Both the position numbers and the translations under genes were made by a program. Of a DNA stretch of 64,000 nucleotides, positions 1-64,000 are shown one piece after another. The stretch's first letter is position 1, and the number at the start of each line of letters is the position of its first letter. The notes below the pieces were generated by a model. The model did not search any database. It was not told where the DNA came from and saw only the letters and a program-made list of their open reading frames with translations. Origin of the DNA: Aphelocoma coerulescens (lineage: Eukaryota > Chordata > Aves > Passeriformes > Corvidae); the NCBI RefSeq assembly GCF_041296385.1, contig NW_027183509.1, forward strand, positions 1 to 64,000, given 5' to 3'.

Positions 1-96
1 TCAAAGGAGTAGACGGTGGCATCAGGACACACCTGTGTCCCAGCAGCTGGGTGCCCAGCCGGGAGCAGGAGCAGGGCTGGGGCTGCTCCCAAAGTT

Positions 97-108
97 GCCC
101 CGCCCCAA
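97..108 (+). promoter_or_regulatory. GC-box overlapping a CCAAT box (candidate, once per monomer)
   Basis: The text GCCCCGCCCCAAT contains an Sp1-type CCGCCC core immediately overlapping a CCAAT pentamer. It recurs at the same offset in every monomer. These are general promoter-type words and short matches arise by chance in G+C-rich DNA, so this is only a candidate. No initiator or TATA box sits at a sensible distance downstream. Confidence 0.25.
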
Positions 109-149
109 TGCCAGAGCCGGACATATGCTGAGGGGGGGCTGGATCAGGC

Positions 150-155
150 TTTATT
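150..155 (-). promoter_or_regulatory. Minus-strand polyadenylation hexamer AATAAA (once per monomer)
   Basis: The plus strand reads TTTATT, so the minus strand reads GGACAATAAAGCCTGATC, a context typical of vertebrate gene 3' ends. It lies downstream, in the minus direction, of the minisatellite's open minus-strand frame (433-891). It recurs about 150 bases into every monomer. It may mark the relic 3' end of a transcription unit from which the repeat arose, or a live termination signal. Transcription itself cannot be seen from sequence. Confidence 0.4.
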
Positions 156-387
156 GTCCAGCTGCATGCCAGGAGTGAGCACAAAATCTACCTGCATTCT
201 CTGCAGCATGCCATCCTGGAGCAGAGCCATTGCCAAAGGAAGCCGTGAGCCCGTGCCAAGCCAGTGCCGGAGTGGGATCCTAGCAGCACCTGTGGAAGCC
301 GGGAGAGAGGAGCCCACCTGGAGCAGGTTCGTGCAGGATTAATCATCCCGTGGCTTCCCACCAGGGTCCTGTTGCTTCCAAAAGGCC

Positions 388-404
388 CCACAGTGTCACT
401 GTGG
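388..404. other. 17-bp palindrome with one-base centre
   Basis: CCACAGTGTCACTGTGG has two perfect 8-base arms around a single T. It sits at the left edge of the minisatellite zone and recurs in every monomer. The right arm resembles the CACAGTGG word of each 75-bp unit. It could be a dyad binding site or simply a chance product of the repeat words. Confidence 0.8.
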
Positions 405-494
405 CCCCTCGGTTCCACCAGGTTCCATAGCGTCACTGTGGTGCCCAGGGTTCCGTCAGCTTCGCCAGCATCCCCACGGTCTGCAGAGGTCCCC

Positions 495-869
495 GAGCTT
501 CTGTGGTGTCACAGTGGAGGCAGGGTTGCATCAGGTTCCATAGCATCAGCACGGTCTCCAGGGCTCCCAGAGGTTCTGTGGTGTCACAGTGGAGGCAGGG
601 TTGCATCAGGTTCCATAGCATCACCACAGTCTCCAGGGCTCCCTGAGCTTCTGTGGTGTCACAGTGGAGGCAGGGTTGCATCAGGTTCCATAGCATCAGC
701 ACGGTCTCCAGGGCTCCCAGAGGTTCTGTGGTGTCACAGAGGAGGCAGGGTTGCATCAGGTTCCATAGCATCACCACGGTCTCCAGGGCTCCAAGAGCTT
801 CTGTGGTGTCACAGAGGAGGCAGGGTTGCATCAGGTTCAATAGCATCAGCACGGTCTCCAGGGCTCCCC
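495..869. repeat. Five-unit 75-bp minisatellite core (reference copy M1)
   Basis: Units start at 495, 570, 645, 720 and 795, each at GAGCTTCTGTGG or GAGGTTCTGTGG. Unit types can be told apart. Units 1-3 carry CACAGTGGAGG and units 4-5 CACAGAGGAGG. Units 1, 3 and 5 carry CATCAGCACGG, unit 2 CATCACCACAG and unit 4 CATCACCACGG. Unit 5 has CAATAGC in place of CCATAGC. The same order 1-2-3-4-5 occurs in 26 of 28 complete monomers, apart from a single-base conversion in unit 4 of M11 and M23. Only M15 and M28 differ in unit number. Confidence 0.97.
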
Positions 870-1120
870 TGAGCTTCTGTGGTGGTGTCACAGAGGAGCC
901 AGGCTTCCTTGTAGTTCCCCAGCATCACAAAGGCTCTCCTGGGAGCCACGGGTCACAAAGCACCGTGGGCTCTGTGCAGCCCCGCTGTGTCACAATGGCC
1001 GCTGGCTTCCACGAGCCCCCGCAGTGTCCCAGTGGGCCCCGTGGCTTTAGGAGTGGGTGGCTGGGAGTTGGTGCCAGCGGCTGGGGGAGCAGCAGCAGGG
1101 ACTGTGTGTGGACAGTGCCA

Positions 1121-1138
1121 TGGCCACTTGTGTGGCCA
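1121..1138. other. Short hairpin: 7-bp arms, 4-base loop
   Basis: TGGCCAC, four bases, then GTGGCCA form a perfect inverted repeat in every monomer. It is short, so a structural role is not established. It lies about 30 bases before the polymorphic T that sets the 2268/2269 length. Confidence 0.6.
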
Positions 1139-1198
1139 CTGGTGTCTCTGTGCCAGGCACAGCCGTGGTTGTGTAACACCGGCTCTGGGTCCTTTGGC

Positions 1199-1212
1199 TG
1201 TGCAGGTGGCAG
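1199..1212 (+). promoter_or_regulatory. CTCF-like core motif 1 (once per monomer)
   Basis: TGTGCAGGTGGCAG matches 11 of 14 positions of the vertebrate CTCF core (CCASYAGRKGGCRS), including the whole AGRKGGCRS part. It recurs in the same orientation in all 28 complete monomers, one base earlier in monomers lacking the extra T. Recurring same-strand CTCF sites are a known property of the mammalian DXZ4 macrosatellite. Binding here is inferred from the motif only; the same bases also form the AG/G of a splice-acceptor-like site. Confidence 0.35.
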
Positions 1213-1389
1213 TCACGGCCTGGAGCAGGGCTGCTCCCGGGGGACAGCCTGGGGCAGGAGGCTGCTGGAGATTCATTCCCCACACTCCTTGTCATGAGGT
1301 GCTCAGAGTGATTGGAAAGGCTGTTGGCAGCAGGCAGTTCTCTGGGTTCAAGCTGTGGAGCTGTCAGCGGGAATGCAAAGGCCAAGCTG
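1206..1389 (+). other. Exon-like segment bounded by splice-like AG and GT (low confidence)
   Basis: The left boundary is CCTTTGGCTGTGCAG, a pyrimidine-bearing 3' splice-like site with a possible branch word TGTAAC about 30 bases upstream. The right boundary is CTG/GTGAGC, a good 5' splice-like site. The 184-base stretch is open in one plus frame, but its product resembles nothing I know. It recurs in every monomer. It could be a relic exon, a non-coding-RNA exon, or chance. Confidence 0.15.
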
Positions 1390-1680
1390 GTGAGCCTTTT
1401 GTCCTGGTGCCTTTAGTGTGTGAGCAGTCCCTGGTGCCGTTGTCTTTGGATCCTGAGTGTGGGAGAGGCAAGGCTTAGGATGGTGCGTAGAGCTGAGAAG
1501 GAAAGTGCCGAGAGCAGCGTGTGTGCTGCTGCTTTGAGGGGTGCAGTTGAAGTTGTAGGCAGCAAGAGCTTTCTCAGCTGGCCCTTTTGTGAGCTCTGCT
1601 TTTGCCAGATGACTTCCATCTTACCCTCTTACCATCTTAGCCTCTCATTTTTGCATATCCCAAACCCCCTTCCAAACATC

Positions 1681-1735
1681 CAGCAGCTGCTTGTAAAGAA
1701 GAAGTCCTAGAACAAAAAGCCAGTGCTGCCTTTCA
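1681..1735. repeat. Internal ancient duplication, copy A
   Basis: It begins CAGCAGCTGCT and continues to CCTAGAA, AAAGCCAGT and GCTGCC. It aligns with copy B at 2151-2218, 470 bases downstream, over about 55-65 bases with small gaps. On the minus strand the two copies can be read as similar leucine-rich peptides (LLLYKQLLDVW here). The changes look conservative, which hints at a coding ancestor, but the match is short. Confidence 0.5.
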
Positions 1736-1817
1736 TAGCCCCTTTGCTGTCTATGAAGTAGAGGAAAGAAGCTAGTGAGACGCACTTTCTTTCTCAACTC
1801 CATAGAGCGCATCCTTC

Positions 1818-1831
1818 TCTCAAGGTGGCAG
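1818..1831 (+). promoter_or_regulatory. CTCF-like core motif 2 (once per monomer)
   Basis: TCTCAAGGTGGCAG matches 11 of 14 positions of the CTCF core in the same orientation as motif 1, about 620 bases away. One mismatch is at the usually pyrimidine fifth position. The evidence is weaker than for motif 1 and there is no functional support. Confidence 0.22.
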
Positions 1832-2055
1832 AGTCCTTGGCGGAAGTGAAGCATCTGCAGCTGCAGTTCAGACTGAGAGATGTGCCAGGACAGGAAACAT
1901 TTGCTGACCTTCCCTGTTCCCTGTGCAACATGATTCTCGCATCCCAGTCACTTTCACATACCTTCGGTATCCCTGAGTCCAAGCAGCTAAAGCTCACAGA
2001 GACAGAAGTGTCAGGAAGGAAAACGTTCCAAAAGCACCCCCTTCTCTTATCAGCA

Positions 2056-2061
2056 TATAAA
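2056..2061 (+). promoter_or_regulatory. TATA-like box (once per monomer)
   Basis: GCATATAAATTG contains a perfect TATAAA in a stretch that is A/T-rich compared with its surroundings. About 30 bases downstream, CTTCTCAGATAG resembles an initiator. This makes a possible plus-strand start just before the monomer junction. A single TATA word is weak evidence. Confidence 0.25.
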
Positions 2062-2113
2062 TTGTGCACAACAGGCTGCGGCACCGAACCTTCCTTCTCA
2101 GATAGACATGCCA

Positions 2114-2134
2114 TCACACTTTTCACTCTTGCAG
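2114..2134 (+). promoter_or_regulatory. 3' splice-site-like tract
   Basis: CACACTTTTCACTCTTGCAG is a pyrimidine-rich tract ending in CAG, the best splice-acceptor look-alike in the unit. A GTAAGC donor-like word follows at 2227, so 2135-2226 could behave as a 92-base exon. The pattern repeats in every monomer. Confidence 0.25.
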
Positions 2135-2150
2135 CTCGGTTGAAAAGCTC

Positions 2151-2218
2151 CAGCAGCTGCTCCCGCAATAGCAAAAGGTTCTAGAAGTGAAAGCCAGTTT
2201 GGGGCTGCACCTTCTCCT
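2151..2218. repeat. Internal ancient duplication, copy B
   Basis: It shares CAGCAGCTGCT, TCTAGAA, AAAGCCAGT and GGCTGC, in the same order, with copy A at 1681-1735. It has insertions of a few bases relative to A. On the minus strand it reads LLLREQLLELF, similar to LLLYKQLLDVW of copy A. The duplication must predate array amplification, since all monomers carry both copies. Confidence 0.5.
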
Positions 2219-2269
2219 TGCCGCATGTAAGCCACACCAAACTCCCTGATGCACTCTGTCCTCCCCTTC

Positions 2270-4538
2270 TCAAAGGAGTAGACGGTGGCATCAGGACACA
2301 CCTGTGTCCCAGCAGCTGGGTGCCCAGCCGGGAGCAGGAGCAGGGCTGGGGCTGCTCCCAAAGTTGCCCCGCCCCAATGCCAGAGCCGGACATATGCTGA
2401 GGGGGGGCTGGATCAGGCTTTATTGTCCAGCTGCATGCCAGGAGTGAGCACAAAATCTACCTGCATTCTCTGCAGCATGCCATCCTGGAGCAGAGCCATT
2501 GCCAAAGGAAGCCGTCAGCCCGTGCCAAGCCAGTGCCGGAGTGGGATCCTAGCAGCACCTGTGGAAGCCGGGAGAGAGGAGCCCACCTGGAGCAGGTTCG
2601 TGCAGGATTAATCATCCCGTGGCTTCCCACCAGGGTCCTGTTGCTTCCAAAAGGCCCCACAGTGTCACTGTGGCCCCTCGGTTCCACCAGGTTCCATAGC
2701 GTCACTGTGGTGCCCAGGGTTCCGTCAGCTTCGCCAGCATCCCCACGGTCTGCAGAGCTCCCCGAGCTTCTGTGGTGTCACAGTGGAGGCAGGGTTGCAT
2801 CAGGTTCCATAGCATCAGCACGGTCTCCAGGGCTCCCAGAGGTTCTGTGGTGTCACAGTGGAGGCAGGGTTGCATCAGGTTCCATAGCATCACCACAGTC
2901 TCCAGGGCTCCCTGAGCTTCTGTGGTGTCACAGTGGAGGCAGGGTTGCATCAGGTTCCATAGCATCAGCACGGTCTCCAGGGCTCCCAGAGGTTCTGTGG
3001 TGTCACAGAGGAGGCAGGGTTGCATCAGGTTCCATAGCATCACCACGGTCTCCAGGGCTCCAAGAGCTTCTGTGGTGTCACAGAGGAGGCAGGGTTGCAT
3101 CAGGTTCAATAGCATCAGCACGGTCTCCAGGGCTCCCCTGAGCTTCTGTGGTGGTGTCACAGAGGAGCCAGGCTTCCTTGTAGTTCCCCAGCATCACAAA
3201 GGCTCTCCTGGGAGCCACGGGTCACAAAGCACCGTGGGCTCTGTGCAGCCCCGCTGTGTCACAATGGCCGCTGGCTTCCACGAGCCCCCGCAGTGTCCCA
3301 GTGGGCCCCGTGGCTTTAGGAGTGGGTGGCTGGGAGTTGGTGCCAGCGGCTGGGGGAGCAGCAGCAGGGACTGTGTGTGGACAGTGCCATGGCCACTTGT
3401 GTGGCCACTGGTGTCTCTGTGCCAGGCACAGCCGTGGTTGTGTAACACCGGCTCTGGGTCCTTTGGCTGTGCAGGTGGCAGTCACGGCCTGGAGCAGGGC
3501 TGCTCCCGGGGGACAGCCTGGGGCAGGAGGCTGCTGGAGATTCATTCCCCACACTCCTTGTCATGAGGTGCTCAGAGTGATTGGAAAGGCTGTTGGCAGC
3601 AGGCAGTTCTCTGGGTTCAAGCTGTGGAGCTGTCAGCGGGAATGCAAAGGCCAAGCTGGTGAGCCTTTTGTCCTGGTGCCTTTAGTGTGTGAGCAGTCCC
3701 TGGTGCCGTTGTCTTTGGATCCTGAGTGTGGGAGAGGCAAGGCTTAGGATGGTGCGTAGAGCTGAGAAGGAAAGTGCCGAGAGCAGCGTGTGTGCTGCTG
3801 CTTTGAGGGGTGCAGTTGAAGTTGTAGGCAGCAAGAGCTTTCTCAGCTGGCCCTTTTGTGAGCTCTGCTTTTGCCAGATGACTTCCATCTTACCCTCTTA
3901 CCATCTTAGCCTCTCATTTTTGCATATCCCAAACCCCCTTCCAAACATCCAGCAGCTGCTTGTAAAGAAGAAGTCCTAGAACAAAAAGCCAGTGCTGCCT
4001 TTCATAGCCCCTTTGCTGTCTATGAAGTAGAGGAAAGAAGCTAGTGAGACGCACTTTCTTTCTCAACTCCATAGAGCGCATCCTTCTCTCAAGGTGGCAG
4101 AGTCCTTGGCGGAAGTGAAGCATCTGCAGCTGCAGTTCAGACTGAGAGATGTGCCAGGACAGGAAACATTTGCTGACCTTCCCTGTTCCCTGTGCAACAT
4201 GATTCTCGCATCCCAGTCACTTTCACATACCTTCGGTACCCCTGAGTCCAAGCAGCTAAAGCTCACAGAGACAGAAGTGTCAGGAAGGAAAACGTTCCAA
4301 AAGCACCCCCTTCTCTTATCAGCATATAAATTGTGCACAACAGGCTGCGGCACCGAACCTTCCTTCTCAGATAGACATGCCATCACACTTTTCACTCTTG
4401 CAGCTCGGTTGAAAAGCTCCAGCAGCTGCTCCCGCAATAGCAAAAGGTTCTAGAAGTGAAAGCCAGTTTGGGGCTGCACCTTCTCCTTGCCGCATGTAAG
4501 CCACACCAAACTCCCTGATGCACTCTGTCCTCCCCTTC
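2270..4538 (+). repeat. Monomer M2 (2269 bp, long)
   Basis: Minority alleles are s247 C and s1970 C. The minisatellite core is at 2764-3138. It shares s1970 C and the long state with M6 and M7, and s247 C with M14, M19 and M26. Confidence 0.95.
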
Positions 4539-6807
4539 TCAAAGGAGTAGACGGTGGCATCAGGACACACCTGTGTCCCAGCAGCTGGGTGCCCAGCCGG
4601 GAGCAGGAGCAGGGCTGGGGCTGCTCCCAAAGTTGCCCCGCCCCAATGCCAGAGCCGGACATATGCTGAGGGGGGGCTGGATCAGGCTTTATTGTCCAGC
4701 TGCATGCCAGGAGTGAGCACAAAATCTACCTGCATTCTCTGCAGCATGCCATCCTGGAGCAGAGCCATTGCCAAAGGAAGCCGTGAGCCCGTGCCAAGCC
4801 AGTGCCGGAGTGGGATCCTAGCAGCACCTGTGGAAGCCGGGAGAGAGGAGCCCACCTGGAGCAGGTTCGTGCAGGATTAATCATCCCGTGGCTTCCCACC
4901 AGGGTCCTGTTGCTTCCAAAAGGCCCCACAGTGTCACTGTGGCCCCTCGGTTCCACCAGGTTCCATAGCGTCACTGTGGTGTCCAGGGTTCCGTCAGCTT
5001 CGCCAGCATCCCCACGGTCTGCAGAGCTCCCCGAGCTTCTGTGGTGTCACAGTGGAGGCAGGGTTGCATCAGGTTCCATAGCATCAGCACGGTCTCCAGG
5101 GCTCCCAGAGGTTCTGTGGTGTCACAGTGGAGGCAGGGTTGCATCAGGTTCCATAGCATCACCACAGTCTCCAGGGCTCCCTGAGCTTCTGTGGTGTCAC
5201 AGTGGAGGCAGGGTTGCATCAGGTTCCATAGCATCAGCACGGTCTCCAGGGCTCCCAGAGGTTCTGTGGTGTCACAGAGGAGGCAGGGTTGCATCAGGTT
5301 CCATAGCATCACCACGGTCTCCAGGGCTCCAAGAGCTTCTGTGGTGTCACAGAGGAGGCAGGGTTGCATCAGGTTCAATAGCATCAGCACGGTCTCCAGG
5401 GCTCCCCTGAGCTTCTGTGGTGGTGTCACAGAGGAGCCAGGCTTCCTTGTAGTTCCCCAGCATCACAAAGGCTCTCCTGGGAGCCACGGGTCACAAAGCA
5501 CCGTGGGCTCTGTGCAGCCCCGCTGTGTCACAATGGCCGCTGGCTTCCACGAGCCCCCGCAGTGTCCCAGTGGGCCCCGTGGCTTTAGGAGTGGGTGGCT
5601 GGGAGTTGGTGCCAGCGGCTGGGGGAGCAGCAGCAGGGACTGTGTGTGGACAGTGCCATGGCCACTTGTGTGGCCACTGGTGTCTCTGTGCCAGGCACAG
5701 CCGTGGTTGTGTAACACCGGCTCTGGGTCCTTTGGCTGTGCAGGTGGCAGTCACGGCCTGGAGCAGGGCTGCTCCCGGGGGACAGCCTGGGGCAGGAGGC
5801 TGCTGGAGATTCATTCCCCACACTCCTTGTCATGAGGTGCTCAGAGTGATTGGAAAGGCTGTTGGCAGCAGGCAGTTCTCTGGGTTCAAGCTGTGGAGCT
5901 GTCAGCGGGAATGCAAAGGCCAAGCTGGTGAGCCTTTTGTCCTGGTGCCTTTAGTGTGTGAGCAGTCCCTGGTGCCGTTGTCTTTGGATCCTGAGTGTGG
6001 GAGAGGCAAGGCTTAGGATGGTGCGTAGAGCTGAGAAGGAAAGTGCCGAGAGCAGCGTGTGTGCTGCTGCTTTGAGGGGTGCAGTTGAAGTTGTAGGCAG
6101 CAAGAGCTTTCTCAGCTGGCCCTTTTGTGAGCTCTGCTTTTGCCAGATGACTTCCATCTTACCCTCTTACCATCTTAGCCTCTCATTTTTGCATATCCCA
6201 AACCCCCTTCCAAACATCCAGCAGCTGCTTGTAAAGAAGAAGTCCTAGAACAAAAAGCCAGTGCTGCCTTTCATAGCCCCTTTGCTGTCTATGAAGTAGA
6301 GGAAAGAAGCTAGTGAGACGCACTTTCTTTCTCAACTCCATAGAGCGCATCCTTCTCTCAAGGTGGCAGAGTCCTTGGCGGAAGTGAAGCATCTGCAGCT
6401 GCAGTTCAGACTGAGAGATGTGCCAGGACAGGAAACATTTGCTGACCTTCCCTGTTCCCTGTGCAACATGATTCTCGCATCCCAGTCACTTTCACATACC
6501 TTCGGTATCCCTGAGTCCAAGCAGCTAAAGCTCACAGAGACAGAAGTGTCAGGAAGGAAAACGTTGCAAAAGCACCCCCTTCTCTTATCAGCATATAAAT
6601 TGTGCACAACAGGCTGCGGCACCGAACCTTCCTTCTCAGATAGACATGCCATCACACTTTTCACTCTTGCAGCTCGGTTGAAAAGCTCCAGCAGCTGCTC
6701 CCGCAATAGCAAAAGGTTCTAGAAGTGAAAGCCAGTTTGGGGCTGCACCTTCTCCTTGCCGCATGTAAGCCACACCAAACTCCCTGATGCACTCTGTCCT
6801 CCCCTTC
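4539..6807 (+). repeat. Monomer M3 (2269 bp, long)
   Basis: Minority alleles are s444 T and s2028 G. It is the same as M8 at all tracked sites, five monomers on. The minisatellite core is at 5033-5407. Confidence 0.95.
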
Positions 6808-9075
6808 TCAAAGTAGTAGACGGTGGCATCAGGACACACCTGTGTCCCAGCAGCTGGGTGCCCAGCCGGGAGCAGGAGCAGGGCTGGGGCTGCTCCCAAA
6901 GTTGCCCCGCCCCAATGCCAGAGCCGGACATATGCTGAGGGGGGGCTGGATCAGGCTTTATTGTCCAGCTGCATGCCAGGATTGAGCACAAAATCTACCT
7001 GCATTCTCTGCAGCATGCCATCCTGGAGCAGAGCCATTGCCAAAGGAAGCCGTGAGCCCGTGCCAAGCCAGTGCCGGAGTGGGATCCTAGCAGCACCTGT
7101 GGAAGCCGGGAGAGAGGAGCCCACCTGGAGCAGGTTCGTGCAGGATTAATCATCCCGTGGCTTCCCACCAGGGTCCTGTTGCTTCCAAAAGGCCCCACAG
7201 TGTCACTGTGGCCCCTCGGTTCCACCAGGTTCCATAGCGTCACTGTGGTGCCCAGGGTTCCGTCAGCTTCGCCAGCATCCCCACGGTCTGCAGAGCTCCC
7301 CGAGCTTCTGTGGTGTCACAGTGGAGGCAGGGTTGCATCAGGTTCCATAGCATCAGCACGGTCTCCAGGGCTCCCAGAGGTTCTGTGGTGTCACAGTGGA
7401 GGCAGGGTTGCATCAGGTTCCATAGCATCACCACAGTCTCCAGGGCTCCCTGAGCTTCTGTGGTGTCACAGTGGAGGCAGGGTTGCATCAGGTTCCATAG
7501 CATCAGCACGGTCTCCAGGGCTCCCAGAGGTTCTGTGGTGTCACAGAGGAGGCAGGGTTGCATCAGGTTCCATAGCATCACCACGGTCTCCAGGGCTCCA
7601 AGAGCTTCTGTGGTGTCACAGAGGAGGCAGGGTTGCATCAGGTTCAATAGCATCAGCACGGTCTCCAGGGCTCCCCTGAGCTTCTGTGGTGGTGTCACAG
7701 AGGAGCCAGGCTTCCTTGTAGTTCCCCAGCATCACAAAGGCTCTCCTGGGAGCCACGGGTCACAAAGCACCGTGGGCTCTGTGCAGCCCCGCTGTGTCAC
7801 AATGGCCGCTGGCTTCCACGAGCCCCCGCAGTGTCCCAGTGGGCCCCGTGGCTTTAGGAGTGGGTGGCTGGGAGTTGGTGCCAGCGGCTGGGGGAGCAGC
7901 AGCAGGGACTGTGTGTGGACAGTGCCATGGCCACTTGTGTGGCCACTGGTGTCTCTGTGCCAGGCACAGCCGTGGTGTGTAACACCGGCTCTGGGTCCTT
8001 TGGCTGTGCAGGTGGCAGTCACGGCCTGGAGCAGGGCTGCTCCCGGGGGACAGCCTGGGGCAGGAGGCTGCTGGAGATTCATTCCCCACACTCCTTGTCA
8101 TGAGGTGCTCAGAGTGATTGGAAAGGCTGTTGGCAGCAGGCAGTTCTCTGGGTTCAAGCTGTGGAGCTGTCAGCGGGAATGCAAAGGCCAAGCTGGTGAG
8201 CCTTTTGTCCTGGTGCCTTTAGTGTGTGAGCAGTCCCTGGTGCCGTTGTCTTTGGATCCTGAGTGTGGGAGAGGCAAGGCTTAGGATGGTGCGTAGAGCT
8301 GAGAAGGAAAGTGCCGAGAGCAGCGTGTGTGCTGCTGCTTTGAGGGGTGCAGTTGAAGTTGTAGGCAGCAAGAGCTTTCTCAGCTGGCCCTTTTGTGAGC
8401 TCTGCTTTTGCCAGATGACTTCCATCTTACCCTCTTACCATCTTAGCCTCTCATTTTTGCATATCCCAAACCCCCTTCCAAACATCCAGCAGCTGCTTGT
8501 AAAGAAGAAGTCCTAGAACAAAAAGCCAGTGCTGCCTTTCATAGCCCCTTTGCTGTCTATGAAGTAGAGGAAAGAAGCTAGTGAGACGCACTTTCTTTCT
8601 CAACTCCATAGAGCGCATCCTTCTCTCAAGGTGGCAGAGTCCTTGGCGGAAGTGAAGCATCTGCAGCTGCAGTTCAGACTGAGAGATGTGCCAGGACAGG
8701 AAACATTTGCTGACCTTCCCTGTTCCCTGTGCAACATGATTCTCGCATCCCAGTCACTTTCACATACCTTCGGTATCCCTGAGTCCAAGCAGCTAAAGCT
8801 CACAGAGACAGAAGTGTCAGGAAGGAAAACGTTCCAAAAGCACCCCCTTCTCTTATCAGCATATAAATTGTGCACAACAGGCTGCGGCACCGAACCTTCC
8901 TTCTCAGATAGACATGCCATCACACTTTTCACTCTTGCAGCTCGGTTGAAAAGCTCCAGCAGCTGCTCCCGCAATAGCAAAAGGTTCTAGAAGTGAAAGC
9001 CAGTTTGGGGCTGCACCTTCTCCTTGCCGCATGTAAGCCACACCAAACTCCCTGATGCACTCTGTCCTCCCCTTC
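6808..9075 (+). repeat. Monomer M4 (2268 bp, short)
   Basis: It carries the linked pair s7 T and s175 T and lacks one T at the 1169-1170 site. The short state fuses two plus frames into one 274-codon open frame (7460-8284). It is the same as M9 at all tracked sites. The minisatellite core is at 7302-7676. Confidence 0.95.
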
Positions 9076-11344
9076 TCAAAGGAGTAGACGGTGGCATCAG
9101 GACACACCTGTGTCCCAGCAGCTGGGTGCCCAGCCGGGAGCAGGAGCAGGGCTGGGGCTGCTCCCAAAGTTGCCCCGCCCCAATGCCAGAGCCGGACATA
9201 TGCTGAGGGGGGGCTGGATCAGGCTTTATTGTCCAGCTGCATGCCAGGAGTGAGCACAAAATCTACCTGCATTCTCTGCAGCATGCCATCCTGGAGCAGA
9301 GCCATTGCCAAAGGAAGCCGTGAGCCCGTGCCAAGCCAGTGCCGGAGTGGGATCCTAGCAGCACCTGTGGAAGCCGGGAGAGAGGAGCCCACCTGGAGCA
9401 GGTTCGTGCAGGATTAATCATCCCGTGGCTTCCCACCAGGGTCCTGTTGCTTCCAAAAGGCCCCACAGTGTCACTGTGGCCCCTCGGTTCCACCAGGTTC
9501 CATAGCGTCACTGTGGTGCCCAGGGTTCCGTCAGCTTCGCCAGCATCCCCACGGTCTGCAGAGGTCCCCGAGCTTCTGTGGTGTCACAGTGGAGGCAGGG
9601 TTGCATCAGGTTCCATAGCATCAGCACGGTCTCCAGGGCTCCCAGAGGTTCTGTGGTGTCACAGTGGAGGCAGGGTTGCATCAGGTTCCATAGCATCACC
9701 ACAGTCTCCAGGGCTCCCTGAGCTTCTGTGGTGTCACAGTGGAGGCAGGGTTGCATCAGGTTCCATAGCATCAGCACGGTCTCCAGGGCTCCCAGAGGTT
9801 CTGTGGTGTCACAGAGGAGGCAGGGTTGCATCAGGTTCCATAGCATCACCACGGTCTCCAGGGCTCCAAGAGCTTCTGTGGTGTCACAGAGGAGGCAGGG
9901 TTGCATCAGGTTCAATAGCATCAGCACGGTCTCCAGGGCTCCCCTGAGCTTCTGTGGTGGTGTCACAGAGGAGCCAGGCTTCCTTGTAGTTCCCCAGCAT
10001 CACAAAGGCTCTCCTGGGAGCCACGGGTCACAAAGCACCGTGGGCTCTGTGCAGCCCCGCTGTGTCACAATGGCCGCTGGCTTCCACGAGCCCCCGCAGT
10101 GTCCCAGTGGGCCCCGTGGCTTTAGGAGTGGGTGGCTGGGAGTTGGTGCCAGCGGCTGGGGGAGCAGCAGCAGGGACTGTGTGTGGACAGTGCCATGGCC
10201 ACTTGTGTGGCCACTGGTGTCTCTGTGCCAGGCACAGCCGTGGTTGTGTAACACCGGCTCTGGGTCCTTTGGCTGTGCAGGTGGCAGTCACGGCCTGGAG
10301 CAGGGCTGCTCCCGGGGGACAGCCTGGGGCAGGAGGCTGCTGGAGATTCATTCCCCACACTCCTTGTCATGAGGTGCTCAGAGTGATTGGAAAGGCTGTT
10401 GGCAGCAGGCAGTTCTCTGGGTTCAAGCTGTGGAGCTGTCAGCGGGAATGCAAAGGCCAAGCTGGTGAGCCTTTTGTCCTGGTGCCTTTAGTGTGTGAGC
10501 AGTCCCTGGTGCCGTTGTCTTTGGATCCTGAGTGTGGGAGAGGCAAGGCTTAGGATGGTGCGTAGAGCTGAGAAGGAAAGTGCCGAGAGCAGCGTGTGTG
10601 CTGCTGCTTTGAGGGGTGCAGTTGAAGTTGTAGGCAGCAAGAGCTTTCTCAGCTGGCCCTTTTGTGAGCTCTGCTTTTGCCAGATGACTTCCATCTTACC
10701 CTCTTACCATCTTAGCCTCTCATTTTTGCATATCCCAAACCCCCTTCCAAACATCCAGCAGCTGCTTGTAAAGAAGAAGTCCTAGAACAAAAAGCCAGTG
10801 CTGCCTTTCATAGCCCCTTTGCTGTCTATGAAGTAGAGGAAAGAAGCTAGTGAGACGCACTTTCTTTCTCAACTCCATAGAGCGCATCCTTCTCTCAAGG
10901 TGGCAGAGTCCTTGGCGGAAGTGAAGCATCTGCAGCTGCAGTTCAGACTGAGAGATGTGCCAGGACAGGAAACATTTGCTGACCTTCCCTGTTCCCTGTG
11001 CAACATGATTCTCGCATCCCAGTCACTTTCACATACCTTCGGTATCCCTGAGTCCAAGCAGCTAAAGCTCACAGAGACAGAAGTGTCAGGAAGGAAAACG
11101 TTCCAAAAGCACCCCCTTCTCTTATCAGCATATAAATTGTGCACAACAGGCTGCGGCACCGAACCTTCCTTCTCAGATAGACATGCCATCACACTTTTCA
11201 CTCTTGCAGCTCGGTTGAAAAGCTCCAGCAGCTGCTCCCGCAATAGCAAAAGGTTCTAGAAGTGAAAGCCAGTTTGGGGCTGCACCTTCTCCTTGCCGCA
11301 TGTAAGCCACACCAAACTCCCTGATGCACTCTGTCCTCCCCTTC
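9076..11344 (+). repeat. Monomer M5 (2269 bp, long)
   Basis: It carries s489 G only, matching M1 and M10. The minisatellite core is at 9570-9944. Confidence 0.95.
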
Positions 11345-13613
11345 TCAAAGGAGTAGACGGTGGCATCAGGACACACCTGTGTCCCAGCAGCTGGGTGCCC
11401 AGCCGGGAGCAGGAGCAGGGCTGGGGCTGCTCCCAAAGTTGCCCCGCCCCAATGCCAGAGCCGGACATATGCTGAGGGGGGGCTGGATCAGGCTTTATTG
11501 TCCAGCTGCATGCCAGGAGTGAGCACAAAATCTACCTGCATTCTCTGCAGCATGCCATCCTGGAGCAGAGCCATTGCCAAAGGAAGCCGTGAGCCCGTGC
11601 CAAGCCAGTGCCGGAGTGGGATCCTAGCAGCACCTGTGGAAGCCGGGAGAGAGGAGCCCACCTGGAGCAGGTTCGTGCAGGATTAATCATCCCGTGGCTT
11701 CCCACCAGGGTCCTGTTGCTTCCAAAAGGCCCCACAGTGTCACTGTGGCCCCTCGGTTCCACCAGGTTCCATAGCGTCACTGTGGTGCCCAGGGTTCCGT
11801 CAGCTTCGCCAGCATCCCCACGGTCTGCAGAGCTCCCCGAGCTTCTGTGGTGTCACAGTGGAGGCAGGGTTGCATCAGGTTCCATAGCATCAGCACGGTC
11901 TCCAGGGCTCCCAGAGGTTCTGTGGTGTCACAGTGGAGGCAGGGTTGCATCAGGTTCCATAGCATCACCACAGTCTCCAGGGCTCCCTGAGCTTCTGTGG
12001 TGTCACAGTGGAGGCAGGGTTGCATCAGGTTCCATAGCATCAGCACGGTCTCCAGGGCTCCCAGAGGTTCTGTGGTGTCACAGAGGAGGCAGGGTTGCAT
12101 CAGGTTCCATAGCATCACCACGGTCTCCAGGGCTCCAAGAGCTTCTGTGGTGTCACAGAGGAGGCAGGGTTGCATCAGGTTCAATAGCATCAGCACGGTC
12201 TCCAGGGCTCCCCTGAGCTTCTGTGGTGGTGTCACAGAGGAGCCAGGCTTCCTTGTAGTTCCCCAGCATCACAAAGGCTCTCCTGGGAGCCACGGGTCAC
12301 AAAGCACCGTGGGCTCTGTGCAGCCCCGCTGTGTCACAATGGCCGCTGGCTTCCACGAGCCCCCGCAGTGTCCCAGTGGGCCCCGTGGCTTTAGGAGTGG
12401 GTGGCTGGGAGTTGGTGCCAGCGGCTGGGGGAGCAGCAGCAGGGACTGTGTGTGGACAGTGCCATGGCCACTTGTGTGGCCACTGGTGTCTCTGTGCCAG
12501 GCACAGCCGTGGTTGTGTAACACCGGCTCTGGGTCCTTTGGCTGTGCAGGTGGCAGTCACGGCCTGGAGCAGGGCTGCTCCCGGGGGACAGCCTGGGGCA
12601 GGAGGCTGCTGGAGATTCATTCCCCACACTCCTTGTCATGAGGTGCTCAGAGTGATTGGAAAGGCTGTTGGCAGCAGGCAGTTCTCTGGGTTCAAGCTGT
12701 GGAGCTGTCAGCGGGAATGCAAAGGCCAAGCTGGTGAGCCTTTTGTCCTGGTGCCTTTAGTGTGTGAGCAGTCCCTGGTGCCGTTGTCTTTGGATCCTGA
12801 GTGTGGGAGAGGCAAGGCTTAGGATGGTGCGTAGAGCTGAGAAGGAAAGTGCCGAGAGCAGCGTGTGTGCTGCTGCTTTGAGGGGTGCAGTTGAAGTTGT
12901 AGGCAGCAAGAGCTTTCTCAGCTGGCCCTTTTGTGAGCTCTGCTTTTGCCAGATGACTTCCATCTTACCCTCTTACCATCTTAGCCTCTCATTTTTGCAT
13001 ATCCCAAACCCCCTTCCAAACATCCAGCAGCTGCTTGTAAAGAAGAAGTCCTAGAACAAAAAGCCAGTGCTGCCTTTCATAGCCCCTTTGCTGTCTATGA
13101 AGTAGAGGAAAGAAGCTAGTGAGACGCACTTTCTTTCTCAACTCCATAGAGCGCATCCTTCTCTCAAGGTGGCAGAGTCCTTGGCGGAAGTGAAGCATCT
13201 GCAGCTGCAGTTCAGACTGAGAGATGTGCCAGGACAGGAAACATTTGCTGACCTTCCCTGTTCCCTGTGCAACATGATTCTCGCATCCCAGTCACTTTCA
13301 CATACCTTCGGTACCCCTGAGTCCAAGCAGCTAAAGCTCACAGAGACAGAAGTGTCAGGAAGGAAAACGTTCCAAAAGCACCCCCTTCTCTTATCAGCAT
13401 ATAAATTGTGCACAACAGGCTGCGGCACCGAACCTTCCTTCTCAGATAGACATGCCATCACACTTTTCACTCTTGCAGCTCGGTTGAAAAGCTCCAGCAG
13501 CTGCTCCCGCAATAGCAAAAGGTTCTAGAAGTGAAAGCCAGTTTGGGGCTGCACCTTCTCCTTGCCGCATGTAAGCCACACCAAACTCCCTGATGCACTC
13601 TGTCCTCCCCTTC
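11345..13613 (+). repeat. Monomer M6 (2269 bp, long)
   Basis: It carries s1970 C only. It resembles M2 without the s247 change. The minisatellite core is at 11839-12213. Confidence 0.95.
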
Positions 13614-15882
13614 TCAAAGGAGTAGACGGTGGCATCAGGACACACCTGTGTCCCAGCAGCTGGGTGCCCAGCCGGGAGCAGGAGCAGGGCTGGGGCTGCT
13701 CCCAAAGTTGCCCCGCCCCAATGCCAGAGCCGGACATATGCTGAGGGGGGGCTGGATCAGGCTTTATTGTCCAGCTGCATGCCAGGAGTGAGCACAAAAT
13801 CTACCTGCATTCTCTGCAGCATGCCATCCTGGAGCAGAGCCATTGCCAAAGGAAGCCGTGAGCCCGTGCCAAGCCAGTGCCGGAGTGGGATCCTAGCAGC
13901 ACCTGTGGAAGCCGGGAGAGAGGAGCCCACCTGGAGCAGGTTCGTGCAGGATTAATCATCCCGTGGCTTCCCACCAGGGTCCTGTTGCTTCCAAAAGGCC
14001 CCACAGTGTCACTGTGGCCCCTCGGTTCCACCAGGTTCCATAGCGTCACTGTGGTGTCCAGGGTTCCGTCAGCTTCGCCAGCATCCCCACGGTCTGCAGA
14101 GCTCCCCGAGCTTCTGTGGTGTCACAGTGGAGGCAGGGTTGCATCAGGTTCCATAGCATCAGCACGGTCTCCAGGGCTCCCAGAGGTTCTGTGGTGTCAC
14201 AGTGGAGGCAGGGTTGCATCAGGTTCCATAGCATCACCACAGTCTCCAGGGCTCCCTGAGCTTCTGTGGTGTCACAGTGGAGGCAGGGTTGCATCAGGTT
14301 CCATAGCATCAGCACGGTCTCCAGGGCTCCCAGAGGTTCTGTGGTGTCACAGAGGAGGCAGGGTTGCATCAGGTTCCATAGCATCACCACGGTCTCCAGG
14401 GCTCCAAGAGCTTCTGTGGTGTCACAGAGGAGGCAGGGTTGCATCAGGTTCAATAGCATCAGCACGGTCTCCAGGGCTCCCCTGAGCTTCTGTGGTGGTG
14501 TCACAGAGGAGCCAGGCTTCCTTGTAGTTCCCCAGCATCACAAAGGCTCTCCTGGGAGCCACGGGTCACAAAGCACCGTGGGCTCTGTGCAGCCCCGCTG
14601 TGTCACAATGGCCGCTGGCTTCCACGAGCCCCCGCAGTGTCCCAGTGGGCCCCGTGGCTTTAGGAGTGGGTGGCTGGGAGTTGGTGCCAGCGGCTGGGGG
14701 AGCAGCAGCAGGGACTGTGTGTGGACAGTGCCATGGCCACTTGTGTGGCCACTGGTGTCTCTGTGCCAGGCACAGCCGTGGTTGTGTAACACCGGCTCTG
14801 GGTCCTTTGGCTGTGCAGGTGGCAGTCACGGCCTGGAGCAGGGCTGCTCCCGGGGGACAGCCTGGGGCAGGAGGCTGCTGGAGATTCATTCCCCACACTC
14901 CTTGTCATGAGGTGCTCAGAGTGATTGGAAAGGCTGTTGGCAGCAGGCAGTTCTCTGGGTTCAAGCTGTGGAGCTGTCAGCGGGAATGCAAAGGCCAAGC
15001 TGGTGAGCCTTTTGTCCTGGTGCCTTTAGTGTGTGAGCAGTCCCTGGTGCCGTTGTCTTTGGATCCTGAGTGTGGGAGAGGCAAGGCTTAGGATGGTGCG
15101 TAGAGCTGAGAAGGAAAGTGCCGAGAGCAGCGTGTGTGCTGCTGCTTTGAGGGGTGCAGTTGAAGTTGTAGGCAGCAAGAGCTTTCTCAGCTGGCCCTTT
15201 TGTGAGCTCTGCTTTTGCCAGATGACTTCCATCTTACCCTCTTACCATCTTAGCCTCTCATTTTTGCATATCCCAAACCCCCTTCCAAACATCCAGCAGC
15301 TGCTTGTAAAGAAGAAGTCCTAGAACAAAAAGCCAGTGCTGCCTTTCATAGCCCCTTTGCTGTCTATGAAGTAGAGGAAAGAAGCTAGTGAGACGCACTT
15401 TCTTTCTCAACTCCATAGAGCGCATCCTTCTCTCAAGGTGGCAGAGTCCTTGGCGGAAGTGAAGCATCTGCAGCTGCAGTTCAGACTGAGAGATGTGCCA
15501 GGACAGGAAACATTTGCTGACCTTCCCTGTTCCCTGTGCAACATGATTCTCGCATCCCAGTCACTTTCACATACCTTCGGTACCCCTGAGTCCAAGCAGC
15601 TAAAGCTCACAGAGACAGAAGTGTCAGGAAGGAAAACGTTCCAAAAGCACCCCCTTCTCTTATCAGCATATAAATTGTGCACAACAGGCTGCGGCACCGA
15701 ACCTTCCTTCTCAGATAGACATGCCATCACACTTTTCACTCTTGCAGCTCGGTTGAAAAGCTCCAGCAGCTGCTCCCGCAATAGCAAAAGGTTCTAGAAG
15801 TGAAAGCCAGTTTGGGGCTGCACCTTCTCCTTGCCGCATGTAAGCCACACCAAACTCCCTGATGCACTCTGTCCTCCCCTTC
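13614..15882 (+). repeat. Monomer M7 (2269 bp, long; hybrid)
   Basis: It combines s444 T, as in its right neighbour M8, with s1970 C, as in its left neighbour M6. It therefore looks like the product of a crossover or conversion between M6-type and M8-type copies. The minisatellite core is at 14108-14482. Confidence 0.95.
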
Positions 15883-18151
15883 TCAAAGGAGTAGACGGTG
15901 GCATCAGGACACACCTGTGTCCCAGCAGCTGGGTGCCCAGCCGGGAGCAGGAGCAGGGCTGGGGCTGCTCCCAAAGTTGCCCCGCCCCAATGCCAGAGCC
16001 GGACATATGCTGAGGGGGGGCTGGATCAGGCTTTATTGTCCAGCTGCATGCCAGGAGTGAGCACAAAATCTACCTGCATTCTCTGCAGCATGCCATCCTG
16101 GAGCAGAGCCATTGCCAAAGGAAGCCGTGAGCCCGTGCCAAGCCAGTGCCGGAGTGGGATCCTAGCAGCACCTGTGGAAGCCGGGAGAGAGGAGCCCACC
16201 TGGAGCAGGTTCGTGCAGGATTAATCATCCCGTGGCTTCCCACCAGGGTCCTGTTGCTTCCAAAAGGCCCCACAGTGTCACTGTGGCCCCTCGGTTCCAC
16301 CAGGTTCCATAGCGTCACTGTGGTGTCCAGGGTTCCGTCAGCTTCGCCAGCATCCCCACGGTCTGCAGAGCTCCCCGAGCTTCTGTGGTGTCACAGTGGA
16401 GGCAGGGTTGCATCAGGTTCCATAGCATCAGCACGGTCTCCAGGGCTCCCAGAGGTTCTGTGGTGTCACAGTGGAGGCAGGGTTGCATCAGGTTCCATAG
16501 CATCACCACAGTCTCCAGGGCTCCCTGAGCTTCTGTGGTGTCACAGTGGAGGCAGGGTTGCATCAGGTTCCATAGCATCAGCACGGTCTCCAGGGCTCCC
16601 AGAGGTTCTGTGGTGTCACAGAGGAGGCAGGGTTGCATCAGGTTCCATAGCATCACCACGGTCTCCAGGGCTCCAAGAGCTTCTGTGGTGTCACAGAGGA
16701 GGCAGGGTTGCATCAGGTTCAATAGCATCAGCACGGTCTCCAGGGCTCCCCTGAGCTTCTGTGGTGGTGTCACAGAGGAGCCAGGCTTCCTTGTAGTTCC
16801 CCAGCATCACAAAGGCTCTCCTGGGAGCCACGGGTCACAAAGCACCGTGGGCTCTGTGCAGCCCCGCTGTGTCACAATGGCCGCTGGCTTCCACGAGCCC
16901 CCGCAGTGTCCCAGTGGGCCCCGTGGCTTTAGGAGTGGGTGGCTGGGAGTTGGTGCCAGCGGCTGGGGGAGCAGCAGCAGGGACTGTGTGTGGACAGTGC
17001 CATGGCCACTTGTGTGGCCACTGGTGTCTCTGTGCCAGGCACAGCCGTGGTTGTGTAACACCGGCTCTGGGTCCTTTGGCTGTGCAGGTGGCAGTCACGG
17101 CCTGGAGCAGGGCTGCTCCCGGGGGACAGCCTGGGGCAGGAGGCTGCTGGAGATTCATTCCCCACACTCCTTGTCATGAGGTGCTCAGAGTGATTGGAAA
17201 GGCTGTTGGCAGCAGGCAGTTCTCTGGGTTCAAGCTGTGGAGCTGTCAGCGGGAATGCAAAGGCCAAGCTGGTGAGCCTTTTGTCCTGGTGCCTTTAGTG
17301 TGTGAGCAGTCCCTGGTGCCGTTGTCTTTGGATCCTGAGTGTGGGAGAGGCAAGGCTTAGGATGGTGCGTAGAGCTGAGAAGGAAAGTGCCGAGAGCAGC
17401 GTGTGTGCTGCTGCTTTGAGGGGTGCAGTTGAAGTTGTAGGCAGCAAGAGCTTTCTCAGCTGGCCCTTTTGTGAGCTCTGCTTTTGCCAGATGACTTCCA
17501 TCTTACCCTCTTACCATCTTAGCCTCTCATTTTTGCATATCCCAAACCCCCTTCCAAACATCCAGCAGCTGCTTGTAAAGAAGAAGTCCTAGAACAAAAA
17601 GCCAGTGCTGCCTTTCATAGCCCCTTTGCTGTCTATGAAGTAGAGGAAAGAAGCTAGTGAGACGCACTTTCTTTCTCAACTCCATAGAGCGCATCCTTCT
17701 CTCAAGGTGGCAGAGTCCTTGGCGGAAGTGAAGCATCTGCAGCTGCAGTTCAGACTGAGAGATGTGCCAGGACAGGAAACATTTGCTGACCTTCCCTGTT
17801 CCCTGTGCAACATGATTCTCGCATCCCAGTCACTTTCACATACCTTCGGTATCCCTGAGTCCAAGCAGCTAAAGCTCACAGAGACAGAAGTGTCAGGAAG
17901 GAAAACGTTGCAAAAGCACCCCCTTCTCTTATCAGCATATAAATTGTGCACAACAGGCTGCGGCACCGAACCTTCCTTCTCAGATAGACATGCCATCACA
18001 CTTTTCACTCTTGCAGCTCGGTTGAAAAGCTCCAGCAGCTGCTCCCGCAATAGCAAAAGGTTCTAGAAGTGAAAGCCAGTTTGGGGCTGCACCTTCTCCT
18101 TGCCGCATGTAAGCCACACCAAACTCCCTGATGCACTCTGTCCTCCCCTTC
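15883..18151 (+). repeat. Monomer M8 (2269 bp, long)
   Basis: It carries s444 T and s2028 G, the same as M3. The minisatellite core is at 16377-16751. Confidence 0.95.
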
Positions 18152-20419
18152 TCAAAGTAGTAGACGGTGGCATCAGGACACACCTGTGTCCCAGCAGCTG
18201 GGTGCCCAGCCGGGAGCAGGAGCAGGGCTGGGGCTGCTCCCAAAGTTGCCCCGCCCCAATGCCAGAGCCGGACATATGCTGAGGGGGGGCTGGATCAGGC
18301 TTTATTGTCCAGCTGCATGCCAGGATTGAGCACAAAATCTACCTGCATTCTCTGCAGCATGCCATCCTGGAGCAGAGCCATTGCCAAAGGAAGCCGTGAG
18401 CCCGTGCCAAGCCAGTGCCGGAGTGGGATCCTAGCAGCACCTGTGGAAGCCGGGAGAGAGGAGCCCACCTGGAGCAGGTTCGTGCAGGATTAATCATCCC
18501 GTGGCTTCCCACCAGGGTCCTGTTGCTTCCAAAAGGCCCCACAGTGTCACTGTGGCCCCTCGGTTCCACCAGGTTCCATAGCGTCACTGTGGTGCCCAGG
18601 GTTCCGTCAGCTTCGCCAGCATCCCCACGGTCTGCAGAGCTCCCCGAGCTTCTGTGGTGTCACAGTGGAGGCAGGGTTGCATCAGGTTCCATAGCATCAG
18701 CACGGTCTCCAGGGCTCCCAGAGGTTCTGTGGTGTCACAGTGGAGGCAGGGTTGCATCAGGTTCCATAGCATCACCACAGTCTCCAGGGCTCCCTGAGCT
18801 TCTGTGGTGTCACAGTGGAGGCAGGGTTGCATCAGGTTCCATAGCATCAGCACGGTCTCCAGGGCTCCCAGAGGTTCTGTGGTGTCACAGAGGAGGCAGG
18901 GTTGCATCAGGTTCCATAGCATCACCACGGTCTCCAGGGCTCCAAGAGCTTCTGTGGTGTCACAGAGGAGGCAGGGTTGCATCAGGTTCAATAGCATCAG
19001 CACGGTCTCCAGGGCTCCCCTGAGCTTCTGTGGTGGTGTCACAGAGGAGCCAGGCTTCCTTGTAGTTCCCCAGCATCACAAAGGCTCTCCTGGGAGCCAC
19101 GGGTCACAAAGCACCGTGGGCTCTGTGCAGCCCCGCTGTGTCACAATGGCCGCTGGCTTCCACGAGCCCCCGCAGTGTCCCAGTGGGCCCCGTGGCTTTA
19201 GGAGTGGGTGGCTGGGAGTTGGTGCCAGCGGCTGGGGGAGCAGCAGCAGGGACTGTGTGTGGACAGTGCCATGGCCACTTGTGTGGCCACTGGTGTCTCT
19301 GTGCCAGGCACAGCCGTGGTGTGTAACACCGGCTCTGGGTCCTTTGGCTGTGCAGGTGGCAGTCACGGCCTGGAGCAGGGCTGCTCCCGGGGGACAGCCT
19401 GGGGCAGGAGGCTGCTGGAGATTCATTCCCCACACTCCTTGTCATGAGGTGCTCAGAGTGATTGGAAAGGCTGTTGGCAGCAGGCAGTTCTCTGGGTTCA
19501 AGCTGTGGAGCTGTCAGCGGGAATGCAAAGGCCAAGCTGGTGAGCCTTTTGTCCTGGTGCCTTTAGTGTGTGAGCAGTCCCTGGTGCCGTTGTCTTTGGA
19601 TCCTGAGTGTGGGAGAGGCAAGGCTTAGGATGGTGCGTAGAGCTGAGAAGGAAAGTGCCGAGAGCAGCGTGTGTGCTGCTGCTTTGAGGGGTGCAGTTGA
19701 AGTTGTAGGCAGCAAGAGCTTTCTCAGCTGGCCCTTTTGTGAGCTCTGCTTTTGCCAGATGACTTCCATCTTACCCTCTTACCATCTTAGCCTCTCATTT
19801 TTGCATATCCCAAACCCCCTTCCAAACATCCAGCAGCTGCTTGTAAAGAAGAAGTCCTAGAACAAAAAGCCAGTGCTGCCTTTCATAGCCCCTTTGCTGT
19901 CTATGAAGTAGAGGAAAGAAGCTAGTGAGACGCACTTTCTTTCTCAACTCCATAGAGCGCATCCTTCTCTCAAGGTGGCAGAGTCCTTGGCGGAAGTGAA
20001 GCATCTGCAGCTGCAGTTCAGACTGAGAGATGTGCCAGGACAGGAAACATTTGCTGACCTTCCCTGTTCCCTGTGCAACATGATTCTCGCATCCCAGTCA
20101 CTTTCACATACCTTCGGTATCCCTGAGTCCAAGCAGCTAAAGCTCACAGAGACAGAAGTGTCAGGAAGGAAAACGTTCCAAAAGCACCCCCTTCTCTTAT
20201 CAGCATATAAATTGTGCACAACAGGCTGCGGCACCGAACCTTCCTTCTCAGATAGACATGCCATCACACTTTTCACTCTTGCAGCTCGGTTGAAAAGCTC
20301 CAGCAGCTGCTCCCGCAATAGCAAAAGGTTCTAGAAGTGAAAGCCAGTTTGGGGCTGCACCTTCTCCTTGCCGCATGTAAGCCACACCAAACTCCCTGAT
20401 GCACTCTGTCCTCCCCTTC
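18152..20419 (+). repeat. Monomer M9 (2268 bp, short)
   Basis: It carries s7 T and s175 T, the same as M4. The minisatellite core is at 18646-19020. Confidence 0.95.
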
Positions 20420-22688
20420 TCAAAGGAGTAGACGGTGGCATCAGGACACACCTGTGTCCCAGCAGCTGGGTGCCCAGCCGGGAGCAGGAGCAGGGCTGGG
20501 GCTGCTCCCAAAGTTGCCCCGCCCCAATGCCAGAGCCGGACATATGCTGAGGGGGGGCTGGATCAGGCTTTATTGTCCAGCTGCATGCCAGGAGTGAGCA
20601 CAAAATCTACCTGCATTCTCTGCAGCATGCCATCCTGGAGCAGAGCCATTGCCAAAGGAAGCCGTGAGCCCGTGCCAAGCCAGTGCCGGAGTGGGATCCT
20701 AGCAGCACCTGTGGAAGCCGGGAGAGAGGAGCCCACCTGGAGCAGGTTCGTGCAGGATTAATCATCCCGTGGCTTCCCACCAGGGTCCTGTTGCTTCCAA
20801 AAGGCCCCACAGTGTCACTGTGGCCCCTCGGTTCCACCAGGTTCCATAGCGTCACTGTGGTGCCCAGGGTTCCGTCAGCTTCGCCAGCATCCCCACGGTC
20901 TGCAGAGGTCCCCGAGCTTCTGTGGTGTCACAGTGGAGGCAGGGTTGCATCAGGTTCCATAGCATCAGCACGGTCTCCAGGGCTCCCAGAGGTTCTGTGG
21001 TGTCACAGTGGAGGCAGGGTTGCATCAGGTTCCATAGCATCACCACAGTCTCCAGGGCTCCCTGAGCTTCTGTGGTGTCACAGTGGAGGCAGGGTTGCAT
21101 CAGGTTCCATAGCATCAGCACGGTCTCCAGGGCTCCCAGAGGTTCTGTGGTGTCACAGAGGAGGCAGGGTTGCATCAGGTTCCATAGCATCACCACGGTC
21201 TCCAGGGCTCCAAGAGCTTCTGTGGTGTCACAGAGGAGGCAGGGTTGCATCAGGTTCAATAGCATCAGCACGGTCTCCAGGGCTCCCCTGAGCTTCTGTG
21301 GTGGTGTCACAGAGGAGCCAGGCTTCCTTGTAGTTCCCCAGCATCACAAAGGCTCTCCTGGGAGCCACGGGTCACAAAGCACCGTGGGCTCTGTGCAGCC
21401 CCGCTGTGTCACAATGGCCGCTGGCTTCCACGAGCCCCCGCAGTGTCCCAGTGGGCCCCGTGGCTTTAGGAGTGGGTGGCTGGGAGTTGGTGCCAGCGGC
21501 TGGGGGAGCAGCAGCAGGGACTGTGTGTGGACAGTGCCATGGCCACTTGTGTGGCCACTGGTGTCTCTGTGCCAGGCACAGCCGTGGTTGTGTAACACCG
21601 GCTCTGGGTCCTTTGGCTGTGCAGGTGGCAGTCACGGCCTGGAGCAGGGCTGCTCCCGGGGGACAGCCTGGGGCAGGAGGCTGCTGGAGATTCATTCCCC
21701 ACACTCCTTGTCATGAGGTGCTCAGAGTGATTGGAAAGGCTGTTGGCAGCAGGCAGTTCTCTGGGTTCAAGCTGTGGAGCTGTCAGCGGGAATGCAAAGG
21801 CCAAGCTGGTGAGCCTTTTGTCCTGGTGCCTTTAGTGTGTGAGCAGTCCCTGGTGCCGTTGTCTTTGGATCCTGAGTGTGGGAGAGGCAAGGCTTAGGAT
21901 GGTGCGTAGAGCTGAGAAGGAAAGTGCCGAGAGCAGCGTGTGTGCTGCTGCTTTGAGGGGTGCAGTTGAAGTTGTAGGCAGCAAGAGCTTTCTCAGCTGG
22001 CCCTTTTGTGAGCTCTGCTTTTGCCAGATGACTTCCATCTTACCCTCTTACCATCTTAGCCTCTCATTTTTGCATATCCCAAACCCCCTTCCAAACATCC
22101 AGCAGCTGCTTGTAAAGAAGAAGTCCTAGAACAAAAAGCCAGTGCTGCCTTTCATAGCCCCTTTGCTGTCTATGAAGTAGAGGAAAGAAGCTAGTGAGAC
22201 GCACTTTCTTTCTCAACTCCATAGAGCGCATCCTTCTCTCAAGGTGGCAGAGTCCTTGGCGGAAGTGAAGCATCTGCAGCTGCAGTTCAGACTGAGAGAT
22301 GTGCCAGGACAGGAAACATTTGCTGACCTTCCCTGTTCCCTGTGCAACATGATTCTCGCATCCCAGTCACTTTCACATACCTTCGGTATCCCTGAGTCCA
22401 AGCAGCTAAAGCTCACAGAGACAGAAGTGTCAGGAAGGAAAACGTTCCAAAAGCACCCCCTTCTCTTATCAGCATATAAATTGTGCACAACAGGCTGCGG
22501 CACCGAACCTTCCTTCTCAGATAGACATGCCATCACACTTTTCACTCTTGCAGCTCGGTTGAAAAGCTCCAGCAGCTGCTCCCGCAATAGCAAAAGGTTC
22601 TAGAAGTGAAAGCCAGTTTGGGGCTGCACCTTCTCCTTGCCGCATGTAAGCCACACCAAACTCCCTGATGCACTCTGTCCTCCCCTTC
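20420..22688 (+). repeat. Monomer M10 (2269 bp, long)
   Basis: It carries s489 G only, the same as M1 and M5. It is the last copy of the left five-monomer domain. The minisatellite core is at 20914-21288. Confidence 0.95.
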
Positions 22689-24956
22689 TCAAAGTAGTAG
22701 ACGGTGGCATCAGGACACACCTGTGTCCCAGCAGCTGGGTGCCCAGCCGGGAGCAGGAGCAGGGCTGGGGCTGCTCCCAAAGTTGCCCCGCCCCAATGCC
22801 AGAGCCGGACATATGCTGAGGGGGGGCTGGATCAGGCTTTATTGTCCAGCTGCATGCCAGGATTGAGCACAAAATCTACCTGCATTCTCTGCAGCATGCC
22901 ATCCTGGAGCAGAGCCATTGCCAAAGGAAGCCGTGAGCCCGTGCCAAGCCAGTGCCGGAGTGGGATCCTAGCAGCACCTGTGGAAGCCGGGAGAGAGGAG
23001 CCCACCTGGAGCAGGTTCGTGCAGGATTAATCATCCCGTGGCTTCCCACCAGGGTCCTGTTGCTTCCAAAAGGCCCCACAGTGTCACTGTGGCCCCTCGG
23101 TTCCACCAGGTTCCATAGCGTCACTGTGGTGCCCAGGGTTCCGTCAGCTTCGCCAGCATCCCCACGGTCTGCAGAGGTCCCCGAGCTTCTGTGGTGTCAC
23201 AGTGGAGGCAGGGTTGCATCAGGTTCCATAGCATCAGCACGGTCTCCAGGGCTCCCAGAGGTTCTGTGGTGTCACAGTGGAGGCAGGGTTGCATCAGGTT
23301 CCATAGCATCACCACAGTCTCCAGGGCTCCCTGAGCTTCTGTGGTGTCACAGTGGAGGCAGGGTTGCATCAGGTTCCATAGCATCAGCACGGTCTCCAGG
23401 GCTCCCAGAGGTTCTGTGGTGTCACAGAGGAGGCAGGGTTGCATCAGGTTCCATAGCATCAGCACGGTCTCCAGGGCTCCAAGAGCTTCTGTGGTGTCAC
23501 AGAGGAGGCAGGGTTGCATCAGGTTCAATAGCATCAGCACGGTCTCCAGGGCTCCCCTGAGCTTCTGTGGTGGTGTCACAGAGGAGCCAGGCTTCCTTGT
23601 AGTTCCCCAGCATCACAAAGGCTCTCCTGGGAGCCACGGGTCACAAAGCACCGTGGGCTCTGTGCAGCCCCGCTGTGTCACAATGGCCGCTGGCTTCCAC
23701 GAGCCCCCGCAGTGTCCCAGTGGGCCCCGTGGCTTTAGGAGTGGGTGGCTGGGAGTTGGTGCCAGCGGCTGGGGGAGCAGCAGCAGGGACTGTGTGTGGA
23801 CAGTGCCATGGCCACTTGTGTGGCCACTGGTGTCTCTGTGCCAGGCACAGCCGTGGTGTGTAACACCGGCTCTGGGTCCTTTGGCTGTGCAGGTGGCAGT
23901 CACGGCCTGGAGCAGGGCTGCTCCCGGGGGACAGCCTGGGGCAGGAGGCTGCTGGAGATTCATTCCCCACACTCCTTGTCATGAGGTGCTCAGAGTGATT
24001 GGAAAGGCTGTTGGCAGCAGGCAGTTCTCTGGGTTCAAGCTGTGGAGCTGTCAGCGGGAATGCAAAGGCCAAGCTGGTGAGCCTTTTGTCCTGGTGCCTT
24101 TAGTGTGTGAGCAGTCCCTGGTGCCGTTGTCTTTGGATCCTGAGTGTGGGAGAGGCAAGGCTTAGGATGGTGCGTAGAGCTGAGAAGGAAAGTGCCGAGA
24201 GCAGCGTGTGTGCTGCTGCTTTGAGGGGTGCAGTTGAAGTTGTAGGCAGCAAGAGCTTTCTCAGCTGGCCCTTTTGTGAGCTCTGCTTTTGCCAGATGAC
24301 TTCCATCTTACCCTCTTACCATCTTAGCCTCTCATTTTTGCATATCCCAAACCCCCTTCCAAACATCCAGCAGCTGCTTGTAAAGAAGAAGTCCTAGAAC
24401 AAAAAGCCAGTGCTGCCTTTCATAGCCCCTTTGCTGTCTATGAAGTAGAGGAAAGAAGCTAGTGAGACGCACTTTCTTTCTCAACTCCATAGAGCGCATC
24501 CTTCTCTCAAGGTGGCAGAGTCCTTGGCGGAAGTGAAGCATCTGCAGCTGCAGTTCAGACTGAGAGATGTGCCAGGACAGGAAACATTTGCTGACCTTCC
24601 CTGTTCCCTGTGCAACATGATTCTCGCATCCCAGTCACTTTCACATACCTTCGGTATCCCTGAGTCCAAGCAGCTAAAGCTCACAGAGACAGAAGTGTCA
24701 GGAAGGAAAACGTTCCAAAAGCACCCCCTTCTCTTATCAGCATATAAATTGTGCACAACAGGCTGCGGCACCGAACCTTCCTTCTCAGATAGACATGCCA
24801 TCACACTTTTCACTCTTGCAGCTCGGTTGAAAAGCTCCAGCAGCTGCTCCCGCAATAGCAAAAGGTTCTAGAAGTGAAAGCCAGTTTGGGGCTGCACCTT
24901 CTCCTTGCCGCATGTAAGCCACACCAAACTCCCTGATGCACTCTGTCCTCCCCTTC
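22689..24956 (+). repeat. Monomer M11 (2268 bp, short)
   Basis: It carries s7 T, s175 T, s489 G and s774 G. Only M23 shares this combination. The s774 change gives minisatellite unit 4 the CATCAGCACGG word of units 1, 3 and 5. The core is at 23183-23557. Confidence 0.95.
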
Positions 24957-27224
24957 TCAAAGGAGTAGACGGTGGCATCAGGACACACCTGTGTCCCAGC
25001 AGCTGGGTGCCCAGCCGGGAGCAGGAGCAGGGCTGGGGCTGCTCCCAAAGTTGCCCCGCCCCAATGCCAGAGCCGGACATATGCTGAGGGGGGGCTGGAT
25101 CAGGCTTTATTGTCCAGCTGCATGCCAGGAGTGAGCACAAAATCTACCTGCATTCTCTGCAGCATGCCATCCTGGAGCAGAGCCATTGCCAAAGGAAGCC
25201 GTGAGCCCGTGCCAAGCCAGTGCCGGAGTGGGATCCTAGCAGCACCTGTGGAAGCCGGGAGAGAGGAGCCCACCTGGAGCAGGTTCGTGCAGGATTAATC
25301 ATCCCGTGGCTTCCCACCAGGGTCCTGTTGCTTCCAAAAGGCCCCACAGTGTCACTGTGGCCCCTCGGTTCCACCAGGTTCCATAGCGTCACTGTGGTGC
25401 CCAGGGTTCCGTCAGCTTCGCCAGCATCCCCACGGTCTGCAGAGCTCCCCGAGCTTCTGTGGTGTCACAGTGGAGGCAGGGTTGCATCAGGTTCCATAGC
25501 ATCAGCACGGTCTCCAGGGCTCCCAGAGGTTCTGTGGTGTCACAGTGGAGGCAGGGTTGCATCAGGTTCCATAGCATCACCACAGTCTCCAGGGCTCCCT
25601 GAGCTTCTGTGGTGTCACAGTGGAGGCAGGGTTGCATCAGGTTCCATAGCATCAGCACGGTCTCCAGGGCTCCCAGAGGTTCTGTGGTGTCACAGAGGAG
25701 GCAGGGTTGCATCAGGTTCCATAGCATCACCACGGTCTCCAGGGCTCCAAGAGCTTCTGTGGTGTCACAGAGGAGGCAGGGTTGCATCAGGTTCAATAGC
25801 ATCAGCACGGTCTCCAGGGCTCCCCTGAGCTTCTGTGGTGGTGTCACAGAGGAGCCAGGCTTCCTTGTAGTTCCCCAGCATCACAAAGGCTCTCCTGGGA
25901 GCCACGGGTCACAAAGCACCGTGGGCTCTGTGCAGCCCCGCTGTGTCACAATGGCCGCTGGCTTCCACGAGCCCCCGCAGTGTCCCAGTGGGCCCCGTGG
26001 CTTTAGGAGTGGGTGGCTGGGAGTTGGTGCCAGCGGCTGGGGGAGCAGCAGCAGGGACTGTGTGTGGACAGTGCCATGGCCACTTGTGTGGCCACTGGTG
26101 TCTCTGTGCCAGGCACAGCCGTGGTGTGTAACACCGGCTCTGGGTCCTTTGGCTGTGCAGGTGGCAGTCACGGCCTGGAGCAGGGCTGCTCCCGGGGGAC
26201 AGCCTGGGGCAGGAGGCTGCTGGAGATTCATTCCCCACACTCCTTGTCATGAGGTGCTCAGAGTGATTGGAAAGGCTGTTGGCAGCAGGCAGTTCTCTGG
26301 GTTCAAGCTGTGGAGCTGTCAGCGGGAATGCAAAGGCCAAGCTGGTGAGCCTTTTGTCCTGGTGCCTTTAGTGTGTGAGCAGTCCCTGGTGCCGTTGTCT
26401 TTGGATCCTGAGTGTGGGAGAGGCAAGGCTTAGGATGGTGCGTAGAGCTGAGAAGGAAAGTGCCGAGAGCAGCGTGTGTGCTGCTGCTTTGAGGGGTGCA
26501 GTTGAAGTTGTAGGCAGCAAGAGCTTTCTCAGCTGGCCCTTTTGTGAGCTCTGCTTTTGCCAGATGACTTCCATCTTACCCTCTTACCATCTTAGCCTCT
26601 CATTTTTGCATATCCCAAACCCCCTTCCAAACATCCAGCAGCTGCTTGTAAAGAAGAAGTCCTAGAACAAAAAGCCAGTGCTGCCTTTCATAGCCCCTTT
26701 GCTGTCTATGAAGTAGAGGAAAGAAGCTAGTGAGACGCACTTTCTTTCTCAACTCCATAGAGCGCATCCTTCTCTCAAGGTGGCAGAGTCCTTGGCGGAA
26801 GTGAAGCATCTGCAGCTGCAGTTCAGACTGAGAGATGTGCCAGGACAGGAAACATTTGCTGACCTTCCCTGTTCCCTGTGCAACATGATTCTCGCATCCC
26901 AGTCACTTTCACATACCTTCGGTATCCCTGAGTCCAAGCAGCTAAAGCTCACAGAGACAGAAGTGTCAGGAAGGAAAACGTTCCAAAAGCACCCCCTTCT
27001 CTTATCAGCATATAAATTGTGCACAACAGGCTGCGGCACCGAACCTTCCTTCTCAGATAGACATGCCATCACACTTTTCACTCTTGCAGCTCGGTTGAAA
27101 AGCTCCAGCAGCTGCTCCCGCAATAGCAAAAGGTTCTAGAAGTGAAAGCCAGTTTGGGGCTGCACCTTCTCCTTGCCGCATGTAAGCCACACCAAACTCC
27201 CTGATGCACTCTGTCCTCCCCTTC
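24957..27224 (+). repeat. Monomer M12 (2268 bp, short)
   Basis: It has the majority state at every tracked substitution site, with the short indel allele. The minisatellite core is at 25451-25825. It matches M17 except at s444. Confidence 0.95.
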
Positions 27225-29493
27225 TCAAAGGAGTAGACGGTGGCATCAGGACACACCTGTGTCCCAGCAGCTGGGTGCCCAGCCGGGAGCAGGAGCAGGG
27301 CTGGGGCTGCTCCCAAAGTTGCCCCGCCCCAATGCCAGAGCCGGACATATGCTGAGGGGGGGCTGGATCAGGCTTTATTGTCCAGCTGCATGCCAGGAGT
27401 GAGCACAAAATCTACCTGCATTCTCTGCAGCATGCCATCCTGGAGCAGAGCCATTGCCAAAGGAAGCCGTGAGCCCGTGCCAAGCCAGTGCCGGAGTGGG
27501 ATCCTAGCAGCACCTGTGGAAGCCGGGAGAGAGGAGCCCACCTGGAGCAGGTTCGTGCAGGATTAATCATCCCGTGGCTTCCCACCAGGGTCCTGTTGCT
27601 TCCAAAAGGCCCCACAGTGTCACTGTGGCCCCTCGGTTCCACCAGGTTCCATAGCGTCACTGTGGTGCCCAGGGTTCCGTCAGCTTCGCCAGCATCCCCA
27701 CGGTCTGCAGAGCTCCCCGAGCTTCTGTGGTGTCACAGTGGAGGCAGGGTTGCATCAGGTTCCATAGCATCAGCACGGTCTCCAGGGCTCCCAGAGGTTC
27801 TGTGGTGTCACAGTGGAGGCAGGGTTGCATCAGGTTCCATAGCATCACCACAGTCTCCAGGGCTCCCTGAGCTTCTGTGGTGTCACAGTGGAGGCAGGGT
27901 TGCATCAGGTTCCATAGCATCAGCACGGTCTCCAGGGCTCCCAGAGGTTCTGTGGTGTCACAGAGGAGGCAGGGTTGCATCAGGTTCCATAGCATCACCA
28001 CGGTCTCCAGGGCTCCAAGAGCTTCTGTGGTGTCACAGAGGAGGCAGGGTTGCATCAGGTTCAATAGCATCAGCACGGTCTCCAGGGCTCCCCTGAGCTT
28101 CTGTGGTGGTGTCACAGAGGAGCCAGGCTTCCTTGTAGTTCCCCAGCATCACAAAGGCTCTCCTGGGAGCCACGGGTCACAAAGCACCGTGGGCTCTGTG
28201 CAGCCCCGCTGTGTCACAATGGCCGCTGGCTTCCACGAGCCCCCGCAGTGTCCCAGTGGGCCCCGTGGCTTTAGGAGTGGGTGGCTGGGAGTTGGTGCCA
28301 GCGGCTGGGGGAGCAGCAGCAGGGACTGTGTGTGGACAGTGCCATGGCCACTTGTGTGGCCACTGGTGTCTCTGTGCCAGGCACAGCCGTGGTTGTGTAA
28401 CACCGGCTCTGGGTCCTTTGGCTGTGCAGGTGGCAGTCACGGCCTGGAGCAGGGCTGCTCCCGGGGGACAGCCTGGGGCAGGAGGCTGCTGGAGATTCAT
28501 TCCCCACACTCCTTGTCATGAGGTGCTCAGAGTGATTGGAAAGGCTGTTGGCAGCAGGCAGTTCTCTGGGTTCAAGCTGTGGAGCTGTCAGCGGGAATGC
28601 AAAGGCCAAGCTGGTGAGCCTTTTGTCCTGGTGCCTTTAGTGTGTGAGCAGTCCCTGGTGCCGTTGTCTTTGGATCCTGAGTGTGGGAGAGGCAAGGCTT
28701 AGGATGGTGCGTAGAGCTGAGAAGGAAAGTGCCGAGAGCAGCGTGTGTGCTGCTGCTTTGAGGGGTGCAGTTGAAGTTGTAGGCAGCAAGAGCTTTCTCA
28801 GCTGGCCCTTTTGTGAGCTCTGCTTTTGCCAGATGACTTCCATCTTACCCTCTTACCATCTTAGCCTCTCATTTTTGCATATCCCAAACCCCCTTCCAAA
28901 CATCCAGCAGCTGCTTGTAAAGAAGAAGTCCTAGAACAAAAAGCCAGTGCTGCCTTTCATAGCCCCTTTGCTGTCTATGAAGTAGAGGAAAGAAGCTAGT
29001 GAGACGCACTTTCTTTCTCAACTCCATAGAGCGCATCCTTCTCTCAAGGTGGCAGAGTCCTTGGCAGAAGTGAAGCATCTGCAGCTGCAGTTCAGACTGA
29101 GAGATGTGCCAGGACAGGAAACATTTGCTGACCTTCCCTGTTCCCTGTGCAACATGATTCTCGCATCCCAGTCACTTTCACATACCTTCGGTATCCCTGA
29201 GTCCAAGCAGCTAAAGCTCACAGAGACAGAAGTGTCAGGAAGGAAAACGTTCCAAAAGCACCCCCTTCTCTTATCAGCATATAAATTGTGCACAACAGGC
29301 TGCGGCACCGAACCTTCCTTCTCAGATAGACATGCCATCACACTTTTCACTCTTGCAGCTCGGTTGAAAAGCTCCAGCAGCTGCTCCCGCAATAGCAAAA
29401 GGTTCTAGAAGTGAAAGCCAGTTTGGGGCTGCACCTTCTCCTTGCCGCATGTAAGCCACACCAAACTCCCTGATGCACTCTGTCCTCCCCTTC
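27225..29493 (+). repeat. Monomer M13 (2269 bp, long)
   Basis: It has the majority state, plus a private G-to-A change at 29066 (offset 1842). It otherwise equals M18, five monomers on. The minisatellite core is at 27719-28093. Confidence 0.95.
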
Positions 29494-31761
29494 TCAAAGG
29501 AGTAGACGGTGGCATCAGGACACACCTGTGTCCCAGCAGCTGGGTGCCCAGCCGGGAGCAGGAGCAGGGCTGGGGCTGCTCCCAAAGTTGCCCCGCCCCA
29601 ATGCCAGAGCCGGACATATGCTGAGGGGGGGCTGGATCAGGCTTTATTGTCCAGCTGCATGCCAGGAGTGAGCACAAAATCTACCTGCATTCTCTGCAGC
29701 ATGCCATCCTGGAGCAGAGCCATTGCCAAAGGAAGCCGTCAGCCCGTGCCAAGCCAGTGCCGGAGTGGGATCCTAGCAGCACCTGTGGAAGCCGGGAGAG
29801 AGGAGCCCACCTGGAGCAGGTTCGTGCAGGATTAATCATCCCGTGGCTTCCCACCAGGGTCCTGTTGCTTCCAAAAGGCCCCACAGTGTCACTGTGGCCC
29901 CTCGGTTCCACCAGGTTCCATAGCGTCACTGTGGTGTCCAGGGTTCCGTCAGCTTCGCCAGCATCCCCACGGTCTGCAGAGCTCCCCGAGCTTCTGTGGT
30001 GTCACAGTGGAGGCAGGGTTGCATCAGGTTCCATAGCATCAGCACGGTCTCCAGGGCTCCCAGAGGTTCTGTGGTGTCACAGTGGAGGCAGGGTTGCATC
30101 AGGTTCCATAGCATCACCACAGTCTCCAGGGCTCCCTGAGCTTCTGTGGTGTCACAGTGGAGGCAGGGTTGCATCAGGTTCCATAGCATCAGCACGGTCT
30201 CCAGGGCTCCCAGAGGTTCTGTGGTGTCACAGAGGAGGCAGGGTTGCATCAGGTTCCATAGCATCACCACGGTCTCCAGGGCTCCAAGAGCTTCTGTGGT
30301 GTCACAGAGGAGGCAGGGTTGCATCAGGTTCAATAGCATCAGCACGGTCTCCAGGGCTCCCCTGAGCTTCTGTGGTGGTGTCACAGAGGAGCCAGGCTTC
30401 CTTGTAGTTCCCCAGCATCACAAAGGCTCTCCTGGGAGCCACGGGTCACAAAGCACCGTGGGCTCTGTGCAGCCCCGCTGTGTCACAATGGCCGCTGGCT
30501 TCCACGAGCCCCCGCAGTGTCCCAGTGGGCCCCGTGGCTTTAGGAGTGGGTGGCTGGGAGTTGGTGCCAGCGGCTGGGGGAGCAGCAGCAGGGACTGTGT
30601 GTGGACAGTGCCATGGCCACTTGTGTGGCCACTGGTGTCTCTGTGCCAGGCACAGCCGTGGTGTGTAACACCGGCTCTGGGTCCTTTGGCTGTGCAGGTG
30701 GCAGTCACGGCCTGGAGCAGGGCTGCTCCCGGGGGACAGCCTGGGGCAGGAGGCTGCTGGAGATTCATTCCCCACACTCCTTGTCATGAGGTGCTCAGAG
30801 TGATTGGAAAGGCTGTTGGCAGCAGGCAGTTCTCTGGGTTCAAGCTGTGGAGCTGTCAGCGGGAATGCAAAGGCCAAGCTGGTGAGCCTTTTGTCCTGGT
30901 GCCTTTAGTGTGTGAGCAGTCCCTGGTGCCGTTGTCTTTGGATCCTGAGTGTGGGAGAGGCAAGGCTTAGGATGGTGCGTAGAGCTGAGAAGGAAAGTGC
31001 CGAGAGCAGCGTGTGTGCTGCTGCTTTGAGGGGTGCAGTTGAAGTTGTAGGCAGCAAGAGCTTTCTCAGCTGGCCCTTTTGTGAGCTCTGCTTTTGCCAG
31101 ATGACTTCCATCTTACCCTCTTACCATCTTAGCCTCTCATTTTTGCATATCCCAAACCCCCTTCCAAACATCCAGCAGCTGCTTGTAAAGAAGAAGTCCT
31201 AGAACAAAAAGCCAGTGCTGCCTTTCATAGCCCCTTTGCTGTCTATGAAGTAGAGGAAAGAAGCTAGTGAGACGCACTTTCTTTCTCAACTCCATAGAGC
31301 GCATCCTTCTCTCAAGGTGGCAGAGTCCTTGGCGGAAGTGAAGCATCTGCAGCTGCAGTTCAGACTGAGAGATGTGCCAGGACAGGAAACATTTGCTGAC
31401 CTTCCCTGTTCCCTGTGCAACATGATTCTCGCATCCCAGTCACTTTCACATACCTTCGGTATCCCTGAGTCCAAGCAGCTAAAGCTCACAGAGACAGAAG
31501 TGTCAGGAAGGAAAACGTTCCAAAAGCACCCCCTTCTCTTATCAGCATATAAATTGTGCACAACAGGCTGCGGCACCGAACCTTCCTTCTCAGATAGACA
31601 TGCCATCACACTTTTCACTCTTGCAGCTCGGTTGAAAAGCTCCAGCAGCTGCTCCCGCAATAGCAAAAGGTTCTAGAAGTGAAAGCCAGTTTGGGGCTGC
31701 ACCTTCTCCTTGCCGCATGTAAGCCACACCAAACTCCCTGATGCACTCTGTCCTCCCCTTC
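29494..31761 (+). repeat. Monomer M14 (2268 bp, short)
   Basis: It carries s247 C and s444 T. Like M19 and M26, it is an s247 C copy placed directly before an s1898 A copy. The minisatellite core is at 29988-30362. Confidence 0.95.
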
Positions 31762-34104
31762 TCAAAGTAGTAGACGGTGGCATCAGGACACACCTGTGTC
31801 CCAGCAGCTGGGTGCCCAGCCGGGAGCAGGAGCAGGGCTGGGGCTGCTCCCAAAGTTGCCCCGCCCCAATGCCAGAGCCGGACATATGCTGAGGGGGGGC
31901 TGGATCAGGCTTTATTGTCCAGCTGCATGCCAGGATTGAGCACAAAATCTACCTGCATTCTCTGCAGCATGCCATCCTGGAGCAGAGCCATTGCCAAAGG
32001 AAGCCGTGAGCCCGTGCCAAGCCAGTGCCGGAGTGGGATCCTAGCAGCACCTGTGGAAGCCGGGAGAGAGGAGCCCACCTGGAGCAGGTTCGTGCAGGAT
32101 TAATCATCCCGTGGCTTCCCACCAGGGTCCTGTTGCTTCCAAAAGGCCCCACAGTGTCACTGTGGCCCCTCGGTTCCACCAGGTTCCATAGCGTCACTGT
32201 GGTGCCCAGGGTTCCGTCAGCTTCGCCAGCATCCCCACGGTCTGCAGAGCTCCCCGAGCTTCTGTGGTGTCACAGTGGAGGCAGGGTTGCATCAGGTTCC
32301 ATAGCATCACCACGGTCTCCAGGGCTCCAAGAGCTTCTGTGGTGTCACAGAGGAGGCAGGGTTGCATCAGGTTCAATAGCATCAGCACGGTCTCCAGGGC
32401 TCCCAGAGGTTCTGTGGTGTCACAGTGGAGGCAGGGTTGCATCAGGTTCCATAGCATCACCACAGTCTCCAGGGCTCCCTGAGCTTCTGTGGTGTCACAG
32501 TGGAGGCAGGGTTGCATCAGGTTCCATAGCATCAGCACGGTCTCCAGGGCTCCCAGAGGTTCTGTGGTGTCACAGAGGAGGCAGGGTTGCATCAGGTTCC
32601 ATAGCATCACCACGGTCTCCAGGGCTCCAAGAGCTTCTGTGGTGTCACAGAGGAGGCAGGGTTGCATCAGGTTCAATAGCATCAGCACGGTCTCCAGGGC
32701 TCCCCTGAGCTTCTGTGGTGGTGTCACAGAGGAGGCAGGCTTCCTTGTAGTTCCCCAGCATCACAAAGGCTCTCCTGGGAGCCACGGGTCACAAAGCACC
32801 GTGGGCTCTGTGCAGCCCCGCTGTGTCACAATGGCCGCTGGCTTCCACGAGCCCCCGCAGTGTCCCAGTGGGCCCCGTGGCTTTAGGAGTGGGTGGCTGG
32901 GAGTTGGTGCCAGCGGCTGGGGGAGCAGCAGCAGGGACTGTGTGTGGACAGTGCCATGGCCACTTGTGTGGCCACTGGTGTCTCTGTGCCAGGCACAGCC
33001 GTGGTGTGTAACACCGGCTCTGGGTCCTTTGGCTGTGCAGGTGGCAGTCACGGCCTGGAGCAGGGCTGCTCCCGGGGGACAGCCTGGGGCAGGAGGCTGC
33101 TGGAGATTCATTCCCCACACTCCTTGTCATGAGGTGCTCAGAGTGATTGGAAAGGCTGTTGGCAGCAGGCAGTTCTCTGGGTTCAAGCTGTGGAGCTGTC
33201 AGCGGGAATGCAAAGGCCAAGCTGGTGAGCCTTTTGTCCTGGTGCCTTTAGTGTGTGAGCAGTCCCTGGTGCCGTTGTCTTTGGATCCTGAGTGTGGGAG
33301 AGGCAAGGCTTAGGATGGTGCGTAGAGCTGAGAAGGAAAGTGCCGAGAGCAGCGTGTGTGCTGCTGCTTTGAGGGGTGCAGTTGAAGTTGTAGGCAGCAA
33401 GAGCTTTCTCAGCTGGCCCTTTTGTGAGCTCTGCTTTTGCCAGATGACTTCCATCTTACCCTCTTACCATCTTAGCCTCTCATTTTTGCATATCCCAAAC
33501 CCCCTTCCAAACATCCAGCAGCTGCTTGTAAAGAAGAAGTCCTAGAACAAAAAGCCAGTGCTGCCTTTCATAGCCCCTTTGCTGTCTATGAAGTAGAGGA
33601 AAGAAGCTAGTGAGACGCACTTTCTTTCTCAACTCCATAGAGCGCATCCTTCTCTCAAGGTGGCAGAGTCCTTGGCGGAAGTGAAGCATCTGCAGCTGCA
33701 GTTCAGACTGAGAGATGTGCCAGGACAGGAAAAATTTGCTGACCTTCCCTGTTCCCTGTGCAACATGATTCTCGCATCCCAGTCACTTTCACATACCTTC
33801 GGTATCCCTGAGTCCAAGCAGCTAAAGCTCACAGAGACAGAAGTGTCAGGAAGGAAAACGTTCCAAAAGCACCCCCTTCTCTTATCAGCATATAAATTGT
33901 GCACAACAGGCTGCGGCACCGAACCTTCCTTCTCAGATAGACATGCCATCACACTTTTCACTCTTGCAGCTCGGTTGAAAAGCTCCAGCAGCTGCTCCCG
34001 CAATAGCAAAAGGTTCTAGAAGTGAAAGCCAGTTTGGGGCTGCACCTTCTCCTTGCCGCATGTAAGCCACACCAAACTCCCTGATGCACTCTGTCCTCCC
34101 CTTC
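31762..34104 (+). repeat. Monomer M15 (2343 bp, short, one extra 75-bp unit)
   Basis: It carries s7 T, s175 T, s899 G (at 32735) and s1898 A (at 33733). The minisatellite core has six units instead of five, which explains the extra 75 bp. Apart from the extra unit it equals M27 at all tracked sites. Confidence 0.95.
32256..32705. repeat. Expanded six-unit minisatellite in M15
   Basis: Read by unit type, the order is 1/4, 5/1, 2, 3, 4, 5. The first unit begins like unit 1 (CACAGTGGAGG) and ends like unit 4 (CATCACCACGG then CCAAGAG). The second begins like unit 5 (CACAGAGGAGG, CAATAGC) and ends like unit 1 (CCCAGAGG). A block from units 4-5 has therefore replaced or been inserted into unit 1. 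This needs a conversion tract or two crossovers rather than a simple one-step duplication. Confidence 0.9.
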
Positions 34105-36372
34105 TCAAAGGAGTAGACGGTGGCATCAGGACACACCTGTGTCCCAGCAGCTGGGTGCCCAGCCGGGAGCAGGAGCAGGGCTGGGGCTGCTCCCAAAGTT
34201 GCCCCGCCCCAATGCCAGAGCCGGACATATGCTGAGGGGGGGCTGGATCAGGCTTTATTGTCCAGCTGCATGCCAGGAGTGAGCACAAAATCTACCTGCA
34301 TTCTCTGCAGCATGCCATCCTGGAGCAGAGCCATTGCCAAAGGAAGCCGTGAGCCCGTGCCAAGCCAGTGCCGGAGTGGGATCCTAGCAGCACCTGTGGA
34401 AGCCGGGAGAGAGGAGCCCACCTGGAGCAGGTTCGTGCAGGATTAATCATCCCGTGGCTTCCCACCAGGGTCCTGTTGCTTCCAAAAGGCCCCACAGTGT
34501 CACTGTGGCCCCTCGGTTCCACCAGGTTCCATAGCGTCACTGTGGTGCCCAGGGTTCCGTCAGCTTCGCCAGCATCCCCACGGTCTGCAGAGCTCCCCGA
34601 GCTTCTGTGGTGTCACAGTGGAGGCAGGGTTGCATCAGGTTCCATAGCATCAGCACGGTCTCCAGGGCTCCCAGAGGTTCTGTGGTGTCACAGTGGAGGC
34701 AGGGTTGCATCAGGTTCCATAGCATCACCACAGTCTCCAGGGCTCCCTGAGCTTCTGTGGTGTCACAGTGGAGGCAGGGTTGCATCAGGTTCCATAGCAT
34801 CAGCACGGTCTCCAGGGCTCCCAGAGGTTCTGTGGTGTCACAGAGGAGGCAGGGTTGCATCAGGTTCCATAGCATCACCACGGTCTCCAGGGCTCCAAGA
34901 GCTTCTGTGGTGTCACAGAGGAGGCAGGGTTGCATCAGGTTCAATAGCATCAGCACGGTCTCCAGGGCTCCCCTGAGCTTCTGTGGTGGTGTCACAGAGG
35001 AGCCAGGCTTCCTTGTAGTTCCCCAGCATCACAAAGGCTCTCCTGGGAGCCACGGGTCACAAAGCACCGTGGGCTCTGTGCAGCCCCGCTGTGTCACAAT
35101 GGCCGCTGGCTTCCACGAGCCCCCGCAATGTCCCAGTGGGCCCCGTGGCTTTAGGAGTGGGTGGCTGGGAGTTGGTGCCAGCGGCTGGGGGAGCAGCAGC
35201 AGGGACTGTGTGTGGACAGTGCCATGGCCACTTGTGTGGCCACTGGTGTCTCTGTGCCAGGCACAGCCGTGGTGTGTAACACCGGCTCTGGGTCCTTTGG
35301 CTGTGCAGGTGGCAGTCACGGCCTGGAGCAGGGCTGCTCCCGGGGGACAGCCTGGGGCAGGAGGCTGCTGGAGATTCATTCCCCACACTCCTTGTCATGA
35401 GGTGCTCAGAGTGATTGGAAAGGCTGTTGGCAGCAGGCAGTTCTCTGGGTTCAAGCTGTGGAGCTGTCAGCGGGAATGCAAAGGCCAAGCTGGTGAGCCT
35501 TTTGTCCTGGTGCCTTTAGTGTGTGAGCAGTCCCTGGTGCCGTTGTCTTTGGATCCTGAGTGTGGGAGAGGCAAGGCTTAGGATGGTGCGTAGAGCTGAG
35601 AAGGAAAGTGCCGAGAGCAGCGTGTGTGCTGCTGCTTTGAGGGGTGCAGTTGAAGTTGTAGGCAGCAAGAGCTTTCTCAGCTGGCCCTTTTGTGAGCTCT
35701 GCTTTTGCCAGATGACTTCCATCTTACCCTCTTACCATCTTAGCCTCTCATTTTTGCATATCCCAAACCCCCTTCCAAACATCCAGCAGCTGCTTGTAAA
35801 GAAGAAGTCCTAGAACAAAAAGCCAGTGCTGCCTTTCATAGCCCCTTTGCTGTCTATGAAGTAGAGGAAAGAAGCTAGTGAGACGCACTTTCTTTCTCAA
35901 CTCCATAGAGCGCATCCTTCTCTCAAGGTGGCAGAGTCCTTGGCGGAAGTGAAGCATCTGCAGCTGCAGTTCAGACTGAGAGATGTGCCAGGACAGGAAA
36001 CATTTGCTGACCTTCCCTGTTCCCTGTGCAACATGATTCTCGCATCCCAGTCACTTTCACATACCTTCGGTACCCCTGAGTCCAAGCAGCTAAAGCTCAC
36101 AGAGACAGAAGTGTCAGGAAGGAAAACGTTCCAAAAGCACCCCCTTCTCTTATCAGCATATAAATTGTGCACAACAGGCTGCGGCACCGAACCTTCCTTC
36201 TCAGATAGACATGCCATCACACTTTTCACTCTTGCAGCTCGGTTGAAAAGCTCCAGCAGCTGCTCCCGCAATAGCAAAAGGTTCTAGAAGTGAAAGCCAG
36301 TTTGGGGCTGCACCTTCTCCTTGCCGCATGTAAGCCACACCAAACTCCCTGATGCACTCTGTCCTCCCCTTC
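34105..36372 (+). repeat. Monomer M16 (2268 bp, short)
   Basis: It carries s1024 A (at 35128) and s1970 C, a pair shared only with M21 and M28. Each of the three directly follows an s1898 A monomer. The minisatellite core is at 34599-34973. Confidence 0.95.
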
Positions 36373-38640
36373 TCAAAGGAGTAGACGGTGGCATCAGGAC
36401 ACACCTGTGTCCCAGCAGCTGGGTGCCCAGCCGGGAGCAGGAGCAGGGCTGGGGCTGCTCCCAAAGTTGCCCCGCCCCAATGCCAGAGCCGGACATATGC
36501 TGAGGGGGGGCTGGATCAGGCTTTATTGTCCAGCTGCATGCCAGGAGTGAGCACAAAATCTACCTGCATTCTCTGCAGCATGCCATCCTGGAGCAGAGCC
36601 ATTGCCAAAGGAAGCCGTGAGCCCGTGCCAAGCCAGTGCCGGAGTGGGATCCTAGCAGCACCTGTGGAAGCCGGGAGAGAGGAGCCCACCTGGAGCAGGT
36701 TCGTGCAGGATTAATCATCCCGTGGCTTCCCACCAGGGTCCTGTTGCTTCCAAAAGGCCCCACAGTGTCACTGTGGCCCCTCGGTTCCACCAGGTTCCAT
36801 AGCGTCACTGTGGTGTCCAGGGTTCCGTCAGCTTCGCCAGCATCCCCACGGTCTGCAGAGCTCCCCGAGCTTCTGTGGTGTCACAGTGGAGGCAGGGTTG
36901 CATCAGGTTCCATAGCATCAGCACGGTCTCCAGGGCTCCCAGAGGTTCTGTGGTGTCACAGTGGAGGCAGGGTTGCATCAGGTTCCATAGCATCACCACA
37001 GTCTCCAGGGCTCCCTGAGCTTCTGTGGTGTCACAGTGGAGGCAGGGTTGCATCAGGTTCCATAGCATCAGCACGGTCTCCAGGGCTCCCAGAGGTTCTG
37101 TGGTGTCACAGAGGAGGCAGGGTTGCATCAGGTTCCATAGCATCACCACGGTCTCCAGGGCTCCAAGAGCTTCTGTGGTGTCACAGAGGAGGCAGGGTTG
37201 CATCAGGTTCAATAGCATCAGCACGGTCTCCAGGGCTCCCCTGAGCTTCTGTGGTGGTGTCACAGAGGAGCCAGGCTTCCTTGTAGTTCCCCAGCATCAC
37301 AAAGGCTCTCCTGGGAGCCACGGGTCACAAAGCACCGTGGGCTCTGTGCAGCCCCGCTGTGTCACAATGGCCGCTGGCTTCCACGAGCCCCCGCAGTGTC
37401 CCAGTGGGCCCCGTGGCTTTAGGAGTGGGTGGCTGGGAGTTGGTGCCAGCGGCTGGGGGAGCAGCAGCAGGGACTGTGTGTGGACAGTGCCATGGCCACT
37501 TGTGTGGCCACTGGTGTCTCTGTGCCAGGCACAGCCGTGGTGTGTAACACCGGCTCTGGGTCCTTTGGCTGTGCAGGTGGCAGTCACGGCCTGGAGCAGG
37601 GCTGCTCCCGGGGGACAGCCTGGGGCAGGAGGCTGCTGGAGATTCATTCCCCACACTCCTTGTCATGAGGTGCTCAGAGTGATTGGAAAGGCTGTTGGCA
37701 GCAGGCAGTTCTCTGGGTTCAAGCTGTGGAGCTGTCAGCGGGAATGCAAAGGCCAAGCTGGTGAGCCTTTTGTCCTGGTGCCTTTAGTGTGTGAGCAGTC
37801 CCTGGTGCCGTTGTCTTTGGATCCTGAGTGTGGGAGAGGCAAGGCTTAGGATGGTGCGTAGAGCTGAGAAGGAAAGTGCCGAGAGCAGCGTGTGTGCTGC
37901 TGCTTTGAGGGGTGCAGTTGAAGTTGTAGGCAGCAAGAGCTTTCTCAGCTGGCCCTTTTGTGAGCTCTGCTTTTGCCAGATGACTTCCATCTTACCCTCT
38001 TACCATCTTAGCCTCTCATTTTTGCATATCCCAAACCCCCTTCCAAACATCCAGCAGCTGCTTGTAAAGAAGAAGTCCTAGAACAAAAAGCCAGTGCTGC
38101 CTTTCATAGCCCCTTTGCTGTCTATGAAGTAGAGGAAAGAAGCTAGTGAGACGCACTTTCTTTCTCAACTCCATAGAGCGCATCCTTCTCTCAAGGTGGC
38201 AGAGTCCTTGGCGGAAGTGAAGCATCTGCAGCTGCAGTTCAGACTGAGAGATGTGCCAGGACAGGAAACATTTGCTGACCTTCCCTGTTCCCTGTGCAAC
38301 ATGATTCTCGCATCCCAGTCACTTTCACATACCTTCGGTATCCCTGAGTCCAAGCAGCTAAAGCTCACAGAGACAGAAGTGTCAGGAAGGAAAACGTTCC
38401 AAAAGCACCCCCTTCTCTTATCAGCATATAAATTGTGCACAACAGGCTGCGGCACCGAACCTTCCTTCTCAGATAGACATGCCATCACACTTTTCACTCT
38501 TGCAGCTCGGTTGAAAAGCTCCAGCAGCTGCTCCCGCAATAGCAAAAGGTTCTAGAAGTGAAAGCCAGTTTGGGGCTGCACCTTCTCCTTGCCGCATGTA
38601 AGCCACACCAAACTCCCTGATGCACTCTGTCCTCCCCTTC
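36373..38640 (+). repeat. Monomer M17 (2268 bp, short)
   Basis: It carries s444 T only. It matches M12 except at s444, and M22 except at s2028. The minisatellite core is at 36867-37241. Confidence 0.95.
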
Positions 38641-40909
38641 TCAAAGGAGTAGACGGTGGCATCAGGACACACCTGTGTCCCAGCAGCTGGGTGCCCAGCC
38701 GGGAGCAGGAGCAGGGCTGGGGCTGCTCCCAAAGTTGCCCCGCCCCAATGCCAGAGCCGGACATATGCTGAGGGGGGGCTGGATCAGGCTTTATTGTCCA
38801 GCTGCATGCCAGGAGTGAGCACAAAATCTACCTGCATTCTCTGCAGCATGCCATCCTGGAGCAGAGCCATTGCCAAAGGAAGCCGTGAGCCCGTGCCAAG
38901 CCAGTGCCGGAGTGGGATCCTAGCAGCACCTGTGGAAGCCGGGAGAGAGGAGCCCACCTGGAGCAGGTTCGTGCAGGATTAATCATCCCGTGGCTTCCCA
39001 CCAGGGTCCTGTTGCTTCCAAAAGGCCCCACAGTGTCACTGTGGCCCCTCGGTTCCACCAGGTTCCATAGCGTCACTGTGGTGCCCAGGGTTCCGTCAGC
39101 TTCGCCAGCATCCCCACGGTCTGCAGAGCTCCCCGAGCTTCTGTGGTGTCACAGTGGAGGCAGGGTTGCATCAGGTTCCATAGCATCAGCACGGTCTCCA
39201 GGGCTCCCAGAGGTTCTGTGGTGTCACAGTGGAGGCAGGGTTGCATCAGGTTCCATAGCATCACCACAGTCTCCAGGGCTCCCTGAGCTTCTGTGGTGTC
39301 ACAGTGGAGGCAGGGTTGCATCAGGTTCCATAGCATCAGCACGGTCTCCAGGGCTCCCAGAGGTTCTGTGGTGTCACAGAGGAGGCAGGGTTGCATCAGG
39401 TTCCATAGCATCACCACGGTCTCCAGGGCTCCAAGAGCTTCTGTGGTGTCACAGAGGAGGCAGGGTTGCATCAGGTTCAATAGCATCAGCACGGTCTCCA
39501 GGGCTCCCCTGAGCTTCTGTGGTGGTGTCACAGAGGAGCCAGGCTTCCTTGTAGTTCCCCAGCATCACAAAGGCTCTCCTGGGAGCCACGGGTCACAAAG
39601 CACCGTGGGCTCTGTGCAGCCCCGCTGTGTCACAATGGCCGCTGGCTTCCACGAGCCCCCGCAGTGTCCCAGTGGGCCCCGTGGCTTTAGGAGTGGGTGG
39701 CTGGGAGTTGGTGCCAGCGGCTGGGGGAGCAGCAGCAGGGACTGTGTGTGGACAGTGCCATGGCCACTTGTGTGGCCACTGGTGTCTCTGTGCCAGGCAC
39801 AGCCGTGGTTGTGTAACACCGGCTCTGGGTCCTTTGGCTGTGCAGGTGGCAGTCACGGCCTGGAGCAGGGCTGCTCCCGGGGGACAGCCTGGGGCAGGAG
39901 GCTGCTGGAGATTCATTCCCCACACTCCTTGTCATGAGGTGCTCAGAGTGATTGGAAAGGCTGTTGGCAGCAGGCAGTTCTCTGGGTTCAAGCTGTGGAG
40001 CTGTCAGCGGGAATGCAAAGGCCAAGCTGGTGAGCCTTTTGTCCTGGTGCCTTTAGTGTGTGAGCAGTCCCTGGTGCCGTTGTCTTTGGATCCTGAGTGT
40101 GGGAGAGGCAAGGCTTAGGATGGTGCGTAGAGCTGAGAAGGAAAGTGCCGAGAGCAGCGTGTGTGCTGCTGCTTTGAGGGGTGCAGTTGAAGTTGTAGGC
40201 AGCAAGAGCTTTCTCAGCTGGCCCTTTTGTGAGCTCTGCTTTTGCCAGATGACTTCCATCTTACCCTCTTACCATCTTAGCCTCTCATTTTTGCATATCC
40301 CAAACCCCCTTCCAAACATCCAGCAGCTGCTTGTAAAGAAGAAGTCCTAGAACAAAAAGCCAGTGCTGCCTTTCATAGCCCCTTTGCTGTCTATGAAGTA
40401 GAGGAAAGAAGCTAGTGAGACGCACTTTCTTTCTCAACTCCATAGAGCGCATCCTTCTCTCAAGGTGGCAGAGTCCTTGGCGGAAGTGAAGCATCTGCAG
40501 CTGCAGTTCAGACTGAGAGATGTGCCAGGACAGGAAACATTTGCTGACCTTCCCTGTTCCCTGTGCAACATGATTCTCGCATCCCAGTCACTTTCACATA
40601 CCTTCGGTATCCCTGAGTCCAAGCAGCTAAAGCTCACAGAGACAGAAGTGTCAGGAAGGAAAACGTTCCAAAAGCACCCCCTTCTCTTATCAGCATATAA
40701 ATTGTGCACAACAGGCTGCGGCACCGAACCTTCCTTCTCAGATAGACATGCCATCACACTTTTCACTCTTGCAGCTCGGTTGAAAAGCTCCAGCAGCTGC
40801 TCCCGCAATAGCAAAAGGTTCTAGAAGTGAAAGCCAGTTTGGGGCTGCACCTTCTCCTTGCCGCATGTAAGCCACACCAAACTCCCTGATGCACTCTGTC
40901 CTCCCCTTC
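38641..40909 (+). repeat. Monomer M18 (2269 bp, long)
   Basis: It has the majority state at every tracked substitution site with the long indel allele, and so equals M13 without its private change. The minisatellite core is at 39135-39509. Confidence 0.95.
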
Positions 40910-43178
40910 TCAAAGGAGTAGACGGTGGCATCAGGACACACCTGTGTCCCAGCAGCTGGGTGCCCAGCCGGGAGCAGGAGCAGGGCTGGGGCTGCTCCCA
41001 AAGTTGCCCCGCCCCAATGCCAGAGCCGGACATATGCTGAGGGGGGGCTGGATCAGGCTTTATTGTCCAGCTGCATGCCAGGAGTGAGCACAAAATCTAC
41101 CTGCATTCTCTGCAGCATGCCATCCTGGAGCAGAGCCATTGCCAAAGGAAGCCGTCAGCCCGTGCCAAGCCAGTGCCGGAGTGGGATCCTAGCAGCACCT
41201 GTGGAAGCCGGGAGAGAGGAGCCCACCTGGAGCAGGTTCGTGCAGGATTAATCATCCCGTGGCTTCCCACCAGGGTCCTGTTGCTTCCAAAAGGCCCCAC
41301 AGTGTCACTGTGGCCCCTCGGTTCCACCAGGTTCCATAGCGTCACTGTGGTGCCCAGGGTTCCGTCAGCTTCGCCAGCATCCCCACGGTCTGCAGAGCTC
41401 CCCGAGCTTCTGTGGTGTCACAGTGGAGGCAGGGTTGCATCAGGTTCCATAGCATCAGCACGGTCTCCAGGGCTCCCAGAGGTTCTGTGGTGTCACAGTG
41501 GAGGCAGGGTTGCATCAGGTTCCATAGCATCACCACAGTCTCCAGGGCTCCCTGAGCTTCTGTGGTGTCACAGTGGAGGCAGGGTTGCATCAGGTTCCAT
41601 AGCATCAGCACGGTCTCCAGGGCTCCCAGAGGTTCTGTGGTGTCACAGAGGAGGCAGGGTTGCATCAGGTTCCATAGCATCACCACGGTCTCCAGGGCTC
41701 CAAGAGCTTCTGTGGTGTCACAGAGGAGGCAGGGTTGCATCAGGTTCAATAGCATCAGCACGGTCTCCAGGGCTCCCCTGAGCTTCTGTGGTGGTGTCAC
41801 AGAGGAGCCAGGCTTCCTTGTAGTTCCCCAGCATCACAAAGGCTCTCCTGGGAGCCACGGGTCACAAAGCACCGTGGGCTCTGTGCAGCCCCGCTGTGTC
41901 ACAATGGCCGCTGGCTTCCACGAGCCCCCGCAGTGTCCCAGTGGGCCCCGTGGCTTTAGGAGTGGGTGGCTGGGAGTTGGTGCCAGCGGCTGGGGGAGCA
42001 GCAGCAGGGACTGTGTGTGGACAGTGCCATGGCCACTTGTGTGGCCACTGGTGTCTCTGTGCCAGGCACAGCCGTGGTTGTGTAACACCGGCTCTGGGTC
42101 CTTTGGCTGTGCAGGTGGCAGTCACGGCCTGGAGCAGGGCTGCTCCCGGGGGACAGCCTGGGGCAGGAGGCTGCTGGAGATTCATTCCCCACACTCCTTG
42201 TCATGAGGTGCTCAGAGTGATTGGAAAGGCTGTTGGCAGCAGGCAGTTCTCTGGGTTCAAGCTGTGGAGCTGTCAGCGGGAATGCAAAGGCCAAGCTGGT
42301 GAGCCTTTTGTCCTGGTGCCTTTAGTGTGTGAGCAGTCCCTGGTGCCGTTGTCTTTGGATCCTGAGTGTGGGAGAGGCAAGGCTTAGGATGGTGCGTAGA
42401 GCTGAGAAGGAAAGTGCCGAGAGCAGCGTGTGTGCTGCTGCTTTGAGGGGTGCAGTTGAAGTTGTAGGCAGCAAGAGCTTTCTCAGCTGGCCCTTTTGTG
42501 AGCTCTGCTTTTGCCAGATGACTTCCATCTTACCCTCTTACCATCTTAGCCTCTCATTTTTGCATATCCCAAACCCCCTTCCAAACATCCAGCAGCTGCT
42601 TGTAAAGAAGAAGTCCTAGAACAAAAAGCCAGTGCTGCCTTTCATAGCCCCTTTGCTGTCTATGAAGTAGAGGAAAGAAGCTAGTGAGACGCACTTTCTT
42701 TCTCAACTCCATAGAGCGCATCCTTCTCTCAAGGTGGCAGAGTCCTTGGCGGAAGTGAAGCATCTGCAGCTGCAGTTCAGACTGAGAGATGTGCCAGGAC
42801 AGGAAACATTTGCTGACCTTCCCTGTTCCCTGTGCAACATGATTCTCGCATCCCAGTCACTTTCACATACCTTCGGTATCCCTGAGTCCAAGCAGCTAAA
42901 GCTCACAGAGACAGAAGTGTCAGGAAGGAAAACGTTGCAAAAGCACCCCCTTCTCTTATCAGCATATAAATTGTGCACAACAGGCTGCGGCACCGAACCT
43001 TCCTTCTCAGATAGACATGCCATCACACTTTTCACTCTTGCAGCTCGGTTGAAAAGCTCCAGCAGCTGCTCCCGCAATAGCAAAAGGTTCTAGAAGTGAA
43101 AGCCAGTTTGGGGCTGCACCTTCTCCTTGCCGCATGTAAGCCACACCAAACTCCCTGATGCACTCTGTCCTCCCCTTC
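40910..43178 (+). repeat. Monomer M19 (2269 bp, long)
   Basis: It carries s247 C and s2028 G and precedes the s1898 A monomer M20. The minisatellite core is at 41404-41778. Confidence 0.95.
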
Positions 43179-45446
43179 TCAAAGGAGTAGACGGTGGCAT
43201 CAGGACACACCTGTGTCCCAGCAGCTGGGTGCCCAGCCGGGAGCAGGAGCAGGGCTGGGGCTGCTCCCAAAGTTGCCCCGCCCCAATGCCAGAGCCGGAC
43301 ATATGCTGAGGGGGGGCTGGATCAGGCTTTATTGTCCAGCTGCATGCCAGGAGTGAGCACAAAATCTACCTGCATTCTCTGCAGCATGCCATCCTGGAGC
43401 AGAGCCATTGCCAAAGGAAGCCGTGAGCCCGTGCCAAGCCAGTGCCGGAGTGGGATCCTAGCAGCACCTGTGGAAGCCGGGAGAGAGGAGCCCACCTGGA
43501 GCAGGTTCGTGCAGGATTAATCATCCCGTGGCTTCCCACCAGGGTCCTGTTGCTTCCAAAAGGCCCCACAGTGTCACTGTGGCCCCTCGGTTCCACCAGG
43601 TTCCATAGCGTCACTGTGGTGTCCAGGGTTCCGTCAGCTTCGCCAGCATCCCCACGGTCTGCAGAGCTCCCCGAGCTTCTGTGGTGTCACAGTGGAGGCA
43701 GGGTTGCATCAGGTTCCATAGCATCAGCACGGTCTCCAGGGCTCCCAGAGGTTCTGTGGTGTCACAGTGGAGGCAGGGTTGCATCAGGTTCCATAGCATC
43801 ACCACAGTCTCCAGGGCTCCCTGAGCTTCTGTGGTGTCACAGTGGAGGCAGGGTTGCATCAGGTTCCATAGCATCAGCACGGTCTCCAGGGCTCCCAGAG
43901 GTTCTGTGGTGTCACAGAGGAGGCAGGGTTGCATCAGGTTCCATAGCATCACCACGGTCTCCAGGGCTCCAAGAGCTTCTGTGGTGTCACAGAGGAGGCA
44001 GGGTTGCATCAGGTTCAATAGCATCAGCACGGTCTCCAGGGCTCCCCTGAGCTTCTGTGGTGGTGTCACAGAGGAGCCAGGCTTCCTTGTAGTTCCCCAG
44101 CATCACAAAGGCTCTCCTGGGAGCCACGGGTCACAAAGCACCGTGGGCTCTGTGCAGCCCCGCTGTGTCACAATGGCCGCTGGCTTCCACGAGCCCCCGC
44201 AGTGTCCCAGTGGGCCCCGTGGCTTTAGGAGTGGGTGGCTGGGAGTTGGTGCCAGCGGCTGGGGGAGCAGCAGCAGGGACTGTGTGTGGACAGTGCCATG
44301 GCCACTTGTGTGGCCACTGGTGTCTCTGTGCCAGGCACAGCCGTGGTGTGTAACACCGGCTCTGGGTCCTTTGGCTGTGCAGGTGGCAGTCACGGCCTGG
44401 AGCAGGGCTGCTCCCGGGGGACAGCCTGGGGCAGGAGGCTGCTGGAGATTCATTCCCCACACTCCTTGTCATGAGGTGCTCAGAGTGATTGGAAAGGCTG
44501 TTGGCAGCAGGCAGTTCTCTGGGTTCAAGCTGTGGAGCTGTCAGCGGGAATGCAAAGGCCAAGCTGGTGAGCCTTTTGTCCTGGTGCCTTTAGTGTGTGA
44601 GCAGTCCCTGGTGCCGTTGTCTTTGGATCCTGAGTGTGGGAGAGGCAAGGCTTAGGATGGTGCGTAGAGCTGAGAAGGAAAGTGCCGAGAGCAGCGTGTG
44701 TGCTGCTGCTTTGAGGGGTGCAGTTGAAGTTGTAGGCAGCAAGAGCTTTCTCAGCTGGCCCTTTTGTGAGCTCTGCTTTTGCCAGATGACTTCCATCTTA
44801 CCCTCTTACCATCTTAGCCTCTCATTTTTGCATATCCCAAACCCCCTTCCAAACATCCAGCAGCTGCTTGTAAAGAAGAAGTCCTAGAACAAAAAGCCAG
44901 TGCTGCCTTTCATAGCCCCTTTGCTGTCTATGAAGTAGAGGAAAGAAGCTAGTGAGACGCACTTTCTTTCTCAACTCCATAGAGCGCATCCTTCTCTCAA
45001 GGTGGCAGAGTCCTTGGCGGAAGTGAAGCATCTGCAGCTGCAGTTCAGACTGAGAGATGTGCCAGGACAGGAAAAATTTGCTGACCTTCCCTGTTCCCTG
45101 TGCAACATGATTCTCGCATCCCAGTCACTTTCACATACCTTCGGTATCCCTGAGTCCAAGCAGCTAAAGCTCACAGAGACAGAAGTGTCAGGAAGGAAAA
45201 CGTTCCAAAAGCACCCCCTTCTCTTATCAGCATATAAATTGTGCACAACAGGCTGCGGCACCGAACCTTCCTTCTCAGATAGACATGCCATCACACTTTT
45301 CACTCTTGCAGCTCGGTTGAAAAGCTCCAGCAGCTGCTCCCGCAATAGCAAAAGGTTCTAGAAGTGAAAGCCAGTTTGGGGCTGCACCTTCTCCTTGCCG
45401 CATGTAAGCCACACCAAACTCCCTGATGCACTCTGTCCTCCCCTTC
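43179..45446 (+). repeat. Monomer M20 (2268 bp, short)
   Basis: It carries s444 T and s1898 A (at 45075). Its right half is like M15 and M27, but its left half lacks their s7/s175 T pair and has s444 T instead, so it is mosaic. The minisatellite core is at 43673-44047. Confidence 0.95.
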
Positions 45447-47714
45447 TCAAAGGAGTAGACGGTGGCATCAGGACACACCTGTGTCCCAGCAGCTGGGTGC
45501 CCAGCCGGGAGCAGGAGCAGGGCTGGGGCTGCTCCCAAAGTTGCCCCGCCCCAATGCCAGAGCCGGACATATGCTGAGGGGGGGCTGGATCAGGCTTTAT
45601 TGTCCAGCTGCATGCCAGGAGTGAGCACAAAATCTACCTGCATTCTCTGCAGCATGCCATCCTGGAGCAGAGCCATTGCCAAAGGAAGCCGTGAGCCCGT
45701 GCCAAGCCAGTGCCGGAGTGGGATCCTAGCAGCACCTGTGGAAGCCGGGAGAGAGGAGCCCACCTGGAGCAGGTTCGTGCAGGATTAATCATCCCGTGGC
45801 TTCCCACCAGGGTCCTGTTGCTTCCAAAAGGCCCCACAGTGTCACTGTGGCCCCTCGGTTCCACCAGGTTCCATAGCGTCACTGTGGTGCCCAGGGTTCC
45901 GTCAGCTTCGCCAGCATCCCCACGGTCTGCAGAGCTCCCCGAGCTTCTGTGGTGTCACAGTGGAGGCAGGGTTGCATCAGGTTCCATAGCATCAGCACGG
46001 TCTCCAGGGCTCCCAGAGGTTCTGTGGTGTCACAGTGGAGGCAGGGTTGCATCAGGTTCCATAGCATCACCACAGTCTCCAGGGCTCCCTGAGCTTCTGT
46101 GGTGTCACAGTGGAGGCAGGGTTGCATCAGGTTCCATAGCATCAGCACGGTCTCCAGGGCTCCCAGAGGTTCTGTGGTGTCACAGAGGAGGCAGGGTTGC
46201 ATCAGGTTCCATAGCATCACCACGGTCTCCAGGGCTCCAAGAGCTTCTGTGGTGTCACAGAGGAGGCAGGGTTGCATCAGGTTCAATAGCATCAGCACGG
46301 TCTCCAGGGCTCCCCTGAGCTTCTGTGGTGGTGTCACAGAGGAGCCAGGCTTCCTTGTAGTTCCCCAGCATCACAAAGGCTCTCCTGGGAGCCACGGGTC
46401 ACAAAGCACCGTGGGCTCTGTGCAGCCCCGCTGTGTCACAATGGCCGCTGGCTTCCACGAGCCCCCGCAATGTCCCAGTGGGCCCCGTGGCTTTAGGAGT
46501 GGGTGGCTGGGAGTTGGTGCCAGCGGCTGGGGGAGCAGCAGCAGGGACTGTGTGTGGACAGTGCCATGGCCACTTGTGTGGCCACTGGTGTCTCTGTGCC
46601 AGGCACAGCCGTGGTGTGTAACACCGGCTCTGGGTCCTTTGGCTGTGCAGGTGGCAGTCACGGCCTGGAGCAGGGCTGCTCCCGGGGGACAGCCTGGGGC
46701 AGGAGGCTGCTGGAGATTCATTCCCCACACTCCTTGTCATGAGGTGCTCAGAGTGATTGGAAAGGCTGTTGGCAGCAGGCAGTTCTCTGGGTTCAAGCTG
46801 TGGAGCTGTCAGCGGGAATGCAAAGGCCAAGCTGGTGAGCCTTTTGTCCTGGTGCCTTTAGTGTGTGAGCAGTCCCTGGTGCCGTTGTCTTTGGATCCTG
46901 AGTGTGGGAGAGGCAAGGCTTAGGATGGTGCGTAGAGCTGAGAAGGAAAGTGCCGAGAGCAGCGTGTGTGCTGCTGCTTTGAGGGGTGCAGTTGAAGTTG
47001 TAGGCAGCAAGAGCTTTCTCAGCTGGCCCTTTTGTGAGCTCTGCTTTTGCCAGATGACTTCCATCTTACCCTCTTACCATCTTAGCCTCTCATTTTTGCA
47101 TATCCCAAACCCCCTTCCAAACATCCAGCAGCTGCTTGTAAAGAAGAAGTCCTAGAACAAAAAGCCAGTGCTGCCTTTCATAGCCCCTTTGCTGTCTATG
47201 AAGTAGAGGAAAGAAGCTAGTGAGACGCACTTTCTTTCTCAACTCCATAGAGCGCATCCTTCTCTCAAGGTGGCAGAGTCCTTGGCGGAAGTGAAGCATC
47301 TGCAGCTGCAGTTCAGACTGAGAGATGTGCCAGGACAGGAAACATTTGCTGACCTTCCCTGTTCCCTGTGCAACATGATTCTCGCATCCCAGTCACTTTC
47401 ACATACCTTCGGTACCCCTGAGTCCAAGCAGCTAAAGCTCACAGAGACAGAAGTGTCAGGAAGGAAAACGTTCCAAAAGCACCCCCTTCTCTTATCAGCA
47501 TATAAATTGTGCACAACAGGCTGCGGCACCGAACCTTCCTTCTCAGATAGACATGCCATCACACTTTTCACTCTTGCAGCTCGGTTGAAAAGCTCCAGCA
47601 GCTGCTCCCGCAATAGCAAAAGGTTCTAGAAGTGAAAGCCAGTTTGGGGCTGCACCTTCTCCTTGCCGCATGTAAGCCACACCAAACTCCCTGATGCACT
47701 CTGTCCTCCCCTTC
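45447..47714 (+). repeat. Monomer M21 (2268 bp, short)
   Basis: It carries s1024 A and s1970 C, the same as M16 at all tracked sites. The minisatellite core is at 45941-46315. Confidence 0.95.
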
Positions 47715-49982
47715 TCAAAGGAGTAGACGGTGGCATCAGGACACACCTGTGTCCCAGCAGCTGGGTGCCCAGCCGGGAGCAGGAGCAGGGCTGGGGCTGC
47801 TCCCAAAGTTGCCCCGCCCCAATGCCAGAGCCGGACATATGCTGAGGGGGGGCTGGATCAGGCTTTATTGTCCAGCTGCATGCCAGGAGTGAGCACAAAA
47901 TCTACCTGCATTCTCTGCAGCATGCCATCCTGGAGCAGAGCCATTGCCAAAGGAAGCCGTGAGCCCGTGCCAAGCCAGTGCCGGAGTGGGATCCTAGCAG
48001 CACCTGTGGAAGCCGGGAGAGAGGAGCCCACCTGGAGCAGGTTCGTGCAGGATTAATCATCCCGTGGCTTCCCACCAGGGTCCTGTTGCTTCCAAAAGGC
48101 CCCACAGTGTCACTGTGGCCCCTCGGTTCCACCAGGTTCCATAGCGTCACTGTGGTGTCCAGGGTTCCGTCAGCTTCGCCAGCATCCCCACGGTCTGCAG
48201 AGCTCCCCGAGCTTCTGTGGTGTCACAGTGGAGGCAGGGTTGCATCAGGTTCCATAGCATCAGCACGGTCTCCAGGGCTCCCAGAGGTTCTGTGGTGTCA
48301 CAGTGGAGGCAGGGTTGCATCAGGTTCCATAGCATCACCACAGTCTCCAGGGCTCCCTGAGCTTCTGTGGTGTCACAGTGGAGGCAGGGTTGCATCAGGT
48401 TCCATAGCATCAGCACGGTCTCCAGGGCTCCCAGAGGTTCTGTGGTGTCACAGAGGAGGCAGGGTTGCATCAGGTTCCATAGCATCACCACGGTCTCCAG
48501 GGCTCCAAGAGCTTCTGTGGTGTCACAGAGGAGGCAGGGTTGCATCAGGTTCAATAGCATCAGCACGGTCTCCAGGGCTCCCCTGAGCTTCTGTGGTGGT
48601 GTCACAGAGGAGCCAGGCTTCCTTGTAGTTCCCCAGCATCACAAAGGCTCTCCTGGGAGCCACGGGTCACAAAGCACCGTGGGCTCTGTGCAGCCCCGCT
48701 GTGTCACAATGGCCGCTGGCTTCCACGAGCCCCCGCAGTGTCCCAGTGGGCCCCGTGGCTTTAGGAGTGGGTGGCTGGGAGTTGGTGCCAGCGGCTGGGG
48801 GAGCAGCAGCAGGGACTGTGTGTGGACAGTGCCATGGCCACTTGTGTGGCCACTGGTGTCTCTGTGCCAGGCACAGCCGTGGTGTGTAACACCGGCTCTG
48901 GGTCCTTTGGCTGTGCAGGTGGCAGTCACGGCCTGGAGCAGGGCTGCTCCCGGGGGACAGCCTGGGGCAGGAGGCTGCTGGAGATTCATTCCCCACACTC
49001 CTTGTCATGAGGTGCTCAGAGTGATTGGAAAGGCTGTTGGCAGCAGGCAGTTCTCTGGGTTCAAGCTGTGGAGCTGTCAGCGGGAATGCAAAGGCCAAGC
49101 TGGTGAGCCTTTTGTCCTGGTGCCTTTAGTGTGTGAGCAGTCCCTGGTGCCGTTGTCTTTGGATCCTGAGTGTGGGAGAGGCAAGGCTTAGGATGGTGCG
49201 TAGAGCTGAGAAGGAAAGTGCCGAGAGCAGCGTGTGTGCTGCTGCTTTGAGGGGTGCAGTTGAAGTTGTAGGCAGCAAGAGCTTTCTCAGCTGGCCCTTT
49301 TGTGAGCTCTGCTTTTGCCAGATGACTTCCATCTTACCCTCTTACCATCTTAGCCTCTCATTTTTGCATATCCCAAACCCCCTTCCAAACATCCAGCAGC
49401 TGCTTGTAAAGAAGAAGTCCTAGAACAAAAAGCCAGTGCTGCCTTTCATAGCCCCTTTGCTGTCTATGAAGTAGAGGAAAGAAGCTAGTGAGACGCACTT
49501 TCTTTCTCAACTCCATAGAGCGCATCCTTCTCTCAAGGTGGCAGAGTCCTTGGCGGAAGTGAAGCATCTGCAGCTGCAGTTCAGACTGAGAGATGTGCCA
49601 GGACAGGAAACATTTGCTGACCTTCCCTGTTCCCTGTGCAACATGATTCTCGCATCCCAGTCACTTTCACATACCTTCGGTATCCCTGAGTCCAAGCAGC
49701 TAAAGCTCACAGAGACAGAAGTGTCAGGAAGGAAAACGTTGCAAAAGCACCCCCTTCTCTTATCAGCATATAAATTGTGCACAACAGGCTGCGGCACCGA
49801 ACCTTCCTTCTCAGATAGACATGCCATCACACTTTTCACTCTTGCAGCTCGGTTGAAAAGCTCCAGCAGCTGCTCCCGCAATAGCAAAAGGTTCTAGAAG
49901 TGAAAGCCAGTTTGGGGCTGCACCTTCTCCTTGCCGCATGTAAGCCACACCAAACTCCCTGATGCACTCTGTCCTCCCCTTC
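47715..49982 (+). repeat. Monomer M22 (2268 bp, short)
   Basis: It carries s444 T and s2028 G. It is the only s2028 G monomer with the short indel allele, which suggests recombination between offsets 1170 and 2028. The minisatellite core is at 48209-48583. Confidence 0.95.
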
Positions 49983-52250
49983 TCAAAGTAGTAGACGGTG
50001 GCATCAGGACACACCTGTGTCCCAGCAGCTGGGTGCCCAGCCGGGAGCAGGAGCAGGGCTGGGGCTGCTCCCAAAGTTGCCCCGCCCCAATGCCAGAGCC
50101 GGACATATGCTGAGGGGGGGCTGGATCAGGCTTTATTGTCCAGCTGCATGCCAGGATTGAGCACAAAATCTACCTGCATTCTCTGCAGCATGCCATCCTG
50201 GAGCAGAGCCATTGCCAAAGGAAGCCGTGAGCCCGTGCCAAGCCAGTGCCGGAGTGGGATCCTAGCAGCACCTGTGGAAGCCGGGAGAGAGGAGCCCACC
50301 TGGAGCAGGTTCGTGCAGGATTAATCATCCCGTGGCTTCCCACCAGGGTCCTGTTGCTTCCAAAAGGCCCCACAGTGTCACTGTGGCCCCTCGGTTCCAC
50401 CAGGTTCCATAGCGTCACTGTGGTGCCCAGGGTTCCGTCAGCTTCGCCAGCATCCCCACGGTCTGCAGAGGTCCCCGAGCTTCTGTGGTGTCACAGTGGA
50501 GGCAGGGTTGCATCAGGTTCCATAGCATCAGCACGGTCTCCAGGGCTCCCAGAGGTTCTGTGGTGTCACAGTGGAGGCAGGGTTGCATCAGGTTCCATAG
50601 CATCACCACAGTCTCCAGGGCTCCCTGAGCTTCTGTGGTGTCACAGTGGAGGCAGGGTTGCATCAGGTTCCATAGCATCAGCACGGTCTCCAGGGCTCCC
50701 AGAGGTTCTGTGGTGTCACAGAGGAGGCAGGGTTGCATCAGGTTCCATAGCATCAGCACGGTCTCCAGGGCTCCAAGAGCTTCTGTGGTGTCACAGAGGA
50801 GGCAGGGTTGCATCAGGTTCAATAGCATCAGCACGGTCTCCAGGGCTCCCCTGAGCTTCTGTGGTGGTGTCACAGAGGAGCCAGGCTTCCTTGTAGTTCC
50901 CCAGCATCACAAAGGCTCTCCTGGGAGCCACGGGTCACAAAGCACCGTGGGCTCTGTGCAGCCCCGCTGTGTCACAATGGCCGCTGGCTTCCACGAGCCC
51001 CCGCAGTGTCCCAGTGGGCCCCGTGGCTTTAGGAGTGGGTGGCTGGGAGTTGGTGCCAGCGGCTGGGGGAGCAGCAGCAGGGACTGTGTGTGGACAGTGC
51101 CATGGCCACTTGTGTGGCCACTGGTGTCTCTGTGCCAGGCACAGCCGTGGTGTGTAACACCGGCTCTGGGTCCTTTGGCTGTGCAGGTGGCAGTCACGGC
51201 CTGGAGCAGGGCTGCTCCCGGGGGACAGCCTGGGGCAGGAGGCTGCTGGAGATTCATTCCCCACACTCCTTGTCATGAGGTGCTCAGAGTGATTGGAAAG
51301 GCTGTTGGCAGCAGGCAGTTCTCTGGGTTCAAGCTGTGGAGCTGTCAGCGGGAATGCAAAGGCCAAGCTGGTGAGCCTTTTGTCCTGGTGCCTTTAGTGT
51401 GTGAGCAGTCCCTGGTGCCGTTGTCTTTGGATCCTGAGTGTGGGAGAGGCAAGGCTTAGGATGGTGCGTAGAGCTGAGAAGGAAAGTGCCGAGAGCAGCG
51501 TGTGTGCTGCTGCTTTGAGGGGTGCAGTTGAAGTTGTAGGCAGCAAGAGCTTTCTCAGCTGGCCCTTTTGTGAGCTCTGCTTTTGCCAGATGACTTCCAT
51601 CTTACCCTCTTACCATCTTAGCCTCTCATTTTTGCATATCCCAAACCCCCTTCCAAACATCCAGCAGCTGCTTGTAAAGAAGAAGTCCTAGAACAAAAAG
51701 CCAGTGCTGCCTTTCATAGCCCCTTTGCTGTCTATGAAGTAGAGGAAAGAAGCTAGTGAGACGCACTTTCTTTCTCAACTCCATAGAGCGCATCCTTCTC
51801 TCAAGGTGGCAGAGTCCTTGGCGGAAGTGAAGCATCTGCAGCTGCAGTTCAGACTGAGAGATGTGCCAGGACAGGAAACATTTGCTGACCTTCCCTGTTC
51901 CCTGTGCAACATGATTCTCGCATCCCAGTCACTTTCACATACCTTCGGTATCCCTGAGTCCAAGCAGCTAAAGCTCACAGAGACAGAAGTGTCAGGAAGG
52001 AAAACGTTCCAAAAGCACCCCCTTCTCTTATCAGCATATAAATTGTGCACAACAGGCTGCGGCACCGAACCTTCCTTCTCAGATAGACATGCCATCACAC
52101 TTTTCACTCTTGCAGCTCGGTTGAAAAGCTCCAGCAGCTGCTCCCGCAATAGCAAAAGGTTCTAGAAGTGAAAGCCAGTTTGGGGCTGCACCTTCTCCTT
52201 GCCGCATGTAAGCCACACCAAACTCCCTGATGCACTCTGTCCTCCCCTTC
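49983..52250 (+). repeat. Monomer M23 (2268 bp, short)
   Basis: It carries s7 T, s175 T, s489 G and s774 G, identical to M11 at all tracked sites and 27,294 bp downstream of it. The minisatellite core is at 50477-50851. Confidence 0.95.
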
Positions 52251-54519
52251 TCAAAGGAGTAGACGGTGGCATCAGGACACACCTGTGTCCCAGCAGCTGG
52301 GTGCCCAGCCGGGAGCAGGAGCAGGGCTGGGGCTGCTCCCAAAGTTGCCCCGCCCCAATGCCAGAGCCGGACATATGCTGAGGGGGGGCTGGATCAGGCT
52401 TTATTGTCCAGCTGCATGCCAGGAGTGAGCACAAAATCTACCTGCATTCTCTGCAGCATGCCATCCTGGAGCAGAGCCATTGCCAAAGGAAGCCGTGAGC
52501 CCGTGCCAAGCCAGTGCCGGAGTGGGATCCTAGCAGCACCTGTGGAAGCCGGGAGAGAGGAGCCCACCTGGAGCAGGTTCGTGCAGGATTAATCATCCCG
52601 TGGCTTCCCACCAGGGTCCTGTTGCTTCCAAAAGGCCCCACAGTGTCACTGTGGCCCCTCGGTTCCACCAGGTTCCATAGCGTCACTGTGGTGCCCAGGG
52701 TTCCGTCAGCTTCGCCAGCATCCCCACGGTCTGCAGAGCTCCCCGAGCTTCTGTGGTGTCACAGTGGAGGCAGGGTTGCATCAGGTTCCATAGCATCAGC
52801 ACGGTCTCCAGGGCTCCCAGAGGTTCTGTGGTGTCACAGTGGAGGCAGGGTTGCATCAGGTTCCATAGCATCACCACAGTCTCCAGGGCTCCCTGAGCTT
52901 CTGTGGTGTCACAGTGGAGGCAGGGTTGCATCAGGTTCCATAGCATCAGCACGGTCTCCAGGGCTCCCAGAGGTTCTGTGGTGTCACAGAGGAGGCAGGG
53001 TTGCATCAGGTTCCATAGCATCACCACGGTCTCCAGGGCTCCAAGAGCTTCTGTGGTGTCACAGAGGAGGCAGGGTTGCATCAGGTTCAATAGCATCAGC
53101 ACGGTCTCCAGGGCTCCCCTGAGCTTCTGTGGTGGTGTCACAGAGGAGCCAGGCTTCCTTGTAGTTCCCCAGCATCACAAAGGCTCTCCTGGGAGCCACG
53201 GGTCACAAAGCACCGTGGGCTCTGTGCAGCCCCGCTGTGTCACAATGGCCGCTGGCTTCCACGAGCCCCCGCAGTGTCCCAGTGGGCCCCGTGGCTTTAG
53301 GAGTGGGTGGCTGGGAGTTGGTGCCAGCGGCTGGGGGAGCAGCAGCAGGGACTGTGTGTGGACAGTGCCATGGCCACTTGTGTGGCCACTGGTGTCTCTG
53401 TGCCAGGCACAGCCGTGGTTGTGTAACACCGGCTCTGGGTCCTTTGGCTGTGCAGGTGGCAGTCACGGCCTGGAGCAGGGCTGCTCCCGGGGGACAGCCT
53501 GGGGCAGGAGGCTGCTGGAGATTCATTCCCCACACTCCTTGTCATGAGGTGCTCAGAGTGATTGGAAAGGCTGTTGGCAGCAGGCAGTTCTCTGGGTTCA
53601 AGCTGTGGAGCTGTCAGCGGGAATGCAAAGGCCAAGCTGGTGAGCCTTTTGTCCTGGTGCCTTTAGTGTGTGAGCAGTCCCTGGTGCCGTTGTCTTTGGA
53701 TCCTGAGTGTGGGAGAGGCAAGGCTTAGGATGGTGCGTAGAGCTGAGAAGGAAAGTGCCGAGAGCAGCGTGTGTGCTGCTGCTTTGAGGGGTGCAGTTGA
53801 AGTTGTAGGCAGCAAGAGCTTTCTCAGCTGGCCCTTTTGTGAGCTCTGCTTTTGCCAGATGACTTCCATCTTACCCTCTTACCATCTTAGCCTCTCATTT
53901 TTGCATATCCCAAACCCCCTTCCAAACATCCAGCAGCTGCTTGTAAAGAAGAAGTCCTAGAACAAAAAGCCAGTGCTGCCTTTCATAGCCCCTTTGCTGT
54001 CTATGAAGTAGAGGAAAGAAGCTAGTGAGACGCACTTTCTTTCTCAACTCCATAGAGCGCATCCTTCTCTCAAGGTGGCAGAGTCCTTGGCGGAAGTGAA
54101 GCATCTGCAGCTGCAGTTCAGACTGAGAGATGTGCCAGGACAGGAAACATTTGCTGACCTTCCCTGTTCCCTGTGCAACATGATTCTCGCATCCCAGTCA
54201 CTTTCACATACCTTCGGTATCCCTGAGTCCAAGCAGCTAAAGCTCACAGAGACAGAAGTGTCAGGAAGGAAAACGTTGCAAAAGCACCCCCTTCTCTTAT
54301 CAGCATATAAATTGTGCACAACAGGCTGCGGCACCGAACCTTCCTTCTCAGATAGACATGCCATCACACTTTTCACTCTTGCAGCTCGGTTGAAAAGCTC
54401 CAGCAGCTGCTCCCGCAATAGCAAAAGGTTCTAGAAGTGAAAGCCAGTTTGGGGCTGCACCTTCTCCTTGCCGCATGTAAGCCACACCAAACTCCCTGAT
54501 GCACTCTGTCCTCCCCTTC
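52251..54519 (+). repeat. Monomer M24 (2269 bp, long)
   Basis: It carries s2028 G only. It is adjacent to and the same as M25 apart from M25's private changes, so the two may be a recent local duplication. The minisatellite core is at 52745-53119. Confidence 0.95.
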
Positions 54520-56788
54520 TCAAAGGAGTAGACGGTGGCATCAGGACACACCTGTGTCCACGCAGCTGGGTGCCCAGCCGGGAGCAGGAGCAGGGCTGGG
54601 GCTGCTCCCAAAGTTGCCCCGCCCCAATGCCAGAGCCGGACATATGCTGAGGGGGGGCTGGATCAGGCTTTATTGTCCAGCTGCATGCCAGGAGTGAGCA
54701 CAAAATCTACCTGCATTCTCTGCAGCATGCCATCCTGGAGCAGAGCCATTGCCAAAGGAAGCCGTGAGCCCGTGCCAAGCCAGTGCCGGAGTGGGATCCT
54801 AGCAGCACCTGTGGAAGCCGGGAGAGAGGAGCCCACCTGGAGCAGGTTCGTGCAGGATTAATCATCCCGTGGCTTCCCACCAGGGTCCTGTTGCTTCCAA
54901 AAGGCCCCACAGTGTCACTGTGGCCCCTCGGTTCCACCAGGTTCCATAGCGTCACTGTGGTGCCCAGGGTTCCGTCAGCTTCGCCAGCATCCCCACGGTC
55001 TGCAGAGCTCCCCGAGCTTCTGTGGTGTCACAGTGGAGGCAGGGTTGCATCAGGTTCCATAGCATCAGCACGGTCTCCAGGGCTCCCAGAGGTTCTGTGG
55101 TGTCACAGTGGAGGCAGGGTTGCATCAGGTTCCATAGCATCACCACAGTCTCCAGGGCTCCCTGAGCTTCTGTGGTGTCACAGTGGAGGCAGGGTTGCAT
55201 CAGGTTCCATAGCATCAGCACGGTCTCCAGGGCTCCCAGAGGTTCTGTGGTGTCACAGAGGAGGCAGGGTTGCATCAGGTTCCATAGCATCACCACGGTC
55301 TCCAGGGCTCCAAGAGCTTCTGTGGTGTCACAGAGGAGGCAGGGTTGCATCAGGTTCAATAGCATCAGCACGGTCTCCAGGGCTCCCCTGAGCTTCTGTG
55401 GTGGTGTCACAGAGGAGCCAGGCTTCCTTGTAGTTCCCCAGCATCACAAAGGCTCTCCTGGGAGCCACGGGTCACAAAGCACCGTGGGCTCTGTGCAGCC
55501 CCGCTGTGTCACAATGGCCGCTGGCTTCCACGAGCCCCCGCAGTGTCCCAGTGGGCCCCGTGGCTTTAGGAGTGGGTGGCTGGGAGTTGGTGCCAGCGGC
55601 TGGGGGAGCAGCAGCAGGGACTGTGTGTGGACAGTGCCATGGCCACTTGTGTGGCCACTGGTGTCTCTGTGCCAGGCACAGCCGTGGTTGTGTAACACCG
55701 GCTCTGGGTCCTTTGGCTGTGCAGGTGGCAGTCACGGCCTGGAGCAGGGCTGCTCCCGGGGGACAGCCTGGGGCAGGAGGCTGCTGGAGATTCATTCCCC
55801 ACACTCCTTGTCATGAGGTGCTCAGAGTGATTGGAAAGGCTGTTGGCAGCAGGCAGTTCTCTGGGTTCAAGCTGTGGAGCTGTCAGCGGGAATGCAAAGG
55901 CCAAGCTGGTGAGCCTTTTGTCCTGGTGCCTTTAGTGTGTGAGCAGTCCCTGGTGCCGTTGTCTTTGGATCCTGAGTGTGGGAGAGGCAAGGCTTAGGAT
56001 GGTGCGTAGAGCTGAGAAGGAAAGTGCCGAGAGCAGCGTGTGTGCTGCTGCTTTGAGGGGTGCAGTTGAAGTTGTAGGCAGCAAGAGCTTTCTCAGCTGG
56101 CCCTTTTGTGAGCTCTGCTTTTGCCAGATGACTTCCATCTTACCCTCTTACCATCTTAGCCTCTCATTTTTGCATATCCCAAACCCCCTTCCAAACATCC
56201 AGCAGCTGCTTGTAAAGAAGAAGTCCTAGAACAAAAAGCCAGTGCTGCCTTTCATAGCCCCTTTGCTGTCTATGAAGTAGAGGAAAGAAGCTAGTGAGAC
56301 GCACTTTCTTTCTCAACTCCATAGAGCGCATCCTTCTCTCAAGGTGGCAGAGTCCTTGGCGGAAGTGAAGCATCTGCAGCTGCAGTTCAGACTGAGAGAT
56401 GTGCCAGGACAGGAAACATTTGCTGACCTTCCCTGTTCCCTGTGCAACATGATTCTCGCATCCCAGTCACTTTCACATACCTTCGGTATCCCTGAGTCCA
56501 AGCAGCTAAAGCTCACAGAGACAGAAGTGTCAGGAAGGAAAACGTTGCAAAAGCACCCCCTTCTCTTATCAGCATATAAATTGTGCACAACAGGCTGCGG
56601 CACCGAACCTTCCTTCTCAGATAGACATGCCATCACACTTTTCACTCTTGCAGCTCGGTTGAAAAGCTCCAGCAGCTGCTCCCGCAATAGCAAAAGGTTC
56701 TAGAAGTGAAAGCCAGTTTGGGGCTGCACCTTCTCCTTGCCGCATGTAAGCCACACCAAACTCCCTGATGCACTCTGTCCTCCCCTTC
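54520..56788 (+). repeat. Monomer M25 (2269 bp, long; private dinucleotide swap)
   Basis: It carries s2028 G plus a unique CA-to-AC change at 54560-54561 (GTGTCCACGCAG in place of GTGTCCCAGCAG). The minisatellite core is at 55014-55388. Confidence 0.95.
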
Positions 56789-59057
56789 TCAAAGGAGTAG
56801 ACGGTGGCATCAGGACACACCTGTGTCCCAGCAGCTGGGTGCCCAGCCGGGAGCAGGAGCAGGGCTGGGGCTGCTCCCAAAGTTGCCCCGCCCCAATGCC
56901 AGAGCCGGACATATGCTGAGGGGGGGCTGGATCAGGCTTTATTGTCCAGCTGCATGCCAGGAGTGAGCACAAAATCTACCTGCATTCTCTGCAGCATGCC
57001 ATCCTGGAGCAGAGCCATTGCCAAAGGAAGCCGTCAGCCCGTGCCAAGCCAGTGCCGGAGTGGGATCCTAGCAGCACCTGTGGAAGCCGGGAGAGAGGAG
57101 CCCACCTGGAGCAGGTTCGTGCAGGATTAATCATCCCGTGGCTTCCCACCAGGGTCCTGTTGCTTCCAAAAGGCCCCACAGTGTCACTGTGGCCCCTCGG
57201 TTCCACCAGGTTCCATAGCGTCACTGTGGTGTCCAGGGTTCCGTCAGCTTCGCCAGCATCCCCACGGTCTGCAGAGCTCCCCGAGCTTCTGTGGTGTCAC
57301 AGTGGAGGCAGGGTTGCATCAGGTTCCATAGCATCAGCACGGTCTCCAGGGCTCCCAGAGGTTCTGTGGTGTCACAGTGGAGGCAGGGTTGCATCAGGTT
57401 CCATAGCATCACCACAGTCTCCAGGGCTCCCTGAGCTTCTGTGGTGTCACAGTGGAGGCAGGGTTGCATCAGGTTCCATAGCATCAGCACGGTCTCCAGG
57501 GCTCCCAGAGGTTCTGTGGTGTCACAGAGGAGGCAGGGTTGCATCAGGTTCCATAGCATCACCACGGTCTCCAGGGCTCCAAGAGCTTCTGTGGTGTCAC
57601 AGAGGAGGCAGGGTTGCATCAGGTTCAATAGCATCAGCACGGTCTCCAGGGCTCCCCTGAGCTTCTGTGGTGGTGTCACAGAGGAGCCAGGCTTCCTTGT
57701 AGTTCCCCAGCATCACAAAGGCTCTCCTGGGAGCCACGGGTCACAAAGCACCGTGGGCTCTGTGCAGCCCCGCTGTGTCACAATGGCCGCTGGCTTCCAC
57801 GAGCCCCCGCAGTGACCCAGTGGGCCCCGTGGCTTTAGGAGTGGGTGGCTGGGAGTTGGTGCCAGCGGCTGGGGGAGCAGCAGCAGGGACTGTGTGTGGA
57901 CAGTGCCATGGCCACTTGTGTGGCCACTGGTGTCTCTGTGCCAGGCACAGCCGTGGTTGTGTAACACCGGCTCTGGGTCCTTTGGCTGTGCAGGTGGCAG
58001 TCACGGCCTGGAGCAGGGCTGCTCCCGGGGGACAGCCTGGGGCAGGAGGCTGCTGGAGATTCATTCCCCACACTCCTTGTCATGAGGTGCTCAGAGTGAT
58101 TGGAAAGGCTGTTGGCAGCAGGCAGTTCTCTGGGTTCAAGCTGTGGAGCTGTCAGCGGGAATGCAAAGGCCAAGCTGGTGAGCCTTTTGTCCTGGTGCCT
58201 TTAGTGTGTGAGCAGTCCCTGGTGCCGTTGTCTTTGGATCCTGAGTGTGGGAGAGGCAAGGCTTAGGATGGTGCGTAGAGCTGAGAAGGAAAGTGCCGAG
58301 AGCAGCGTGTGTGCTGCTGCTTTGAGGGGTGCAGTTGAAGTTGTAGGCAGCAAGAGCTTTCTCAGCTGGCCCTTTTGTGAGCTCTGCTTTTGCCAGATGA
58401 CTTCCATCTTACCCTCTTACCATCTTAGCCTCTCATTTTTGCATATCCCAAACCCCCTTCCAAACATCCAGCAGCTGCTTGTAAAGAAGAAGTCCTAGAA
58501 CAAAAAGCCAGTGCTGCCTTTCATAGCCCCTTTGCTGTCTATGAAGTAGAGGAAAGAAGCTAGTGAGACGCACTTTCTTTCTCAACTCCATAGAGCGCAT
58601 CCTTCTCTCAAGGTGGCAGAGTCCTTGGCGGAAGTGAAGCATCTGCAGCTGCAGTTCAGACTGAGAGATGTGCCAGGACAGGAAACATTTGCTGACCTTC
58701 CCTGTTCCCTGTGCAACATGATTCTCGCATCCCAGTCACTTTCACATACCTTCGGTATCCCTGAGTCCAAGCAGCTAAAGCTCACAGAGACAGAAGTGTC
58801 AGGAAGGAAAACGTTGCAAAAGCACCCCCTTCTCTTATCAGCATATAAATTGTGCACAACAGGCTGCGGCACCGAACCTTCCTTCTCAGATAGACATGCC
58901 ATCACACTTTTCACTCTTGCAGCTCGGTTGAAAAGCTCCAGCAGCTGCTCCCGCAATAGCAAAAGGTTCTAGAAGTGAAAGCCAGTTTGGGGCTGCACCT
59001 TCTCCTTGCCGCATGTAAGCCACACCAAACTCCCTGATGCACTCTGTCCTCCCCTTC
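56789..59057 (+). repeat. Monomer M26 (2269 bp, long)
   Basis: It carries s247 C, s444 T and s2028 G, plus a private T-to-A at 57815. That change makes a stop codon and cuts the usual 214-codon plus frame to 124 codons. The minisatellite core is at 57283-57657. Confidence 0.95.
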
Positions 59058-61325
59058 TCAAAGTAGTAGACGGTGGCATCAGGACACACCTGTGTCCCAG
59101 CAGCTGGGTGCCCAGCCGGGAGCAGGAGCAGGGCTGGGGCTGCTCCCAAAGTTGCCCCGCCCCAATGCCAGAGCCGGACATATGCTGAGGGGGGGCTGGA
59201 TCAGGCTTTATTGTCCAGCTGCATGCCAGGATTGAGCACAAAATCTACCTGCATTCTCTGCAGCATGCCATCCTGGAGCAGAGCCATTGCCAAAGGAAGC
59301 CGTGAGCCCGTGCCAAGCCAGTGCCGGAGTGGGATCCTAGCAGCACCTGTGGAAGCCGGGAGAGAGGAGCCCACCTGGAGCAGGTTCGTGCAGGATTAAT
59401 CATCCCGTGGCTTCCCACCAGGGTCCTGTTGCTTCCAAAAGGCCCCACAGTGTCACTGTGGCCCCTCGGTTCCACCAGGTTCCATAGCGTCACTGTGGTG
59501 CCCAGGGTTCCGTCAGCTTCGCCAGCATCCCCACGGTCTGCAGAGCTCCCCGAGCTTCTGTGGTGTCACAGTGGAGGCAGGGTTGCATCAGGTTCCATAG
59601 CATCAGCACGGTCTCCAGGGCTCCCAGAGGTTCTGTGGTGTCACAGTGGAGGCAGGGTTGCATCAGGTTCCATAGCATCACCACAGTCTCCAGGGCTCCC
59701 TGAGCTTCTGTGGTGTCACAGTGGAGGCAGGGTTGCATCAGGTTCCATAGCATCAGCACGGTCTCCAGGGCTCCCAGAGGTTCTGTGGTGTCACAGAGGA
59801 GGCAGGGTTGCATCAGGTTCCATAGCATCACCACGGTCTCCAGGGCTCCAAGAGCTTCTGTGGTGTCACAGAGGAGGCAGGGTTGCATCAGGTTCAATAG
59901 CATCAGCACGGTCTCCAGGGCTCCCCTGAGCTTCTGTGGTGGTGTCACAGAGGAGGCAGGCTTCCTTGTAGTTCCCCAGCATCACAAAGGCTCTCCTGGG
60001 AGCCACGGGTCACAAAGCACCGTGGGCTCTGTGCAGCCCCGCTGTGTCACAATGGCCGCTGGCTTCCACGAGCCCCCGCAGTGTCCCAGTGGGCCCCGTG
60101 GCTTTAGGAGTGGGTGGCTGGGAGTTGGTGCCAGCGGCTGGGGGAGCAGCAGCAGGGACTGTGTGTGGACAGTGCCATGGCCACTTGTGTGGCCACTGGT
60201 GTCTCTGTGCCAGGCACAGCCGTGGTGTGTAACACCGGCTCTGGGTCCTTTGGCTGTGCAGGTGGCAGTCACGGCCTGGAGCAGGGCTGCTCCCGGGGGA
60301 CAGCCTGGGGCAGGAGGCTGCTGGAGATTCATTCCCCACACTCCTTGTCATGAGGTGCTCAGAGTGATTGGAAAGGCTGTTGGCAGCAGGCAGTTCTCTG
60401 GGTTCAAGCTGTGGAGCTGTCAGCGGGAATGCAAAGGCCAAGCTGGTGAGCCTTTTGTCCTGGTGCCTTTAGTGTGTGAGCAGTCCCTGGTGCCGTTGTC
60501 TTTGGATCCTGAGTGTGGGAGAGGCAAGGCTTAGGATGGTGCGTAGAGCTGAGAAGGAAAGTGCCGAGAGCAGCGTGTGTGCTGCTGCTTTGAGGGGTGC
60601 AGTTGAAGTTGTAGGCAGCAAGAGCTTTCTCAGCTGGCCCTTTTGTGAGCTCTGCTTTTGCCAGATGACTTCCATCTTACCCTCTTACCATCTTAGCCTC
60701 TCATTTTTGCATATCCCAAACCCCCTTCCAAACATCCAGCAGCTGCTTGTAAAGAAGAAGTCCTAGAACAAAAAGCCAGTGCTGCCTTTCATAGCCCCTT
60801 TGCTGTCTATGAAGTAGAGGAAAGAAGCTAGTGAGACGCACTTTCTTTCTCAACTCCATAGAGCGCATCCTTCTCTCAAGGTGGCAGAGTCCTTGGCGGA
60901 AGTGAAGCATCTGCAGCTGCAGTTCAGACTGAGAGATGTGCCAGGACAGGAAAAATTTGCTGACCTTCCCTGTTCCCTGTGCAACATGATTCTCGCATCC
61001 CAGTCACTTTCACATACCTTCGGTATCCCTGAGTCCAAGCAGCTAAAGCTCACAGAGACAGAAGTGTCAGGAAGGAAAACGTTCCAAAAGCACCCCCTTC
61101 TCTTATCAGCATATAAATTGTGCACAACAGGCTGCGGCACCGAACCTTCCTTCTCAGATAGACATGCCATCACACTTTTCACTCTTGCAGCTCGGTTGAA
61201 AAGCTCCAGCAGCTGCTCCCGCAATAGCAAAAGGTTCTAGAAGTGAAAGCCAGTTTGGGGCTGCACCTTCTCCTTGCCGCATGTAAGCCACACCAAACTC
61301 CCTGATGCACTCTGTCCTCCCCTTC
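59058..61325 (+). repeat. Monomer M27 (2268 bp, short)
   Basis: It carries s7 T, s175 T, s899 G (at 59956) and s1898 A (at 60954). It is the same as M15 but with the ordinary five-unit core at 59552-59926, so it preserves the state M15 had before its expansion, or the reverse. Confidence 0.95.
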
Positions 61326-63818
61326 TCAAAGGAGTAGACGGTGGCATCAGGACACACCTGTGTCCCAGCAGCTGGGTGCCCAGCCGGGAGCAGGAGCAGG
61401 GCTGGGGCTGCTCCCAAAGTTGCCCCGCCCCAATGCCAGAGCCGGACATATGCTGAGGGGGGGCTGGATCAGGCTTTATTGTCCAGCTGCATGCCAGGAG
61501 TGAGCACAAAATCTACCTGCATTCTCTGCAGCATGCCATCCTGGAGCAGAGCCATTGCCAAAGGAAGCCGTGAGCCCGTGCCAAGCCAGTGCCGGAGTGG
61601 GATCCTAGCAGCACCTGTGGAAGCCGGGAGAGAGGAGCCCACCTGGAGCAGGTTCGTGCAGGATTAATCATCCCGTGGCTTCCCACCAGGGTCCTGTTGC
61701 TTCCAAAAGGCCCCACAGTGTCACTGTGGCCCCTCGGTTCCACCAGGTTCCATAGCGTCACTGTGGTGCCCAGGGTTCCGTCAGCTTCGCCAGCATCCCC
61801 ACGGTCTGCAGAGCTCCCCGAGCTTCTGTGGTGTCACAGTGGAGGCAGGGTTGCATCAGGTTCCATAGCATCAGCACGGTCTCCAGGGCTCCCAGAGGTT
61901 CTGTGGTGTCACAGTGGAGGCAGGGTTGCATCAGGTTCCATAGCATCACCACAGTCTCCAGGGCTCCCTGAGCTTCTGTGGTGTCACAGTGGAGGCAGGG
62001 TTGCATCAGGTTCCATAGCATCAGCACGGTCTCCAGGGCTCCCAGAGGTTCTGTGGTGTCACAGAGGAGGCAGGGTTGCATCAGGTTCCATAGCATCACC
62101 ACGGTCTCCAGGGCTCCCAGAGGTTCTGTGGTGTCACAGTGGAGGCAGGGTTGCATCAGGTTCCATAGCATCACCACAGTCTCCAGGGCTCCCTGAGCTT
62201 CTGTGGTGTCACAGTGGAGGCAGGGTTGCATCAGGTTCCATAGCATCAGCACGGTCTCCAGGGCTCCCAGAGGTTCTGTGGTGTCACAGAGGAGGCAGGG
62301 TTGCATCAGGTTCCATAGCATCACCACGGTCTCCAGGGCTCCAAGAGCTTCTGTGGTGTCACAGAGGAGGCAGGGTTGCATCAGGTTCAATAGCATCAGC
62401 ACGGTCTCCAGGGCTCCCCTGAGCTTCTGTGGTGGTGTCACAGAGGAGCCAGGCTTCCTTGTAGTTCCCCAGCATCACAAAGGCTCTCCTGGGAGCCACG
62501 GGTCACAAAGCACCGTGGGCTCTGTGCAGCCCCGCTGTGTCACAATGGCCGCTGGCTTCCACGAGCCCCCGCAATGTCCCAGTGGGCCCCGTGGCTTTAG
62601 GAGTGGGTGGCTGGGAGTTGGTGCCAGCGGCTGGGGGAGCAGCAGCAGGGACTGTGTGTGGACAGTGCCATGGCCACTTGTGTGGCCACTGGTGTCTCTG
62701 TGCCAGGCACAGCCGTGGTGTGTAACACCGGCTCTGGGTCCTTTGGCTGTGCAGGTGGCAGTCACGGCCTGGAGCAGGGCTGCTCCCGGGGGACAGCCTG
62801 GGGCAGGAGGCTGCTGGAGATTCATTCCCCACACTCCTTGTCATGAGGTGCTCAGAGTGATTGGAAAGGCTGTTGGCAGCAGGCAGTTCTCTGGGTTCAA
62901 GCTGTGGAGCTGTCAGCGGGAATGCAAAGGCCAAGCTGGTGAGCCTTTTGTCCTGGTGCCTTTAGTGTGTGAGCAGTCCCTGGTGCCGTTGTCTTTGGAT
63001 CCTGAGTGTGGGAGAGGCAAGGCTTAGGATGGTGCGTAGAGCTGAGAAGGAAAGTGCCGAGAGCAGCGTGTGTGCTGCTGCTTTGAGGGGTGCAGTTGAA
63101 GTTGTAGGCAGCAAGAGCTTTCTCAGCTGGCCCTTTTGTGAGCTCTGCTTTTGCCAGATGACTTCCATCTTACCCTCTTACCATCTTAGCCTCTCATTTT
63201 TGCATATCCCAAACCCCCTTCCAAACATCCAGCAGCTGCTTGTAAAGAAGAAGTCCTAGAACAAAAAGCCAGTGCTGCCTTTCATAGCCCCTTTGCTGTC
63301 TATGAAGTAGAGGAAAGAAGCTAGTGAGACGCACTTTCTTTCTCAACTCCATAGAGCGCATCCTTCTCTCAAGGTGGCAGAGTCCTTGGCGGAAGTGAAG
63401 CATCTGCAGCTGCAGTTCAGACTGAGAGATGTGCCAGGACAGGAAACATTTGCTGACCTTCCCTGTTCCCTGTGCAACATGATTCTCGCATCCCAGTCAC
63501 TTTCACATACCTTCGGTACCCCTGAGTCCAAGCAGCTAAAGCTCACAGAGACAGAAGTGTCAGGAAGGAAAACGTTCCAAAAGCACCCCCTTCTCTTATC
63601 AGCATATAAATTGTGCACAACAGGCTGCGGCACCGAACCTTCCTTCTCAGATAGACATGCCATCACACTTTTCACTCTTGCAGCTCGGTTGAAAAGCTCC
63701 AGCAGCTGCTCCCGCAATAGCAAAAGGTTCTAGAAGTGAAAGCCAGTTTGGGGCTGCACCTTCTCCTTGCCGCATGTAAGCCACACCAAACTCCCTGATG
63801 CACTCTGTCCTCCCCTTC
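61326..63818 (+). repeat. Monomer M28 (2493 bp, short, three extra 75-bp units)
   Basis: It carries s1024 A (at 62574) and s1970 C, as in M16 and M21. The minisatellite core has eight units, which explains the extra 225 bp. Confidence 0.95.
61820..62419. repeat. Expanded eight-unit minisatellite in M28
   Basis: Read by unit type, the order is 1, 2, 3, 4/1, 2, 3, 4, 5. The fourth unit starts as type 4 (CACAGAGGAGG, CATCACCACGG) but ends like type 1 (CCCAGAGG), after which units 2-5 follow in normal order. This is the pattern expected from a single unequal crossover between unit 4 of one copy and unit 1 of another. It is simpler than the M15 event and independent of it. Confidence 0.92.
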
Positions 63819-64000
63819 TCAAAGGAGTAGACGGTGGCATCAGGACACACCTGTGTCCCAGCAGCTGGGTGCCCAGCCGGGAGCAGGAGCAGGGCTGGGG
63901 CTGCTCCCAAAGTTGCCCCGCCCCAATGCCAGAGCCGGACATATGCTGAGGGGGGGCTGGATCAGGCTTTATTGTCCAGCTGCATGCCAGGAGTGAGCAC
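63819..64000 (+). repeat. Monomer M29, partial (first 182 bp, cut by window edge)
   Basis: It carries s7 G and s175 G, so it is not of the T-T type. By analogy with M16 to M17 and M21 to M22, the copy after an M16-type monomer would be expected to carry s444 T, but that site lies outside the window. Confidence 0.95.

Follow-up and report, generated by a model that had tools for sequence, protein, structure and literature searches.

A 2.27-kb satellite of Aphelocoma coerulescens as a probable layer of a larger tandem repeat with receptor and kinase gene copies

The window, i.e. the complete stretch of 64,000 nucleotides that was analysed (positions 1 to 64,000 of contig NW_027183509.1, hereafter C89, of the Aphelocoma coerulescens assembly GCF_041296385.1), is occupied from end to end by a single head-to-tail array on the plus strand, comprising 28 full units and a remainder of 182 bp. 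All 29 phase starts in the window lie on the plus strand and the units abut. A full unit measures 2,268 or 2,269 bp, units 15 and 28 being the exceptions, and every unit includes one internal stretch of a 75-bp minisatellite (28 rows in the TRF output). The features are as follows:

1..64000, plus strand: satellite array, 28 full units followed by the initial 182 bp of unit 29, the array running on to contig base 93,569
1..2269, plus strand: unit 1, in an arbitrary phase set by the start of the contig
446..884, plus strand: 75-bp minisatellite inside unit 1, 5.8 copies
31762..34104, plus strand: unit 15, 2,343 bp, the extra 75 bp being one additional copy of the 75-bp minisatellite
61326..63818, plus strand: unit 28, 2,493 bp, the extra 225 bp being three additional copies of the 75-bp minisatellite
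63819..64000, plus strand: initial 182 bp of unit 29, ended by the window edge

Macrosatellites consist of tandem, head-to-tail units of more than 1 kb, and the 28 full units (2,268-2,493 bp, on one strand) are of this kind. The number 28 is a lower bound, because the window starts at base 1 of C89, where the contig end truncates the array, and the array goes on to C89:93,569, where it ends. In the preliminary description the window had been taken for an uninterrupted run of about 28 near-identical units of some 2.27 kb, free of inversions and unique DNA, and the phasing of the 28 full units, at a mean identity of 99.85%, bears this out. The internal 75-bp minisatellite did not figure in that description. 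The idea that the unit is itself a ladder of short ancestral monomers was rejected, as matches in the self-alignment were weak outside the 75-bp stretch. The best of them (about 1631-1740 against 2110-2222) scored 51, the top scores of 40 shuffles being 31 and 42 in the two directions, and the match hints at a single old duplication within the unit, not at a monomer ladder.

Pairwise identity between the 28 full units had a mean of 0.9985 and a minimum of 0.9953. With the 75-bp length changes set aside, 17 sites vary among them, 12 of which recur in at least two units (alignment columns 7, 175, 247, 444, 489, 999, 1124, 1249, 1394, 2123, 2195 and 2253), the other five being singletons (columns 41, 42, 774, 1252 and 2067); the earlier estimate of about twelve recurrent sites, with a few singletons besides, was thus accurate. 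A total of 41 units carry 33 distinct haplotypes. Adjacent units (lags 1 and 2) are more similar than in any of 500 shuffles, in an uncorrected test that spanned 29 lags and whose signal is partly regional, units 29-41 differing regionally from units 1-28. At one array edge diverged units of 94.9-97.9% identity were found. Both the number of haplotypes and the similarity of neighbours fit a macrosatellite with strong recent homogenisation, as had been proposed.

Open reading frames of up to 214 aa (window positions 1-7,000) and four relatives of 121-171 aa, found by protein search and all in short contigs, might be read as signs of a gene or structured RNA amplified for its product. Long frames are, however, common at 57% GC, and the relatives, judged by eye, seem to track the unit only via changes of reading frame. 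No Pfam family above the cut-off was found in eight frames of the unit, and no Rfam family at the gathering score in positions 1-5,000. A coding or RNA function of the unit was therefore rejected and is, in our opinion, barely plausible.

Two 28-mers of the unit occur at 11,044 and 11,222 places in the assembly (at most two mismatches). This abundance is not due to chance, since the reversed patterns gave no places at all, and the two counts put the total of the unit at around 25 Mb, which amounts to 1.9% of the assembly. Being the most abundant tandem unit seen here, homogenised and present on many contigs, it could be the working centromere satellite of the chromosomes concerned. Many centromere satellites show a nucleosome-multiple pattern in their unit length, from which 2.27 kb is far removed, and the arrays are moreover interrupted by gene blocks; a centromeric role thus seems unlikely.

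Beyond the window the array of C89 is followed by a block of 75 kb in which the unit is absent, after which the satellite starts again; the block-to-array junction lies at C89:168,784. The block, as seen in a reading that covered one array and one block of C89, each in part, contains an olfactory-receptor gene with a frameshift and two PIM1-like kinase copies, together with a PAK-like exon whose frame had no Pfam match and had matches (6e-9) only in the PDB. The PIM-like exon is present in at least 94 stop-free copies with identical protein. Two block copies within C89 share 99.83% identity over 5.2 kb and 99.94% over 4.8 kb, and a 7-kb insert in one of them is missing from the other. The claim that transposons are absent was correct for the window, but about 113 kb past its end the 2.27-kb unit is broken by a provirus-like insert. 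This insert has been amplified in tandem along with the unit, the observed periods of 8,376 and 3,105 bp corresponding to unit plus insert.

The junctions between array and block are not particular to C89. The array-to-block junction (first junction), represented by a 36-mer, was found at 66 places in the assembly (65 exact, one with one mismatch), and the block-to-array junction at 67 (61 exact, six with one mismatch), the control giving none in either case. A receptor fragment with a rounded identity of 100% over 229 aa was present in at least 66 places on 59 contigs, among the 150 of 376 candidates that were scored. A receptor copy at 100% lies within 40 kb of 62 of the 66 first junctions, and 61 of these copies stand at one distance, within about 150 bp, once the strand offset is removed. 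The four first junctions that lack such a copy are on C31, C100, C529 and C658; four of the 66 receptor copies have no first junction upstream (C86, C166, C178 and C399). A 1,500-bp marker of the block had a rounded identity of 100% at all 40 places scored from 2,200 candidates, each of them 2.59-2.62 kb from a receptor copy. Orientation is the same throughout all 28 contigs with both junctions and all seven with two first junctions.

With its two junctions to the block repeated at 66 and 67 places, the satellite forms a single layer within a larger tandem repeat that includes gene copies; the recurrent junctions, the receptor copies and the single orientation per contig together point to a tandem mega-repeat. 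An isolated array, as first supposed, is consequently an incomplete picture, even though the tandem array itself is real. We consider it likely (probability of about 0.75) that the window is part of a tandem repeat nested at three levels, in which 75-bp repeats lie within 2.27-kb units and arrays of these alternate, in head-to-tail order, with the gene block, whose span between the two junctions is 41-78 kb in the 10 complete cases. About 66 array-plus-block units are contained in the assembly, a number that rests on this one assembly and would be lower per haploid genome if both haplotypes were assembled.

Nearly identical copies on some 60 contigs, most of them small and stopping within satellite, block or GA-rich stretches, are also what might be expected if the assembler had multiplied a smaller locus, so that most of the 66 blocks and of the roughly 11,000 units would be duplicates of a few. 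The copies do vary, however. The receptor-to-marker distance takes 10 distinct values among the 40 block copies, which by itself makes simple multiplication less likely. Intervals between junctions range from 8.0 to 441.9 kb, and the 7-kb insert distinguishes the two block copies of C89. Such variants of distance, interval and insert exceed two haplotypes of one locus, and we regard an artefact of this kind as quite improbable.

As to the chromosomal setting of the mega-repeat, the most informative contig is C31, which has telomere repeats at base 1, GC contents of 0.53-0.68 in three 4-kb samples and a first junction at 2.09 Mb; nothing exceeded the Pfam cut-off in four of its frames. The notion that the contigs end at telomeres was rejected, C31 alone being telomeric among 19 contig starts and the end of C89. 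C23 reads N at the start examined, and the remaining ends consist of satellite, of block sequence, of GA-rich stretches or of other DNA. None of the 66 and none of the 67 junction places lies on C34, a candidate for the W on account of a duplicated CHD1-like domain, besides which further W contigs may exist. The mega-repeat may lie on small (dot) chromosomes, in a heterochromatic state.

The germline-restricted chromosome (GRC) of the blue tit is reported to carry multicopy receptor, PIM1, PAK1 and retroviral genes, the first three of which are also multicopy on its ordinary chromosomes (PMC10172847). A GRC present in the sampled tissue might thus carry the mega-repeat. Contig C31, however, resembles a terminal part of an ordinary small chromosome, with the mega-repeat joined to some 2 Mb of DNA that has GC-rich samples and to a telomere. 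An ordinary small chromosome explains this, and we deem a germline-restricted location distinctly improbable.

The mega-repeat would most likely be non-coding and work like other satellite heterochromatin. Unequal crossing over and gene conversion between units could produce both their uniformity and the changing array length, and the same processes may act at a second scale, between mega-units; unequal crossing over at two scales is the most likely mechanism. That the mega-repeat is instead an amplicon of recent origin, selfish or selected and reaching at most some 30 Mb, in which some 66 receptor-PIM-PAK blocks have spread with the satellite arrays, perhaps expressed in the gonad and driving in female meiosis, or germline-restricted, we consider doubtful.

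The closest described case appears to be the heterochromatin of the chicken dot chromosomes, where satellite DNA and multicopy genes are pericentromeric (Huang et al. 2023, PMC9974502) and the OR29G olfactory receptor has 386 intact copies on chr29 (PMC9974502). Here, too, satellite arrays are interleaved with strongly amplified genes, an olfactory receptor among them, and the telomere and GC-rich samples of C31 would fit the euchromatin-plus-heterochromatin layout of those chromosomes. The present case differs from the chicken in that a single 2.27-kb satellite and a single fixed gene block take turns about 66 times, that the receptor copies have a common frameshift, and that PIM- and PAK-like kinases are added. 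Titles and abstract openings listed from one open-access library named neither a 2.27-kb songbird satellite nor a satellite-receptor-kinase mega-repeat, either of which may nevertheless have been published.

Expansions of PAK3- and PIM1-like kinases in songbirds were reportedly described by Kong et al. 2010. PIM1-like and PAK-like kinases are likewise multicopy here, where the copies lie within a tandem mega-repeat with satellite, an arrangement that might also hold in the zebra finch. The mega-repeat connects two questions of bird genomics, namely the location of the expanded receptor, PIM and PAK genes and the content of regions that break assemblies. With its two fixed junction sequences, reads from any tissue, sex or species can serve to count mega-units, and such counts could tell kinase copies carried along by satellite expansion from kinase copies that are themselves selected.

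Finally, C23 terminates in satellite with neither junction present, and isolated single copies of the unit occur on C25-C30, so that part of the 11,000 units lies outside the mega-repeat.

The window holds 28 full units of the 2.27-kb satellite plus 182 bp, all head to tail, with phase starts spaced 2,268 or 2,269 bp apart. Each unit contains an internal 75-bp minisatellite, reported once per unit by TRF; one additional copy lengthens unit 15 by 75 bp, and three lengthen unit 28 by 225 bp. An uninterrupted array of about 28 near-identical units had been proposed in the preliminary description, and the mean pairwise identity of 0.9985 bears this out; the variation, described there as limited to about a dozen recurrent sites and a few singletons, amounts to 12 sites variable in at least two units and 5 variable in just one. 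Since the window opens at base 1 of its contig (C89, 431,260 bp), it is the assembly that truncates the array at this point. Beyond the window C89 was read from 64,001 to 210,000 and in two further 10-kb samples, and the array extends to C89:93,569. The first 41 full units represent 33 distinct haplotypes (mean identity 0.9976).

At C89:93,569 the array gives way to a block of about 75 kb, C89:93,570-168,783, in which no stretch matches the unit at E 1e-8.

Features of the block on C89
107.1-108.1 kb: olfactory-receptor gene, divided between two frames (Pfam PF13853, 1.1e-35 and 4.6e-4)
112.0-116.4 kb: PIM1-like kinase, copy 1
near 135 kb, opposite strand: PAK-like exon (PDB PAK 1 and PAK 3 at 6e-9)
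144.9-149.4 kb: PIM1-like kinase, copy 2
151.4-152.5 kb: GA/CT-rich stretch

The two kinase copies are 98.5% identical to each other (Pfam Pkinase 4.1e-25; top PDB match PIM-1, 3.2e-45), and a Pfam search with the PAK-like exon gave no match. The block also contains a retroviral integrase remnant and further frames that look retroviral by eye. A roughly 7-kb insert whose frames look retroviral (C89:118,856-125,831) is missing from the block copy at C89:400,001-410,000, where the empty site shows a 6-bp overlap.

The satellite restarts at C89:168,784 with diverged units (94.9-97.9%), and identity is back to 99.8% from C89:174,251 onward. From 177 kb onward the unit is broken by a provirus-like insert, in which two direct repeats (an 832-bp self-match, 100% identical) flank 4.4 kb of frames that look retroviral by eye. 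Unit and insert recur in tandem over C89:177,450-209,618, with one period of 8,376 bp and another of 3,105 bp. These differ by 5,271 bp, the combined length of the inner part and one repeat (4,439 + 832), and amplification has therefore involved units carrying the entire insert as well as units carrying one repeat alone; since the listed 832-bp matches are completely identical, it was recent.

In the assembly (1.33 Gb, 660 contigs), array and block form a tandem mega-repeat. A 36-mer of the array-to-block junction was found at 66 places (65 exact) and one of the block-to-array junction at 67 (61 exact), while the reversed patterns, used as controls, had no occurrence in the assembly. A 229-aa piece of the receptor matches at a rounded 100% in at least 66 places on 59 contigs (150 scored of 376 candidates). 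A 1,500-bp block marker does so in all 40 scored places (2,200 candidates), each of them 2,594-2,617 bp away from a receptor copy; this distance takes 10 different values. Within 40 kb downstream of the first junction such a receptor copy is present in 62 of 66 cases, 61 of them at 13.74-13.89 kb after subtraction of 651 bp from minus-strand values; the distance on contig C104 is 23.1 kb, unlike the others. The four remaining junctions (C31 at 2.09 Mb, C100, C529 and C658) lie on contigs that carry, elsewhere and on the opposite strand, receptor copies with 90-98% identity, and for four receptor copies (C86, C166, C178 and C399) no first junction lies upstream. Orientation is uniform within each of the 28 contigs that contain both junctions.

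Complete array intervals measure 8.0-441.9 kb (n=29, median 159 kb) and complete block intervals 40.9-77.6 kb (n=10, median 72 kb), lengths that are biased short because contig ends break long arrays; they derive from junction positions, the sequence itself having been read for the C89 intervals. Two 28-mers of the unit occur 11,044 and 11,222 times with at most two mismatches. The satellite thus totals about 25 Mb (1.9% of the assembly), part of it outside the mega-repeat, and the whole mega-repeat with its 66 blocks may reach up to about 30 Mb, with a lower haploid amount if the assembly contains both haplotypes. GA/CT-rich simple stretches occur at the starts of C62 and C129 and at the end of C89, and are a likely cause of the assembly breaks.

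Unequal exchange between mega-units would produce base-identical junctions, near-identical blocks, one orientation and very unequal intervals. At the scale of the unit, neighbours at lags 1 and 2 are more alike than by chance (0 of 500 shuffles as similar), a signal to which a regional contrast of units 1-28 with units 29-41 contributes; lag 12 gave p 0.014, uncorrected over 29 lags. Also at this scale, one array edge is diverged and an insert has been copied together with its unit. The open frame of the receptor has the same length in 66 of 66 places; the gene is thus disrupted in the same way in all copies and seems to be carried along as a passenger. The PIM-like exon is 100% identical over 124 aa and free of stops in 94 of 150 scored places (hand count; 866 candidates). 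Recent copying by itself would yield such exons, and selection need not be invoked.

We take the mega-repeat to behave as satellite heterochromatin. Contig C31 (2,389,440 bp) starts with telomere repeats, and three 4-kb samples of it, which by eye appear tandemly repeated, have a GC of 0.53-0.68. Its first junction lies on the minus strand at 2,091,794 and is followed, on that strand too, by a block-to-array junction, a receptor copy and another array-to-block junction. This layout resembles that of chicken dot chromosomes, where gene- and GC-rich euchromatin adjoins heterochromatin of satellite and multicopy genes, including 386 intact olfactory-receptor copies (PMC9974502); repetitive introns are described for dot chromosomes in PMC12954441. 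Contig C23 (5,423,631 bp) likewise terminates in satellite, with the sense seen on C31, and neither junction 36-mer is present on it. There are therefore at least two such flanks, belonging to two chromosomes or two haplotypes. Ahead of the regular 2.27-kb array, C23:5,259,072-5,317,468 has unit matches at irregular steps (about 2.1, 2.5 and 6.3-6.5 kb) and is a composite array edge.

In blue tits, multiple copies of receptor, PIM1 and PAK1 genes are described both for ordinary chromosomes and for the germline-restricted one (PMC10172847), and heterochromatin of satellite and amplicon type is already described in chicken (PMC9974502). None of the literature listings searched mentions a 2.27-kb satellite that strictly alternates with one gene block in about 66 copies arranged head to tail, and this alternation appears to be what is new relative to known systems.

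Separate from the mega-repeat, C485 and C641 carry clusters of PIM-like exon copies (96-98%) over megabases of each contig. C384, C529 and C635 hold many olfactory-receptor copies with about 81-90% identity to the block receptor. A frame of the unit has matches in four proteins (121-171 aa), all from short contigs, at 56-90% and covering 16-49% of the query; unit-related DNA therefore exists in other samples.

Neither junction 36-mer was found on C34, the candidate W. A CHD1-like domain occurs at four places in the assembly, on C39, on C12 and twice on C34 (20,333,922-20,476,723), the latter two in opposite orientation with 143 kb between them, which may represent a W palindrome. Should C34 be the W, the pair resembles the W palindrome with part of CHD1W that is reported for white-throated sparrow (PMC3403216). 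A COX1 frame lies on C660, and its best named matches are songbirds (Helopsaltes, Emberiza, Sporophila and Myiothlypis, 98-99%), with 95-98% for other birds, which points to a bird and most likely to a songbird; COX1-like fragments with stops in the large nuclear contigs C34 (8,347,784-8,348,533) and C2 (44,030,392-44,030,778) are likely mitochondrial insertions.
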